Below are positions 1-64,000 of a stretch of 64,000 nt of DNA, piece by piece. Each line of letters begins with the position of its first letter. The stretch's first letter is position 1. Made by a program: the position numbers and the translations under genes. The stretch is taken from positions 1,364,001-1,428,000 of the forward strand of contig CP021227.1 in NCBI GenBank assembly GCA_003999685.1. The letters are read 5' to 3'. The notes under the pieces are model-generated. The model was given only the letters and a program-made list of their open reading frames with translations. It was not told the origin of the DNA and searched no databases. Origin of the DNA: Taiwanofungus camphoratus. Lineage: Eukaryota > Basidiomycota > Agaricomycetes > Polyporales > Taiwanofungaceae.

Positions 1-1736
1 GCGAGAGGCTTTGACGTGACCAATGATAGCAATGAATATGAGAGTAAACGCTCCGCCTTGGACATCTCTAACGCGGAGAAGTCAACACATGCGCAGAAAA
101 CTGCATGAATAAAAATCCCTCACCGACCCGTGCCTCGCGAATCTTGCCGAAGATGTTTCGTAGCCCTTGCACGCCCTTCCCCACTGCGCGTGTATGGGTC
201 ATAAACCTGTCAACCGCCTCTGCGGCGTCGTCTGCATCTAGATTAAATGCAGGATGATACACATTCGCATAAAACGAAGGACCTTTGGCAGGTAAACTGA
301 GGTAGTGTGGGAGTTGTTTTTTCCATTCCTGAAGAGGGGACGTTCTGCTAGGTCCAGGAAAATCGGTGCGAATCTCACTCACCATATCACTCTCACATCC
401 GAGGAAGAATGTGAGGACCTCCGCATAGCGTGCTACAGGGTGGCGGACGATACGGTTAATGTACCGTTCAAGGTCGCCCCTGCGGGCTTCCACAAATTCG
501 TTGTTGAACCGCCCTGCATATTGCTTCTCTGGCAGAGGGGGCAGCGCGATTGCCGCAAGGCGGCGCGTTAACGCCGTGTGCAACACCACAAAGTGCGAAA
601 AGCGCCGGTGCACGGTGATACTTATGGGCGAAGGTGGTTTCTCTTCGCCCTCGCCAGAATCGGATCCTGCGCGATGATTGGACTGCGTCTCAAACAATGA
701 GGTCACGGTATAGACGGTGTACGTCCCTGTTAGCGTAGAGCTCCTCTTTGAAGGTGAGTGCACAAGAACACGAAAGGCTGGCACTTTGCTTTGCCATGAG
801 GGTCCGGCATCGACAAAGTGTCGCTCTGTCTCTACTGCAGTCCCGAGAGTGCTCGTCCGATCGCCAGAACCTTCATAAAGGCTCAGAGTAGACATATCTC
901 TGCTGTGACTAGGACGCGGTACTGATTCTTCTTCCGTGCTACCCTGAAGCACCCATTCCTCTGTGCCGGTCGTCACAAAGCTGGAGAAGCGGTTAAGGCT
1001 CCTTCCTCCGAGTAGACTCCGCCGAAAGCTGGGAAACCACTCCCCTGTGGTCTGGGGAATGAGGGGAAGTGCTGGTGAACCGCGTCTAGGTGATCCACGA
1101 GGAGTTATTGAGGAACCTGACGCCTCCCGCCTACTTGCTGAGCGGCTGTGCCCAGTGTCTGATGGCAACTCAAAGCCAGGAAGACGTGCAAAGTCTGCTG
1201 TGAACTGGCGTACGGACAATCGTGCAGAAACAGCTGATTAGTCTAAGTCGAACGGAAGATGCGACAGGATTCACTGTATAATATGAACGGGGCAGGAGGC
1301 CCATTTCGCCCTCGTGTTCGGGCTCGCGCTCTCCCCTACATTTGACGAGCTTTACGAGACTCCAGCCCTCTCCTACGTCTTCTCTCAGCACTTCTAGCTC
1401 GTCGCCCGCTTCGACGCACGTCAATTCGCGAAATTCGGGCTTGCCCTCGAAAGTATACAGTGCCCTTGCTGCCGGACGACCCTGCTCATAGTCGAGATCA
1501 ACATCATCTGTGCTCGCATGGTCGGGCTCCTCGTCCGAGAGCGACTTGATATTGATATCTAGACTAGTGCGCGCGCTGCCTTCAGGAGGCGGTAATGCCA
1601 GAGACACTGTCCAAGCGTTAGACGTATTGATACCGGAATCGAACTCGGTGTCGATATGCAAGTCAGGAGGTGATAGGGTTTGTTGCGTTGACAAAGCAAG
1701 AGGCTTGGCCACCGGTGATGCTAAAGTCTCAGACAT
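1..1736 (-). CDS. SH3-PX-(BAR) sorting-nexin-like protein, 3' end cut by window
   Basis: Exon 1 (1736-1275) starts at ATG 1736. It encodes an acidic leader and then an SH3 domain: ALYTFEGKPEF, an ELTCVEAGDELEV stretch, and GLLPRSYYT at the end. A 70-nt intron (1274-1205, GTGAAT..CAG, with GACTAATC about 30 nt before the acceptor) leads in phase to exon 2 (1204-124). Exon 2 holds a Ser-rich linker and a PX domain with HRRFSHF, the LPPLPEK loop and RRGDLERYINRI. A 56-nt intron (123-68) then opens an exon continuing as EMSKAERLLSYSLLSLV, like the start of a BAR-type helical region, and this runs off the window. SH3-PX-BAR is the SNX9 architecture. Such proteins bind phosphoinositides and curved membranes in endocytosis and actin remodelling. 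The domains are seen; the SNX9-like role is inferred. Confidence 0.8.
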
Positions 1737-2138
1737 AGTAGAGGATATTGCTAGCCCACAGTTAAAATGAGGAGCTTAGGATGCTGGCTCGTCTTCGAAC
1801 TCGCACAATGGGGGGACGCAACCTCATTCGCTCTGGCACCTGTCTTCTTTGCATAGGCACCTTAAGTGAATTGCATATCTCTAGACGGCTCAATGGCAAT
1901 TCTGTGTCAGCTGGCAAGAGAGATCCTTCTTGATCAAGTTCTTCAGATCAACTGTATGCTAAAGCTTGCTCGAAATGGTTCAATGGCTTATAAGTTTCGA
2001 ATGGGACGCAAACGCCAAATACAAGTCTATGCATTGCTGTATGCGCAATAAATTGATATAAAGTTAGAACATGTTTTTCGAGCTTGCGCGTCCAAGTACA
2101 ACCACCCCAACATTGGTACAAGCCAGACAGAGGAACAA
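1737..2138. other. Short intergenic region
   Basis: This stretch holds the upstream region of the SH3-PX gene and the 3' flank of the aldo-keto reductase gene, both transcribed leftwards. No further gene or repeat was recognised. Confidence 0.5.
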
Positions 2139-3324
2139 TCAATCGTGGCAGTCGGGGAAGCCGATGCTTCCATAGCCGGTCCAGTACGGTGTGCAAGCCC
2201 GGAAGTGCGCAGTCTTCTCAATAGCAAAGAGCTCCTGTATCTCTTCCGGGCTGAGATTGATGATCTTCGAGTTCCCGATAATGCGTTCGGGCGTCACAGA
2301 CTTGGGAATGACTGCAAATCATATCGACCATCGTCAGGACTGTAAATCATATACTCCGAATAACTCTAGGATATACCTGTCACACCGGGGCGGTTCGCCT
2401 CGAATGAGACGAGCACATTTGCCGGACTCACGCCATGCTTCTGCGCGATTCTCTCGACGACCGAGTTCTTCACGAGCGGTGAATTGTCAGAGCCGAGAGG
2501 AGAGTAAGCGGTCACAGAGATGCCCTTTGGCACACAGAATTGAACAACGTCGTCCTGAGTGCAAGACCTAGCAAGAACGAAATTCGTGGATAAGGGTCAG
2601 CACACATTCTAACGGCCACAAGGGGAAACATTGTACGGGTGGCATTCAATCTGGTTCACTGTAGGAACGACGTTCGCCTCCTTGAGGAGCTCCTCAAAGT
2701 ACTTGACGGAAATGTTAGAGACACCGATGGCTTTGACTTTCTCGGGATGAGCCTTGTAGATCTTCTCCATCGACTTCCAGGTGTCGATCCAATTGTGCTC
2801 ACGGTCAGGCTTGCCATCCTTCGTGGGACAGGGCCAGTGCATAAGCCCTGCAGGGTGAGCAGTGAACCAACTGTCCCGACTTTAGAGCAGAGAGTGTCAC
2901 GTACAAAGGTCGAGGTATGGGGTGTCGAGATTCTTCAGCGAAGACTCGAGCGCCGCCTCGGGGTTCCTTTGGTCGGGGTTGTTCAATTTAGTGGTCAAAA
3001 AAATCTCTTCCCTGGGAACGCCGGAGTTCTTGATACCAATCCCGACTTCCTTCTCGTTACCTGATAGCTTAGAATTAAACATTCCTGTCGACTCGCGAGG
3101 GTCCGAGAACGTACCATACGCAGCAGCGGTGTCGATGTGTCTGTAGCCGTTCTTCAGGGCAACCTCCACGGCCTTTTCGACAGCTCCAGGAGCAGACTTC
3201 CAGGTACCTTTGAGATAATATAAATCGATCTTAGTAAACTTCGAGGAAACAACGAATGCATACCGAGGCCGAGGGTCGGCATCTCAGCGCCGGTATTCAG
3301 CTTCACAAACTTCGAAGCAGGCAT
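2139..3324 (-). CDS. Aldo-keto reductase (NADPH-dependent)
   Basis: Six exons assemble into about 292 residues from ATG 3324 (MPASKFVKLNTGAEMPTLGLG) to TGA 2139-2141. Family marks appear in order: the TLGLGTWKS N-terminus, GYRHIDTAAAYG (conserved Asp and catalytic Tyr), LTTKLNN (Lys), LMHWP (catalytic His), AIGVSN, NQIECHPY, AYSPLGS and VIPKSVTPERI (NADPH-binding end). The five introns begin GTATGC, GTACGT, GTACGT, GTTTCC and GTATAT, and all splice in phase. Catalytic Asp, Tyr, Lys and His are all present, so the enzyme is probably active. It resembles the fungal glycerol dehydrogenase/aldehyde reductase branch (GCY1-like), a cytosolic carbonyl reductase. It is slightly short because the segment after HPYN is reduced. 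The substrate cannot be told from sequence. Confidence 0.9.
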
Positions 3325-4904
3325 CCTGGACAGGAACACTTGCTGAGGAAAGATGGGGATGGAAAGAACGAACGGTACGGTTCGTCAATGTACTCTGACA
3401 TTAATGGCTTTATACGAGTCAGGCCTTATCCTCAGCGGAATTCGGCAGCCCGTCCCTATCGATGACGAGAGGCTGGAGACAGAATGCCCTGGAATTTCCG
3501 GGTAAATTCTAGATCACCACCCTATTCAATCGATGTCGCACGAACAACGACCATAGCCTCATTGCGTATCAAAGTACACTCTTCGCTAACCTACTTCAAG
3601 ATCAATAGCATGCATCCGTACAAAACATACATACCCTGCTTGCTACTTGCCCACTTCATGACGACAAGAACAAATATGATAACCCAAGAGATGCTCAGCT
3701 AGAACCAGACGTCCGCACTTCGGCGCAACAGCTCAAGTTCAAACATGATTGGAGTTCCGAGTATGAAGGTGCGAACTTCGGGCTTCGATGTAAGGATAAT
3801 CCGAGCCAGACGCTTGCATGACAAAAATACCTCTCTGGATGAAGGAGGTTTAATCTCATGACTGCAGCTGTTTTTAAAATCGGTATCAAGACATACAAAT
3901 GCATCCGAAGAACAGCCGCATGAATGTGTACCGCCTTGTCGAAGGACGATTCATAACTGGGGAACTGCTCAGACAATACGGCGACTTAGATGGTTTCAGA
4001 ACACAACGAAGGCAGATAGAGCGATACTGAACACGTATTTCCAGGACCAAAGTCGGTTAGGCACACTAATCACCGGCGTGACTCGGGATATAAATCAGAC
4101 GTTGGACGCACGGCGCCTGATTTGTTTCGCAAGCTTAGCATTTCACTATCATGAGAATGATCGACAATTCGTATAGTCGTGGGACCATAGAAGAATCGCG
4201 ACGTGAGACAATGTCCTTCAAGCTCACATGCGAGATTGTTTTAGCCAAGAGTCATTGAGAAAAAGGAACGGTGCTAACAAAGTCAGTGTCATTATACAAT
4301 CAAGAACACCAGAGTCCACCATTACTTGCCAATTCATACTTTCAATTACCACAGAAGGGAACGTACACTCACTGTATCTGATCTCTGACCCTGACAACAT
4401 CCTCTATGTCACCAAATTTCTCCTCTATAATATCAGCAAAGTAAAGCCCCCGAATTTGCAACGCCGACACTCGTTAGATCGCGAAGCTGACAAGAGAGAA
4501 CAGTCTCACATATTCCTCGGGGGACTTGTTTGATGCATCATTCCGTTTAAGATGCAGCCATATGCGAGGAGTGCTTAGTAGCATCAGTAGCCTTCATTGA
4601 AGAATGCGACTGAATAGAGAAACCTGCACATTGAAAAACGGACGTTTCCCACCAAGTGCCTGGACGCGTCTCGCGACAGCTCGCGACCATCTTTCTGTTG
4701 CCAGATATGGCAGACTGCGTTCACGTAGCAAATTGTAGAAGTCTATAATTTAATCCTACACTTCATTTTTGGCTGCTGCTGCTGCTGCTGTTGTGTGTCG
4801 CAGCAGTGCGACAAAATGTACCCATGCCGGATTGGTTACGGGCTCTGCTGGTAATGGTAGTGTGTCAGATGATGTACAAAAAGACTCAGGTGCGTGCCAT
4901 CATG
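3325..4904. other. Intergenic, no recognised gene
   Basis: About 1.6 kb between the aldo-keto reductase and the first DUF6533 gene. The ORFs at 3484-3702, 3695-3976 and 4228-4533 have no recognisable domain or splice pattern. A short CTG-type microsatellite lies near 4772-4790. Confidence 0.4.
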
Positions 4905-6440
4905 TTACCCTTCCTCCCATTTCTCGCAACGCCTGCCAAGGTCAACCGTATTCAGTTCCACTTCGTGGGAGGATAAATTGTCTTCAGTAGATATAGTCGT
5001 TCTTCCTGGTGAACTAGAGGCACATTTTATAGTTGAGACAGAGATGTGAGAGCCAAATGTATGACCATGGAGGTGGAGCAAAAACCGCGATATTAGGATC
5101 GCGCCAAATCTATCTAAGTCATGAACAAGGAAGTAACGCAAAAAAGAAGTAAATGAATACAAACACTGCGTCATCTGCGAGAGTGTCGTTATCCTATTGA
5201 AGATTGTGCATATTAGGAACGTATGGTGATATGCTCAAAGGTGACTGACATTATCAAGCCATGTGGAAAACACGTTGAAGGCAGTAACAGCCCTACAGAG
5301 ACGTTTAGGAAACGGCCACTTTGGTCTGAATTTCAAAACTCACGCAAAGTATATAGTTCCTGAGGGTGCCCAACATCAGTGATCGAGGCGGAATACGAGA
5401 CCAAATGAAACAATGTACCATCTCTGAAAAGGAGAGAGGAAAACCCACATTGATGCCATTACGCCTCCAATTCTCCGTACGCGGTATGTCTTGCGCCAGG
5501 TAAAGAGTGCAACGAATGCATGTGTGAGAGCATTAGTTGCGCGCACAGTACAGTATGCAATCCGCGTTAGCTCTGGCAAAGTTCTCAATCATCCACTTTC
5601 GGTCTTCATCGATGGTCAACTTGGGGAAGGGAGACACATACTACTAAGCAAAAAAATCAGTATGACAATGTTGAGTTACATCGACTGTTACCCATACGAG
5701 ATGTTATTGACTGACCACAACGCACAGTGAAACAAATCTTCTCCTATGCTCGGAAGGGGGGAGGCGATTTGGAGATACTGTCACGGTCAATCATGAGCAC
5801 TTCGAGAGAGATTTCATCAATTAATGACCTTACCAAGCTCGTGCACGGTAGCACTAGGCCAACTGTCATGACAAGCATGCATAATCGAAGGTCTTGCGAT
5901 GACAGACCATAAACCTGTAAAGCAGATACAACTATGATCAAAAGCTATGAGACGGTGGATCAGAGGCGTCGTTACGGCCAGGATAATGAATGTGAATATT
6001 TCCTCTAGCCACATGAGCACCGAGCACCTGCTGAACTGCCATATCCGTATCTCTTTGGTACAAGCACACCATTGACAATCACCTCTTAACTGAGATAAAC
6101 ACTCCGAAGTTACCTTAAGGTTGCTGTTCAATTACTTTGGCGTTCCAAGTGAACATAATCGCCGTTACTACGAATCTGTCGGCAAGGGGGACATAACGAT
6201 TAAGGTAAAAGACCAAGGTGGCGCCTCCAAACTTGCGACTCCATACGTGTTCTACTTCTGCGCTGAAAGTAAGAAGATGATCATATACGCTCAGACCTGT
6301 CGGGGCATCAGATATATGCCAGAGCTTATCAGAGATTACCCACAAGTTATTGCGTAGGAGCGTTTGCTGACGAGAGATGGATATATGAGGTCGCGTGTGG
6401 AAAGCACTGAAGAGTGAACTCACAAATTCAATTGTGCCAT
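4905..6440 (-). CDS. DUF6533 multi-pass membrane protein, copy 1
   Basis: The gene starts at ATG 6440 (MAQLNF). A GTGAGT intron joins in phase to KRSYAIT, and a second intron to the DUF6533 signature YDHLLTFSAEVEHVWSRKFGGATLVFYLNRY, seen as YDHLLTF, EVEHVW and RKFGGATLVFYLNRY. Downstream exons on the same strand give hydrophobic segments around 5990-6050, 5820-5940 (LQVYGLSSQDLRLCMLVM) and 5490-5590 (FVALFTWRKTYRV), ending in ISRFLLHL near 5090 and a polar tail with its stop at 4905. This is the usual layout of these ~300-residue seven-helix basidiomycete proteins, whose function is unknown. Middle exon borders were not all resolved, so a defect cannot be excluded. A paralogue lies directly upstream at 7610-9175. 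Confidence 0.7.
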
Positions 6441-7119
6441 ATTCTACGGCGCAAGCTCTGCCAGTAGCAGTCAGAAAATGAAGCTGACTGTGACTGCAAG
6501 GCACTGCGGCGGCTATACAACGTGTGAACAACCACAGTCCAGGCGAAAATTGCAGGATTGGCTTTTAGCGCTAAGTGTGTAGCCCGCACGTCGGTTGACT
6601 GTGTCTCAAACAGTACGCGCTACATGCCGCTGGACTCGGATTTCAAGCTGAACACTTCTGTCAGATGTGAGGCTTGTCGCTAGATCCCCCTTTGGACTTT
6701 CGGGTGTACTTATCTGCTCCAATCGTGATAGTGAAACGGGTCGCTCCGAGTTTCTGATTCAGGTTAACAAGCGAAAGGTCAGAGGTCAGCGGTGGTGAAT
6801 ACAGACGAATCGCTCGATAGATCGCAGCATAAGAAGTCTCCGGTGTCGATATCATCCTGAGTTTCGGGCCTCAGCGGGACACGATGGTTTACAGGAAGTT
6901 TTTTCATTAAATGTAGTATCCAGCACATCTGCGCGACGATATTCGTATGAGAGAATGTTATACGTGGTCTGTAAGATATCGCCTCATAGGATTGAAGATG
7001 GGTCCGGTGAGGTGATCCACGTGACCAACGTGTCTCAAGTTCGCATTTTAACTTGTACGTGCATACACGCGTAAGCTGTAAATAAATTCCGACTGGTAAT
7101 TATACTATAATATGGCACT
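6441..7119. other. Intergenic, no recognised gene
   Basis: Region between the two DUF6533 paralogues. The small ORF at 6661-6855 (minus) has no recognisable domain. Confidence 0.4.
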
Positions 7120-8165
7120 GCACCTAAATCTACTGGGTCCCAACCACTGATATACTAATGTTCCGGATACGAGTTCATTCAATGATATCCATTGTGCCTC
7201 TTTGCCTTTGTGTGCTTCCTACCAGTCGTACACAATAAATTCATCCAGTTCGCCGCCGTCTATATCAATAGCACATACTTTAGCTGTAGTCAGCAGTCTA
7301 TGCTGTTGTTATCAAAAGCCTGCGATTGATAAAAGATGATCAAACTGAAGTATGTACGTGCTGTGCCGAACAACGAGGAGGGTGTAGCAGACCGTTCTGA
7401 TATCACACTTGCCTGCATGCGGTACAAAACAGTACCCGCGTAAACCTTCCCTGAACCACGCCGTTTCTGCAGCAGATTGCAGACATACGGCCATGCAGCG
7501 TATATCGAGGATCAGTATACAATAGTAGTACAATTATAAAGCCCCCTTAGAGTCCTGCGGCTTGCACATCGGCTGCTCATCCGAAGGCATTTCGTCCCAC
7601 CCTATCCTGTCATTCCCCATCCCACAGTTCGCTGTATCTGCTCACGTTGATCGTACCCAGATCTACTTCATCTGAAATCGCGTCGGGTATAGTAAGCTCA
7701 GTCGTCCTCCGCCGGGTGTTGGATGCGTATAAAATCGTCGAGTCAGACTTATGCAAGCTGCCAGTGCCGAATGCTAAATCGTGCAGGTTGAGCAAGAATC
7801 GCGACATCAGGATTGCGCCAAACCTGTGTGACAGAACTGCTGATCAGAGCGCAGAAACACAGATAGACAAATACAAACACTGCGTTGTCTGCCAGGGCGT
7901 TGTTAATCTGTCCAGGACATCGTGAATTAGCAGATATTTGAAGCCGTTGGCCAAAACAGACTAACACCGTCAAATAATGCAGAGAATACGTTGAAGACCG
8001 ATAAGGCACTACGTGGACGTTCAGAGAGCGGTGACCTCACTCCGAGCCCAGAACTTACGCAAAGTAGAGAGTTCCTGCAAGCATGCGCCATCGGTGAACC
8101 AGGTAAAGGTCCACAATTCGGAGAAAGAATTTACCATTCTTGAGAAGGAGTGAGGAAAACCCCAC
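7120..8165 (-). repeat. Source side of an inverted segmental duplication (partner 41246-42200)
   Basis: The reverse complement of this stretch matches 41246-42200 over roughly 1 kb with small indels. The match covers the 3' exons of DUF6533 copy 2 and continues through about 450 bp of non-coding 3' flank. Shared landmarks are GGGGTTTTCCTCACTCC, GGAAGGTTTACGCGGGTACT and AACTCGTATCCGGAACATTA. Because the match includes non-coding sequence, it is a segmental copy rather than convergent family similarity. Confidence 0.8.
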
Positions 8166-9175
8166 ATGTATACCATTTCGCATGCCAATTCTCCAGACAC
8201 GGTACGTCTTGTACCAAGTGAACAAGACGACTAACAAATGTGTAAAAGCATCGGTTGCATGTGCAGCACGGTTCCCGATCCTAGCGGCTCCTGTAATAAA
8301 TATTCAGTCATTCGCATTTCACGCCGATGCCTAGCCAAATCGAAGGGCCAATACGCACTGTATAACAATAAGACTCATTATGATAGTGCTGAAAGACATT
8401 GACTGTTACTATACAAGGTGTTACCGGTCGGCCATAACGCACAAGAGACTGTACCACCGCCAGGACGCACAGAGGCGGCTTGAAGATACTGAAACCTCAG
8501 ATGTGAAAACGTTAGAGCTCTTGAAGTAAACATAAAGGCGCACTAGGCTCATTGACGGCAATACAAGACACCCTACCAGAACGAGCGCACATGATAAACG
8601 ACTTTGAGAAGACAGAGCATAGACTTGCAAAGCAAGTATCCCTATGTCGCCATTCGTGAGCCTGCATTTCGGAGACAGTGACGTAGAGGCAACAAACATG
8701 CTGTGACGACCAAGATAATGAATGTTGATACTTCCTCCAGCCACATTAGGACATAGCACCTGCGAAAGCTGAATTCATTCTCTTGGCAAACGCCCTCCTG
8801 AGAGAAATTACCTCTAGACCGACATGAATATCCTGACGTTGACGAAAAATTTCCATTGACTCACTTTATCGTTCCAGGTGAATATAATTGCCATGGCAAT
8901 GGCCCTATTTAAGAGAGGAACATAACGATTGAGGAAGAAGAGGGCGGTGGCCCCTCCGAGCTTGCGGCTCCATATTCGCTCTACCTCTGCTTCGAGAGTA
9001 ACGAAGTAGTCATAAATGCTCAGACCTATGGGCTGAGTGTCATGTATGGCTCAGAGCGTCAAGTCCTGAGGTATAACGTACAAGTTATCGCATAGGATAT
9101 GCTACTAGAAAAGAAGGCGACCTAATCAGTACGCGCGGAACTTCAAGTGAATACTTACAAGTTGAACTGATTCAT
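7610..9175 (-). CDS. DUF6533 multi-pass membrane protein, copy 2
   Basis: The start at ATG 9175 (MNQFNF), a GTAAGT intron and a second GTACGT intron lead in phase to the DUF6533 motif: YDYFVTLEAEVERIW then SRKLGGATALFFLNRY. Later segments match copy 1 one for one: LQVYALSSQSRLSCALVLVG near 8550-8640, LFTWYKTYRVWRIG near 8200, and SRFLLNLHDLAFG near 7800, with the stop at 7610. Gene order, strand and intron positions equal those of copy 1, so the two are tandem paralogues. A membrane location is predicted and the function is unknown. Middle exons were not fully resolved. A third, partial and inverted copy of the 3' part lies at 41246-41810. Confidence 0.7.
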
Positions 9176-10057
9176 CTCGCACTAGAAAGGCTAGCCGTAC
9201 TGGGGCTAAAGCTGACTGAAAGGCTCAGTTGCTCTTCCAGAACTTGAATCTACAAGTCACTGCAGTCTACGCGTGAAATGCGGCACTGAACCTAAGTCTG
9301 AGATCCTCGAGTTATAAGCTGCAGGTGTTCCCAGGCTGTCAAAGATATATCGTCTTACCTGCGCTTCTGATCTTTGGAAGACTGAGCGAGCTGCTTCGCC
9401 CCATGCAGCGGGATGTCGGATAAAAAAACTGGAAGAATGCTACCGCATATGATGAGTGTCACTAGGGTTCCTCCAGCCCCATGTGTGTGTTTCGTCGTAT
9501 CAGGCGACGGTGGGTCACCGCTGATGCCGGATGCTAAATGGCAAGACTTCTCTCCACGAACCGCAGCCGAACGATCTTCGGGGTGCCATTCTAAGCATCC
9601 AGTGGGCCACGGTTTTTGGTCAACGATCAGTATGCGGGGTTGGCACGAATCATATGGGAAGCAGGTTCCGGTTTGGGATCCGTATCATGATCTATCAGCA
9701 GTCAGCACAGACATTGCGACAATCATGGGTAAATCTTCACTTGTATAACGTCGGACACGTATCAGCAGACCCGAAGCTCGTCAGTGCACTTGGAGATCGG
9801 TTGGTTTTCAGTTTCAGATAGAACATATGTAAGAGAGATGCAAGGCATGGATGATTTTATACCGCCACCATGGTCCTGCAGATCAAATTCCAAATCTCGA
9901 TCGATCGGTGTCAACTAATATTGTCTTGAATACGACAAGCTTCAAGCAATGGTCGGCAAATACAATTGCTAGCACTAATTTCGGGATATGCTAATACATC
10001 GTTATAAATTATGCTACAAATAGTTCGAATCGATCCATTCGGCAAGTGAAGATGATA
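9176..10057. other. Intergenic, no recognised gene
   Basis: Upstream of DUF6533 copy 2. Overlapping ORFs at 9413-9748 and 9531-9821 (plus) show no domain, signal peptide or splice structure and are probably chance. Confidence 0.4.
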
Positions 10058-10896
10058 CTATATGTGAGAAACCCCCCTGTCTTCGTGAATCTGCCCAAAG
10101 TCAGCGGCATCACTCTCCAGGAGTTCTGTGCCCCAAGGCAGCGCTACTAGCCCGAGAGAGAAATCCGGCACTCCTGCATTGCAATCGTATGGAGCAGGCA
10201 TGGCGATAGCAACAGCAACTTCCAACCTGGTAGATGAGGGAGGGGCAGTCATGTAAGAGAGTCCAGGAGGTTGTTGTCTCCGGAAAGGGAGGTGGAAATG
10301 TCTGGATTCAACGAAATTGCGCAAGCGAGGGCGGTGGGGAGCCAAAGCAGTGATAGGAGCAACGTTCCTCATAGCTTCCGATGAAGCCTTGGAGATCACC
10401 CGAGCTGAGATTGGCTGACGGCAGACGAAAATTTGAGATTCGTACTGCGAGGACGAGGACCACTCACCATACTGATTTCCGCCCAGGAGCAGGTCGTAAC
10501 ATCCTTCGTGGTCAGGCACAAGTCCCACAACTTCGGCTGCTTCCCTATGTTTCTCCTTCGCAGCTCCCCATTCCTGGCCCTTTCAATGAGGTCTCGAGCA
10601 TCCACATCCCAATCTGGCGGGGACGCCGGTGGGGTGCCTGCCCACTGTCTGATCCTGCGAGCCAATATCCGCCTGCGCAGGCCCAACATGGCGATCATGC
10701 CCCCAACAAACAGGCCAATGGCAAGGAACGCCAGAATGAGCGCAGGGGTGCCATTCGCAGAGAAGAAGCCGCCAGAAGAGGAACCGCCGCCGCCACCACC
10801 GCCACTAGTTGCAGAGGCACTTGACGTGCCGCTGGTAGATGTAGACGAAGGAATAGAAGACGAGCTGGACGATTGTTGGCCGGAGCCCAGTGCCAT
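10058..10896 (-). CDS. Single-pass membrane protein, conserved in fungi, function unknown
   Basis: Two exons. Exon 1 starts at ATG 10896 with a Ser/Thr/Gly-rich extracellular stretch (about residues 1-45, with poly-Ser and poly-Gly). One membrane helix follows (PALILAFLAIGLFVGGMIAML), then a basic stop-transfer (GLRRRILARR) and a cytosolic part with the motifs PPASPPDWD and KPKLWDL-type QPKLWDL. A 53-nt intron (GTGAGT..CAG) joins EISM in phase to PISARVISKASSE. Exon 2 contains EVAVAIAMP and DFSLGLVALPWGTE and stops at 10058. The order short Ser-rich ectodomain, TM, then a cytosolic 'KLWD..AIAMP..PDF..G' tail recurs in uncharacterised basidiomycete proteins as I recall them. No catalytic motif is visible. 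It is divergently arranged with the secreted glycoprotein gene at 11382. Confidence 0.75.
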
Positions 10897-11381
10897 GGTA
10901 ATCCCGAGAATTCGAAAGGCGGGATGCTATGAAAGTCCTCCCAGTCCGTGTGAGCTACTGGTGACTATAGTGACTGGTGGCAGCTGCTTCCGGCCGTGAT
11001 GTTCCCACGTATTAAGCCGAAGCCTTGCTTCTTTCAAGTAGACCTCGATGAAATGCTGCCTATACAGGTCGTGTAGCAGGCTTTTCGGATACAGGGGTGA
11101 GTGGAAGCTGTTGTTTCACGCCCACAAACATGACACGCGTATACTGGAGGAAAAAGAGACTGGTCACCAGGAGATCGCACGCGCGTATCGCGTGACGCCT
11201 TCGGCCGTAGAGTTCCCAATTTGGAAACCGTCCTGGAACAAGGTTGCAAAATTCAACACGCTTGTTTAAGACAGACTGGTTCTGCGCCGCCCTCTCAGTC
11301 CTGCGTGTCTCCGAGCTCGATTCTTTCAACTACACTCTTTATCTTTTTAATTATATATACGCTCTTTACCACTTGTTAACC
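10897..11381. promoter_or_regulatory. Divergent promoter region
   Basis: A 485-bp region between ATGs of two genes that face away from each other (10896 minus, 11382 plus). A T/A-rich TTAATTATATATACG stretch lies 20-35 bp before the right-hand ATG, and pyrimidine tracts (CTCTTT, CTTTACC) sit around it, as in basidiomycete core promoters. The ORFs here are not convincing. Confidence 0.45.
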
Positions 11382-12792
11382 ATGTACATTCTCGTACCCG
11401 TGATTCTCGCCTCCGTTGCACGATCTTTAGCCCAGACTTACACCGCAACGTATCTGCCATCAAATGCTCCAGACCACACACAACAAGGACAAGCAGGAAC
11501 GAACCAATGCGGGACGCAGTCAAGCCAAGATTCCCTCTGCCAAAACGCCTATCGTGAGCCGGTATCACTCCGTTTGTTCATCTAGCCTTGTTCAGCGCTC
11601 CTCTCGTTAGTGAACTCCGTCGACGACTTCTGCCTCTTCGCGCCTCCAGATTCCGGCCCTGATTCAACCATCGGCGAGACTGAGCGAATCGAAGTCTCTT
11701 GGTGTCTGAAGGACGGCTATGGAACAAGGCTGATTCCGGATGGCACCATCACCGGCGCGCACTTCGTGCAGACCCCCGACTACATCCAGGTATCGGGCGT
11801 GGGCGATCTGACGATGCTGAACATACCCTCAGGCGACAATGGTGGCGAACTTGATCCCCACGGCGCGGATGGTAATGGTAGGAGTAATTCGAGACCCATG
11901 CTGAGAATGTCACTACATGACTGTTATGACAGGGAATCCTATTGGAGGCCTTGTGTTTTCCAGCGTGTTTGGCGAGCTCCAACAGCTGCACGAATGGACT
12001 GTGCGTCGTTATCTTCCTTCTCGTTCCCGAAGACGCCTTAGCTAGCGCCTTTACTTGCGCAGAACTTCATGTCTGACACGCAGTTCTGCTTCCGTGCGTG
12101 CAAGCCTGGCCCCGATGCCACAGCGTATTGCCAGCACATCTACGACGTCATGGGGTGCCAGTGGAACATGCCCGCAAGCTACTCCTCCGGCGTGTTCGAG
12201 CGATGCATGGCGGATGACGCGGAGGTATGTCCCTCCCCCAACATACATCATTAAGAAGTGCGTCCTACCAAACGCACCTGTGCATCTGATTTTGCCTGCT
12301 TCCCTAGCCGATGGGCATCTATGGTACCTCAACCTTCAAACAAGGCCAGCCCAGCACCCCTCCTGCTCACCCGATACCGTCGTCCTCTCTTTGCACGACC
12401 TACTCAACAGTTGGAAACGGCCTCATGGTGCGCAGCGTTCCGACCTCGTCGGCGGATGCCCCACCTGTTACGACCTCATTCACTTCAAATCCAGCTTCTG
12501 CGACTCCTGTGCGTAACACTTGTCTCTATAGCGACGACGCTCGGTCTTGCGGGGGCGTAATGTCCCTGCTTTTCCGCTTCCCCATGTCTTATTCTCTTGT
12601 TCTCCTTTCATATCATTCGTGGAAACTTACCCTTCTCTCTAGCGAGCAACAGCGATTGGCACGCCGAATGGCATGCCCACTGCCGCGACGAGAAGCACCA
12701 ACACGGGAAACCGCTCTCGCAGACCACCCACAGGGTGGGGAATGCTGGCAATGGGAAGCTCAATCCTCCTCGGTGCCGTTCTGGCGTTCTAG
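11382..12792 (+). CDS. Secreted GPI-anchored 'macrofage activating glycoprotein' family protein
   Basis: Six exons splice in phase: 11382-11553, 11611-11871, 11933-12000, 12063-12224, 12308-12508 and 12643-12792. The signal peptide is MYILVPVILASVARSLA, followed by QTYTATYLPSNAP. The conserved body has NQCGT, DDFCLFAPP, IEVSWCLKDGYGTRLIPDG, GAHFVQTPDYIQV, GGELDPHGADGN, FCFRACKPGP, YDVMGCQWNMP and GIYGTSTFKQG, with Cys spaced for several disulfides. A Ser/Thr-rich stalk follows. The C-terminus is a hydrophobic GPI-attachment tail (MLAMGSSILLGAVLAF, stop TAG 12790-12792). Proteins of this family are abundant in Agaricomycete secretomes; the name is historical and no enzymatic role is established. 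The gene is intact and most likely exported to the cell wall. Confidence 0.88.
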
Positions 12793-13400
12793 TGAATAGC
12801 ACTCATGAGCCCCGCAGTAAGCATTTCGGAACGAATCAATCGCACTTTGGACTGGACTGGAATTGTGGCTTGGGCCGGACTGGCGCTGGACCCTCGCTGA
12901 CTCGCTGAAACTCGACTTAACTGGACACTGGACTCTCACTAGAACTCGAACATCCTCTGGAACCATGAAGATCAATTAGAACTCAAAACCATCAAGACCT
13001 CGATATTTGGACTAGACAACAATCTTTTTCTGGACGCGTCCCCTCGCTGTGTACTCTAGATATGTCATCTATTCACAAACTATCTTCATTTGCCCTGTTG
13101 AACACACCCTCATACACCATCGCAGCATATTTGTGTCTCTGTAGCCTGTAGCTCCTCCACGTTTCTTCCCACACTCTGTCAACCATGCTGATTGCATGTA
13201 TTCGCATTCATGTCAACCTGTATCCTATTGCGCGGCACTTCGCATAGAACTACATATTGTACATCTTATAATACATCATTCCCTGGACGTGGGTGGCTGA
13301 AAGACTGAGACGCAACTACAGTGCTCGATAACATCACTTGGAATGGCAAGGGATACGGCTATAGACTTGTCTGCGCTTCGTTTATTTATCACATTTCACT
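12793..13400. other. Convergent intergenic region
   Basis: Holds the 3' flanks of the glycoprotein gene (plus) and of the GST gene (minus). CTGGACTGGACTGGAA-type short direct repeats lie at about 12845-12935. No gene seen. Confidence 0.45.
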
Positions 13401-14935
13401 TCAGAGAGGCAGAACGTTCGGGATGGGACCGACAGGGACGATCCTGTGCGGATTGATCTGCAGATGCAAACAATACCAAGTCAGCACAAACGAAGCGAAG
13501 ATGATCAATGGCAGATAACAACGGTGGTATGAGCCCAGTAGTAATGCTCCTTGATATGTTCGAAGTTGCACGTCTCGGAGAACGCGGGGTTGTTCCAGTA
13601 CAGCTTGCGCATCCATCTGTCAAAGACGCACGATGATAAGCACCATCAACACGGGTGATGACAGTCAACAAGAGACTTCGGGATACACACAGGTGAATAG
13701 CAGGATACCCGTCGCGGATTGTGCGTATATTACACTTGAAGTGTCCGACGTACACCGGGTCGAAGCGGATCTGGCCAGCCTCGTGTCAGTATGTAGCGAA
13801 TGGAGGCGGACGACACCCACGATAGTGACGAACAACCGGATGTCTGCCTCGGTGAGCTGGTTGCCGATGAGGTAGTCCTTGCCGGTGAGCATCTTCTCCA
13901 GCCTGTTGAGCGACGCGAACAGCGGCTTCACAGCCGCCTCGTACGCCTTTTGCGTCGTCGCAAACCCGGATTTGTACACGCCGTCTGCAGGGAGCACGAG
14001 CGACGCGATCAGCAACACACACAGAGGGGCGGGACAGAGTTCTTCGCACTATTGACGGTATCGTACACCCACTCGTTGACCTCGTCGATCTCCTTGCGGT
14101 GCGCCGCAGGGTAGAAGTCAAGCGCGGCCTTGTCCGTGGGGAGCAGGTGATTGAATGCGCTGTTGAACATCCGGATGATCTCCGAGCTCTCGTTGTTCAC
14201 GATCGTTTGTGTCTTCTTGTCCCAGAGTACGGGCACGGTGAACCGCCCGTCGAAGTTGGGCTCCACATGCAGGTAGAGGTCCTTGATGTGCCGCGCGTTG
14301 TGCAGCGGGTCCACCGTCGCCCCGGGAAACTCGTCCGCGCTGGCGAATGGCCAGCCATCTGCGCCCATGTGTGGGGAAACGACGCTCAGGTCTGCGGGCG
14401 GATAACAGAGGACGTTTTCACACGAGGATGCCCGTTTACGAATGAGACTGGGTCGTACTCACCGATGAAGTCCTCGAGACCCTTCAACTTGCGTATGATC
14501 AACGTCCTTGTCGCCCACGCTAAAACATTCGTCTATTTCGTTGACTCGATGGGTCTATGTGATTGACTCACGGCATGCGTAAGACACATAGAGGTGGTAG
14601 CGGCCTGACACTTCGCTCGGTCATGAGATCTCCTCCCAGGGGATTGCATGCTCACTTTTCTCTGGCTCGAACTTGCCGCCCTTCTCTATGAAGCTGCGGA
14701 AGGTGGAGGCCTTGCGCTTGAACGAGCCGTCGTTATCTGTCTTCATCTTGCTGATGTCGCTCAGGTGAGAAATGTCTTTGGCGCTGGTAGTGCTCATGAC
14801 GATTTGGGCGGCGTGGGGTAGGTTACGTGAAGTGAGACGCGCGGATGAGCGCGTGCAGGTGCTGAATGGTGCTCGCAAACCGCTGGTGATTGCACGCCAG
14901 TAAGAGGCTGAATTGCGCAGGAGGGAGAAGATCAT
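13401..14935 (-). CDS. Xi-class glutathione transferase (glutathionyl-hydroquinone reductase), copy 1, with N-terminal presequence
   Basis: Several exons from ATG 14935 to TGA 13401-13403. The first ~45 residues are rich in Ser/Arg without acids ([29 protein letters not shown]), like a mitochondrial presequence. An internal Met (MSTTSAKD) could start a cytosolic form. The body follows the ECM4/xi pattern: [105 protein letters not shown] and [11 protein letters not shown]. The catalytic Cys of CPW is kept, with the codon after it split by a GTGAGT intron. These enzymes use glutathione to reduce glutathionyl-(hydro)quinones, important in lignin-degrading fungi. A close paralogue lies at 42875-44498. 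Confidence 0.9.
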
Positions 14936-15140
14936 GGTGGTCCATACCGTCTTTATTTTATAGGGTTGTGCGGAATTTTGTCTGTGAAAGCGGGTGCTGT
15001 TTCGGGCGCGATGATGGCGGCGGCGTTATGCTGTTCCTTTATGTGGAGATGACCACGACTGCTGGTAAGTCATCATTTTGCGCCGCTTTTTGATCCACTA
15101 CCACCACCATCTGCTTTAGGCACCCTAGCTTAGTTGTCCT

Positions 15141-17991
15141 ATGGTCCCTTGCAACATCCCCAATCCTAGCTCCACTGGCTCTCCATCAGCCACTAGTGAC
15201 TCTCGAGTCACTGGGGTGCCCTCAACCGGCTCATCATCCTCGAGGGTGTCTGGTGGCACACCTTCAGGGTGGTCTGCCCCTTATTTTGTGCCTGATGCAT
15301 GGGAATCTCTTACCCAAGCCCAAGTTGAGGCTATATGATGCTCTCATGAACCCTCCCTTGAGAATGAGAGAGCCCCTGTGTTCTCTCTGCCTCCCCCTGT
15401 AGCTGTGGTGGCCTCAGTGTCATCCCAGTCATTTGTGCCCTCCTCTGAACCAGGGGTGAGTACCCCCCAGTGGGCTATCGGCGATGATCAGCTTATCAAT
15501 TTTTCACAGGAAGAGTCCATGCTTCGTGCCCCAGTCATACTGGAGGCCACAAGATATGTGACAACTTTTAAAGTGCAGGTCTTTCTCAGATCCTGCTTCT
15601 CACTGGATGAGACCCTCAACACCCTGATTTTGGCTGTCAGGGAATCATTGAATCACATCTTGTACATGCTCAACATTGACCATGAGGCCTACTATGGCAT
15701 CATCTGCAAAGATATAAGGAAGTACCATGACACAGCCTATGGGCTCAAGTGGTGGGAAATGGTTCAGTCTGCTCTACAGATCACCACACAAGTGGTGCAA
15801 CTGGTAGGAGTAGAACATCTCATAGATATGGATGAAATTGGTCATTTGACTACTCATGTCTGTAAACTCACCAATATTAAGGCAGAACTTGAGTCCACCA
15901 TTGTTGAACAGAACAAGACCATCAGTGAGCTGTTGAGGGTTTTTATCTCAGTTCTCCTCAAACCCAAAGACCAGTGGTTTGAGAGGGCCCACATAGTTTT
16001 GGGCAATATCGCTGCCTTGACCATCAATAATGCCAGCAAGCTTATACAAGTGATCACCACCAACACCTCCACACTCTGGGCTTTTTCCCAGCATGTGGAG
16101 GGTCTTGCTGCTGTGGCCTCAGGTTTTGCCTTGGCCATGGTGATGCGACCTAGGGAGTCCTGTACTGTGGGGATGAACCTAAAGAGTAGGTCTGATGCAT
16201 CCTGATGAGAAGTGAGAGCTAAAGTGGTGTGGTACCTGTGAAGGATACCAGAGGAAAAGGTAAGTGAGGGGACATGACAGAGAAACTACCTAGACCATGG
16301 TCAGGGGCCTAAAAGTCTAGTGTGTGCAGAAAAGTAAGGGGCCAATGAATCCTGCATGACAGGATCTTGTGCTGAGATGCAGACAGTCCCAGGAAGGTAG
16401 GAGTGTGGTCTTCTAATCCAATGGTAGTGGGCTGGTAGGATGCCAGCCAGGTGCAAAGAAGTCGAAGGAAGCTGATGGCAAACCGATGGTAAATCGAGGA
16501 CCAAAGGATAAACCAAAAACTGATGTCATCGGGAGAGGGGATACTGCTGAGGGCTGCTGGCATAGGAATGGGATGTAGAGCTGGCATAGGTGATAACTGA
16601 TAGACTGAACTGTACGCAACACGTGCCTATGGAGTATAACGAGAGCGGAGGCATGCCAAATGAGAAGGAGGAGGAGGGCTGGTTACTCAGACCGAAGTTA
16701 CTCCAACTTCGAGAATGTAGGACGTAAAGGACGTAGGACTGCTGTGATATACGATATAATATGATGGCTGGCTGATGATAGTAGATATGATGGAGGGGAA
16801 CCTTGTCAGACTGTTGAGAAACCTTAGAGCAGGAGAAGCCCAAATCTGAACTCTAGGGGACAAGTCTGTAGATTCTTTGAGACAAGATGGGAGCGTGTGT
16901 CTTTTCTGGCATCTGGTAGGTACAGGAGACTATATAAGGGGTCCGTGGTGTCAAAGTATCTTATGCAAAATAAAACTGAAGAAACTGAAAACAAACTGAA
17001 AATTGTAAAATCTAGAATCTGATCAGCGTACCATATGAGGAACTAAACTGAAGTAGGACATGAAACAGGAACTCTGAATGTGGTAGAAAGGTTACTGGTG
17101 AATGGCACAGAGTGAGGGATGCTTATCTAAAGATCATTATATGGAAGATGGGCTATCTAACCAGACCTTGAGCGGAACAGAGACCTAGGAGTGCTGAACC
17201 GTCAAGCCGATGCGTAGAGGGTCTAGGCAATACCAAGGGATCATATGAACGTCATGAACAAGAGGCCGAGACTTCGGACTGAGGGACCAAGAACCAGAAC
17301 CGAGGACTGAAGACTGATAATTGAAGGACTGGAGATCGAGGACTGAAAACCGAAGACCGAAGGACTTTTGCTTAGTTTTCCTTGACCAATAAGAAGGACT
17401 TGGAGCGTAAGGGGATGCTAGGACGAGCTGAATGAGTGTATTGCAGAGTATGAGAGACTGCTTTGTGAGATAGAAGCTTCCAAGATGCACTGTAGAACTT
17501 CCGATATCTGAAGTCTGAATAATGATGTTTTGGTGCATTGACTGGGATTCTCAGGTGGCGTTATGATGTATGGACAGTGGGCCTTTGTCCTGATGATCTG
17601 TAGAGTAGTCCAGAGATGCATAGAAAACTGAAAATGGGTGCTTTTGGGGCGCAGAGGCATATTAGACCTATCAACGGCCTCCTTGTCTGCTAAACAGATG
17701 CCTAAGCAGGTGCATGTTCAATCATCATTTAAAGAAGGGTCCACATTTGCCTTTGTGAATAAGGGCAAGAAGTGTGCAGCGCCCCCCTCCCCTTTCAGGA
17801 GCAGGGCTGCCTCCCCTGTTATGAAGAAGGCAGCCACCACAGACATGATTGACCTTACCTTGGATAATAGCCTCAACTGGGACAACATTAGAAGAGCAGC
17901 TGAGATAGCTCAAATTGCCCTCAACATTTCCCTGTCCAACACACTCTGCCTTATGCAGGATCTCGTCACTCTCATCCAACAGTTATACTGA
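15141..17991 (+). pseudogene. 438-codon ORF of unknown function, split by a solo LTR
   Basis: One reading frame runs 15141-16140, is broken by LTR A (16141-17673), and resumes in the same frame at 17674-17991. The join is clean: GCC TTG GCC before the LTR and ACG GCC TCC after it. One in-frame TGA (15336-15338) interrupts it. The N-terminus is Ser/Thr/Pro-rich. The middle (about residues 80-330) is helical with DHEAYYGIICKDIRKYHDTAYG and AHIVLGNIAALTINNASKLI. The C-terminus has DMIDLTLDNSLNWDNIRRAAEIAQIALNIS, where IDLTLD resembles a SUMO-interacting motif. I recognise no family. The setting suggests a gag-like or other transposon gene, but a decayed host gene is possible. A hydrophobic small ORF (18000-18100) follows. 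Confidence 0.5.
16141..17673 (+). mobile_element. Solo LTR, family A
   Basis: 1533 bp beginning TGATGCGACCTAGGG and ending CTATCA. It is flanked by the 4-bp target duplication ATGG (16137-16140) / ACGG (17674-17677), which differ by one transition at the CpG. It contains a TATA box (CTATATAAGGGG, near 16931) and the stem-loop TCCTGCATGACAGGA near 16348, both typical of A/B LTRs. Insertion broke the ORF at 15141-17991. No internal domain is present, so it is a solo LTR. Confidence 0.8.
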
Positions 17992-18160
17992 CAGGGCGAT
18001 GCTCGCACACGTGACCCTCATCCTCATCCTGGTCTTGAGCGTGGCCATGGGGCTGTCCTTTTGGCATCCTGTGGCCCTGGCCCAGCTTGATCCCTGCTGA
18101 CCATTGGCACTTTCATGCCTGTTTGTCCCCCTCTTATGATACAACATACAACTCAACCGG

Positions 18161-21100
18161 TGATACGACCTAGGGGACCCTGGCACCTAGGGAGTGCTCT
18201 GTAACATGGCTAAGAAGTAGTGGGGTGAACTGTGGGGATGTGAGAAGGGGAGCCACAACCTGTATGATATTGGGAGACCTATATGTCTTGTTTTATATAA
18301 GCAAAGAAGTAAGGGGTCAAGGGTCCTGCATGACAGGATCTTGCTCCTATGTGCTAGATGATCTTTAAAATCTTGCGAGGTCCTCTGAAGTGTGCAAAGT
18401 CCTTCGAAGATCTGCAAAGTCCTTTGAAGTTTTGCTAAAGCACACTATCTGACTTCGTAAGCTGTGTAGAGTTAGAGAGCAATAGATCAATGAAATATGG
18501 GTTCAACTAGTTGGCAAAGGATACAAGACTGCTCCAAAGTCTTTAACTAAAGTTAGCTAAGGAGCATAATGCTTCGAAGTTTGTAGAGTGAGGTACGAGA
18601 GATTTGACTAGCGTGGGGGACCTATAAAAGAGGTCAGATGGTTCGTGGAGTCAATACTGGGAGTAGAGATGAGAGAACGAGGTTGCTGAATGTTCTGAAG
18701 TATCGGTTGGCTTCAGGGCGTAGGTTGGAGAGTTCGAGGGTATAGGAGATGTACTATAATCTGAATCGAAGGCTATAGAAGAATTATAGTGATATTGTGG
18801 GACATAGGAATGACACAACGTGAGCCTTTGGGTATAACTAAGGTGGAGGCCCACTGGATAGGTGCTATAGGTAGTGCTGAGAGGTGTGAAGTCATGTTGA
18901 CTTTGTGGATTGTAGTGTGTAGTTCAAGAGGTGTAGGCATAGTTCATAGATATATAGTGAGTGTAGACGTAGTTTATAGACACTGAAGCTGAGCTAGGAT
19001 GGAGACTTTAGGGGCTTAGGACCGTTCCTAAGGCTGCACTCGCAGCACTCTCTGAGATCGGAGCTACAGGGGAACTTGTATTCCAAAGGGAGAAGCATGC
19101 ACTGAGGGGTCTCTCTGTATATGGTAAACTACCACTGACTAAATAGAAGAGAGTGAGGTGAACTATTCTTATGTAAAGTGATCCTTACAAGTCTGAAATG
19201 TGTACTAAAATGCATGGGCTCTGAAGTGAACATGAGGAGGATAGGAACTAAATAGGAACTGAAACAGGAAAACTATATATGGTAGAAAGGTGACCAAGTT
19301 CATCCATGAGGGCAGGATGACTATCTGAGAGCGGTGATACGACCTAGGGGACCCTGGTACCTAGGGAGAGCTCCGCAACGTGGCTGGGGGTAGTGTGATA
19401 ACTGTGAGGGTGTGAGGGTAGGAGCTACAACCTGTATGATACCGGGAAACCTGTATGTCTTGTTTTTGTAAGTAGGGGAGTAAGGGGTCAAGGGTCCTGC
19501 ACAACAGGATCTTGTTCCTAAGTGCTATACTATCCCTAAGGCCTTGCGAGGCCCTCCGAAGTATGCGAAGTTCTTCGAGGTTTTGCGAAGCCCTTCGAAG
19601 TTTTTTTTAGCTAAATCGCGCGAGCTGACTTCGTAGATGCTGCGAAGCCCTTCTGGTTAGAGTTAGCTAAAGGGCGTAAGGGTTTTGGAGTTTGTTAGAG
19701 CGAAGTGGGCGAGGTTTGGCTAGCGTAGGAGACCTGTAGAAGAGGTCGGAGAGTTCGAGGGCGTAGAGAGATGTACTATAGCCTGTAACTAAGGCTATGG
19801 GAGGGTCGTAGGGCTATTCGTAGGACGTAGGGATAACGCAACGTGAGCCTAAGGGTATAACTAAGGCGGAGGCCCACCGGATAGGTGCTATAAAAGGTGC
19901 TGAAGGGTGCGAAGTCACGGCGACTTCGTAGATCGTAGTGCGTAGTTTGGGAAGCGTAGACGTAGTTTGTAGATATATCGCGAGCGTAGACGTAGTTCAA
20001 AGGTACTGAAACGAAGCTGGGGTGGAGACTTAGGGACCTTAGGACCGTTCCTAAGGTTGTACTTGCGGCGCTTTCCTGAGATCGGAGCTACAGGGGAACT
20101 GGTATTCCAAAGAGAGAAGCGTGCACTGAGGGGTCTCCCTCTTACATAGTAAACTACCTCTGACTAAATAGGGGAGCGTGAGGTGAACTAATCTTGCGCG
20201 AAGTGATCCTTACGAGTCCGAAATGTGTACTAAAACGCATGGACTCCGAAGTGAACACGAGGAGGATAGGAACTAATTAGGAACTGAAACAGGGGAACTA
20301 CGAACGGTAGAAAGGTGACCAACTTCATTCACGAGGGCGGGATGACTATCCGAGAGCAGCCATGCGCCGTGATCACCTATCTTAGTGGGCCAAGAGCGCA
20401 CGAAGTTCTTAGCAGCGGGACTTGGCCTAATCGGGGTAGGAGGTGTCCTAACTGGGTGGAGGGCCATATGGATACGCCCTAGGATGACCTTATGGCGTAG
20501 GATCGAGACCCATGGGGGTGCACAAGGCTTCCTAAGTCCAACTTCCGGAACTTCGGACCGTTTCGGAGCCTATCGGAGGTAGCTGCAATCACAAGAGCTA
20601 GGAAAGACTTAGCTAAGACTTCTTAGCTAAGCCCGGGATGAGTGACGTAGTAGATAGGACCTAGATCCAATGGAACAGTATGGGAGGGCCGGCAGTGTCC
20701 GATAGTGGACTTAGCAGGAGTTAGGGACTTCGCGTCTAGCATTCGAAATCTCGTAGCACCTCGTGTGACTTTGCAAGACTTCGTAGGGTGTTAGGAGGGT
20801 TTAGGAAAGAGAGGGGGCGTTAGGAATATTATAGGAACCTATCCCTCCTGTCGTAGGGAGTAGGAGAGTCTTAGAGTGGTCGGTTGGGGGATCAGAAAGC
20901 TCCTAAAATCGCGATTCGAGGCCCAGGAGGCTACAGGACTCATCAGCGGCCATGCGCCGTGATCAACTATCTTAGTGGGCTAAGAGCGTATGAAGTTTCT
21001 AGCAGCAGGACTTGTCCTAATTGAGGTAGGAGCTGTCTTAAATAGGTAGGAGATTATATGGATACACCGTAGAAGGACCTTATAGCAAGGGATTGAGATC

Positions 21101-21534
21101 CAGGGGGTGCACAAGGCTTCCTAAGTCTAGTCTTCAGAACTTCGGACCATTTCAGAGACTATCAGAGGTGCCTGCAGTCACAAAAGATTGGAGAGACTTA
21201 ACTAAGCCTTCTTAGCTAAACCCGGGATGAATGACGTAGTAGCTGGGGCCTGGACCCAATAGAACAAGATAGGAGGGCCAGCAGTGTCCGGTAGTGGACT
21301 TAGCAAGAGTTAGGGACTTTATGGCTAGTGTTTGAAGCTTTATAGCACCTCATGTGACTTCACAGGACTTTGTAGGGTGTTAAAAGGGTTTAGAAGGCAA
21401 AGGAGGTGTTAGGAGCATCATAGGAACCTATTCCACCTGTCTTAGGCTGTAGAAGAGTCATAGGATGGTCTGTGAGGGGATTAGAAAGCTCCTAAAATCA
21501 CAATTTGGAGCTCAGGAGACTACAGGACTCATCA
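18161..21534 (+). mobile_element. Solo LTR, family B (copy B1), interrupted by copy B2
   Basis: The left part is 18161-19334 and the right part 20950-21534. The copy starts TGATACGACC and ends GGACTCATCA, with flanks CCGG (18157-18160) and TCGG (21535-21538), a 4-bp duplication with one C-to-T change. It is clearly older than the copy inside it: many CpG sites of the young copy read TG or CA here (for example GCAAAG for GCGAAG). It contains CCTATAAAAGAGG near 18621 as a possible TATA box and the GTCCTGCA..CAGGATC stem-loop. Confidence 0.85.
19335..20945 (+). mobile_element. Solo LTR, family B (copy B2), young, nested in B1
   Basis: 1611 bp, TGATACGACC..GGACTCATCA, flanked by perfect GCGG duplications (19331-19334, 20946-20949). 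It has a high CpG content. It is collinear without any net gap with the inverted copy B3 at 28880-30490: every paired coordinate sums to 49825, and frames translated from three separate parts are identical. It was therefore inserted recently. It contains runs of CTTCGAAG-type palindromes (near 19555-19600) and the stem-loop GTCCTGCACAACAGGATC. Confidence 0.9.
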
Positions 21535-21552
21535 TCGGCCTTTCTATCCAGG

Positions 21553-22049
21553 AAGAACAATGAGATTTTCGATGATGAAAGGTTTGCCTGATATTCCGAA
21601 AGCCCTGTTGTAGAGAAGTGGTCCCTCATGCTCTAGAATGCATGCCAGCAGTATCCCCTAGCATCCTCTTGATGTTCTATGAGTGTGGACCTTTGGTTGA
21701 GAGCAATTGAGCAAAAACACTTCAGTTTTCGGTCTTCGATTCTGGTTCTTGGTCCCTCAGTCCGGAGTTCCAGTGATAAGACTGGGGAGTTTGAAGCCTT
21801 TAATAGTTTGTATCCAGGAGGAGTTCGAAGCCTTTAGTGGTTTGTACTCACATCCATCTAACAAGTGTTAGGTTTGACTGACACTATAGCTTAATGGTCT
21901 AAAGCATCGGAAGGCCAGTTGAAATGATGCAGGTTCAAATCCTGCTAGTGTCACTCTTTTCTTGGTTCAGCCATTGTCTGTGCTCATCAATGTGTCAGAC
22001 CTACTCTCTAGGTTCATCCCTCCTTCAAGACTCCCTAGGTTGTATCAAC
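21553..22049 (-). mobile_element. Rearranged LTR, family A (inverse), with tRNA-like insert
   Basis: The left ~230 bp matches the start of the inverse LTR A at 55.57-56.88 kb (TGCCAGCAGTATCC, CTTTGGTTGAGAGCA). The last ~75 bp matches its end (GACCTACTC, AGGTTCATCCCTCC, CTAGGTTGTATCA). The middle ~1 kb of the LTR is replaced by the tRNA-like repeat. The right flank is ACAT, which has CA at the centre. Confidence 0.6.
21815..21995 (+). repeat. tRNA-like dispersed repeat, copy 1
   Basis: A 74-nt core (21880-21953) folds like a tRNA: acceptor GACACTA/TAGTGTC pairs 7 of 7, D-stem GCTT/AAGC 4 of 4 and T-stem GCAGG/CCTGC 5 of 5. It has an A-box-like TAGCTTAATGG, a B-box GGTTCAAATCC (21932-21942) and a downstream TTTT. 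The anticodon stem does not pair, so it is not a working tRNA. About 65 bp upstream (GAAGCCTTTAGTGGTTTGT) and 40 bp downstream (TGTCTGTGCTCAT) are shared with the inverse copy at 59035-59205, which marks it as a repeat family. Confidence 0.6.
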
Positions 22050-22272
22050 ATATCAGGAGTAATGTAGTATGAGCAGCATCCTGACTATTTGCATACTATG
22101 AACTATGGAGTGGCTTGTAGAGGAAGTGACTACTGTACTGATGTCACTAGAAAGGCTGAGGCAAAAGAATGTACATAAAATAGACTAAGACAAGACCTAC
22201 AGCTGTAGCATTATTGAGTGTATTGAGTAGCACATCGAAGCAGATTGAGCAATACTGGAGTGGCAAGGCTGG
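22050..22272 (+). repeat. Dispersed repeat G, left part (host of the LTR stack)
   Basis: Matches the reverse complement of about 51950-52125 (ATCAGGAGT, GTACATA, GACTAAGAC, CATCGA, GATTGAG in order). The matching right part resumes at 38001-38145, beyond the whole LTR stack. Repeat G is therefore the pre-insertion substrate of everything from 22273 to 38000. Confidence 0.6.
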
Positions 22273-22761
22273 TGATGAGTCCTATGGCCTTCTGGGCTTC
22301 AAACTGCAATTTTAGAAGCTTTCTAATCCTCTCACAGATCATCCTATGACTCTTTTATAACCTATCACATCTGGGATAGGCTCCTAAGATGTTCCTAATG
22401 CATCCTTTGCATCCTAAACCCTTTTAACACCCTATGAAGTCCTACAAAGTTGCATAAAGTACCACAAAGCTTCTAACTCAAGCTACAAATCTCTAACTCC
22501 TACTAAACCCATTATTGGACACTGTCGACCCTTCTATATTGTCCTATTTGATCTAAGTCTCATCTTCTACATCATCCATCTTGGGCCTAACTAGGAAAGC
22601 TTAGCTAAGTCTTTCCAATCTCTTGTGGCTGTAGGCATCTCTGATAGTCTTCAAAATGGTTTGAAGTGCCAAAGTCTGAACTTAGAAAGCCTTGTGCACC
22701 CTCTGAGTCTCAATCCTATGTCATAAGGTCCTTCTACAACACACCCATATGATCCTCTATC

Positions 22762-23119
22762 TGATACAAGCTGGTATTGATGACCATGAAGTCTTGAACG
22801 TGAGGGCCTGACTACAAGAGATAGTAGCGAGGACTTAAGGACACTGCGTATGTCCTCCTAGGCGAAGTCAATAAGAGTCGAGTGAGTACTCAGGTACGAA
22901 GTGAGAGGTCACAAGATACGAGTATAAGATTGCTAGTGGTAACTAGCTACTTGGTAACCAGATTGAACTTAAGGTCTGATCTACAAAGTACAGGGCCTTA
23001 TATACGTATTCTACTCTGCGCACGGACCATGGCATGTGATCTAAGAAGCAGCACGAGTAAGTGTAATTAAGGCAATATGAGTCATCGAGTCATATTAGCA
23101 ATCAGTAAACGTAAGACAA
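22762..23119 (-). repeat. LTR C, 3' LTR remnant of element C
   Basis: 358 bp from TGATACAAGCTGG (outer edge) to GTAAGACAA, where B5 begins. Compared with the 5' LTR (32318-32722), it carries the same TATATA-containing promoter block and AGATTGAACTTA, one base off the 12-nt self-priming sequence. The remaining ~190 bp of the LTR are missing. Confidence 0.8.
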
Positions 23120-26100
23120 TGATGAGTCCTGTAGCCTTCTGGGCCCCAAATCGCGATTTTAGGAGCTTTCTAATCCCCTAACAGACCATCCTATGACTCT
23201 TCTACAGCCTACGACAGGTGGGATAGGTTCCTATAATGTTCCTAACACCTCCTTTATTTTCTAAACCCTTCTAACACCCTACGAAGTCCTGCGAAGTTGC
23301 ATGAGATGCTACAAGGTTTCAAACGCTAGCCACAAAGTCCCTAACTCTTGCTAAGTCCACTACCGAACACTGCTGGCCCTCCTATCTTGTCCTATTGGGT
23401 CCAGGCCCCAGCTACTACATCATTCATCCTGGGTTTAGCTAAGAAGTCTTAGCTAAGTCTCTCCTAGCATTTGTGATTACAGCCACCCCCGATAGGCTCT
23501 GAAATGGTCCAAAGTTCTAAGGCTGGACTTAGGAAGCCTTACACACCCCCTGGGTCTCGATTCTATGCCATAAGGTCCTTCTATGGTGCATTCATATGAT
23601 CCCCTATCCAATTAGAACACCTCCTACCCTGATTAGGCCAAGTTCCGCTGCTAGAAACTTCATATGCTCTTAGCCCACTAAAACAGTTGATCACAGTGCA
23701 TGACTGCTCTTGGATAGTCATCCCGCTAATACGACCTAGGGGACCCTGGTACCTAGGGAGTGCTCCGCAACATGGCTGTGGGGTAGTGTGATAACTGTGA
23801 GGATGTGAGGGTAGGAGCTACAACCTGTATGATACCGGGAAACCTGTATATCTTGTTTTTTGTAAGTGGGGGAGTAAGGGGTCAAGGGTCCTGCACAACA
23901 GGATCTTGTTTCTAAGTGCTATACGATCCCTAAGGCCTTGCGAGGCCCTCCGAAGTACGCGAAGTCCTTCAAGATTCTGCGAAGTCCTTTGAAGTTTTTA
24001 GCTAAATCGCACGAGCTGACTTCGTAGGCTGTATAGAGTTAGGGAGCAATAAACCAATGGACTATAATTTCTACTAAGCGGCAGAGGGTACGAGACTGCT
24101 GCGAAGTCCTTTTAGCTAGAGTTAGCTAAAGGGCGTAAGGCTTAGAGGTTTGTTAGAGTGAGGTGGGCGAGGTTTGGCTAGCGTAGGAGACTTGTAGGAG
24201 AGGTCAGATGGTTTGGAGAGCTAATACTTGGAATAGGAATGGGAGAACAAGGTTGCTGGAAGCTCTGAAGTGTCTGATGACTTCGAGGTGTAGGTCGGAG
24301 AGTTCGAGGGCGTAGAGGGAGGTGCTATAGCCTGAAATGAAGGCTATGGGAGAGTCATAGGGTTATTCGTAGGACGTAGAAATGACGCAACGTGAGCCTA
24401 AAGGTATAACTAAGGTGGAGGCCCACCAGATAGATGCTATAAGAGGTGCTGAAGGGCGCGAAGTCACGGCGACTTCGTAGATCGTAGTGCGTAGCTCGGG
24501 AAGCGTAGATGTGGTTTATAGATATATCGCGAGCGTAGACGTAGTTCAAAGGTACTGAAACGGAGCTGGGGTGGAGACTTAGGGGCCTTAGGACCGTTCC
24601 TAAGGTTGTACTCACGACACTTTTCTGAGATCAGAGGTACAGGGGAACTTGTATTCCAAAGAGAGAAGCGTGCACTGAGGGGTCTCTCTCGTACATAGTA
24701 AACTACCTCTGACTAAATAGGGGAGCGTGAGGTGAGCTATTCTTGCGCGAAGTGATCCTTACGAGTCTGAAATGTGTACTAAAGCGCATGGACTCCGAAG
24801 TGAACACGAGGAGGATAGGAACTAAATAGGAACTGAAACAGGGGAACTACGTATGGTGGAAAGGTGACCAAGTTCATTCACGAGGGCAGGATGACTATCC
24901 AAGAGCAGCCATGTGCCGTGATCACCTATCTTAGTGGGCTAAGAGCGCACGAAGTTCTTAGCAGCGGGACTTGGCCTAATCGGGGTAGGAGGTGCCCTAA
25001 CTGGGTGGAGGGCCATATGGGTACGCCCTAGGATGACCTTATGGCATAGGATCGAGATCCATGGGGGTGCACAAGGCTTCCTAAGTCCAACTTCCAGAAC
25101 TTCGAACCGTTTTGGAGCCTATCGGAGGTAGCTGCAATCACAAGAGCTAGGAGAGACTTAGCTAAGACTTCTTAGCTAAGTTCAGGATGAGTGACGTAGT
25201 AGATAGGACCTAGATCCAATGGAACAGTATGGGAGGGCCGGCAGTGTCCGATAGTGGACTTAGCAGGAGTTAGGGACTTCGCGTCTAGCATTCGAAACCT
25301 CGTAGCACCTCGTGTGACTTCGCAAGACTTCGTAGGGTGTTAGGAGGGTTTAGGAAGGAGAGGGGGCGTTAGGAATATTATAGGAACCTATTCCTCCTGT
25401 CGTAGGCTGTAGGAGAGTCTTAGAGTGGTCGGTTGGGGGATTAGAAAGCTCCTAAAATCGCGATTCGGGGCCCAGGAGGCTACGAGACTCATCACCGCCC
25501 TCATGGATGGACTTGGTCACCTTTCTACCGTACGTAGTTCCCCTGTTTCAGTTCCTATTTAGTTCCTACCCTCCTTATGTGCACTTCAGAGCCTATACGC
25601 TTTAGTACACATTTCAGACTTGTAAGGATCACTTCACACAAGAATAGTTCACCTCACGCTCCCCTATTTAGTCAGAGGTAGTTTACTATGTACCAGAGAG
25701 ACCCCTCAGTGCACACTTTTCTCTTTGGAATACAAGTTCCCCTGTAGTTCCGATCTCAGAGAAGTGCCACGAGTACAACTTTAGGAACGGTCCTAAGCCC
25801 CTAAGTCTCCACCCCAGCTCTGTTTCAGTATCTTTAAACTACATCTACGCTCACAATATATCTACGAACCACGTCTACGCTTCTTGCACCACGCACTACA
25901 ATTCACAAAGTCGCCATGACTTTGCACTCTTCAGTGCATCTCATAGCACCTATCCGGTGGGCCTCCATCTTAGTTATACCCTTAGGCTCACGTTGTGTTA
26001 TCCCTACATCCTATGAATAGCCCTACAACTCTACTGTAGCCTTCATTTCAGGTTATAGTACATCTCCCTATACCTTCAAACTCCCCGATCTACGCCTCGA

Positions 26101-26652
26101 AGTCATCAGACACTTCAGAGCTTCCAGCAACCTCGTTCTCCCATTCCTATTCCAAGTATTAGCTCTCCGAACCATCCAACCTCTTCTACAGGTCTCCTAC
26201 GCTAGCCAAATCTCGCCCACCTTGTTCTAACAAACCTCTAAACCTTATGCCCTTTAGCTAACTCTAGTTAAAGACTTCGCAGCAGTCTCATACCCTCTGC
26301 CACTTAGTTGAAACTATATTCTATTGGCTTATTGCTCCCTAATCCCATACAGCCTATGAAGTCAGCTCGTGCACTTTAGCTAAAACTTCAAAGGACTTCG
26401 CAGAACTTCAAAGGACTTCGCGCACTTCAAAGGGCCTCACAAGGCCTTAGAGATTGTATAGCACTTAGGAACAAGATCCTGTCGTGCAGGACCCTTGACC
26501 CCTTACTCCCTCACTTACAAAAACAAGACATACAGGTTTCCCGATATCATATAGGTTGTAGCTCCTCCCCTCACTTCCCCACAGTACACACACTACCTCC
26601 TAGCCACATTGCGGAGCACTCCCTAGGTACCAGGGTCCCCTAGGTCATATCA
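23120..26652 (-). mobile_element. LTR, family B (copy B5, inverse), chimeric ends, interrupted by B4
   Basis: Pieces 23120-23726 and 25499-26652 together make one inverse B LTR (TGATGAGTCC..GGTCATATCA). Flanks are ACAA on the left, inside LTR C, and CTGC on the right, inside the reverse transcriptase/RNase H region, so there is no target duplication. The likeliest history is two separate B insertions in the same orientation that recombined and deleted what lay between them. Confidence 0.75.
23727..25494 (+). mobile_element. LTR, family B (copy B4), nested in B5
   Basis: 1768 bp, starting TAATACGACC (TG mutated to TA) and ending GAGACTCATCA, flanked by perfect CCGC duplications (23723-23726, 25495-25498). 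It is longer than B2/B3 because it keeps a segment around 24030-24110 (GAGTTAGGGAGCAATAAACC) and one around 24200-24300. With B8 (1765 bp) it defines a longer subfamily. Confidence 0.85.
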
Positions 26653-28760
26653 CTGCATGGGTGCCAATTGCTGTTGTCATCCTTCTGCCAGAGGACAGCT
26701 CTCGTGGTGAACTTTGAAGCATCTGTTTTCAATGTGAACAGTTTCTCTGGGTCAGGCATCTGTGAAACCAGTTGTTACAGGAAAGCTTTCTTTAAAGCCT
26801 CGAAAGCTTCCTGCTGTTCATCGTCCCAGTGCCATTTGACGTTTTTGCATGTAAGCGAGACCAGAGGTTGAGCCAGATGCAAGAACCAATGAATGAACCA
26901 GTGGTAAAAATTCCCAAATCCGATGAACAATCTGACTTCTCTGAGGTTTTTGGGTACCGGCCAGTTTTTGATTCCAGCTATCTTGATGGGGTCCATGGTG
27001 AGCTGTCTGGGTTTGATAATCATGCCCAGGAATTTGACTTCTTGCACATTGAATTTGCACTTTTCCGGTTTGAGATAAAGGTTGTTATCTCGAAGCTGCT
27101 CGATAACCTGTTGTGTTTGCTTCTTATGCTCCTCCGGATCTGTGGAGTAAATAAGGATGTCGTCCATATAGATCGCTAACCATCTTTCCTTGAGCATATT
27201 CACAAAGACTGTGTTCATCATCCGTTGGAACATTGCCGGTGAGTTGCACATCCCGAAAAACATTACCAGGGGTTCATAAAATGAGGAGGGTCCTTCTCCC
27301 GCTGCTGGAACGCTGAAAGCTGCCTTCCATTTGTCACCTTCCTTAATGCGAAGGTTGTTGTATCCTTGATGAAGGTCCATTTTAGTGAAGATCGTGGTGT
27401 TGTTGAGGCATTTCAGAAGCTCCATAACAAGGAAAAGAGGGTATTTGTCCTTAATGGTACCCTCGTTGAGTTCTCTATAGTCCTGGCATGGTCAGTATCC
27501 GCTGTCCTTCTTATCCATGAAGAAGAATGGACTAGCGAGTGACGATTTGGATGGTCAGATGTACCCTTTTTCCACATTTTCCTCAAGGAACTTGTCCAGC
27601 TCAGCTCGCTGATCATGGTTAAGGGAGTACATCATCTGTTTGAAGTCTTTAAAATCTGGCTTGAGATTGATCTCGTGATTGAAGTCTGAATGCTGAGGAA
27701 GTTGCACTGCTTTGGTCTTATTGAACACTGGGAGGAGGTCATGAAGGTATTCAGGGACAAGTTTTATAACTGGTTTTTCCTCTTGCTTGGTGTGTTCCTT
27801 GATTGCGAGTTCTGTAGACGTAGTGAGTCGACCGATGTCATGTTTGACCTGTCAGATAAAACTATTGTCAAGACGACGATAGGCTCTGTCAAGAGGGTAC
27901 TTTGTTTCCTCAAGAGGTGCATCTCGATATGCTGGGTGCGAGTCTCGTCCATATGTTGTGATCTGATCGTCTCCCTCAATGAATGCTATGACTAGTTCAT
28001 CATCATCAATCATTTCCATCGCCTGATCCAGGGTGATACCGTTAAGTGATTGTTCTATCAAAGGTGCAGCTGGTGAGTCACATCATGCTGTCTGCTTAGG
28101 CATGTCCGTCGTTGGTAAGACAGGAGATATGGTGTCGATCACCTCGAAGTCTCCCTCATCTTCTACCTTTTTGATTATGGGCTGCCATTGTTGTTGTAGG
28201 CATTTTTCTCGTTCAGCGAGAAATGCTGCTACCTGTGGATATGGGGGTGCTGACCAGTCTATCTCGTAATCTAGCACAGGATCGAGGGCTTCTTCCTTTT
28301 TCCATTTGGCTAGTTTCTTCAGCTCCAGTCACACGATCTGTTGCGTGATGATCCCCTTTTTCCACTTTTGAGATTCTTCCAGGGTCATGCAGTGCTTTAG
28401 TTCCACCTGACCCCTCTTCCAGTCGATACTGGGGTTTTCAAGTTTGAGCCAGGTATGTCCGAAGATGATGTCTTCATTCCCTATACTGGCTATGTATGCT
28501 TTGACAAATTGGGGCTTGTTCCTGATTTTGTATGGAAGCAAGGCTCACCTGGTTATGAGTGCTTGCTTGTTGGCAGTGCCGTCCACGTTGAACACTGGTA
28601 TGGGGCGCAGCAGCGCCTCTGTCCGTAACTTATGTTCCTTAACAAATTGTGGATGCATAAATATTCCTGATGCGCCACTGTCGATAAAGGCGTGTGCTCT
28701 GACGTCTTTTTGTCCCACAGTAATTGGAATGTGATGGGCTCTGTCATTCTGGACTACAAG
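26653..28760 (-). pseudogene. Element C pol remnant: protease and reverse transcriptase
   Basis: The protease region has the active-site triad DSG (28682-28674) in FIDSGASGIF, followed by HPQFVKEHKL and a downstream IIFGHTWL motif. The reverse transcriptase shows [31 protein letters not shown] and the catalytic YMDD (27170-27159), then the connection domain (FLGMII..HWHWDDEQQEAFEALKKAFL-like end). Several in-frame stops are present. The RNase H start (TDASKFTT) is cut after about 20 residues at 26653 by the B5 LTR. The family is chromovirus-like Ty3/gypsy. The product is inactive. Confidence 0.85.
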
Positions 28761-28879
28761 TACAACACGAAACAGTGAAATAGATATGGGCAGTGGTTGC
28801 GTCGACTCACCCTGCCTCTTTAAAAATCCTCTGTTCCTAACTCCTCAAACATCACCCTCTTCTCATTTGATGAGAGCGT

Positions 28880-30490
28880 TGATGAGTCCTGTAGCCTCCT
28901 GGGCCTCGAATCGCGATTTTAGGAGCTTTCTGATCCCCCAACCGACCACTCTAAGACTCTCCTACTCCCTACGACAGGAGGGATAGGTTCCTATAATATT
29001 CCTAACGCCCCCTCTCTTTCCTAAACCCTCCTAACACCCTACGAAGTCTTGCGAAGTCACACGAGGTGCTACGAGATTTCGAATGCTAGACGCGAAGTCC
29101 CTAACTCCTGCTAAGTCCACTATCGGACACTGCCGGCCCTCCCATACTGTTCCATTGGATCTAGGTCCTATCTACTACGTCACTCATCCCGGGCTTAGCT
29201 AAGAAGTCTTAGCTAAGTCTTTCCTAGCTCTTGTGATTGCAGCTACCTCCGATAGGCTCCGAAACGGTCCGAAGTTCCGGAAGTTGGACTTAGGAAGCCT
29301 TGTGCACCCCCATGGGTCTCGATCCTACGCCATAAGGTCATCCTAGGGCGTATCCATATGGCCCTCCACCCAGTTAGGACACCTCCTACCCCGATTAGGC
29401 CAAGTCCCGCTGCTAAGAACTTCGTGCGCTCTTGGCCCACTAAGATAGGTGATCACGGCGCATGGCTGCTCTCGGATAGTCATCCCGCCCTCGTGAATGA
29501 AGTTGGTCACCTTTCTACCGTTCGTAGTTCCCCTGTTTCAGTTCCTAATTAGTTCCTATCCTCCTCGTGTTCACTTCGGAGTCCATGCGTTTTAGTACAC
29601 ATTTCGGACTCGTAAGGATCACTTCGCGCAAGATTAGTTCACCTCACGCTCCCCTATTTAGTCAGAGGTAGTTTACTATGTAAGAGGGAGACCCCTCAGT
29701 GCACGCTTCTCTCTTTGGAATACCAGTTCCCCTGTAGCTCCGATCTCAGGAAAGCGCCGCAAGTACAACCTTAGGAACGGTCCTAAGGTCCCTAAGTCTC
29801 CACCCCAGCTTCGTTTCAGTACCTTTGAACTACGTCTACGCTCGCGATATATCTACAAACTACGTCTACGCTTCCCAAACTACGCACTACGATCTACGAA
29901 GTCGCCGTGACTTCGCACCCTTCAGCACCTTTTATAGCACCTATCCGGTGGGCCTCCGCCTTAGTTATACCCTTAGGCTCACGTTGCGTTATCCCTACGT
30001 CCTACGAATAGCCCTACGACCCTCCCATAGCCTTAGTTACAGGCTATAGTACATCTCTCTACGCCCTCGAACTCTCCGACCTCTTCTACAGGTCTCCTAC
30101 GCTAGCCAAACCTCGCCCACTTCGCTCTAACAAACTCCAAAACCCTTACGCCCTTTAGCTAACTCTAACCAGAAGGGCTTCGCAGCATCTACGAAGTCAG
30201 CTCGCGCGATTTAGCTAAAAAAAACTTCGAAGGGCTTCGCAAAACCTCGAAGAACTTCGCATACTTCGGAGGGCCTCGCAAGGCCTTAGGGATAGTATAG
30301 CACTTAGGAACAAGATCCTGTTGTGCAGGACCCTTGACCCCTTACTCCCCTACTTACAAAAACAAGACATACAGGTTTCCCGGTATCATACAGGTTGTAG
30401 CTCCTACCCTCACACCCTCACAGTTATCACACCACCCCCAGCCACGTTGCGGAGCTCTCCCTAGGTACCAGGGTCCCCTAGGTCGTATCA
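28880..30490 (-). mobile_element. Solo LTR, family B (copy B3, inverse), young
   Basis: 1611 bp, flanked by perfect GCGT duplications (28876-28879, 30491-30494). It sits between gag and protease of element C. It is a near-identical inverted counterpart of B2 (19335-20945), with no net indel. Both copies are solo LTRs with their own duplications, so they are independent insertions of the same recent source. Confidence 0.9.
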
Positions 30491-30524
30491 GCGTCTTGAT
30501 GTACAAGTGGAAATCCATGAGAGG

Positions 30525-32161
30525 TCATGCCTCAGGTTCCTTTGAGGCACTTCTTTGGTCCAATTTGGCCATCTTCTTTTGACACTTGCACACCGAGTGT
30601 CCCCCTTTGTGGCAATAGAAACACAGACAATTGTCCATGTGGTATTTCCTTTCCTTCTCATTCAGGCTGCATCTGTCCTCCCATTTCTTGATGAATGGCG
30701 TGGGACATGGAGTAGTGAGTGCGTCCACTTCCATGGGTTCACCATAGTCGACGTTGGCAGTGGTGGAGAGGGTTTGGTCGATCCCTCTGTAGATGGCGTC
30801 GAGATAAAGGACATTGGCATACTATTTTTCCATGGAGTTGGGTCGCTCTGTGTTAGTGCGGCCTGCAAGTGTTGTGTAGATCTGGCAGTCCAGACCTTGG
30901 ATGAAGATTGCCTGCAACATGGGGTAATTATTCTCAGTGCGTTGGCCATTGAGGCCCATGAAGGCATTCTTTAACTTGGCCTTCTCTGCCAGGAGTTGGA
31001 ACCTTTCCACGTACATCTTTGTACTGACCCTGGTCTTCTTATTTAGTTGCTTGGCCAGCAACTCCATTAGCACTTGGTGAGCTCTCTGAACTCTTTCGTG
31101 CTCAGGGAATGCGAGTTACAAGCTCGCTTTGAATACGTCCCAACTAGCGTAGGGAGCATGCCCTCCTGCGGCCCGTTCATAAAACATATCACGCCAGATA
31201 CGTGCATCCTGCCCTCCTTTCATAAGAGCGACTGTGTAAGCGATCTTTGCATCATCGCTTAACCTCTGATTGTTGGTGGCAATTAGATAATGCTCCATCC
31301 ACTGGAGGAAACACTTCAGATCCTCTCCTTGCCCGGTGAATGGATCCTGTTACCGGAGGGTTCACCCTGGTAATGCTGCAGAAGCTTAGAGCGGTGTGCA
31401 GCGAGGGATCAAGGAGGAGCAGCAGTGACGACGAGTCACGATCCTCAGTAGTCTTCAACTACAAGCCCTATATAGTCGCGATAGTCTTTACGGGCTTCTT
31501 GGAGTGCGAGAAGATGTGTAAAGAAAAGCGTGTATTGGTACTAATGTGTAGTACACTTCGGAATAGATGAACAAAGAGAATATGACTAAGGAAACCTCCA
31601 GCAGAGGGTCCCTCCTTTATACTGTCACTGTCGACCCCCAGGTATACTAAGCAGTCCCCCAGAGACAGCATAAGGCAAGAGAAGTCAGCGGTCCGAAAGT
31701 ACATAACTACCATGGCATAAGCGGGGACGGTCAGCCCGTCAGTCAATCTGGGTAAGTAATGCATGGAAGGGATGTCGCGCGTCCATGGTGTGACAAACAA
31801 AGGAAAAAGAAAAAATGAACAAGTCTCTAGTCCTATCCGTCGGTAACAGATCCGGTGCAGGAATGTCGAGCTTAAGGGGTCGACTCCTCTGTTGCTGTTG
31901 CGTCAAAAGGTGCGCTATGAGCACCTCAAGCTCCACCCTGGTCATTGTTGTGATAGTAGCCATCGTGGTAGGGGTAGTAGGTGTTACGGGTGTGGTCAGA
32001 AGTGATGAGATGGTGGGAGTGATTGGTGTGGTTATCAATGGTGTCGAAGGTATCAATGTGAGAAAGAAACCAGCTGGGTCTCTTCCGTCTGGCGGAGGGT
32101 TATGTCTGAAATAGGAGGCTAACTTCTCCTGTACTCGTTGAGCTGAAATTGTCCCTGCCAA
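30525..32161 (-). pseudogene. Element C gag, interrupted by a solo LTR D
   Basis: The N-terminal part (32161-31849: MAGTISAQRVQEKLASYF, then a Pro/Thr/Ile-rich region and a helical stretch LEVLIAHLLTQQQQ) is separated from the rest by LTR D. After it comes a capsid-like part (FTGQGEDLKCFLQWMEHYL, DDAKIAYTVALMKGG, YERAAGGHAPYASWDVFKA, QGLDCQIYTTLAGR). The last part is a nucleocapsid with one CCHC knuckle, CFYCHKGGHSVCKC (about 30625-30584), of CX2CX4HX4C type. In-frame stops occur after FKASL and NSMEK. This is the classic gag order for Ty3/gypsy. It is not functional. Confidence 0.8.
31348..31848 (-). mobile_element. Solo LTR, family D
   Basis: 501 bp, TGTTACCGGAGGG..CGGTAACA, flanked by a perfect 5-bp duplication GATCC (31343-31347, 31849-31853). 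It closely matches the 3' LTR of element D at 59555-60056 and lies in the same orientation. It is inserted in the gag of element C. Confidence 0.92.
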
Positions 32162-32303
32162 AAGTCCAACAAAGACAATTGTACAGAAGCGGCGCGTTAT
32201 TTACTTGAGTTGGCAATCCCCAAGTGGTGGGGTCAACTGTCTTGATGGTAGATGTGGTGTCTAATGGTTAGTCCTACTAGATAAGACTAGGGGCAACTTA
32301 GCG

Positions 32304-32315
32304 TAAGTTCGATCT
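32304..32315 (-). promoter_or_regulatory. Self-priming primer-binding site of element C
   Basis: Two nt inside the 5' LTR of element C, the minus strand reads AGATCGAACTTA. This is the exact complement of TAAGTTCGATCT, found on the same strand inside the LTR at 32527-32516, 33 nt after the start of a TATATAAGG box. That is where the transcript should begin. No TGG, the usual start of a tRNA-primed site, follows the LTR. This fits the Tf1/sushi-type mechanism, in which the 5' end of the RNA folds back and primes reverse transcription. Confidence 0.75.
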
Positions 32316-32722
32316 TTTGATACAAGCTGATATTGATGACCATGAAGCCTTGAACTTGAGGGCCTGACTACAAGAGATAGTAGTGAGGACTTAAGGACAC
32401 TGCGTATGTCCTCCCGGACAAAGTCGATAAGAGTCGAGCGAGTACTCAGGTACGAAGTGAGAGGTCGCAAGATATGAGTATAAGATTGCTAGTGGTAACT
32501 AGCTACTTGGTAATCAGATCGAACTTAAGGTTCGACCTACAAAGTACAGGGCCTTATATACATATTCTACTCTGCACACGGACCATAGCATGTGATCTAA
32601 GAAGCAGCACGAGTAAGCATAAATAAGGCGATATGAGTCATCAGACCATATTAGCAATTGGTAAATGTAAGATGAAATGTGTGAGTGGGGCCCAATATGA
32701 GTCAGTGTCTATGAGTAACCGG

Positions 32723-35700
32723 TGATACAACCTAGGGGACCCTGGTACCTAGGGAGTGCTCCGCAACGTGGCTGTGGGGTAGTGTGATAACTGTGGGGAT
32801 GTGAGGTAGGAGCTACAACCTGTATGATACCAGGAAACCTGTGTGTCTTGTTTTTTTGTAAGTGGGGGAGTAAGGGGTCAAGGGTCCTGCACAACAGGAT
32901 CTTGTTCCTAAGTGCTAGACAATCTCTAAGGCCTTGCGAGGCTCTCCGAAGTACGCGAAGTCCTTCGAGATTCTGCGAAGTCCTTCGAAGTTTTAGCTAA
33001 ATCGCATGAGCTGACTTCGTGGGCTGTATAGAGTTAGGGAGCAATAAGCCAATGGACTATAGTTTCTACTAAGCGGCAGAGGGTACGAGACTGCTGCGAA
33101 GTCCTTTTAGCTAGAGTTAGCTAAAGGGCGTAAGACTTAGAGGTTTGTTAGAGCGAGGTTTGGCTAGTGTAGGGGACCTGTAGGAGAGGTCGGAGAGTTC
33201 GAGGACATAGAGAGATGTACTATAGCCTGTAATGAAGGCTATGGGGGAGTCGTAGGGTTATTCGTAGGACGTAGGAATGACGCAACGTGAGCCTAAGGGT
33301 ATAACTAAGGCGGAGGCCCACCGGATAGGTGCTATAAGAGGTGCTGAAGGGCGCGAAGTCACGGCGACTTCGTAGATCGTAGTGTGTAGTTCGGGAAGCG
33401 TAGATGTGGTTCGTAGATATATCGCGAGCGTAGACGTAGTTCAAAGGTACTGAAACGGAGCTGGGGTGGAGACTTTAGGGGCCTTAGGATCGTTCCTAAG
33501 GTTGTACTCGCGACACTTTTCTGAGATCGGAGGTACAGAGGAACTTGTATTCCAAAGAGAGAAGCGTGCACTGAGGGGTCTCTCTCGTACATAGTAAACT
33601 ACCTCTGACTAAATAGGGGAGTGTGAGGTGAACTATTCTTGCGCGAAGTGATCCTTACGAGTCTGAAATGTGTACTAAAGTGCATGGGCTCTGAAGTGAA
33701 CACGAGGAGGATAGGAACTAAATAGGAACTGAAACAGGGGAACTACGTACGGTAGAAAGGTGACCAAGTTCATTCACGAGGGCAGGATGACTATCCAAGA
33801 GCAGCCATGTGCCGTGATCAACTATCTTAGTGGGCTAAGAGCGTTGATACGACCTAGGGGACCCTGGTACCTAGGGAGTGCTCCGCAACGTGGCTGGGGG
33901 TAGTGTGATAACTGTGAGGGTGTGAGGGTAGGAGCTACAACCTGTACGATACCGGGAAACCTGTATGTCTTGTTTTTTGTAAGTAGGGGAGTAAGGGGTC
34001 AAGGGTCCTGCACAACAGGATCTTGTTCCTAAGTGCTATACTATCCCTAAGGCCTTGCGAGGCCCTCCGAAGTATGCGAAGTTCTTCGAAGTTTTGCGAA
34101 GTCCTTCGAAGTTTTAGCTAAATCACGTGAGCTGACTTCGTAGATGCTGCGAAGTCCTTTTAGCTAGAGTTAGCTAAAGGGCGTAAGGTTTAGAGGTTTG
34201 TTAGAGCGAGGTGGGCGAGGTTTGGCTAGCGTAGGAGACCTGTAGGAGAGGTCAGAGAGTTCGAGGGCGTAGGGAGATGTACTATAGCCTGTAACTAAGG
34301 CTATGGGAGAGTCGTAGGGCTATTCGTAGGACGTAGGGATGACGCAACGTGAGCCTAAGGGTATAACTAAGGCGGAGGCCCACCAGATAGGTGCTATAAG
34401 AGGTGCTGAAGGGTGCGAAGTCACAGCGACTTTCGTAGATCGTAGTGCGTAGTTCGGGAAGCGTAGACGTGGTTCGTAGATATATCGCAAGCGTAGACGT
34501 AGTTCAAAGGTACTGAAACGAAGCTGGGGTGGAGAATTAGGGACCTTAGGACCGTTCCTAAGGTTGTACTCGCGGCGCTTTCCTGAGGTCGGAGCTACAG
34601 GGAAACTGGTATTCCACAGAGAGAAGCGTGCACTGAGGGGTCTCTGTCGTACATAGTAAACTACCTCTGACTAAATAGGGGAACGTGAGATGAACTAATC
34701 TTGCGCGAAGCGATCCTTACGAGTCCGAAATGTGTACTAAAGCGCATGGACTCCGAAGTGAACACGAGGAGGATAGGAACTAATTAGGAACTGAAACAGG
34801 GGAACTACGTACGGTAGAAAGGTGACCAAGTTCATTCACGAGGGCGGGATGACTATTCGAGAGCAGCCATGCGCCGTGATCACCTATCTTAGTGGGCTAA
34901 GAGCGCACGAAGTCCTTAGCAGCGGGACTTGGCCTAATCGGGGCAGGAGGTGTCCTAAATGGGTGGAGGGTCATATGGGTACACCCTAGGATGACCTTAT
35001 GGCATAGGATCGAGACCCATGGGGGTGCACAAGGCTTCCTAAGTCCAACTTCCGGAACTTTGAACCGTTTCGGAGCCTATCAGAGGTAGCTGCAATCACA
35101 AGAGCTAGGAGAGACTTAGCTAAGACTTCTTAGCTAAGCCCGGGATGAGTGACGTAGTAGATAGGATCTAGATCCAATGGAACAGTATGGGAGGGCTGGT
35201 AGTGTCCGATAGTGGACTTAGCAGGAGTTAGGGACTTCGCGTCTAGCATTCGAAATCTCGTAGCACCTCGTGTGACTTCGCAAGACTTCGTAGGGTGTTA
35301 GGAGGGTTTAGGAAGGAGAGGGGGCGTTAGGAATATTATAGGAACCTATCCCTCCTGTCGTAGGCTGTAGGAGAGTCTTAGAGTGGTCGGTTGGGGGATT
35401 AGAAAGCTCCTAAAATCGCGATTTGGGGCCCAGGAGGCTACAGGACTTATCAGCGTACAAAGTTCTTAGCAGCGGGACTTGGCCTAATCGAGGTAGGAGG
35501 TGTCCTAACTGGGTGGAGGACCATATGGATACGCCCTAGGATGACCTTATGGCATAGGATTGAGACCCATGGGGTGCGCAAGGCTTCCTAAGTCCAGCTT
35601 TTAGAACTTCGGACCGTTTCAGAGCCTATCGGAGGTAGCTGCAATCACAAGAGCTAGAAGAGACTTAGCTAAGACTTCTTAGCTAAGCCCGGGATGAGTG

Positions 35701-36001
35701 ACATAGTAGATAGGACCTAGATCCAATAGAACAGTATGGGAGGGCCGGCAGTGTCTGATAGTGGACTTAGCAGGAGTTAGGGACTTCGCAGCTAGCATTC
35801 GAAACCTCGTAGCACCTTGTGTGACTTCGCAGGACTCCGTAGGGTGTTAGAAGGGTTTAGGAAGGAAAGGAGGCGTTAGGAATATTATAGGAACCTATCC
35901 CACCTGTTGTAGGCTGTAGAAGAGTCTTAGAATGGTCGGTTGGGTGATTAAAAAGCTTCTAAAATTGCGATTTGGGGCCCAGGAGACTACGGGACTCATC
36001 A
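32723..36001 (+). mobile_element. LTR, family B (copy B6), in LTR C, interrupted by B7
   Basis: Left part 32723-33844 and right part 35457-36001, flanked by perfect CCGG duplications (32719-32722, 36002-36005). It starts TGATACAACC and ends GGGACTCATCA. It includes the extra segment of the long subfamily near 33020-33110. Confidence 0.88.
33845..35452 (+). mobile_element. LTR, family B (copy B7), nested in B6
   Basis: 1608 bp, TGATACGACC..GGACTTATCA, flanked by perfect GCGT duplications (33841-33844, 35453-35456). It belongs to the short subfamily with B2 and B3, and is CpG-rich and young. Confidence 0.9.
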
Positions 36002-36991
36002 CCGGGGCCCGTACTGTAAGCAGCTATGAGTCAAGAAGCTGCGCAAGAAAGCTGGGCCTACCCGAGGCCCGTTCTAGAAGTGAAAGGTCACGGGACCGAT
36101 CCAAGGTCTGACTGATAAGATACGAGAGAAAAGAAATTGTATCACTATCCATTTAGAATGCCTCCTATCCTGATTTGGTCAAGTCCCACTGGTAGAAACT
36201 TCATACACCTTTAGCACACCATGATAGCTGATCACTGTGCATGCCTGCTCTCTGATAATCATCCTGCTCTTATGTTTGATCTTGGAGACATTTCTACCAT
36301 ATATAGTTTCTCTGTTTCAGTACCTAATTAGTTCCTATCTCCTCATGATCACTTCAGAGTCCATGCACATTTAGTACACATTTCAAACTTGTAGAGACCA
36401 CTTCATATAAGATATTTCACCTCACCTTCTCCTATTTAGCCAGATGTATTCTACTATGTATGACAGAGACCCCTTAGTATATGCTATTCCCCCACTTGAG
36501 AATACAAGCCCCTCTGCAGCTACGATCTCATAGCACATTGAGAATAGAAGCTTTAGGAATCTTTTAAGCTTCTAAGTCTCTCATCTATATTCTGTCTCAG
36601 CTCAGATAACTATGACTACACTTGTGATAAATTCTACATCTATGCCTATGCCTTCGAACTATGTCCTACGCCCTATGAAGTCACTGTGACTTTGTACACT
36701 ACACATATTCACCCAGTTCCCCTATCTAGTGTGCCTCTGCCTTAGTTATACCCCAAAGGCTCACATTGCATCAATTCTACATTCTCCTACATTCTATTCC
36801 TTGCTCTACAATCTCTGATCCCATTTCTATCTATCTGCTATGCTTCTAGATCCTTTGAAACACACACTATGCTTAGCAGCTCCATTCTCATCCCTTGTAA
36901 CCTCACATCCTTCTACAACAGTCTATACATTTCTATATCACCTTCCAGCCCCTTTATATACTCTCTATCTCTTTCCTATTTCTCCTATCTC

Positions 36992-37529
36992 TGATACAAT
37001 TTCTTTTCTCTCGTATCCTATCGGTCGGACCTTAGATCAGTCCCATGACCTTTTGCTTATTGGATGGGTCTCGAGTAGGTCCAGCTTCTTCGTGCAGTCC
37101 ATTGACTTATAGCTGCTTACAGTATGGGCCCTGAACCCTGTTTACTCATGGACACTGACTCATATCGGGCCCCACTCACACATTCTGTCTTATGCATACA
37201 TATTGCTAATACAGCCCAATGACTCATATTGCCTTACTTACGCTTACTCATGCTGCTTCTTAGATCACATGCCATGGTCTGTGCACAGAGTAGAATACAT
37301 ATATAAGGCCCTGTACTTTGTAGGTTAGATCTTAAGTTCGATCTGGTTACCAGGATTCTAGCAATTCAATACTTGTATTTTGTGACCTTTCGCTTCATAC
37401 CTGAGCACTCGCTCAACGTTTATTGACTTCACACTTTATGGACAATGAATCATTCTTAAGTCCACGCTATCTATCATAGTCAGGCCCTCATGTTCAAGGC
37501 TTTATGATCATTGATACCAGCTTGTATTA
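36992..37529 (+). mobile_element. Solo LTR C, opposite orientation
   Basis: 538 bp, TGATACAATTTC..GCTTGTATTA (last CA mutated to TA), with a perfect 5-bp duplication ATCTC (36987-36991, 37530-37534). It reads in the transcribed sense on the plus strand, with ATATATAAGGCCC near 37300 and TTAAGTTCGATCT downstream. It is inserted in the old LTR B9. Confidence 0.88.
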
Positions 37530-38000
37530 ATCTCCTTCTACAATCATCTAAAGTCCATCACAGTTTAGCTGACTCTGATCAGCTTGTAAGGCTTTAGAAA
37601 GTCCATTCGTCCATTTCATTACCCTTTGTGCCCCATCTCACTTCCTTATGCATTATTCCTCACCTCCTATCTCATCTCTACACTTCTATCTCCCTTTCAA
37701 ATCCTTCTACAGGCATCACCCCACATTGCAGAACTTTAAAGCATTTCTGACCACATTGCAAGACTTTGTAGATCTTCAAAGGACTTTGTACCTTTGAGGG
37801 ACCCTTAGCATGCAGGAGTAAGTTCCTGAAAAGCAAGACTCTTGACCTTTTACCATCTTATACAACAAAAACAAGACATACAGGCTACTTGGTATCACAC
37901 AGGCAGTGCTCCCCTCTTCTACAGCTATTCACCACATCCCCCTCACTGATCAGCCATTTTGGAGCACTATCTAGATACCAGGGTTACCTAGGTCACATCA

Positions 38001-38145
38001 ACATGTCAAGGACATCAGAGGATTCCACAGGGAAGTATGGATCATGGTGGCTGCATTGAGTGATGTTGAAGGTGTGAGTGAGACTGAAGGGTCATGCTAG
38101 AGCACTCCACAGGGCCTAGAAGGGCCTGGCACCTATCAACAGTTT
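38001..38145 (+). repeat. Dispersed repeat G, right part
   Basis: Matches the reverse complement of about 51680-51770 (GGCCTAGAAGGGCCTG, GAGTGAGA, and GTTGAAGG/GTGTCAAAG-type blocks). Together with 22050-22272 it rebuilds the site into which B9 was inserted. Confidence 0.5.
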
Positions 38146-39223
38146 ACAACATGAGTCCGTAAATTGGTTCAAGCTCCACCAGGCAACATTTAGAGCTCAA
38201 TTATTGGTTCTAAATCCTTATGGAAAGTCATCCAGTGTGATTTCCTTTCTGAGGCAGTGTGGCTGAAGTTGTCACATTCAAGCAATGTTTGTTGAATTGT
38301 ATGAAACCACCACAATTCCTTGTATAAAGAAATGAAGAGTCTGAATCAAAGGTGCTTGGCCCTGACTCACCTAAATTTTCAGGAGGAACCATCAAAGTAG
38401 ATCTGCTCATCAAGGTCAGGAAATCACCATGTCTGGGTCTCACAACAGCACATTTACATCTCGTAACATGGCTACATTGTATATTTTCATACCAAAATTT
38501 GATGAACCATTAGAATACTATTGTATCTATACCTCAGCTAAGGTTTATGAGGTTTTGTGGTGTTTGTGGTGCTTGAGACAAGATTTTGCACTTCTACACC
38601 TTTTTACACTTCCCATGAAGCCATAGTATAGGATGTTCAGAGGTTCTGGACCTCCTCATGCACTAGCTCATTCCCTGAGACTCGTCGTATTGCGATGGCT
38701 GTGTGTGCAGAGCTTCATCGGTTCAGATGTAGCCTTTTCCATATAATATTCTCTTCGCCACTCGTGTGGACAGCATAAACTCACACAGACGCGGAACTGC
38801 CGTTTATCCAATACTCGGGCAGAAGGTGATGAACTCTTCTTTCATTACCATACTTAGTCCCCATTTCCTCAGGGCTTACCTCGGATTCTGCCTGTTTAGC
38901 TAGTCCGAGCTGATTGGAGTCCGGTGACGTTCACACGGGAAGAGTTGACGGTGACAAGCGCGGTTCTGTGCCACGGCAACGGAGTTCGAGAAGCAGCAGG
39001 ATGTAGGCATGTAGAACCGAATTTCTTCTTATGACAAGTACTCATATTTAAGAATGGCACCTCATCCACGGAGGTCTTACTCCCCTTTGCAGCTGAATCG
39101 CAACCGCTCTTTGTCAAGAGTGGCCCTGCGTTAACAGCGCCGACTTCTCGTCACTCTTAAGCAGTCGCAATAGATTGTCGCTGGTACTCATTCTGAACCA
39201 GCAAACGGAGTCTTTTGCTCGCA
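38146..39223. other. Intergenic, upstream region of the O-methyltransferase gene
   Basis: No recognised gene. The first ~500 bp are AT-rich and CpG-poor like the transposon zone. From about 38690 the composition changes to that of the genic region, with CpG restored. Confidence 0.45.
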
Positions 39224-41037
39224 ATGGATATCAAGCAGGTTGAGGCGCTGTCGTCTGTTATCTCGACGTCGGTGGCACAATTGAAGGAACTTCAGAATAC
39301 CTTGCAGATCACCGAGCATTCCGCGTCTGCCGCCAGGGTCGAGTTCCTTGAGCCATCCTTGAAGGTTGTTGCAGCTGCCTCGCAGCTGATCGCGCTCGTT
39401 CGAACCCCTGAGCGCTACTTGGCGGACATGGCCACGGGGGTGAGCGATTTCACCTTGCGAAATAATATTCTATTCATTCTGTGGTCTTAGCACCAATTGT
39501 GCTCCTCTCTTCGAGTTGCAGTCGAGACGCACGTGACGGAAATCCTCCGAGAAAAAGGGAAGGGACCGCAAAAGGCCCTACATATCACGGAAATCGGTAC
39601 TTACAACAAGGTCAACTACTACAAGCTAGGTGTGTAAGGTGATCACCACTCGTTGAGGTTGTCTCACACTTGATATGCACAGGACGAGTGCTTCGTCTAC
39701 TTGCAACACACCATGTCTATGAAGAAGTCTCTCCTAACGTATTTGCAAACAACTACATTTCGACTGCTATGGATACCGGCAAATCTCTAGCAGAACTCCA
39801 AGCCCGGCCTGAGGAGAAATACGATGGTTCCAACGGTGTTGCGGCCTTGGTTGGCTTGTTGTACGTCCCCTCTATTGGCGACTGTGTTTAACCCAACATT
39901 CTTTACTGACTAGCGCATCCTTGCTTGACGCAGCACGGATGAAAGCATGCACAATTCTATGTGCATCCCCGAGATCTTGAAGGATCCTGCGACCACCAAC
40001 TCATTCTCGCCCTTCGATGCACCATTTGCGCTGGCATGGCCGGGCGTTAGGAACGTCAAGATGTATGACTGGCTCAGTTTACCCGAAAATCGTCCTCGCT
40101 TGAAGCGCTTCGGCATGGCCATGAATGGCATGAATAGCATGACCCCATCAGATGCCATCTTGCGCGGTGATTGATTTTGCAAATGTCAATTTTGTTCGAA
40201 TTTAACGTATCAATCAGGTTTCAAGTGGTCTAGTCTTCCAGAAGGGAGCATCATCGTGGACTGTGGAGGCGGTGTCGGCTCGGTCTCCCTTCCGATTGTG
40301 CAATCATGTCCGCAGATCCGCCTTATCGTTCAAGATACGGAAAGGGTCGTCGCTGAGGCGCCTGCTGTGAGCATTGCAAAACTTTGTTCACACAACTTTC
40401 ACCGTTTCTCACGGATCCATAGTTCTGGCAGACGAAGCAGCCCGAGGCGCTTGCGCAGGGAAGAGTATCATTCCAAGGTGTGTCTCATGGTGTGCTACTA
40501 CCCGACCGTTGTAACCAAACGACCATTGTCTAGTACACGACTTCTTCCAGCCACAGCCTGCTTCTAACAATAGCAACATTGCCGTCTTTCTCCTCCGGAT
40601 GATCTTACACAACTGGCCAGACGCTGAATGTGTCCAGATCCTGAAGCGCGTGCGTGAGAGCATAGGGGACAACAAGTCCGCCCGCATCGTCATTGTGGAC
40701 AACATCATGTTGTATGCATCCCGCGACCAAACGGTTGAAGGACAAGATACAGGAAAGGCCGACCCGGGGGCTCTTGCGCCCGAACCATTGCTTCCCAACT
40801 GGGGCGCCGCGAACTCCTTATCATACAAGCAGGATATCAATGTACGTCATGAATGTCGTGCCCGTCGGTGCTTTTGTTGACTCTCGGAACCTTCCCCAGA
40901 TGTTGAGCAATCACAACGCGTGCGAGCGTACTGTTCCCGAGTTCGGGGGCCTGCTGTCGCAGGGTGGCTTCCGGATTGTTGAAGTGCACCAAGCTCATCA
41001 AAGCTGGTTGCCTCAGATTGTGGCTGTGCCTGTATAA
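39224..41037 (+). CDS. SAM-dependent O-methyltransferase (COMT-like, Methyltransf_2)
   Basis: About eight exons assemble in phase from ATG 39224 to TAA 41035-41037. The N-terminal dimerisation part (MDIKQVEALSSVIST) is followed after a 50-nt intron by CSSLRVAVETHVTEILREKG, the winged-helix region (LRLLATHHVYEEVSPNVFANN), FALAWPG, the SAM-binding loop IIVDCGGGVGSVS, and MILHNWPD (the usual catalytic His position). The end is PEFGGLLSQGGFRIVEVHQ. Introns start GTGAGC, GTGTGT, GTACGT, GTGATT, GTGAGC, GTGTGT and GTACGT. All core motifs are kept, so the enzyme should be active. It methylates a hydroxyl group of a small aromatic or secondary metabolite. No other biosynthetic gene is adjacent, so the substrate is unknown. 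Confidence 0.88.
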
Positions 41038-41245
41038 GGCGCCGTCGAAAGGGGCGTTCGCCTGGTTCGTGTCGCCAAACGTCAACTGGTCTCGCGGCGC
41101 GAAAGGAATGGAGGGCAGGATGACAACGGCGCAGTCTGCTCACCTGTATCAATGACATTGTAGTGTTCAACACACCGACTGTTCAATTGTATCGCTCACG
41201 TTGTACTTGTAGAGTATAAATAGCAACCAAATTGGCTAGTGGGGT

Positions 41246-42200
41246 TTTCCTCACTCCTTCTCAAGAATGGTAAATTCTTCCTCCGAATCGTGGACCTTTA
41301 CCTGGTTCACTGATGGCGCATGCTTGCAGGAACTCTACTTCGCGTAAGTTCTGGGCTAGGAGTGAGGTCACCGCTCTTGAACGTCCACCTAGTGGCCTCA
41401 CGATCTTCAACATATTCTCTGGATTATTTGTCGGCGTCAGTCTGTCTTAACCATGCTCCTTCGCGTCCAACTGCTTCACAGAAATACTAGTTCACTATGT
41501 CTTCGACAGATTAACAACACCCTGGCAGACGACGCAGTGTTTGTATTTGTCTATCTGTGTTGCTGCGCTCTGGTCAGCAATCCTGTCAAACAGGTTTGGC
41601 GCCATCCTGATGTCGCGATTCTTGCTCAACCTGCAAGATTTAGCATTCGGCACTGACAACTTCCATAAATCTGTCTCGACTGTTGCGTATGCAACCTACA
41701 CCGAACGAAGGACGATCGCGTTTACTATACCCGACTCAGATGAGGTAGATCGGGGTACGATCAACGTAAGCAGATGCAGCGAACTTGTGGAACGAGTGGG
41801 AGGGGAATGATGGGATGGGTGGGGCGGGATGGCTCCAGATGAGCAACTACTATTTGTACACTGATCCTCACAATATGACCTCGCATGACGACATGGTGTA
41901 GGGAAGGTTTACGCGGGTACTGTTTTGTAGATGCGCATGCAGGCAAGTGCGGGATCAGGACGGTCTGCTACACAACGCGTACATACTTCTCTTTGACCAT
42001 CATTCGTCAAGCGCAGGCTTTTGACAGCTACAGCATAGTTTGCCAACTACAGCTAGAGCACCTATCAGTATAGACCCGGCGAGCTAGATGGATTTATTCT
42101 ATAAGCAAGACTGGTAGGAAGCACAAAAAGGTAAAAGGGCACAATGTATATCATTGGATGAACTCGTATCCGGAACATTAGTACATCAGTCGGGACCCAA
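41246..42200 (+). pseudogene. Inverted partial copy of DUF6533 gene 3' end plus flank
   Basis: The sequence matches the reverse complement of 7120-8165. The coding part keeps the last exons (SRFLLNLQDLAFGTDNFHKS, TINVSRCSEL) but has no start or DUF6533 motif. It differs from copy 2 by small indels (CTCTAC versus CTCTCTAC) and a TGA where copy 2 has CGA near 41315. It is a truncated pseudogene left by a segmental duplication, followed by ~400 bp of copied 3' flank. Confidence 0.8.
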
Positions 42201-42257
42201 GAGGAGTGTGTTTAGGTGCAAATACTGTCTCGAACACAAGCCACGCAGGTCAGACCC

Positions 42258-42309
42258 GTCATTGACGGGGTCGAAGGGTCAAGGAGTCATGTACTGACCC
42301 TACCACCAC
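42258..42309 (+). mobile_element. Possible right-end fragment of a hAT MITE
   Basis: GACGGGGTCGAAGGGTCAAGG..CACTG resembles the last ~60 bp of the MITE at 51163-51625 (GTCAAGGGGTCAAACATGACC..CACTG). The left end was not found. Confidence 0.35.
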
Positions 42310-42874
42310 TGATCGACTGCGGAGGACGAGGGCGAGATGAACAGTGTCACCGTCTAATCAGCTGTATCATTGATCATCGTCGCAATAACAGCTGAGGCAG
42401 ATAAGCAGTGAGGTAGGTTTGTTGACACGTTCTAATAAAGGACAGAATGTTATCGTCTGCGCTGTCTGAGCTATGGGCTTTTTTACAGATCAGATCAGCT
42501 TGTCTCACCCGGGTTTCGTTGAATAGTGGCCAAAGCAACGGCTAGATTGCCTCGTCCTTGTCGCGTGAAGTGCTCCGTCGGTCAATGTAGCTAAGTATCG
42601 TATCATCATTTGGTACTCGAACCATTGAGCATGGACGTTCCTGAGCATGTACTGATCCTAGATATAAAGTATATGAGTAGGGTGAGCTGGTTGCAAACCT
42701 ACACCTCCTGTTTGCGAAGGACCACAACCGCTAGATATCATCGATTCAGGGATTGATTAACGTAAGTATGTTGCTTTGGGACATTGATGGAATGTGTGCA
42801 ACAATATGAATTGTGAACCAAACGCCATTGTAAAGTCTTTATCGTAAAGGAATTCGCTAGCTCCAAGTCTCGAT
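42310..42874. other. Intergenic, no recognised gene
   Basis: 3' flank of the second GST gene. The small ORF 42542-42727 (minus) has no support. Confidence 0.4.
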
Positions 42875-44498
42875 CTAGAGCGGTAGGACGTTTGGGACGG
42901 GTCCCACGGGAACAATCCTGCTCGGATTAATCTGAAGGTACGTGCAAAATGGCCGATGAGCTGTCAGAGAAAGAAGACTCAGGGAGGAGACGTACGGTGG
43001 GGGCCCAGTGATAACACCGCTTGATGTGCCCGAAGTCGCATGTTTCGGAAAACGCCGGGTTGGTCCAGTAAAGCTTGCGCATCCACCTGTTACGCCAACA
43101 CATGCGCCTCGTTATCACAAAACTTCACATGCAGAAACGCACTGGTGGATAGCCGGGTATCCGTCACGGATGGTGCGCAGGTTGCACTTGAACTGGCCTA
43201 CGTATACAGGGTCGAAGCGGATCTGCGACCGAACACATTAGCACAGCAATCGGGAGGCACGGATGGTAAATGAGGCTCTTGTACGATAGTAACAAACAGC
43301 CGGACGTCGGCTTCGGTTAGTTGGTTCCCGACGAGATAATCCTTGCCCACGAGATTCTTTTCCAGCCTGTCGAGCGAGTTAAAAAGGGGTATAACAGCGC
43401 CCTCGTATGCTGGTTGTGTTGTCGCAAATCCACACCTGTACACCCCGTCTACATAATAATCAAGTCAGCAAACGAGCTGTAAGAACGACGATGAGCATAC
43501 TATTTATGGTTTCGTACACCCACTCATTGATCTCATCGATCTCCTTGCGATATGGCTCAGGGTAGAAGTCGAGCGTGGCCTTGTCCGCGGGGAGCAGGTG
43601 GTCAAACGCGCTATTGAACATGCGAATGATCTCCGAGCTCTCGTTGTTCACGATGGTGTGCGTCTTCCTGTCCCACAACACCGGCACAGTGAATGGCCCA
43701 CAGAAACTGGGCTCCACACGGAAGTAGAGGTCCTTAATGTGCTGTGAGTTATATAACGGGTCCACAGTCGCTCCCAGGAACGGGTCAACACTGGCGAATG
43801 CCCAGCCGTCCGAGTCCATGTGCGGAGACACGACACTAACGTCTAGATGCAGGAAACAGAGTGAGTAAATCTCTGGTAAGCAGTACTGCATCCAGACCCG
43901 GTTTAGCATGACCAGACGTTGTGTTTTTACACAATATATAGGAATAGGACATCCGAAGATCCAGCATTGCCACTACGATGCATGTTATGCTGTCCGTGCC
44001 CGATAGGTAGCTTTGCAGCGCCAAAAAAAATAAGATTCAACTTGTTCCATCAGCCTCAGACGAATGTCTGTAATTGGGGTTTGGCGAGTTGTGACCCGGG
44101 AAATGAAGTCCACAATTGAAGACACCCACAAGAGCGAACAGGCATAAGATTCAGACTCCGTGCTTACACTGAGTTCCTCAAACTAAACCGATTGTATACT
44201 CACCGATGAAACCCTCCAGCCCTTTTAGCTTGCGCATGATCAGGGTTCTCGTTGCCCAAGCTAGTCATATAACCCGTTCGGTCTAAAATATTCAATCTCT
44301 TTGATGACCACTCACGGCATGCATAGGAAACATAGAGGTGATAGCGACCTACGGTCGTCGACCACTTTACACTTCAGTCTTTGGTTCACAAAAATGTCAC
44401 CCACCTTTCTCGGGCTCAAACTTGCCACCTTTCTCAATAAAGCTCCGGAACGTCGAAGGCTGCCGCTTGAACGAACCGTCGTTATCCGACTTCGTCAT
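42875..44498 (-). CDS. Xi-class glutathione transferase, copy 2, no presequence
   Basis: From ATG 44498 ([17 protein letters not shown]) to TAG 42875-42877. The same splice plan as copy 1 gives [131 protein letters not shown] and [11 protein letters not shown]. The catalytic CPW Cys is kept. Unlike copy 1, the protein begins right at the core domain, so it is predicted cytosolic. The intron after GFIG is about 360 nt (about 44205-43846) against 71 nt in copy 1, with ~290 nt of unexplained extra sequence. Confidence 0.88.
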
Positions 44499-45051
44499 CG
44501 TTTTACTGATCTAGTTAAGATAACAGACCAGCGCTTGTGTTCCAGCTTCCTGATAGTGTATCTCAAATGGGAAGTATTGAGCCGGAATGGTCGGAGCTGA
44601 ATCTGTTGGAATGCCTGCAGGACAACTTTAAGGGTCTCGTCCTCTGACCCGTCCCGTTTATAAGTAGTTATGTGATTTTGAAATTGGACCCTATTTCGGA
44701 TGGCAATCGAGCTGGTGAGTAATGAATATGATCAGGGTGTTGACGTGAACCAGAACCTTCAGACCTGGTCAGGGTCTGTGAACCCTTCAGGATACTCTGA
44801 TATTAGTGAGATAGACATGCTCCAGCTTTTGAAATCGCTGAGGAATCACTGGTTGATAGAAGCACCTTCTAGCGAGTGTACTGTGCGAAGTTTGAAACTT
44901 GAACAGGCAAAAGGCTCAGACAGGTGATGAAGTGAAAACCCTTGGCATTGCGACCCTTGACCTTCTCCGTAGACAACAGATAGAAAATAGTCTACGCGAA
45001 ATGAACACGAGACCCCGTTAAGGTGATATCCAGATACATGTCTGGGATCGT
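44499..45051. other. Intergenic, no recognised gene
   Basis: Contains the upstream region of GST copy 2 and the 3' flank of the GET5-like gene. An ORF at 44700-44927 (plus) has no recognised domain. Confidence 0.4.
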
Positions 45052-46113
45052 TCAAGTTCCTGCCATTCCAACGACCCCAACGCGGTCACGGATCTTGGCA
45101 ATCTCACTTACGCTTAAACTGCCCTTGCTAGCACAGAAAAAGTCTTCCCAGGCCATCGCCGCGTCACTCTGATTAGGGAACTCGACGCTGAGAAGAGAGC
45201 AGATCGCGGAAGATCAGAGACGATATTTTGCATTCATGAATGAGACCAATAGAACAGTAAGACAGCGTGACTTACGCAAGGAAGGTGTACAGACGTTCCC
45301 AGAAGAGAGGCTGGCATATTGTAGCGTGGTAGGATGTATGGGATGCACCCGACGAAGGCGATGCAGGGATGCTGGAGGTGTCCAGAACGAGGGGTATATC
45401 GACGAGTTTCTCGCCTGGTGACGGTGTGATTGACGGAGAGGGGGATAGAACCACAGAAGGAATACGTCCATGTCCTGACCTAGTCTTCGTTTCCGGTTCA
45501 GGCAATAACATAATAGACTCGTTTCCCCTATCTTTGGGTATGGAGACAGCTGGTACAGCAGCCTTGGAGGGATCCCAGTCGAACCCGGGTTTAACCATCA
45601 AATTCACTGTATCACCGTCCTTGACACTGTACTCTTTCAATAACTTCCCATCCGCCAACGCCTTCCCCTTGAGAAGTAGGCGTTGAGCATCGGCAGGGGG
45701 TGCTCCTGGTTCTGTCGCGAGCTGTGACTTGATGTCCGAGATGGTATCGGTAGGTTGGATAGACAGGGTATACGCTTGTGCAGGTTTGGCTGATTTGAAG
45801 GTTATTCTGATAGAGCCTGCACCAGTAGTTTGATACTTGTATATCCTCCCAATCCAGAGGATTTACACTAACCTGTTGGAGCCAAAGATTGCGGCTTGCG
45901 TTGCGGCACTGGGGGTACATCGACCTATAAGCAATGCACATCAACTGAGATTGCCTGAGCACATAAAAAATGAAGGATACAGACTGGAAGTATAGGGACT
46001 TTCTTGAGCGAGTTCTCCGGTGGTTGTTGGAAATCATCGGCGTAAGTCACAGGATGCGATGAGAGGTTGTTCACGAACGACTTCACGAAAGCAAGCTCAG
46101 CTTGTTCAGCCAT
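45052..46113 (-). CDS. GET5: GET5/Mdy2-like ubiquitin-like protein of the tail-anchored protein pathway
   Basis: Four exons from ATG 46113 to TGA 45052-45054. The N-terminus AEQAELAFVKSFVNNLSSHPVTYADDFQQPP resembles the Get4-binding domain. After two introns comes a ubiquitin-like fold: SIRITFKSAKPAQAYTL, TISDIKSQLA, GAPPADAQRLLLKGKALADGKLL and VKDGDTVNLMVKPG. A Pro/Ser linker follows. After an intron the C-terminus is AMAWEDFFCASKG then SLSVSEIAKIRDRVGVVGMAGT, matching the Get5 C-terminal homodimerisation domain. Get5 joins Get4 and Sgt2 to hand tail-anchored membrane proteins to Get3 in the cytosol. The three-domain order makes the call firm. It shares a 243-bp divergent promoter with the complex I subunit gene to its right. 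Confidence 0.85.
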
Positions 46114-46356
46114 ATTCGAGCGCACACTGACAGTGTTTGCACAGTTAACGATACGGGAATGCAGGCAGGGCGTGATTAGTAAAGAAGATGGAAGTGCAAG
46201 TTTAACAAGTGAAATATGCGATTCAGTAGTAGGCCTGTGAGCCGCTCCAGTTAGGCGCTCATTACGATGCGTGACAAAGATGGCTTGTCACAGTACGAAG
46301 GTCACTCAAATCACCGTGGAACGTATCTTATTCACGTCAACACCACAGCTTAAACT
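46114..46356. promoter_or_regulatory. Bidirectional promoter between GET5 and NDUFS5
   Basis: Only 243 bp separate the two divergent start codons (46113 minus, 46357 plus), so core promoter elements must be shared or interleaved. No clear TATA box was seen. Confidence 0.55.
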
Positions 46357-46889
46357 ATGGCGGTACGTCTTCTTGAATCATCACCTTAGAAGAGGGCTGA
46401 TCGTGCTTGCATATAGTCTGGGTTCAGTCCTCATGGGGGTGTGTGTCTGACTGAACATTTGTGTGCCAGTGAATGAGATTGCTGCTTCTACTAGGTGTTC
46501 CCCGCTGTTTCGCTTATTGGCAGGAATTTTCCAAAGTACGTTCGTCATCTTTGACTGACAATTTCGCACTCAAGTACTATGGTATCCTCTCAGTGCTATG
46601 CTCAGGCTGACGTACCAAGACAATGCAAGCCTCAGGCCGATGACTATTTCGAATGCCTGCACCACACCAATGAGGTCCTTTTGTCTAAAGTCTTTCGCTT
46701 ATATGGCTCTTACACTGTTTGCATGTATCACAGATCGCGCGGGCAAAGGCTGTCAAGGCTGAGTTTGTGAGGAAGGCGGAACATCAAGCACATGAGGGTC
46801 GGAAAGCGGCAGACATACTCGCGGACGGGGTCATCGTGGGTGTTGGGCTAATACAACGCGATCAAGCTGAAGCAGAGCACGCAAAGTAA
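46357..46889 (+). CDS. NDUFS5: NADH:ubiquinone oxidoreductase 15-kDa subunit (complex I)
   Basis: Five exons (46357-46362, 46417-46438, 46495-46535, 46594-46674, 46734-46889) give a 101-residue protein, MASGFSPHGGVPRCFAYWQE at the start. It has a perfect twin CX9C motif: C14-x9-C24 and C34-x9-C44, the signature of intermembrane-space proteins folded by Mia40. The C-terminal half is a basic/acidic helix (ARAKAVKAEFVRKAEHQ). Size, motif spacing and the YFECLHHTNE context match the NDUFS5/15-kDa accessory subunit of complex I. The first exon is only 6 nt (ATGGCG) and the second 22 nt; both splice sites fit consensus and every phase agrees. ORF searches would miss this gene. Confidence 0.9.
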
Positions 46890-47150
46890 CACTGTCTAGC
46901 CTCTGTGGAATACACTTAATACGCCATCAGTCTATGCAGACTGGAGTTACGGTCAAGGCCTGGTCTATAGAGTAGATTAGACTCATGCCCGGACGGAATT
47001 GATCGTTCGATGTGGCTAGATAGCTGAGCCCCAATTTTGAGTAGGAGTTGTTGTATCGACGACTGCATTCCGCGAACGCCTCATCCGGCCGTCCGCAGCA
47101 ATTTCTGGCCAAAAGTCCTCCCACTCTCTACATCCTCGTACGGATCCACT

Positions 47151-50100
47151 ATGCAAGGCGCTGGCTCTATCAATTCACCTATCGTTATATCTGATGATGA
47201 AGATGAAGCCTATGTAGAGCAGCAGCTACAAGGGACCCGATTATCACCTGCATGGGAGACACCTTCACGAGGTGATGGGTTCGGTGAGTCAGCTTGCAGT
47301 CACACATCTACTCCGGACGCCATTACTGGTACGTCTTCTAGAGAGCCCTGAATTTGACGCAAAGTAATGATCTGTCTTAGATAAACAGCAAGGCTCCTTC
47401 ACCGGCTCGAAACGCAAATGGGACGAGATGTCGGTACCTCGCCCAGTCGTTCACCCCCCTCATCCGTCCGTGAAGGCACGTGGATTGGCTGTCGCTCCAA
47501 CCACCCACACATTCTCAGCGGAACCTCTGGGGGAGAGCAGAACTGCTCGAAAGAAGAGGCGAAGGCGGGAAAGGGAAGCAGCGCAAGTTGAACAGCAGAT
47601 TGCATCACCCATGCATCCCATTCCGAGTCGACCTCTAATGAACAATCCAGGTCTACAGCCTGGAAATGTTCCTTCGCGCTTGGAAGAGCGAGATGCACAT
47701 GCCTTGCCTGCAAACTCTCACTCGTTTGATGCGTTAGTGACGCCTTCGACGAATCCTCTGGGAATGCTCATCCCAGACAAACCGCACGCGACAAGCTTAC
47801 CGCTCAAACCTTCGGCCTTGACAACGTCTTTGGGGGAAAAGTCCGGCCATCTTGCATTGAGCACTTACTCGTCACCGTCTGCAAATATTGTCCCTTTGAA
47901 CTCATCCTTGGCGCAAGGGGTGGCGCACGTATATCCGTACAGTGATGCTATACCCCCCCCTACTTCGGAGCCCACACAATGTATTGCAAAGAAGACTATT
48001 GGCATGTTGCCGGATGCGGACCCTCACAAAAAACACGGTCTATTCTCTTTCTCGAATCAGAATATGCCAGCATCCAGCCCTGATCGCACTTTGATCATGG
48101 AACTCCTCCCTAAGAAGTTCCGCAGTCAATCGTTCGTTCAGAAATGGGCAAAGCATTTCGACGCGCAGCCGCTGCGTGTCGAACTGGACACCAAATCAGG
48201 CAAGGCGCTCATCGAGTTCACCAACGCGGGTATAGCGCGGGAGGCATTCAACAGTCCCAGATTATCTAGTGGTGAAGGTCGGGAGCACGTTAGGGTCTGG
48301 TGGTATCGTGCGGAGAACACGGCTATGGCTACGGACTTGAGGACTGGTGACCTAGAGGAAGGGGAAATTGAAGAGAATGTACGTGGGCAGCCACTGGAGG
48401 CTCGTTTGCACAACAAGAAGGCGAAGTCTAAACAGAAGGTTGCGAAGAAGAAATTGCACGAGAATGGACAAAAAGCGGTGTCATCGTCGTCTCTGCAGTT
48501 ACAACAACAGAACAGCATCTGGTCCTCATTTTATGGACCGCAATCATCGGCGGACAGATCGCAACGGGACTTTCCGATGCAAATACCATTACAAACATGT
48601 ATACCCGCTCCTTCGCATTACAACTGGGTTTGTGCCGCCATTGAGGTGGGTTCGTCCGCAGGACTCAGTAACGGTCGTGTCACTACGACTCACGATCTGG
48701 GAGAAGATGTTCCTATGAGCCTCGAAGAGGAGGCCATGGACCTTGGTTCTGACGATGGCTATGGCGACGCGGAGGCTCCGGCTCAAGAGGACTTGTATTA
48801 TGATGAACAGTCCATTGCTTCTTCACGACCAGGCTCGCCAATGCCAGAAGTCTTGCCTGATGATCAGGTTTCAGGCTCGAAGGGTGTTGCTAATGATGTT
48901 CGACCTCCTTCACCTGCTGACAAATCCTCTTCCTCGTCAATCACATCGACAACACCAGCCGTTCGCGGTCCAGAACTCCAAACACTGAACTGTCATACGG
49001 AGAGTCCAAAGTCGCGATCGCGGAAGGAACATGAGCCGCCTAACGGTCTTGATGAATATTTGTTGCAAAGCACGTCGCCCTTTGCGTTGGAAGCGCTCAA
49101 TAATAATATAGTCTACGAGCACCCGGCATATAGTCCCGCATGCGTTTCACAACTGCCAGAATCGAACGAGGAGACTATCGGGGATAACTCGCTGTCTCTT
49201 TGTGCAGCTATCCCATCAGCCTCCGACTCGCTTTTCCATGCCTCCGCTATTCCCCTGTTATCTCACACCGCCGCCATCGAAGGTATATCGAAGGCCCCCC
49301 TTTTGAGCAAACGTTCTCTCCTAGAGCGGCAAAAGGAACTTCAGGCGCGAATTGTTCGAACAAAAGAAGAGCTTGCACGTAAAACTGCTGCTACCTCTGG
49401 TACTTCTTCAAGTACAGGTATATTTGATAGGTCATGCAGTCTCGAAGTCGCTCATGACAGTGTCGGTTCCAATCTCAATGCGGACTCTGTGAGCAAGGGA
49501 ATGACACCTGCAGAACTTCGCCATGTTGTTTCACAGAGCAGAAGTAGAAACGTCGTTGTCACATCGACAGATCGATCCGGGTCAAACACGCCTGCACCTT
49601 CCACATTTGAGGGGGATGATCCGACACGCCGAGGGAAAGAACTATCCGGTCATGTGAGATCGGTGTGCGACGAGTCCAAAGCCATTCCTACTCCTCTACC
49701 GCTATCCTCCTCTGCCGGGGATCAATCATCGGCGGCGCCTACAACAAGCACAAGCAGTATGGTGGCTGGCCCGACTGTTGACAGCACAGCTAGTCTCGAC
49801 GAGCTTGCTATCTCTTTCATCACGGAGACAATCCAGACGGTTAAGCCGCCCCCACCCCGACCTGCACAGTCGATGGAAAAGGTTCAACTGGCTCTTAAGC
49901 AGAAACGTCTCGAGCAGCACATTTCAGAAAGCAAGATTTTGATGGCTAAGTTGAATGTCGCGCGCACCAAAGAAGAAAGGGAAAACATCCTTAGTATTTT
50001 GCGGGAACGGAGGCGGTGGGTGACCACATTTCTTGACTATGGGGACGGTAGCAACTAAGGGTCTACCCAGTGCAATGGAGGAAGATTTGAAAGCGGATTC

Positions 50101-50248
50101 ATCACTCACCGCGTCCCCTGCCCCTTCGACACCTCCTCTTTCACACAGACAACCCGTATACCAGATATCAAAGATAAGATGGCCAGAAACTTCCCAAGAC
50201 GCTACTATCCTGGTCATCAGTGACGACGAGTCCGATGGCGATGCATGA
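47151..50248 (+). CDS. ~1000-aa nuclear-type protein with SUMO-interacting-like motifs at both ends, function unknown
   Basis: Exon 1 (47151-47328) starts MQGAGSINSPIVISDDEDEA. An intron (GTACGT..TAG) leads in phase to exon 2 (from 47381), which stays open for about 2.6 kb. I place a last 55-nt intron (GTGGGT..CAG, about 50012-50066) before a final exon ending ATILVISDDESDGDA and TGA 50246-50248. Features: a basic stretch KKRRRRER (about residue 105), an RRM-like fold near the middle (DRTLIMELLPKKFRSQSFV, GKALIEFTNAGIAREAF), an acidic GDLEEGEIEEN followed by a Lys-rich run, long Ser/Pro-rich disordered parts, and coiled-coil segments (LLERQKELQARIVRTKEELARK; LALKQKRLEQHISESKILMAKLN). Without the last intron it would stop at 50058. 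I do not recognise the family; an RNA- or chromatin-linked role is a guess. Confidence 0.7.
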
Positions 50249-51154
50249 TCTGCGTATAGGTACGTGATTTTCTTCGTTCACTTTTTCACTCCAGCAGGTT
50301 GGCGCCATTGGCCGAGTTTAGTCTATTGTCCACATGGAAGTATATTGCTCCTTTACATTAGCATCATTTAATATAGTAATGTCTTTGTTCAGGCAGAGTC
50401 TGCCTGACTACCCAATGTGAGGTGAGTCCGACGTTTGTCTCTTCAGAGTTGTCTTATGTCCCACTATAGACCTCAGTGAAGACCTGGACGGCATGTTTAA
50501 AATTTCACAGTAGTGGGAATGGTGCCGGATATGTCGAATATAACTCAGGGATCTTCGAGAGAACGTACTGGCGTTTCTTGTCCGGTCTCCCTTCTGACGG
50601 GATTCAGACGAACCAGTGCGTTGCTCAGAAGCCCATACTGTGGCATGTTTTCATTCCCAAAGGCTGCCACATTGTAGGATTACCTTCGTTAATTTTCGCT
50701 TACTGCTGCAATGAATACTGTGTACACTTGAACATCTTGTCTCCGGAATCAACCTCGCAGGTTCGTGATAATTGCTGGTTCATTGCTCGACAACGGCAGA
50801 GGTTGAGGCTAAGAGTGGAACAAGTGTTGGCGATATTGATGGTTGCGCTTCTGGTCAACTCCAGTTCCAATTTTTCACTCAGTGTAATGATAGAACGACG
50901 TTGTGTGTTGCTATAATCGAGATGGATCCGTTTATCTCGATTCAAATGTCGTCTGCATCGTATTGCTCAATGCTACGCGCCTTTCCTTTGATATGCTTAC
51001 CGGTCATATATCTCAGACAGCGAAACTGCATTATACTATATCTTATCATGCACAGGCATTTTTGTTCTTTATCTGTTTGTAAAGCATCAATCCGCATCTT
51101 GACCTCTTCCTTTAATCTCTGATAGATGTTTACATACCTGCAAGCTGGGGGTCT
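50249..51154. other. Intergenic, no supported gene
   Basis: A 146-codon ORF at 50476-50916 (plus) and its overlapping partners have no domain, no splice pattern and no biased composition. They are judged to be chance. Confidence 0.4.
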
Positions 51155-51633
51155 ATCACAACCAGTGTTGTGCTTGACCGGGTCATGACCGGGTCAAGTC
51201 AAAAGGTCAAGGGTCAAGGCGTGACTTGCGCACGGGATCGAAAAAGGGCTTAGATGCCTAAATATTATCAAGTTCCCCTGCACGGATTTCGCGAATTTTG
51301 GCATCAACACAGTAGCGGCAGCAGGCTTCCCAATGAGATATGTCATTTCTATATCTTTGGCTGCCTTTGTAGAAGTGATACCAGACCAAGGTTTGGCATT
51401 GCTGTTAAGAACATAATATAGAGATAACTACTGCCTTCCGGGCTAATTTACTATGTTTTTCTTCGAAATTTCTAAATATCTTCAACTTGACCTCACACGT
51501 GATGTGTTAGCAACGAGTAGGTCACGGCTTGACTTTCTGACCCTCATTTGACCCGGGTCATGACCCCGTCAAGGTCATGACCCCAGTCAAAAGTCAAGGG
51601 GTCAAACATGACCTTTACAACACTGATCACAAC
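51155..51633. mobile_element. Non-autonomous hAT element (MITE) with 8-bp target duplication
   Basis: The 463-bp element 51163-51625 begins CAGTGTTGT and ends ACAACACTG, a perfect 9-bp terminal inverted repeat. It is flanked by a perfect 8-bp duplication ATCACAAC (51155-51162, 51626-51633). Eight bp and a CAGTG terminus are hAT hallmarks. Near both ends it carries repeated GGTCAAG and the palindrome GGTCATGACC, likely transposase-binding subterminal repeats. There is no coding capacity. Confidence 0.85.
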
Positions 51634-51679
51634 CAAATGAGTGAAGTATGATGTGATAATCATACTGCTGAGTTTCAGA

Positions 51680-52130
51680 CGGTGATAGGCGTCAGGCCCT
51701 TCTAGGCCCCATGGAGCGCTCTCACTCAACCCTAGGACCTTAGTCATGGCTTTGACACCACTCAACGTGTCCGATGCCACCCAAAAGGCCACCGTGGGAC
51801 TCTCTGATAGCTTTGAATCATGTCACAGCCACTTCACCAATTCTGGTCCGACGTTCTGGCGTGCAGCTCTCTCTATGCACAATGCACCACACACAGTCAC
51901 CACTCAAAGTTCTCACATGTGATCAGTCACACCATCCCAATATCGCTCAATCAGTTTTGATGTGCCACTCGATGCGCTCGATAACACTGTGACCACGTCT
52001 TAGTCTATGTACGTTCCTTTGTCTCAGCCTTACTAGTGACGTCAGTATAGTAGCCACTCCCTCTACGAGCTACTCTGTAGTACACAAGTAGTTAGGATGC
52101 CACTCGTACTACAACACTCCTGATGCGCCT
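51680..52130 (-). repeat. Dispersed repeat G, uninterrupted copy
   Basis: The reverse complement aligns first with 22050-22272 and then with 38001-38145. It gives the form of the sequence before the LTR stack was inserted. It is richer in CpG than the other copy, and no ORF is evident. Confidence 0.55.
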
Positions 52131-52269
52131 TACATTATAGTAAAAGTAGTATAAACGTGATGTACGACGTCTCGGACCAACACAGAAGTTTTCCCCCATT
52201 CTGCAGAGCTCAAGAAAAGCACCTTCAATCCAAGTCTTCTACTGCGTTCTACTGTGTCTTTCCGTCTTT

Positions 52270-52460
52270 GCCTACATTTGAAGAGTTGCGTCTACAATCC
52301 GCCTTTTACAGTCTCTTGAAGGGTTGCGTCTTGTCCGTCTTTGACTGTCGTCGAAGGGTTGCGCTTAGTCTTATATCTGCCTTCGAGTCACATCGAAGGG
52401 TTGCATTCACAAAAACATCTCTAACTCAAGTCCGCCTTCTACAGTAATTGAAGGGCTGCA
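52270..52460. repeat. Degenerate minisatellite (TCGAAGGGTTGCG units)
   Basis: Five imperfect units occur at about 52278, 52317, 52351, 52393 and 52447, 34-54 bp apart. Each centres on T(C/T)GAAGGGTTGCG, often preceded by a GTCCGTCTTTGACTG-type stretch. Confidence 0.5.
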
Positions 52461-52578
52461 TATCAGCTAAGTCCTCCCATTTAGCCTCCCCTTAGTACAA
52501 TACAGCATAGTAGCACATTGAAGCTACGTTGAGCAGTCGTGACACACATCATAGGTCATTGAAAACCTTCGTAGACGT

Positions 52579-54343
52579 TGATGAGTCCCGTAGCCTCCTG
52601 GCCCCCGAATCGCGATTTTAGGAGCTTTCTAATCCCCCAACCGACCACTCTAAGACTCTCCTACAGCCTACGACAGGAGGGATAGGTTCCTATAATATTC
52701 CTAACGCCCCCTCTCCTTCCTAAACCCTCCTAACACCCTACGAAGTCTTGCGAAGTCACACGAGGTGCTACGAGATTTCGAATGCTAGACGCGAAGTCCC
52801 TAACTCCTGCTAAGTCCACTATCGGACACTGCCGGCCCTCCCATACTGTTCCATTGGATCTAGGTCCTATCTACTACGTCACTCATCCCGGGCTTAGCTA
52901 AGAAGTCTTAGCTAAGTCTCTCCTAGCTCTTGTGATTGCAGCTACCTCCGATAGGCTCCGAAACGGTCCGAAGTTCCGGAAGTTGGACTTAGGAAGCCTT
53001 GTGCACCCCCATGGGTCTCGATCCTATGCCATAAGGTCATCCTAGGACGTACCCATATGACCCTCCACCCATTTAGGACACCTCCTGCCCCGATTAGGCC
53101 AAGTCCCGCTGCTAAGGACTTCGTGCGCTCTTAGCCCACTAAGATAGGTGATCACGGCGCATGGCTGCTCTCGGATAGTCATCCCGCCCTCGTGAATGAA
53201 GTTTGTCACCTTTCTACCGTTCGTAGTTCCCCTGTTTCAGTTCCTAATTAGTTCCTATCCCCCTCGTGTTCACTTCGGAGTCCATGCGTTTTAGTACACA
53301 TTTCGGACTCGTAAGGATCGCTTCGCGCAAGATTAGTTCACCTCACGCTCTCCTATTTAGTCAGAGGTAGTTTACTATGTAAAAGAGAGACCCCTCAGTG
53401 TACGCTTCTCTCTTTGGAATACCAGTTCCCCTGTAGCTCCGATCTCAGGAAAGCGCCGCGAGTACAACCTTAGGAACGGTCCCAAGGTCCCTAAGTCTCC
53501 ACCCCAGCTCCGTTTCAGTACCTTTGAACTACGTCTACGCTCGCGATATATCTACGAACTACGTCTACGCTTCCCGAACTACGCACTACGATCTACGAAG
53601 TCGCCGTGACTTCGTGCCCTTCAGCACCTCTTATAGCACCTATCCGGTGGGCCTCCGCCTTAGTTATACCCTTAGGCTCACGTTGCGTCATCCCTACGTC
53701 CTACGAATAACCCTACGACTCCCCTATAGCCTTCATTACAGGCTATAGTACATCTCTCTACGCCCTCGAACTCTCCGACCCACACCTCGACGTCATCAGA
53801 CACTTCAGAGCTTCCAGCAACCTCGTTCCCTCATTCCTATTCCAAGTATTAGCTCTCCGAACCATCCGACCTCTCCTACAAGTCTCCTACGCCAGCCAAA
53901 CCTCGCCCACCTCGCTCTAACAAACCTCTAAGCCTTATACCCTTTAGCTAACTCTAGCTAAAAGGACTTCGCAGCAGTCTCGTACCCTCTGCCGCTTAGT
54001 AGAAATTATAGTCCATTGGCTTATTGCTCCCTAACTCTATACAGCCTACGAAGTCAGCTCGCGTGATTTAGCTAAAACTTCGAAGGACTTCGCAAAACCT
54101 CGAAGAACTTCGCATACTTCGGAGGGCCTCGCAAGGCCTTAGGGATAGTATAGCACTTAGGAACAAGATCCTGTTGTGCAGGACCCTTGACCCCTTACTC
54201 CCCTACTTAGAAAAACAAGACATACAGGTTTCCCGGTATCATACAGGTTGTAGCTCCTACCCTCACACCCTCACAGTTATCACACTACCCCCAGCCACGT
54301 TGCGGAGCACTCCCTAGGTACCAGGGTCCCCTAAGTCGTATCA
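52579..54343 (-). mobile_element. Solo LTR, family B (copy B8, inverse), long subfamily
   Basis: 1765 bp, TGATGAGTCCCG..AAGTCGTATCA, flanked by perfect ACGT duplications (52575-52578, 54344-54347). It keeps the extra segment of the long subfamily (near 53780-54050). It is young and CpG-rich, and lies 15 kb from the main stack in a different background, so its duplication is independent evidence for the target pattern. Confidence 0.9.
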
Positions 54344-54347
54344 ACGT

Positions 54348-55100
54348 CTCTCGACCCATTTGAGATCAGGAACCCTTTGCTGCTGACTCTCCCATGCGCA
54401 CTAACTAGTACTATAGCTTTCCAGCTTCTCTAGGTCGTACCCAGTTAGGGGTTGGAGTGTTATAGTGCATACCAATGGCTTGATGACAACAAAGCACACT
54501 GTTCAAGGACTTATTGCGAGATAGGACTCAGATGATTATGGTCAGTCACCTCCTGTCTGCAGTGTTGCTTGGCTTGTGCAATCACAGAAAATCTCTCCCT
54601 CTGTAATCATTTGATACAATGTTGGCCTCTTTTCCATCTCTTGAAGACGATGACAATGGGTATATCATTAATCCGACCTTGGTTTGACTTGATTTCACTA
54701 TTAACTCACACCCCTATGCTCAACTATCCTGGCAGTCTTTTCACTTGTATGACAATGGGTGCATGAGGTCAGGCTCATTATGAGGTATGGAATTGACTTT
54801 GAAATGTTAAAGCATTAGTGATCTATGAGTATTTCATTACGATCAGAGCAGAAGTAGAACATTTCTGAGATCAAAAGCCCACAATTCTAATCATACTTTT
54901 TTTTCTGAACTGTTATGTCTCCCTTGCCAACTGAATTGTCATTATCATAGCTAGTGTGTTTTGTTGGCCAATTGAAGTAGGTTCTTCTTGTTTTCATCCA
55001 AGATATGTACTTATGACCAATCAAAAGGTGATTTCTTCAGAAGATGTCTCAATACGAAACAATCTAGTGCTGACGTCGCACACAGTTGTTCAGCTATTAT
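54348..55100. other. AT-rich, CpG-poor stretch, nothing recognised
   Basis: Composition resembles decayed transposon sequence. The ORFs 54569-54766 and 54956-55144 have no support. Confidence 0.35.
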
Positions 55101-55101
55101 T

Positions 55102-55246
55102 AGTGATGTGCCAGGCCTGGCTTGGCCCAATAGCCAGAGCTTGAACCTGGCCTGACACAGCTCAGGCTTGCTAGACATTCAGGCTGGGCCCTTGACCACA
55201 GCTCAAGCTTGGCTTAGGCTTGGCTCGACCCAGGCCAGGGCATACT
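55102..55246. mobile_element. Possible small MITE with GGCCTGGC subterminal repeats
   Basis: It starts TAGTGATGTGCCAGGCCTGG. The far end, read in reverse complement, is CAGTATGCCCTGGCCTGG, an imperfect inverted repeat. Between them AGGCTTGG/GGCCTGG units recur in both orientations. No clean target duplication was found. Confidence 0.35.
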
Positions 55247-55307
55247 GTATCATACATAGAAGAATGTGACTCTCCTTTCCACTTACTTACAGATCAATAT
55301 AGCATGA

Positions 55308-55571
55308 TTGAATTGTCTAGCCGTTGATAGGTTTGGTACAACTCTATGCCCCAAAATTGCATATTTTCAGTCTCTCGCCCCTTTCTTGAAATGTACTGTC
55401 AAGTTTTGGAGGTTTGAATGTCGTAACAAGAACCGAGAACTCTATTCCATCACTAGGGAGTGCCCTCACTCAGTGGACAGGTGTGCTACATGTGTCTACT
55501 CACACCTTGGCCATTCAGCCTTCCTATTCAAGAAGAACAATGGGATTTCTGATGATGAAAGGCCTGCATGA
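55308..55571 (+). pseudogene. Cys/His-rich ORF fragment next to LTR A
   Basis: An 87-codon ORF contains ECPHSVDRCATCVYSHLGH then FLFKKNNGISDDERPA. The last part recurs beside the rearranged LTR A at 21539-21600 (SRKNNEIFDDER). This suggests a transposon-encoded protein end with a possible zinc-binding cluster. The family is not recognised. Confidence 0.3.
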
Positions 55572-56884
55572 CACTCTGGAAGCCCCGTTGTAGAGAAGCA
55601 GTCCCCTACATGCTAGAGTGCATGCCAGCAGTATCCTCTAGCATTCTCCTGACATCCTGCAAGTCTGGGCCTTTGGTTGAGAGCATTCAAGTAAAGACAC
55701 TTCAGTTTTCAGTCTTTGGTCCTCAGTTCTGGTTTTTGATCCCTCGGTCTGGAGTCCTGGCCTATTGTCCATGACATTCATATGATCCCTTCACATTGTC
55801 TAGGCCCCCTATGCATCGGCTTGACTGTTTAGTGCTTCCAGGTCCCTGTCCCTCTCAAAGTCTGGTTAGATAGCCCATCTCTCATGCGATGATCTCTAGA
55901 TAAGCATCCCCTTCTCTGTGCCATTCCCCAGTAACCTTTCTACCACATTCGGAGTTCCTGTTTCATTTCCTTCTTCAGTTTAGTTCTCCGTATGGTATGC
56001 TGATCAGTTTCTAGACTTTACGATTTTCGGTTTGTTTTCAGTTTCTTCAGTTTTATTTTGTATAAGATACTTTGACACCATGGACCCCTTATGTAGTCTC
56101 CTGTACCTACCAGATACAAGAGAAGATATGCGCTCCCCTCTTGTCTCAGAGAATCTACAGACTTGTCCCCCAGAGTTCAGATTTGGGTTTTCCCTGCTCT
56201 AAGGCTTTCTAACAGTCTGACAAGGTTCCCCTCTATTGTATCTACGCATATCATCAGCCAGCAGTTATACTATGTTGTATATCACAGCAGTCCTATGTTC
56301 CCCTACATTCTATGTTCCCAAAGTTGGAGTAACTTCAGTCTGAGTATCCAGCACCTCTCCTCACCCTCATCTGGCATGCCTTCACCCTCATTATACCCTA
56401 TAGGCATACATTGTGTATAGTTCAGTCCATCAGTCATCACCTACACCAGTTTTATGCTCCATTCCTACACCAGCATCCCTCAGCAGCATCCCCTCTCCTG
56501 AACACATCGGTTTTCAGTTATCCTTCAGTTTTTGATTTATCATTGGTTCGCCTTCAGTTTCCTTTGACCCCTTTGCATCTGGCCAGTATCCCACCAGCCC
56601 GCTGCCATTGAATTAGAAGACTATGTTCCTACCTCCTTAGAACTATCTGCACTTTGGCATAAGATCCTGTCATGCAGGACTCATTGGCCCCTTACTTCTC
56701 TGCATACACTAGACTTCTAGGACCCTGACTGTGGTCTAGGTAGTTTCTCTGTCGTGTCTATTTGCTTACCCTTTTCTCTGGTATCTCTCATAGGTACCAC
56801 ACCGCTCTAGCTCTCCTCTCTTTGAATGCGTTGGACCTACTCCCTAGGTTCATTCCTCCATTCAGGACTTCCTAGGTTGTATCA
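55572..56884 (-). mobile_element. LTR, family A (inverse), left end uncertain
   Basis: The right end TCCTAGGTTGTATCA (56884) is the reverse complement of the LTR A start. Through the copy, blocks match LTR A at 16141-17500 (TATGCAGAGAAGTAAGGGG, CTATGCATCGGCTTGAC, AGATAAGCATCCC). The first ~190 bp of the inverse LTR are missing. The right flank is TTGC. The CpG content is very low, so the copy is old. Confidence 0.65.
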
Positions 56885-57344
56885 TTGCATATCTGGTTGC
56901 TGAGATATAGGCCAAACAGTCAGAAAGTGACAAACATTGCAACAGTTTTGTGAGTCACTGTAACACGTAGCATCCTATTAAATAACATGTCTAAAGTGCT
57001 GTATATCAGCTCCAAAGCCTGCTACAACTCTGGTAGCTGTCAATGAAGGATGTCTGAGCAAGGGGGAATAAAATTATCTCTTGTTCTACAGTTGTCTGCA
57101 TATAAAGCTATCCATGTGATAAGAGGCGGCAATTGCTGTTAAGGCATGAAGCTCAAGGCCTTGTTTTCTTTTTGAGCATAAGTGGGCAGACCCCTAAAGT
57201 GACACATTCTCCTGCAGATCATATATCTGATATAGATTGATTGTCATCCATATTGATTTATCATCAAGCAATAGAGACTAAGTTAGTCCATATCCATTTA
57301 TGGTCAATGGAGACTAAGTTAGTCCATTGATGCAATTTGAGAAC

Positions 57345-57909
57345 TGATACAAGCTGGTATCAAGGACTGCATTCCCTCAGATATGAGGGCCTGACCATGA
57401 TAGGAGGCAGTGAGGACTTATGAACGATATAGTCTGAGTGTCATGAAGTCAATAGACATTGAGCGAATACTCTCAGGTGTGAGTGAGCAGTTGCAAGATA
57501 CAAGTATAGGATTGTTTGTATTCAGATAGTCAGATTACAATGTCCTAGTAACCAGATTGAACTTAAGGTTTGTCCTACAAAGTACAGGCCTTTATATACG
57601 TTTAGCTATCCTGTGCACGAACCAAGCATGTGACTGGAGAAGCGGTATGACTAAGGAAAGTAAGGGCATATAAGTCATCAAACTGTATTAGCAATACATA
57701 TGTGTTAGATGGAATATGAGAGTGGGGCCTGATATGAGTCAAAGTCCATGAGTAAGCAGGATCTGTTCAGGGCTCATACAGTAAGCAGTCATGAGTCAAT
57801 GGACTGTGCAAAAAGTGGAGCCTATCCAAGGCCTGTCCAATAAGCGAAAAGTCACAGGGCCAATCGAAGACCTGACCAATAAGATAAGTGAAATAAAGAA
57901 ATTGTATCA
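57345..57909 (-). mobile_element. Solo LTR C, complete, old
   Basis: 565 bp, TGATACAAGCTGG..AATTGTATCA. On the minus strand the promoter block GTATATAAAGGCC and the TTAAGTTCAATCT start region are conserved. Flanks GAGAAC and GAAACT do not give a clean duplication. Confidence 0.8.
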
Positions 57910-58600
57910 GAAACTAGGTTTGTGACTAGGTTGACTATCCTTTTTTACAAAGTGTCACAGACCCCTCAATCTGAACCAAATTGGCAACTTGTTGTATATC
58001 ACAAGCAGCCTTGAACTATGATCAAAATCAACCATCACAGATCTGAAAATGGGTGCTTATACCAATAAATGTTTTAGATGCACTGTGGAGTATAAACATA
58101 AGGCTTTTAAGAAATACCCTCTGGCACCTTTTATAAACTATGAACTGACTGTCACAGATCACTGATGATCATGGATGGCTGTGAACTAGAGCTATCACAT
58201 GTCACAGCCAGTGTATATATATATATATGTATATGTATATGTATTCAATTATCCTCCTTCAAGCAACTATATGCTTATGATAAAGTCTAGTCAAATTCAT
58301 ACAAACAATAGAATTTCAACTAATTTCAATCATGTGATGCCACTTTTCACCTCAACTCCTTCTAATGTTTGCTCAAATAATTGCTATCCTTGGCCCGTGC
58401 TGTTGAAGGGTAACAGTTACTGAAATATGGTCTTAGTCTATGCCATTTGAAAATTGCTCCACAATACCCAAACTAGGGCTGTCGAGGTCTGATGAGTTCT
58501 GAATGTGACAGCATCAAAAATGGATTGTTTGCTTGACCAGATTTAGATGGGGTTATGCAATCAGTTTAAAAAATAAATTAAGGGAGAATATAAATGGTTG
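57910..58600. repeat. AT-rich stretch with TA/TATG microsatellite
   Basis: No gene is seen. A (TA)n-(TATG)n microsatellite lies at about 58212-58242. Confidence 0.5.
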
Positions 58601-58605
58601 GGTGG

Positions 58606-58672
58606 AGTAAGAACAGAGGTGGGGCTGCAGGAATTGAACCCACAAGTTTACCAAGCAAGTGCCATAGTGCCC
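58606..58672 (-). repeat. tRNA-like sequence, unrelated to the pair at 21.8/59.1 kb
   Basis: The minus strand has a good Pol III B-box (GGTTCAATTCC) within GTGGGTTCAATTCCTGC and an upstream TGGCACTTGCTTGG stretch. The T-stem pairs only with wobbles and there is no full cloverleaf. It is probably a degenerate tRNA or SINE head. Confidence 0.3.
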
Positions 58673-58764
58673 TTCAGATGGTTTAACCCCTTCATCACTG
58701 GACCTCTCACAGCTGGTGAATCTAAGGTCATGCCAGTACTATATCTACGCCTTTATCAGGAAAA

Positions 58765-58905
58765 ATCACTCTTACTAATTAGCACTAATTATTGCTTATT
58801 AGTACAATTAGTAGCATTAGTACTAATTATCTGGCCCCCTGAATAATCAGCACTTATTTAGTATCATTGATACTAATTAGTACTGATAATTGATTATTAG
58901 GACTT
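58765..58905. repeat. TAATTAGTACTAATTA palindrome cluster
   Basis: Repeated ACTAATTA, AATTAGTACT and their complements fill about 140 bp on both sides of a central CTGGCCCCCTGA. Left and right halves are loose inverted repeats of each other. Confidence 0.45.
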
Positions 58906-59034
58906 GATATATAATAGCAGAATAATCATTTAAAATCACAAAACATATAAAAGAAACCACTTCAGATATTGAATTGTCTAACTCTATTGATATCTGAAAC
59001 TACAAACCTCAAGCCAACATGATCAATGTAACTA

Positions 59035-59205
59035 CACTATTATAAACACAATTATGAGCACAGACAAGAAATGTGACACTAGCAGGATTTCAACCTGCAT
59101 CCTCATACTAATTTCAGATGCTTTAGACCATTACACCATAATGCCAATCAAATTTATCACTTGTTAGATAAATATGAGCACAAACCACTAAAGGCTTCAA
59201 GCTCC
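59035..59205 (-). repeat. tRNA-like dispersed repeat, copy 2 (inverse)
   Basis: The core 59074-59145 (minus) aligns with 21880-21953. The acceptor strands GGCATTA/TAGTGTC still pair at all seven positions, using two G-T wobbles. The B-box is GGTTGAAATCC. The flanks GAAGCCTTTAGTGGTTTGT and TGTCTGTGCTCAT are also conserved, so the repeat unit is larger than the tRNA-like core. Confidence 0.6.
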
Positions 59206-59554
59206 TCAGACTATGCATCTATCAACATATGGACTTGGAAAGAAAACTGTGCCTTGTCATTTTCAACTATGGAAATTCTTAGACACACCCAAGCTGCACA
59301 TGCTGGGATAATAAGTTTGGCCACAACTTCTGTAACTCAAAAGCCTGTGAGCAATTCCTGAGCTTTTACAAGTTCAAATCAAATTGTGAGAAGCTATTTG
59401 GCTTGGCCCAGCTTTCAATATCTTACATTCAAGTCACTGTTACTATAGATTGGCTTAATAGTCAAACAGCAGACATCTTGATCTATGCAGATTAGACACA
59501 AGTATATAAGGTCAAATATTGTTTACACTTACAGATTGTGATTTATATGTGGTC

Positions 59555-60056
59555 TGTTACCGGGGGGTTCACCCTGGTAATGCTGCAGAAGCTTGGAGCG
59601 GTGTGCAGCGAAGGGTCGAAGAGGAGCGACGGTGACGATGAGTCACGATCCTTGGTAGTCTTCAACTACAAGCCCTATGTAGTCGCGATAGTCTTTTACG
59701 GGCTTCTTGAGGTGCAAGGAGGTGTGTGAAGACTAGCGTGTATTGGTACTAATGCGTAGTACACTTTAGAAAAGGATGAACGAAGAGAATACGACTAGGG
59801 GAACCTCCAACAGTGGGACCCCCCCTTTATACTGCCACCGCCAACCCCCAGGTATACTAGCAGCCCCCCAGAGACCGTATAAGGTGAGAGGAGTCAGCGG
59901 CCCGAAAGTACATAACTACCATGGCGTAAGTGGGGACGGTCGGCCCGTCAGTCAATCTGGGTAAGTAAGGTGTGGAAGGGATGCCGCGCGTCCATGGTGT
60001 GACAAACAAAGGGAAAGAAAAAACGAACACATCTCTAGTCCTACCCGGCAGTAACA
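59555..60056 (-). repeat. 3' LTR of element D
   Basis: 502 bp, TGTTACCGGGGGG..CGGCAGTAACA. On the minus strand it has a TATA box (GCAGTATAAAGGGGG, near 59835). It matches the solo LTR D at 31348-31848. Confidence 0.92.
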
Positions 60057-60075
60057 CTACCCCTGTCTCCTCTCA
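60057..60075 (-). promoter_or_regulatory. Polypurine tract of element D
   Basis: The minus strand GAGAGGAGACAGGGGTAG abuts the TG of the 3' LTR. This is the standard plus-strand primer position and fixes the element's orientation. Confidence 0.7.
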
Positions 60076-60097
60076 GGTGTCGCCCCGACACCTACCT

Positions 60098-60904
60098 TCA
60101 TGACCTGGTAGCTTCCTCGTCAGGCTGCTTCGACCCACTGATTTCCGACCAGGCAGCCCCTGCCTTGGGGCATTGGTCGGTGTCGTGATCGTCAGCGAAA
60201 CAATCCAGACAGCGAGGCGGGACAAAGGGCTCAACAGCCGGCTCCTCCAGTCGTGGCCGGTGGATGCAGTCAGCAGCAACATGATCGAGGCCCATGCAGA
60301 ATTCACAGGCCCCAGCCCATCAGTTCAGGGGGTGGCACTCGGGGTGGAGACAAACTGTCCACTCGTCCTGCGTGGAGGGGGCTGGGCGTGTGATGACGGA
60401 GGAGGGTGGTAGGAGATGCTCGAGGGCAGAGACGACGTCGGTGCGAAGGAGGAAATTTAGATGGGAGCGCGTTGCATTACAGGCCTGCCAGTACGATATA
60501 CCAATTTCCCGGATGGGGCTGGCCCACCACTTAGCTTCGTCATGCTCTTCCTTCTCCCTCTCCCCTCTGTACCCCCTTATTACCTGATCGAGGTGTAAGA
60601 CAACCTCGGCCTGATGTCGAAAGATGGCAACCTGGGCCGCAAGATCGGGCCAGACAACAAGGGCGGTGTCCACCGCCGGGCGTAGTCGTTCGTTGGCCAG
60701 CACCCATCCGAGACGGTCGGCGGGGGTCAGAAAGTCGGCGGCGAGGCCAGATGTTGCTTGGCGAGGTAGGGGGACAACAATCCCCTTGGCGAAGTTGGGG
60801 AGGTTCTGCGGTCCCCAAAGAAAGGGATTCAGTGTGCGGGCGTTCCCTGCGGTGAGGATGGAGGCGGCAAGGTGGGCTCGGGCGGCGTTGGTTCGATGGG
60901 ACAT
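60098..60904 (-). CDS. Element D ORF3: protein with two CCHC zinc knuckles, downstream of pol
   Basis: About 268 codons from ATG 60904 (MSHRTNAARAHLAASIL) to the stop at 60098, with one in-frame TGA at 60320-60322. The N-terminal two thirds have no recognisable fold; they include AADFLTPADRLGWVLANERLRP, a charged helix GEREKEEHDEAKWW, and HLNFLLRTDVVSALEHLLPP. The C-terminus has two knuckles of CX2CX4HX4C type: CEFCMGLDHVAADC and CLDCFADDHDTDQC, 25-30 residues apart. The start overlaps pol, whose frame stays open to 60540, by about 365 nt. Position between integrase and 3' LTR is that of env in errantiviruses, but no signal peptide or membrane helix is present. A nucleic-acid-binding accessory protein is likelier. 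Confidence 0.7.
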
Positions 60905-63900
60905 GGTGGGAGGCGGCCTTGAAATGCTGCGGAATGGCTCCTTGCAGGGCAGTTGAACGGTTGTCAACTGGGTTGATGCCTAGGTGGTTTGCCTCCTTAT
61001 AACGCCTCAGCAGGTCAGGGGAATGCCGTAGATCGTCTTCCTTCTGCCAGGTGCTGGCAGAGACCGGCCATCCCTTCCATTTGATGAGAAACTCCCATTT
61101 CCCACGTCGGGCACGATGCCCGTGGAGGGCCTCGACTTCGTACTCTTCTTCCCCCTCGACCAGATCAGGTGGTGGTTTCAGAAAGTTGGGTCCGTGTTCC
61201 GCCGTTTCCCTGTATGGGGTGAGCAGCGATGCATGGAACACCGGGTGAATCTTCCAGATTCTCGGGAGCTGTAGCTTGTACGTCAGTGGCCCCTTGGCTT
61301 CCGTGATCTTGAAGGGTTCAAGCCGCTTTGGGTCAAATTTCCGACTTATCGTCCTTAGCCGGAGGTTCGTGGCTTCTAGCCAAACCTTGTCGCCTTCCTG
61401 GAAAGGTTTCCAGGGAAAAGGGGTTCATTCCTCCATCAGCTTCTGGGCTAGCTCTTGCGCTGCAAGAGCCTCTTTGCAGGATTCGGAGATCTGGGTCAGG
61501 CGGTCTTGGAGCGTGGGGTATTTGTCGGAGGGTCGTGGAGATCCGATGGCCTTCGGGTCATACCCCATGGTGAGCTTGAATGGCGATTCCTTCCTTCCAG
61601 CATGCGGCACCTGGTTGTGTGCGAATTCAAACTCGGGGATGTGTTTGACCCAGGTGTGGGGGTCATTTGCGCATAGGATTCTCCAGGCCGCCTCCAGTTC
61701 CTGGTTGACCCGTTCTGTACTCCCATCTGATTGGGGGTGGTAGGCGGTGGACATTGCCGCCTTGACTCCTGTCAGCTTACACCATTCTCGAAATGCGGCC
61801 GCTGCGAACTGTGGCCCTCGGTCGGATATCATCCGGTCAGGTAGGCCATATCGCCTGTATACATTGAGGTGTAGGGCCTCTGCCGTCCCTACCGCATCTA
61901 TGTTCTTGGTGCAGGGTATGAGCACAATGCCCTTGGTGAGTTCTCTGTCAACTACTACCATGAGCGCATTGAAGCCCTGTGACTCTGGTAGATCCGTGAT
62001 GAAGTCTACCGATATGTGAGAGAATGGCCTTGAGTTCGGTTCTGTGGGGATGGCCATCAGGGGGGGTTTCGTGGGGTGTGTGTTGATCTTGCTCTCCTGG
62101 CATTTGGCGCACCCCTCAACATATTTCTCGATGAATGAAGACATTCCATGCCAGAACCAGTCCCTTCAGGCGATGGCCATTGTACCTTGTGCCCCTGGGT
62201 GTGCCATTGCTGGTGTGTCATGACAGAGTTAAATGACTTCTCGGCACAGATTATCATCAGGGGGTACGTAAACTCTGTTTTTGTATAAAATTAGACCCTC
62301 CTGAATGTCCCAGTCTGCCAGCTTTGTGTGCGCAAAGCCTGTGCCCTTGAATGGCGGTACCTTCCCCCGTTTTAAAGCATCAATCGTCTCGATGACCATC
62401 CTGTCACGGGTACGACATTCACGTATCTTTTCGATGATTGCAGTGTTGGTGGCGTTGACAAAGAGGTCTGTTGGTAGCAGGATGACATCTTCGTTGTCAT
62501 ATTTTCCTCCTGGGTGGTCAGGTCGCCGGGAGAGTGCATCGGCGACTATGAGTCGACTGCCTTTTTTGTTTAATAGTTGCAGGTCAAATTGTGACAGGAA
62601 TAACTGCCATCGGGCCTGGCGTCAGTTGAGTCGTTGTGCTTCTCGGAAATAGGTGAGGTTCTTGTGGTCGGTGATCACCGTGACCGGGTGTTCACTTCCC
62701 TCAAGGTGGTGGCGCCATTCCTCAAGTGCTCGGACAATGGCCAGCAGCTCTCTGTCATATACTTGATAATTCTGCTCCGCTTCTTTCAGGCTCTTCGAGA
62801 GGAAAGCTATAGGGTGTAGCCGCCCTTCCTCATCAAGTTGTTGAAGCACCGCACCAGTGGCTACCAGAGAGGCGTCGGCCTCAATGGTGAATGGTTTGGA
62901 CAGGTTGGGCATGCGGAGGATAGGCATGCTCTGGAAACACCGTTTGAGCTCATCAAAGGCCTCCTGGCAGGCTTTGGTCCAGTTCCACTCCGCGCGCTTC
63001 TTCTTGATGACATTCAAGGGGTGAGCGATGTGGGAGAAGTTGTAGATGAAGCGTTGGTAGTAGTTGGCGAGACCCATGAATCGTTCTACATCCTTGACCC
63101 TAGTAGGAATGGGCCAATCTGCGATTCCTGCCAGTTTGTCCTTGTCCATGTGCACCTGTCCAGGTGAGATGGTCATTCCCAAGAAGTCAACTTCGACGAC
63201 ATCAAACGCGCATTTCTCTGGCTTTACAAATAGGTCCCGTTCCTGCAGCCGTTGTAGGACACGTCTGGTTCGTTCTCGGTGGGCTTCCATATTGTCAGAG
63301 AAAATGAGGATGTCGTCCATATAGATCGCGATCCACCCCTCGGCCAGCATGTCCTGGAATGCGTCATTCATCATTCGCTGAAACATGGCCGGCGAGTTGC
63401 ACATCCCAAAGAACATGACAGTGGGTTCGACGATCTTGTCCTGATTTTCGTGTTTGACCATGAATGCTCCTTTCCATTGGTCGCCCTCTCTGATCCGGAT
63501 GTTGTTGTACCCGTTTTGGAGGTCTAATTTAGTGAACACAGTGGCCCTTTGGAGCCTGTCGATTAGCTCTCCTATGAGGGGTAAGGGGTAGGCATCTTTG
63601 ATTGTGCCCTTGTTCAGGTATCGGTAGTCCTGGCACGGGCGCAAGGTACCGTCCTTTTTTTTGACAAAAAAGGCTGGTGACGCCATTGGTGAGTTCGATT
63701 CCCGGAGATAGCCCTTGGCCAGGTTCTCTTCCAGAAATTTGTCCATCGCCGCCTGTTCATTTGGAGACAAAGGAATTACGGCGCATTTCCTGGGGACAAA
63801 GTCTGGCCTTAATTCAATGGCATGGTCCCAGAGCTTGGATTCTGGGAACCGGTTGGCGGCCTCCTTTTCAAACAACCGTTTATAGTCCCACAGGTATTCT

Positions 63901-64000
63901 GGGACGAGGTCTTCTACGGATGGGGGTGGGTCCTTGGGGATCACCAATTCCGTGAGCTCTGGGGCATTCCATACCATACGTGGGGAGTCAGAGAAGTGTG
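60540..64000 (-). pseudogene. Element D pol: reverse transcriptase, RNase H, integrase, chromodomain
   Basis: [57 protein letters not shown] (63323-63312). RNase [36 protein letters not shown]. Integrase: zinc-binding region ending CAKC, then catalytic D in VDFITDLPES, D in MISDRGPQF and E in GSTERVNQELE. After a GPY/F-like part (FKITEAKGPLTYKLQLP) comes a chromodomain at about 61150-60985 (EYEVEALHGHR, FLIKWKGWP, STWQKEDDL). In-frame stops lie at 62622-62624, 62229-62231, 62166-62168 and 61425-61427. Chromodomains steer integration to heterochromatin. The stops make this copy defective. Confidence 0.92.

Follow-up and report, generated by a model that had tools for sequence, protein, structure and literature searches.

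A CpG-centred insertion target in a family of Ty3/Gypsy LTR elements of Taiwanofungus camphoratus

The stretch of DNA analysed here, a 64-kb window within the 33.2-Mb genome of a single species, identified through a host gene as the medicinal bracket fungus Taiwanofungus camphoratus, harbors LTR insertions flanked by short target duplications that have CG in the middle. This raises the question of whether the elements integrate specifically at CpG and, if so, what reads the dinucleotide.

The original prediction held that LTR families A and B insert at N-CG-N, and the eight window duplications on which it was based are all present as given (in each case below, the second range includes the duplication). 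The LTR A solo copy (16141-17673; 16137..17677, minus strand) lies between ATGG (16137-16140) and ACGG (17674-17677). LTR B1 (18161-21534; 18157..21538, minus), flanked by CCGG and TCGG, is split by B2 (19335-20945; 19331..20949, minus), which is bordered by GCGG on both sides and for which uninterrupted target relatives were found. LTR B4 (23727-25494; 23723..25498, minus) has CCGC at both ends, as B7 (28880-30490; 28876..30494, plus), 99.8% identical to B2, has GCGT. LTR B6 (32723-36001; 32719..36005, minus), between two copies of CCGG, is split by the nested B3 (33845-35452; 33841..35456, minus), between two copies of GCGT. Finally, B8 (52579-54343; 52575..54347, plus), with ACGT on both sides, is nested in a member of a third family, LTR E (51683-54474; 51679..54478, plus), which is flanked by ACGG (51679-51682) and ATGG (54475-54478).

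The unpaired flanks of other copies, all given on the plus strand, were predicted to carry TG or CA at the same two positions, and they do. They are ACAT (22048..22051) beside an LTR A end at 22047, CTGG (22269..22272), ACAA (23116..23119) and CTGC (26653..26656) beside decayed LTR B ends at 22273, 23120 and 26652, and ACAT (38001..38004) beside a strongly decayed LTR B end at 38000. A second LTR A copy (about 55325-56884; 55321..56888, plus) has the unpaired flanks CCGT (55321-55324) and TTGC (56885-56888), and an LTR E end at 38138 adjoins ACAG (38139..38142; CTGT on the minus strand).

The N-CG-N observation is confirmed across the whole genome. Outer flanks without G at -12, collected at the exact 3' terminus of LTR B by a search biased toward young copies, comprise 178 N-CG-N, 10 N-TG-N, 6 N-CA-N and no other sequence (n = 194). 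The local CG background is 4.4-5.9%, and against the value of 0.059 the log10 p for 178/194 is about -197, with sites treated as independent; the enrichment whose absence would have spoken against the prediction is thus very large. The opposite end gave 221 flanks, and the 100 of them that were listed, five of which duplicate another, comprise 83 CG, 12 CA and 5 TG. Elsewhere in the same flanks, the count of CG at any one position ranges from 0 to 8 in sets of 95 or 98 unique flanks. The outer bases are also not random: T is avoided at the first position and A at the last (21/336 against 28.5% expected, p = 7e-25), giving the consensus V-CG-B.

The duplication of family B is 4 bp long. Among 60 loci examined, the two outer flanks agree in 21, where they are always N-CG-N, and differ in 15, where every center is CG, TG or CA; a further 16 extend to an inner junction and 8 are without a readable far end. 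When ends were paired from the listings, using 89/100 and 99/100 listed places, 24 of 38 pairs were identical (23 CG and 1 TG, four full-length copies among them) and 14 did not match. The single identical pair without CG is ATGT/ATGT on contig C4 and, together with a locus that reads GTGC/CTGC, it makes rare direct use of TG by the B integrase conceivable. The far end of another locus was first read as ATGT/TTGG, a reading that is doubtful and probably wrong because its near-duplicate at C4:2532190 has ATGT/ATGT.

Families A and E follow the same rule. LTR flanks of family A comprise 13 CG, 17 CA, 8 TG and 1 AG (n = 39), so that 38 of 39 agree with CG or its TG and CA derivatives, the exception being TAGC; decay is greater here than in B. 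Family E was found in this analysis, and in its small, opportunistic sample 12 of 13 outer flanks fit (8 CG, 2 CA, 2 TG, and 1 CT in the flank ACTG), with the pairs ACGC/ACGC and GCGT/GCGT and a full-length copy on contig C11 between TCGT and TCGT; another three stretches, chosen to cover ends of E, contained no such end. The C11 element was first assigned to family A because 240 bp nearby match LTR A, but this piece is a separate fragment, the LTR of the element itself is that of E, and the assignment was dropped. Family D, a chromovirus-like Gypsy LTR element of the same genome that serves as a control, differs from B in having a 5-bp duplication and no CG rule, as had been noted. Its window copy (31348-31848; 31343..31853) lies between two copies of GATCC, and CG is found in 0/35 flanks at the position equivalent to that in B and in 0 to 3 at others. 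The ORFs adjoining its LTR contain, by eye, a chromodomain-like stretch and an integrase loop YHPQSDG, features that also set it apart from B.

The flanks with TG or CA had been attributed to later decay of CpG, and this is borne out by the genome-wide CG, TG and CA counts and by one locus with TTGT/TCGT whose uninterrupted relative reads TCGT, such that one side changed after insertion. A duplicated CpG would accordingly pass to TG or CA once the element is in place. CpG observed/expected in LTR copies is 0.87-0.93 in young copies versus 0.23-0.56 in old ones, the genome encodes C5-methylase domains, and CpG-directed C-to-T decay is described for basidiomycetes (PMC4352252). The decay of the duplicates is most likely the outcome of CpG methylation followed by deamination.

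LTR B is part of a 12.1-kb Ty3/Gypsy element with paired 1607-bp LTRs that begin with TG and end with CA. A full-length copy on contig C5 has identical LTRs (0/1607 differences) and CCGC at both ends; the genome holds hundreds of B LTR ends, and the two LTRs are identical in at least one copy. The inner junctions AATAGGGAGGAGG and TTTCTGGAGCCCACCGCGAG represent the polypurine tract and a candidate primer binding site. Pfam recognises a protease (PF13650), RNase H (PF17919/PF17917) and the integrase H2C2 domain (PF17921), and the gene order is that of Ty3/Gypsy elements, namely protease, reverse transcriptase, RNase H and integrase, with the reverse transcriptase piece, which is without a Pfam match, assigned by eye from its YIDD motif. 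The chromodomain that marks the integrase C-terminus of chromoviruses was matched neither in the B integrase nor in any of 23 homologues (Pfam, with E values up to 1), and SH3_Tf2-1 matches weakly in 8 of these 24 integrases.

The best PDB match to the B integrase is that of PFV (E = 1.2e-16). Where PFV has YHPQSSG in the active-site loop, B has the clade-specific YNSRANG, and a regular expression for this loop matches 117 of the 120 best homologues, 112 of them with exactly YNSRANG. Elements of the YNSRANG clade also occur in Mycena and Heterobasidion. The loop is also present in the family E integrase, which is 75% identical to that of B. Among viral contigs, 16 stretches matched a pattern and none was confirmed as a relative. 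Families B and E very probably represent one basidiomycete Ty3/Gypsy clade, with an integrase that attaches the two ends of the element 4 bp apart, on either side of a central CpG step (V-CG-B).

On the evidence of the sequences, the central CpG is most likely read by the integrase itself. Retroviruses with 4-bp duplications are described as bending the center of the target and preferring flexible pyrimidine-purine steps there. The B integrase complex would likewise bend its target sharply at the center of the site, and base contacts beyond bending would restrict the pyrimidine-purine step to CG. One candidate reader is Arg225 in YNSRANG (numbered in a 469-aa piece), which aligns with PFV Gln215, and the other is the first loop of the C-terminal SH3-like domain. 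The PFV base contacts described in PMC4422553 are made by Arg329 and Ala188 rather than by Gln215. As a tentative extension, which we consider possible though somewhat doubtful, the whole YNSRANG clade of basidiomycete Gypsy elements may read bare CpG through its own integrase and perhaps sense methylation, following or avoiding methylated DNA. A study by Kitamura in 1992 reportedly concerned CpG methylation and retroviral integration.

An alternative is that a CpG- or methyl-CpG-binding protein of the host or element tethers the integration complex to the site. Tethering is described as a mode of regional selection for LTR elements and retroviruses (PMC5408687, PMC8632968), and an opposite-strand ORF of the element has, by eye, a Zn2Cys6-like cysteine pattern. 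A tether, however, would select a region rather than the precise central base pair of the cut. The internal domain and integrase that were to be sought have been found for B, and in this integrase Pfam recognises neither a domain that binds CpG or methyl-CpG, such as MBD or CXXC, nor a chromodomain. Outside the duplication, the 100-bp flanks of the 60 B loci contain 4.5% CpG, which is background, so a regional preference for CpG-rich DNA is not seen, and CpG targeting does not visibly draw the element to such DNA, contrary to the suggestion that it explains why these LTRs land in CpG-rich copies of one another. We thus regard tethering as improbable. Similarity to a small transposon library in 33 of the 60 flanks is taken as accumulation in repeat-rich DNA, which is a separate claim from targeting. 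The opposite-strand ORF has one homologue and no Pfam match to a Zn-cluster domain. The usual Zn2Cys6 triplet is CGG, and the ORF is an unlikely source of the specificity because many targets, such as ACGT, GCGT and ACGC, are without CGG.

It could also be argued that the integrase needs only a flexible pyrimidine-purine center and that the CG excess arises from composition or copy survival, since every B center observed is such a step and the outer-base preferences agree with those of PFV and MLV. Under that rule, however, the absence of TA from 194 flanks has p about 1e-17, and CG at 178/194, when it makes up 24% of pyrimidine-purine steps, has p about 4e-91; the identical pairs, moreover, are 23 CG against 1 TG. 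As the sole cause this rule is refuted by the counts, and we give the explanation very little credence.

Read by the integrase or not, the CG lies outside the element. The LTR ends, TGAT...ATCA, are correctly placed, and for 27 of 44 insertions there is an uninterrupted relative of the target that runs across the junction. The notion that the CG belongs to the element ends, or that the boundaries are misplaced, has the constancy of the CG and nothing else in its favour, and is ruled out for practical purposes since the inner junctions of full-length copies (GGAGGAGG before TGATGAG, and TTTCTGGAGCC after CGTATCA) have no CG at the target positions, the bases on the outer side differ from copy to copy and match up as duplications, and the four target bases occur once in the uninterrupted relatives. 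Insertion at N-CG-N is therefore supported alike by the counts across the genome, the pairing of duplications, the uninterrupted sites and control family D.

With CpG decay allowed, a dinucleotide rule accounts for 194/194 flanks of one terminus of this fungal element, which makes B a natural system for how an integrase reads a single central target step, and a CpG-centred integrase could serve as a laboratory tool. As integration is tied to a dinucleotide whose methylation relates to transposon silencing, methylation could bear on the sites possible for the element.

The open-licence PMC literature searched yielded no CpG-targeting fungal LTR element, as had been supposed, but 4-bp targets containing CG are known elsewhere, and Ginger1 and ZAM are partial precedents. 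According to PMC2836005, Ginger1 resembles B in using a Gypsy-type integrase, as transposase, and in 4-bp duplications centred on CG (CCGG 75%, CCGT/ACGG 24%). The likeness is one of features; Ginger1 is a DNA transposon with terminal inverted repeats and without LTRs or reverse transcriptase, whereas B has LTRs and pol, and its outer bases are limited to CCGG/CCGT compared with V-CG-B. ZAM and other Drosophila errantiviruses are, like B, LTR elements with palindromic, sequence-specific targets (PMC2527525, PMC5408687). ZAM integrase itself binds the target DNA, CGCGCg (PMC2527525), a longer motif than that of B and one whose center would be GC if CGCG is the 4-bp site. One review states that only errantiviruses and elements derived from them integrate sequence-specifically (PMC5408687). 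B has such a palindromic 4-bp target, but this alone is insufficient to define the errantivirus group, and errantivirus integrases are said to be without the GPY/F motif, to which stretches of the B (RYLSPV) and E (RYLGPL) integrases, identified by eye, are similar. PFV and MLV share with B the 4-bp stagger, the pyrimidine-purine center and the disfavour of T first and A last (PMC4422553, PMC4477651). In these retroviruses, however, the central preference is weak, with use of such steps up 63% (mean of four viruses) and no restriction to CG, and the target rule of B is far stricter than is usual for LTR elements.

LTR B reads TGATGAG...CGTATCA from end to end in the coding direction, is around 1.6-1.8 kb in length, and belongs to a parent element of 12.1 kb. 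In a full-length copy on contig C5, the ORFs follow the order gag-like, protease, RNase H and integrase, and pol is followed downstream by an additional ORF that runs on the opposite strand. Such an opposite-strand ORF is present at this position in both B (locus L039:2514-3707, +) and family E (locus L101:523-1056, -). Judged by eye, it harbors a Zn2Cys6-cluster-like CxxC...CxxCx6C pattern, and in both families it lies directly behind a stop that may mark an intron; the B piece has one homologue. According to the T. camphoratus genome paper, Gypsy LTRs expanded there in a burst-like manner (PMC8865532). On contig C10 (625736-668849), five family B LTRs follow one another at a 10.47-kb spacing; they form a tandem array in which elements share their LTRs, presumably as a result of recombination. 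A host ORF at 47428-50055 of the window matches a protein of Taiwanofungus camphoratus, a species of the Polyporales, with 100% identity across 99% of the ORF.

The original prediction was that LTR families A and B integrate at CpG, and the duplications and unpaired flanks from which it was drawn are present in the window as described. The genome (33.2 Mb in 15 contigs, with the window at C8:1364001-1428000) was scanned for B 3' ends that have the exact 19-base terminus and do not carry G at -12, a filter that leaves out the inner junction, where the LTR faces the element interior, and does not affect the duplication itself. Exact-terminus searches are biased to young copies, since the B 3' terminus contains a CpG, and the counts include a few mutual repeats and non-independent ends of single insertions; on this basis, the center of the outer flank, the four target bases beside the element, is CG in 178, TG in 10 and CA in 6 of 194 cases, leaving no other dinucleotide at the 3' end. 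The 5' end gave 221 matching flanks, and the 100 listed comprise 83 CG, 12 CA and 5 TG. The predicted enrichment is borne out genome-wide against a CG background in the window of 4.4 to 5.9%; elsewhere in the same B flanks, of which 95 or 98 are unique, a position has CG in 0 to 8 of them. Under a null model that allows any pyrimidine-purine step, 178/194 CG has p = 4e-91 and the absence of TA has p = 1e-17. Within 168 CG-centered B duplications, T is first in 17 and A is last in 4 (21/336, against 28.5% expected), an avoidance also reported for retroviruses making 4-bp duplications (PMC4422553).

At B inner junctions, CG is absent from the target-site positions. Family D, which has a 5-bp duplication (GATCC), shows CG in 0/35 flanks at the equivalent position and 0 to 3 times at others. 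Window 59554-63977 contains a family D LTR and adjacent ORFs in which reverse transcriptase, integrase (loop YHPQSDG) and chromodomain-like stretches were recognized by eye. CpG-centered integration is established as firmly as sequence alone permits.

Both ends were inspected at 60 of the 100 3'-end B sites listed: 21 have identical outer flanks, all N-CG-N, and 15 have differing flanks, every one CG, TG or CA; the far LTR end is an inner junction in 16 and was not recognized in 8. A second pairing, overlapping the first and using 89/100 and 99/100 listed places, gave 38 end pairs at solo or full-length distance, of which 24 are identical (23 CG, 1 TG). Some of the mismatches, such as CCGG/CTGG and loci L062, L070, L084 and L096, look like mutation of one duplication, and an uninterrupted relative spans the site at L062, L084 and L096. 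We read the remainder as inter-copy recombination or chance-paired neighbors; the unmatched duplications (14/38 pairs, 3/7 at full-length distance) suggest that recombination between copies is frequent. For 44 insertions, made up of 37 loci plus 7 copies from the window, both flanks were joined and compared with the sequence examined; an uninterrupted relative crossed the junction in 27, L041 being only a partial match. The four target bases occur once in these relatives (best two rows per site inspected), and the site in the best relative is CG in 16 and TG or CA in 11. At a locus flanked by TTGT/TCGT the relative has TCGT, which points to one-sided decay after insertion.

Young LTR B copies of the window have an observed-to-expected CpG ratio of 0.87 to 0.93; in old copies of B and A the ratio lies between 0.23 and 0.56, and TG and CA are raised. 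The genome encodes C5-methylase domains, and CpG-directed C-to-T decay is described for basidiomycete transposons (PMC4352252). The older family A, for which the evidence is LTR flanks, has 13 CG, 17 CA, 8 TG and 1 AG among 39. Among decayed centers, CA is commoner than TG in A (17 vs 8) and also among the B 5' flanks listed (12 vs 5), with the reverse at the B 3' end (6 vs 10). A tRNA-Gly-like gene (window 21880-21954, +; Rfam 53.6 bits) lies near a decayed LTR A end and has a weaker relative at 59074-59145 (-), the surrounding 180 bp being 77% alike; the pair is possibly a tRNA-derived short element.

The third family, E, was noticed on checking an element on contig C11. Its LTR, of about 980 bp with ends TGATAGG...ACA, is matched in the window at 51683-52578, where it is interrupted by the B copy B8 (52579-54343). 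The E and B integrases are 75% identical, and the inner junction following the E LTR, TTTCTGGAGCCCACCGCGAG, is the same as in B. An opportunistic sample of 13 outer E flanks from the sequence examined contains 8 CG, 2 CA, 2 TG and 1 CT (ACTG); three additional stretches aimed at E ends contained none. Duplication pairs are ACGC/ACGC, GCGT/GCGT, ACGG/ATGG and, in the full-length C11 copy, TCGT/TCGT. This last copy (L103:86, L101:1910-2891) is inserted within a family B LTR end, CCTAGG|TCGT|ATCA, with TCGT duplicated.

The top PDB match of the B integrase is that of prototype foamy virus (PFV), with Asp138, Asp196 and Glu231 aligned to its catalytic positions. The loop ahead of the catalytic glutamate is YNSRANG in B, whereas it is YHPQSSG in PFV, and Arg225 aligns with PFV Gln215. 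A regular expression matched this loop in 117 of the best 120 of 1214 homologues, leaving 3 unmatched: 112 have YNSRANG, 4 have Lys or Gln for Arg, and 1 has Leu for Ser. The homologues that carry a species name belong to Heterobasidion irregulare and Mycena sanguinolenta. Searched against Pfam, the B integrase shows no match to a chromodomain, an MBD or a CXXC domain. CpG makes up 4.5% of the 100-bp flanks at 60 loci, with no enrichment, and the suggestion that CpG richness draws these elements into their own copies is accordingly unsupported. We infer that the integrase itself probably reads the central CpG, because the rule has base-pair precision, is common to B and its sister E, and comes with no surrounding CpG enrichment. 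In the MLV study, the first C-terminal-domain loop is credited with most of the reading of target bases at the cut (PMC4477651), which makes that loop an equal candidate.

A search of an open-licence literature library turned up no bare CpG center in a fungal LTR element. Ginger1 transposons have the duplications CCGG or CCGT (PMC2836005) and the ZAM target is CGCGCg (PMC2527525), so Gypsy-type integrases are able to have CG-containing targets. We class B as a Ty3/Gypsy element whose target specificity is a new variant.
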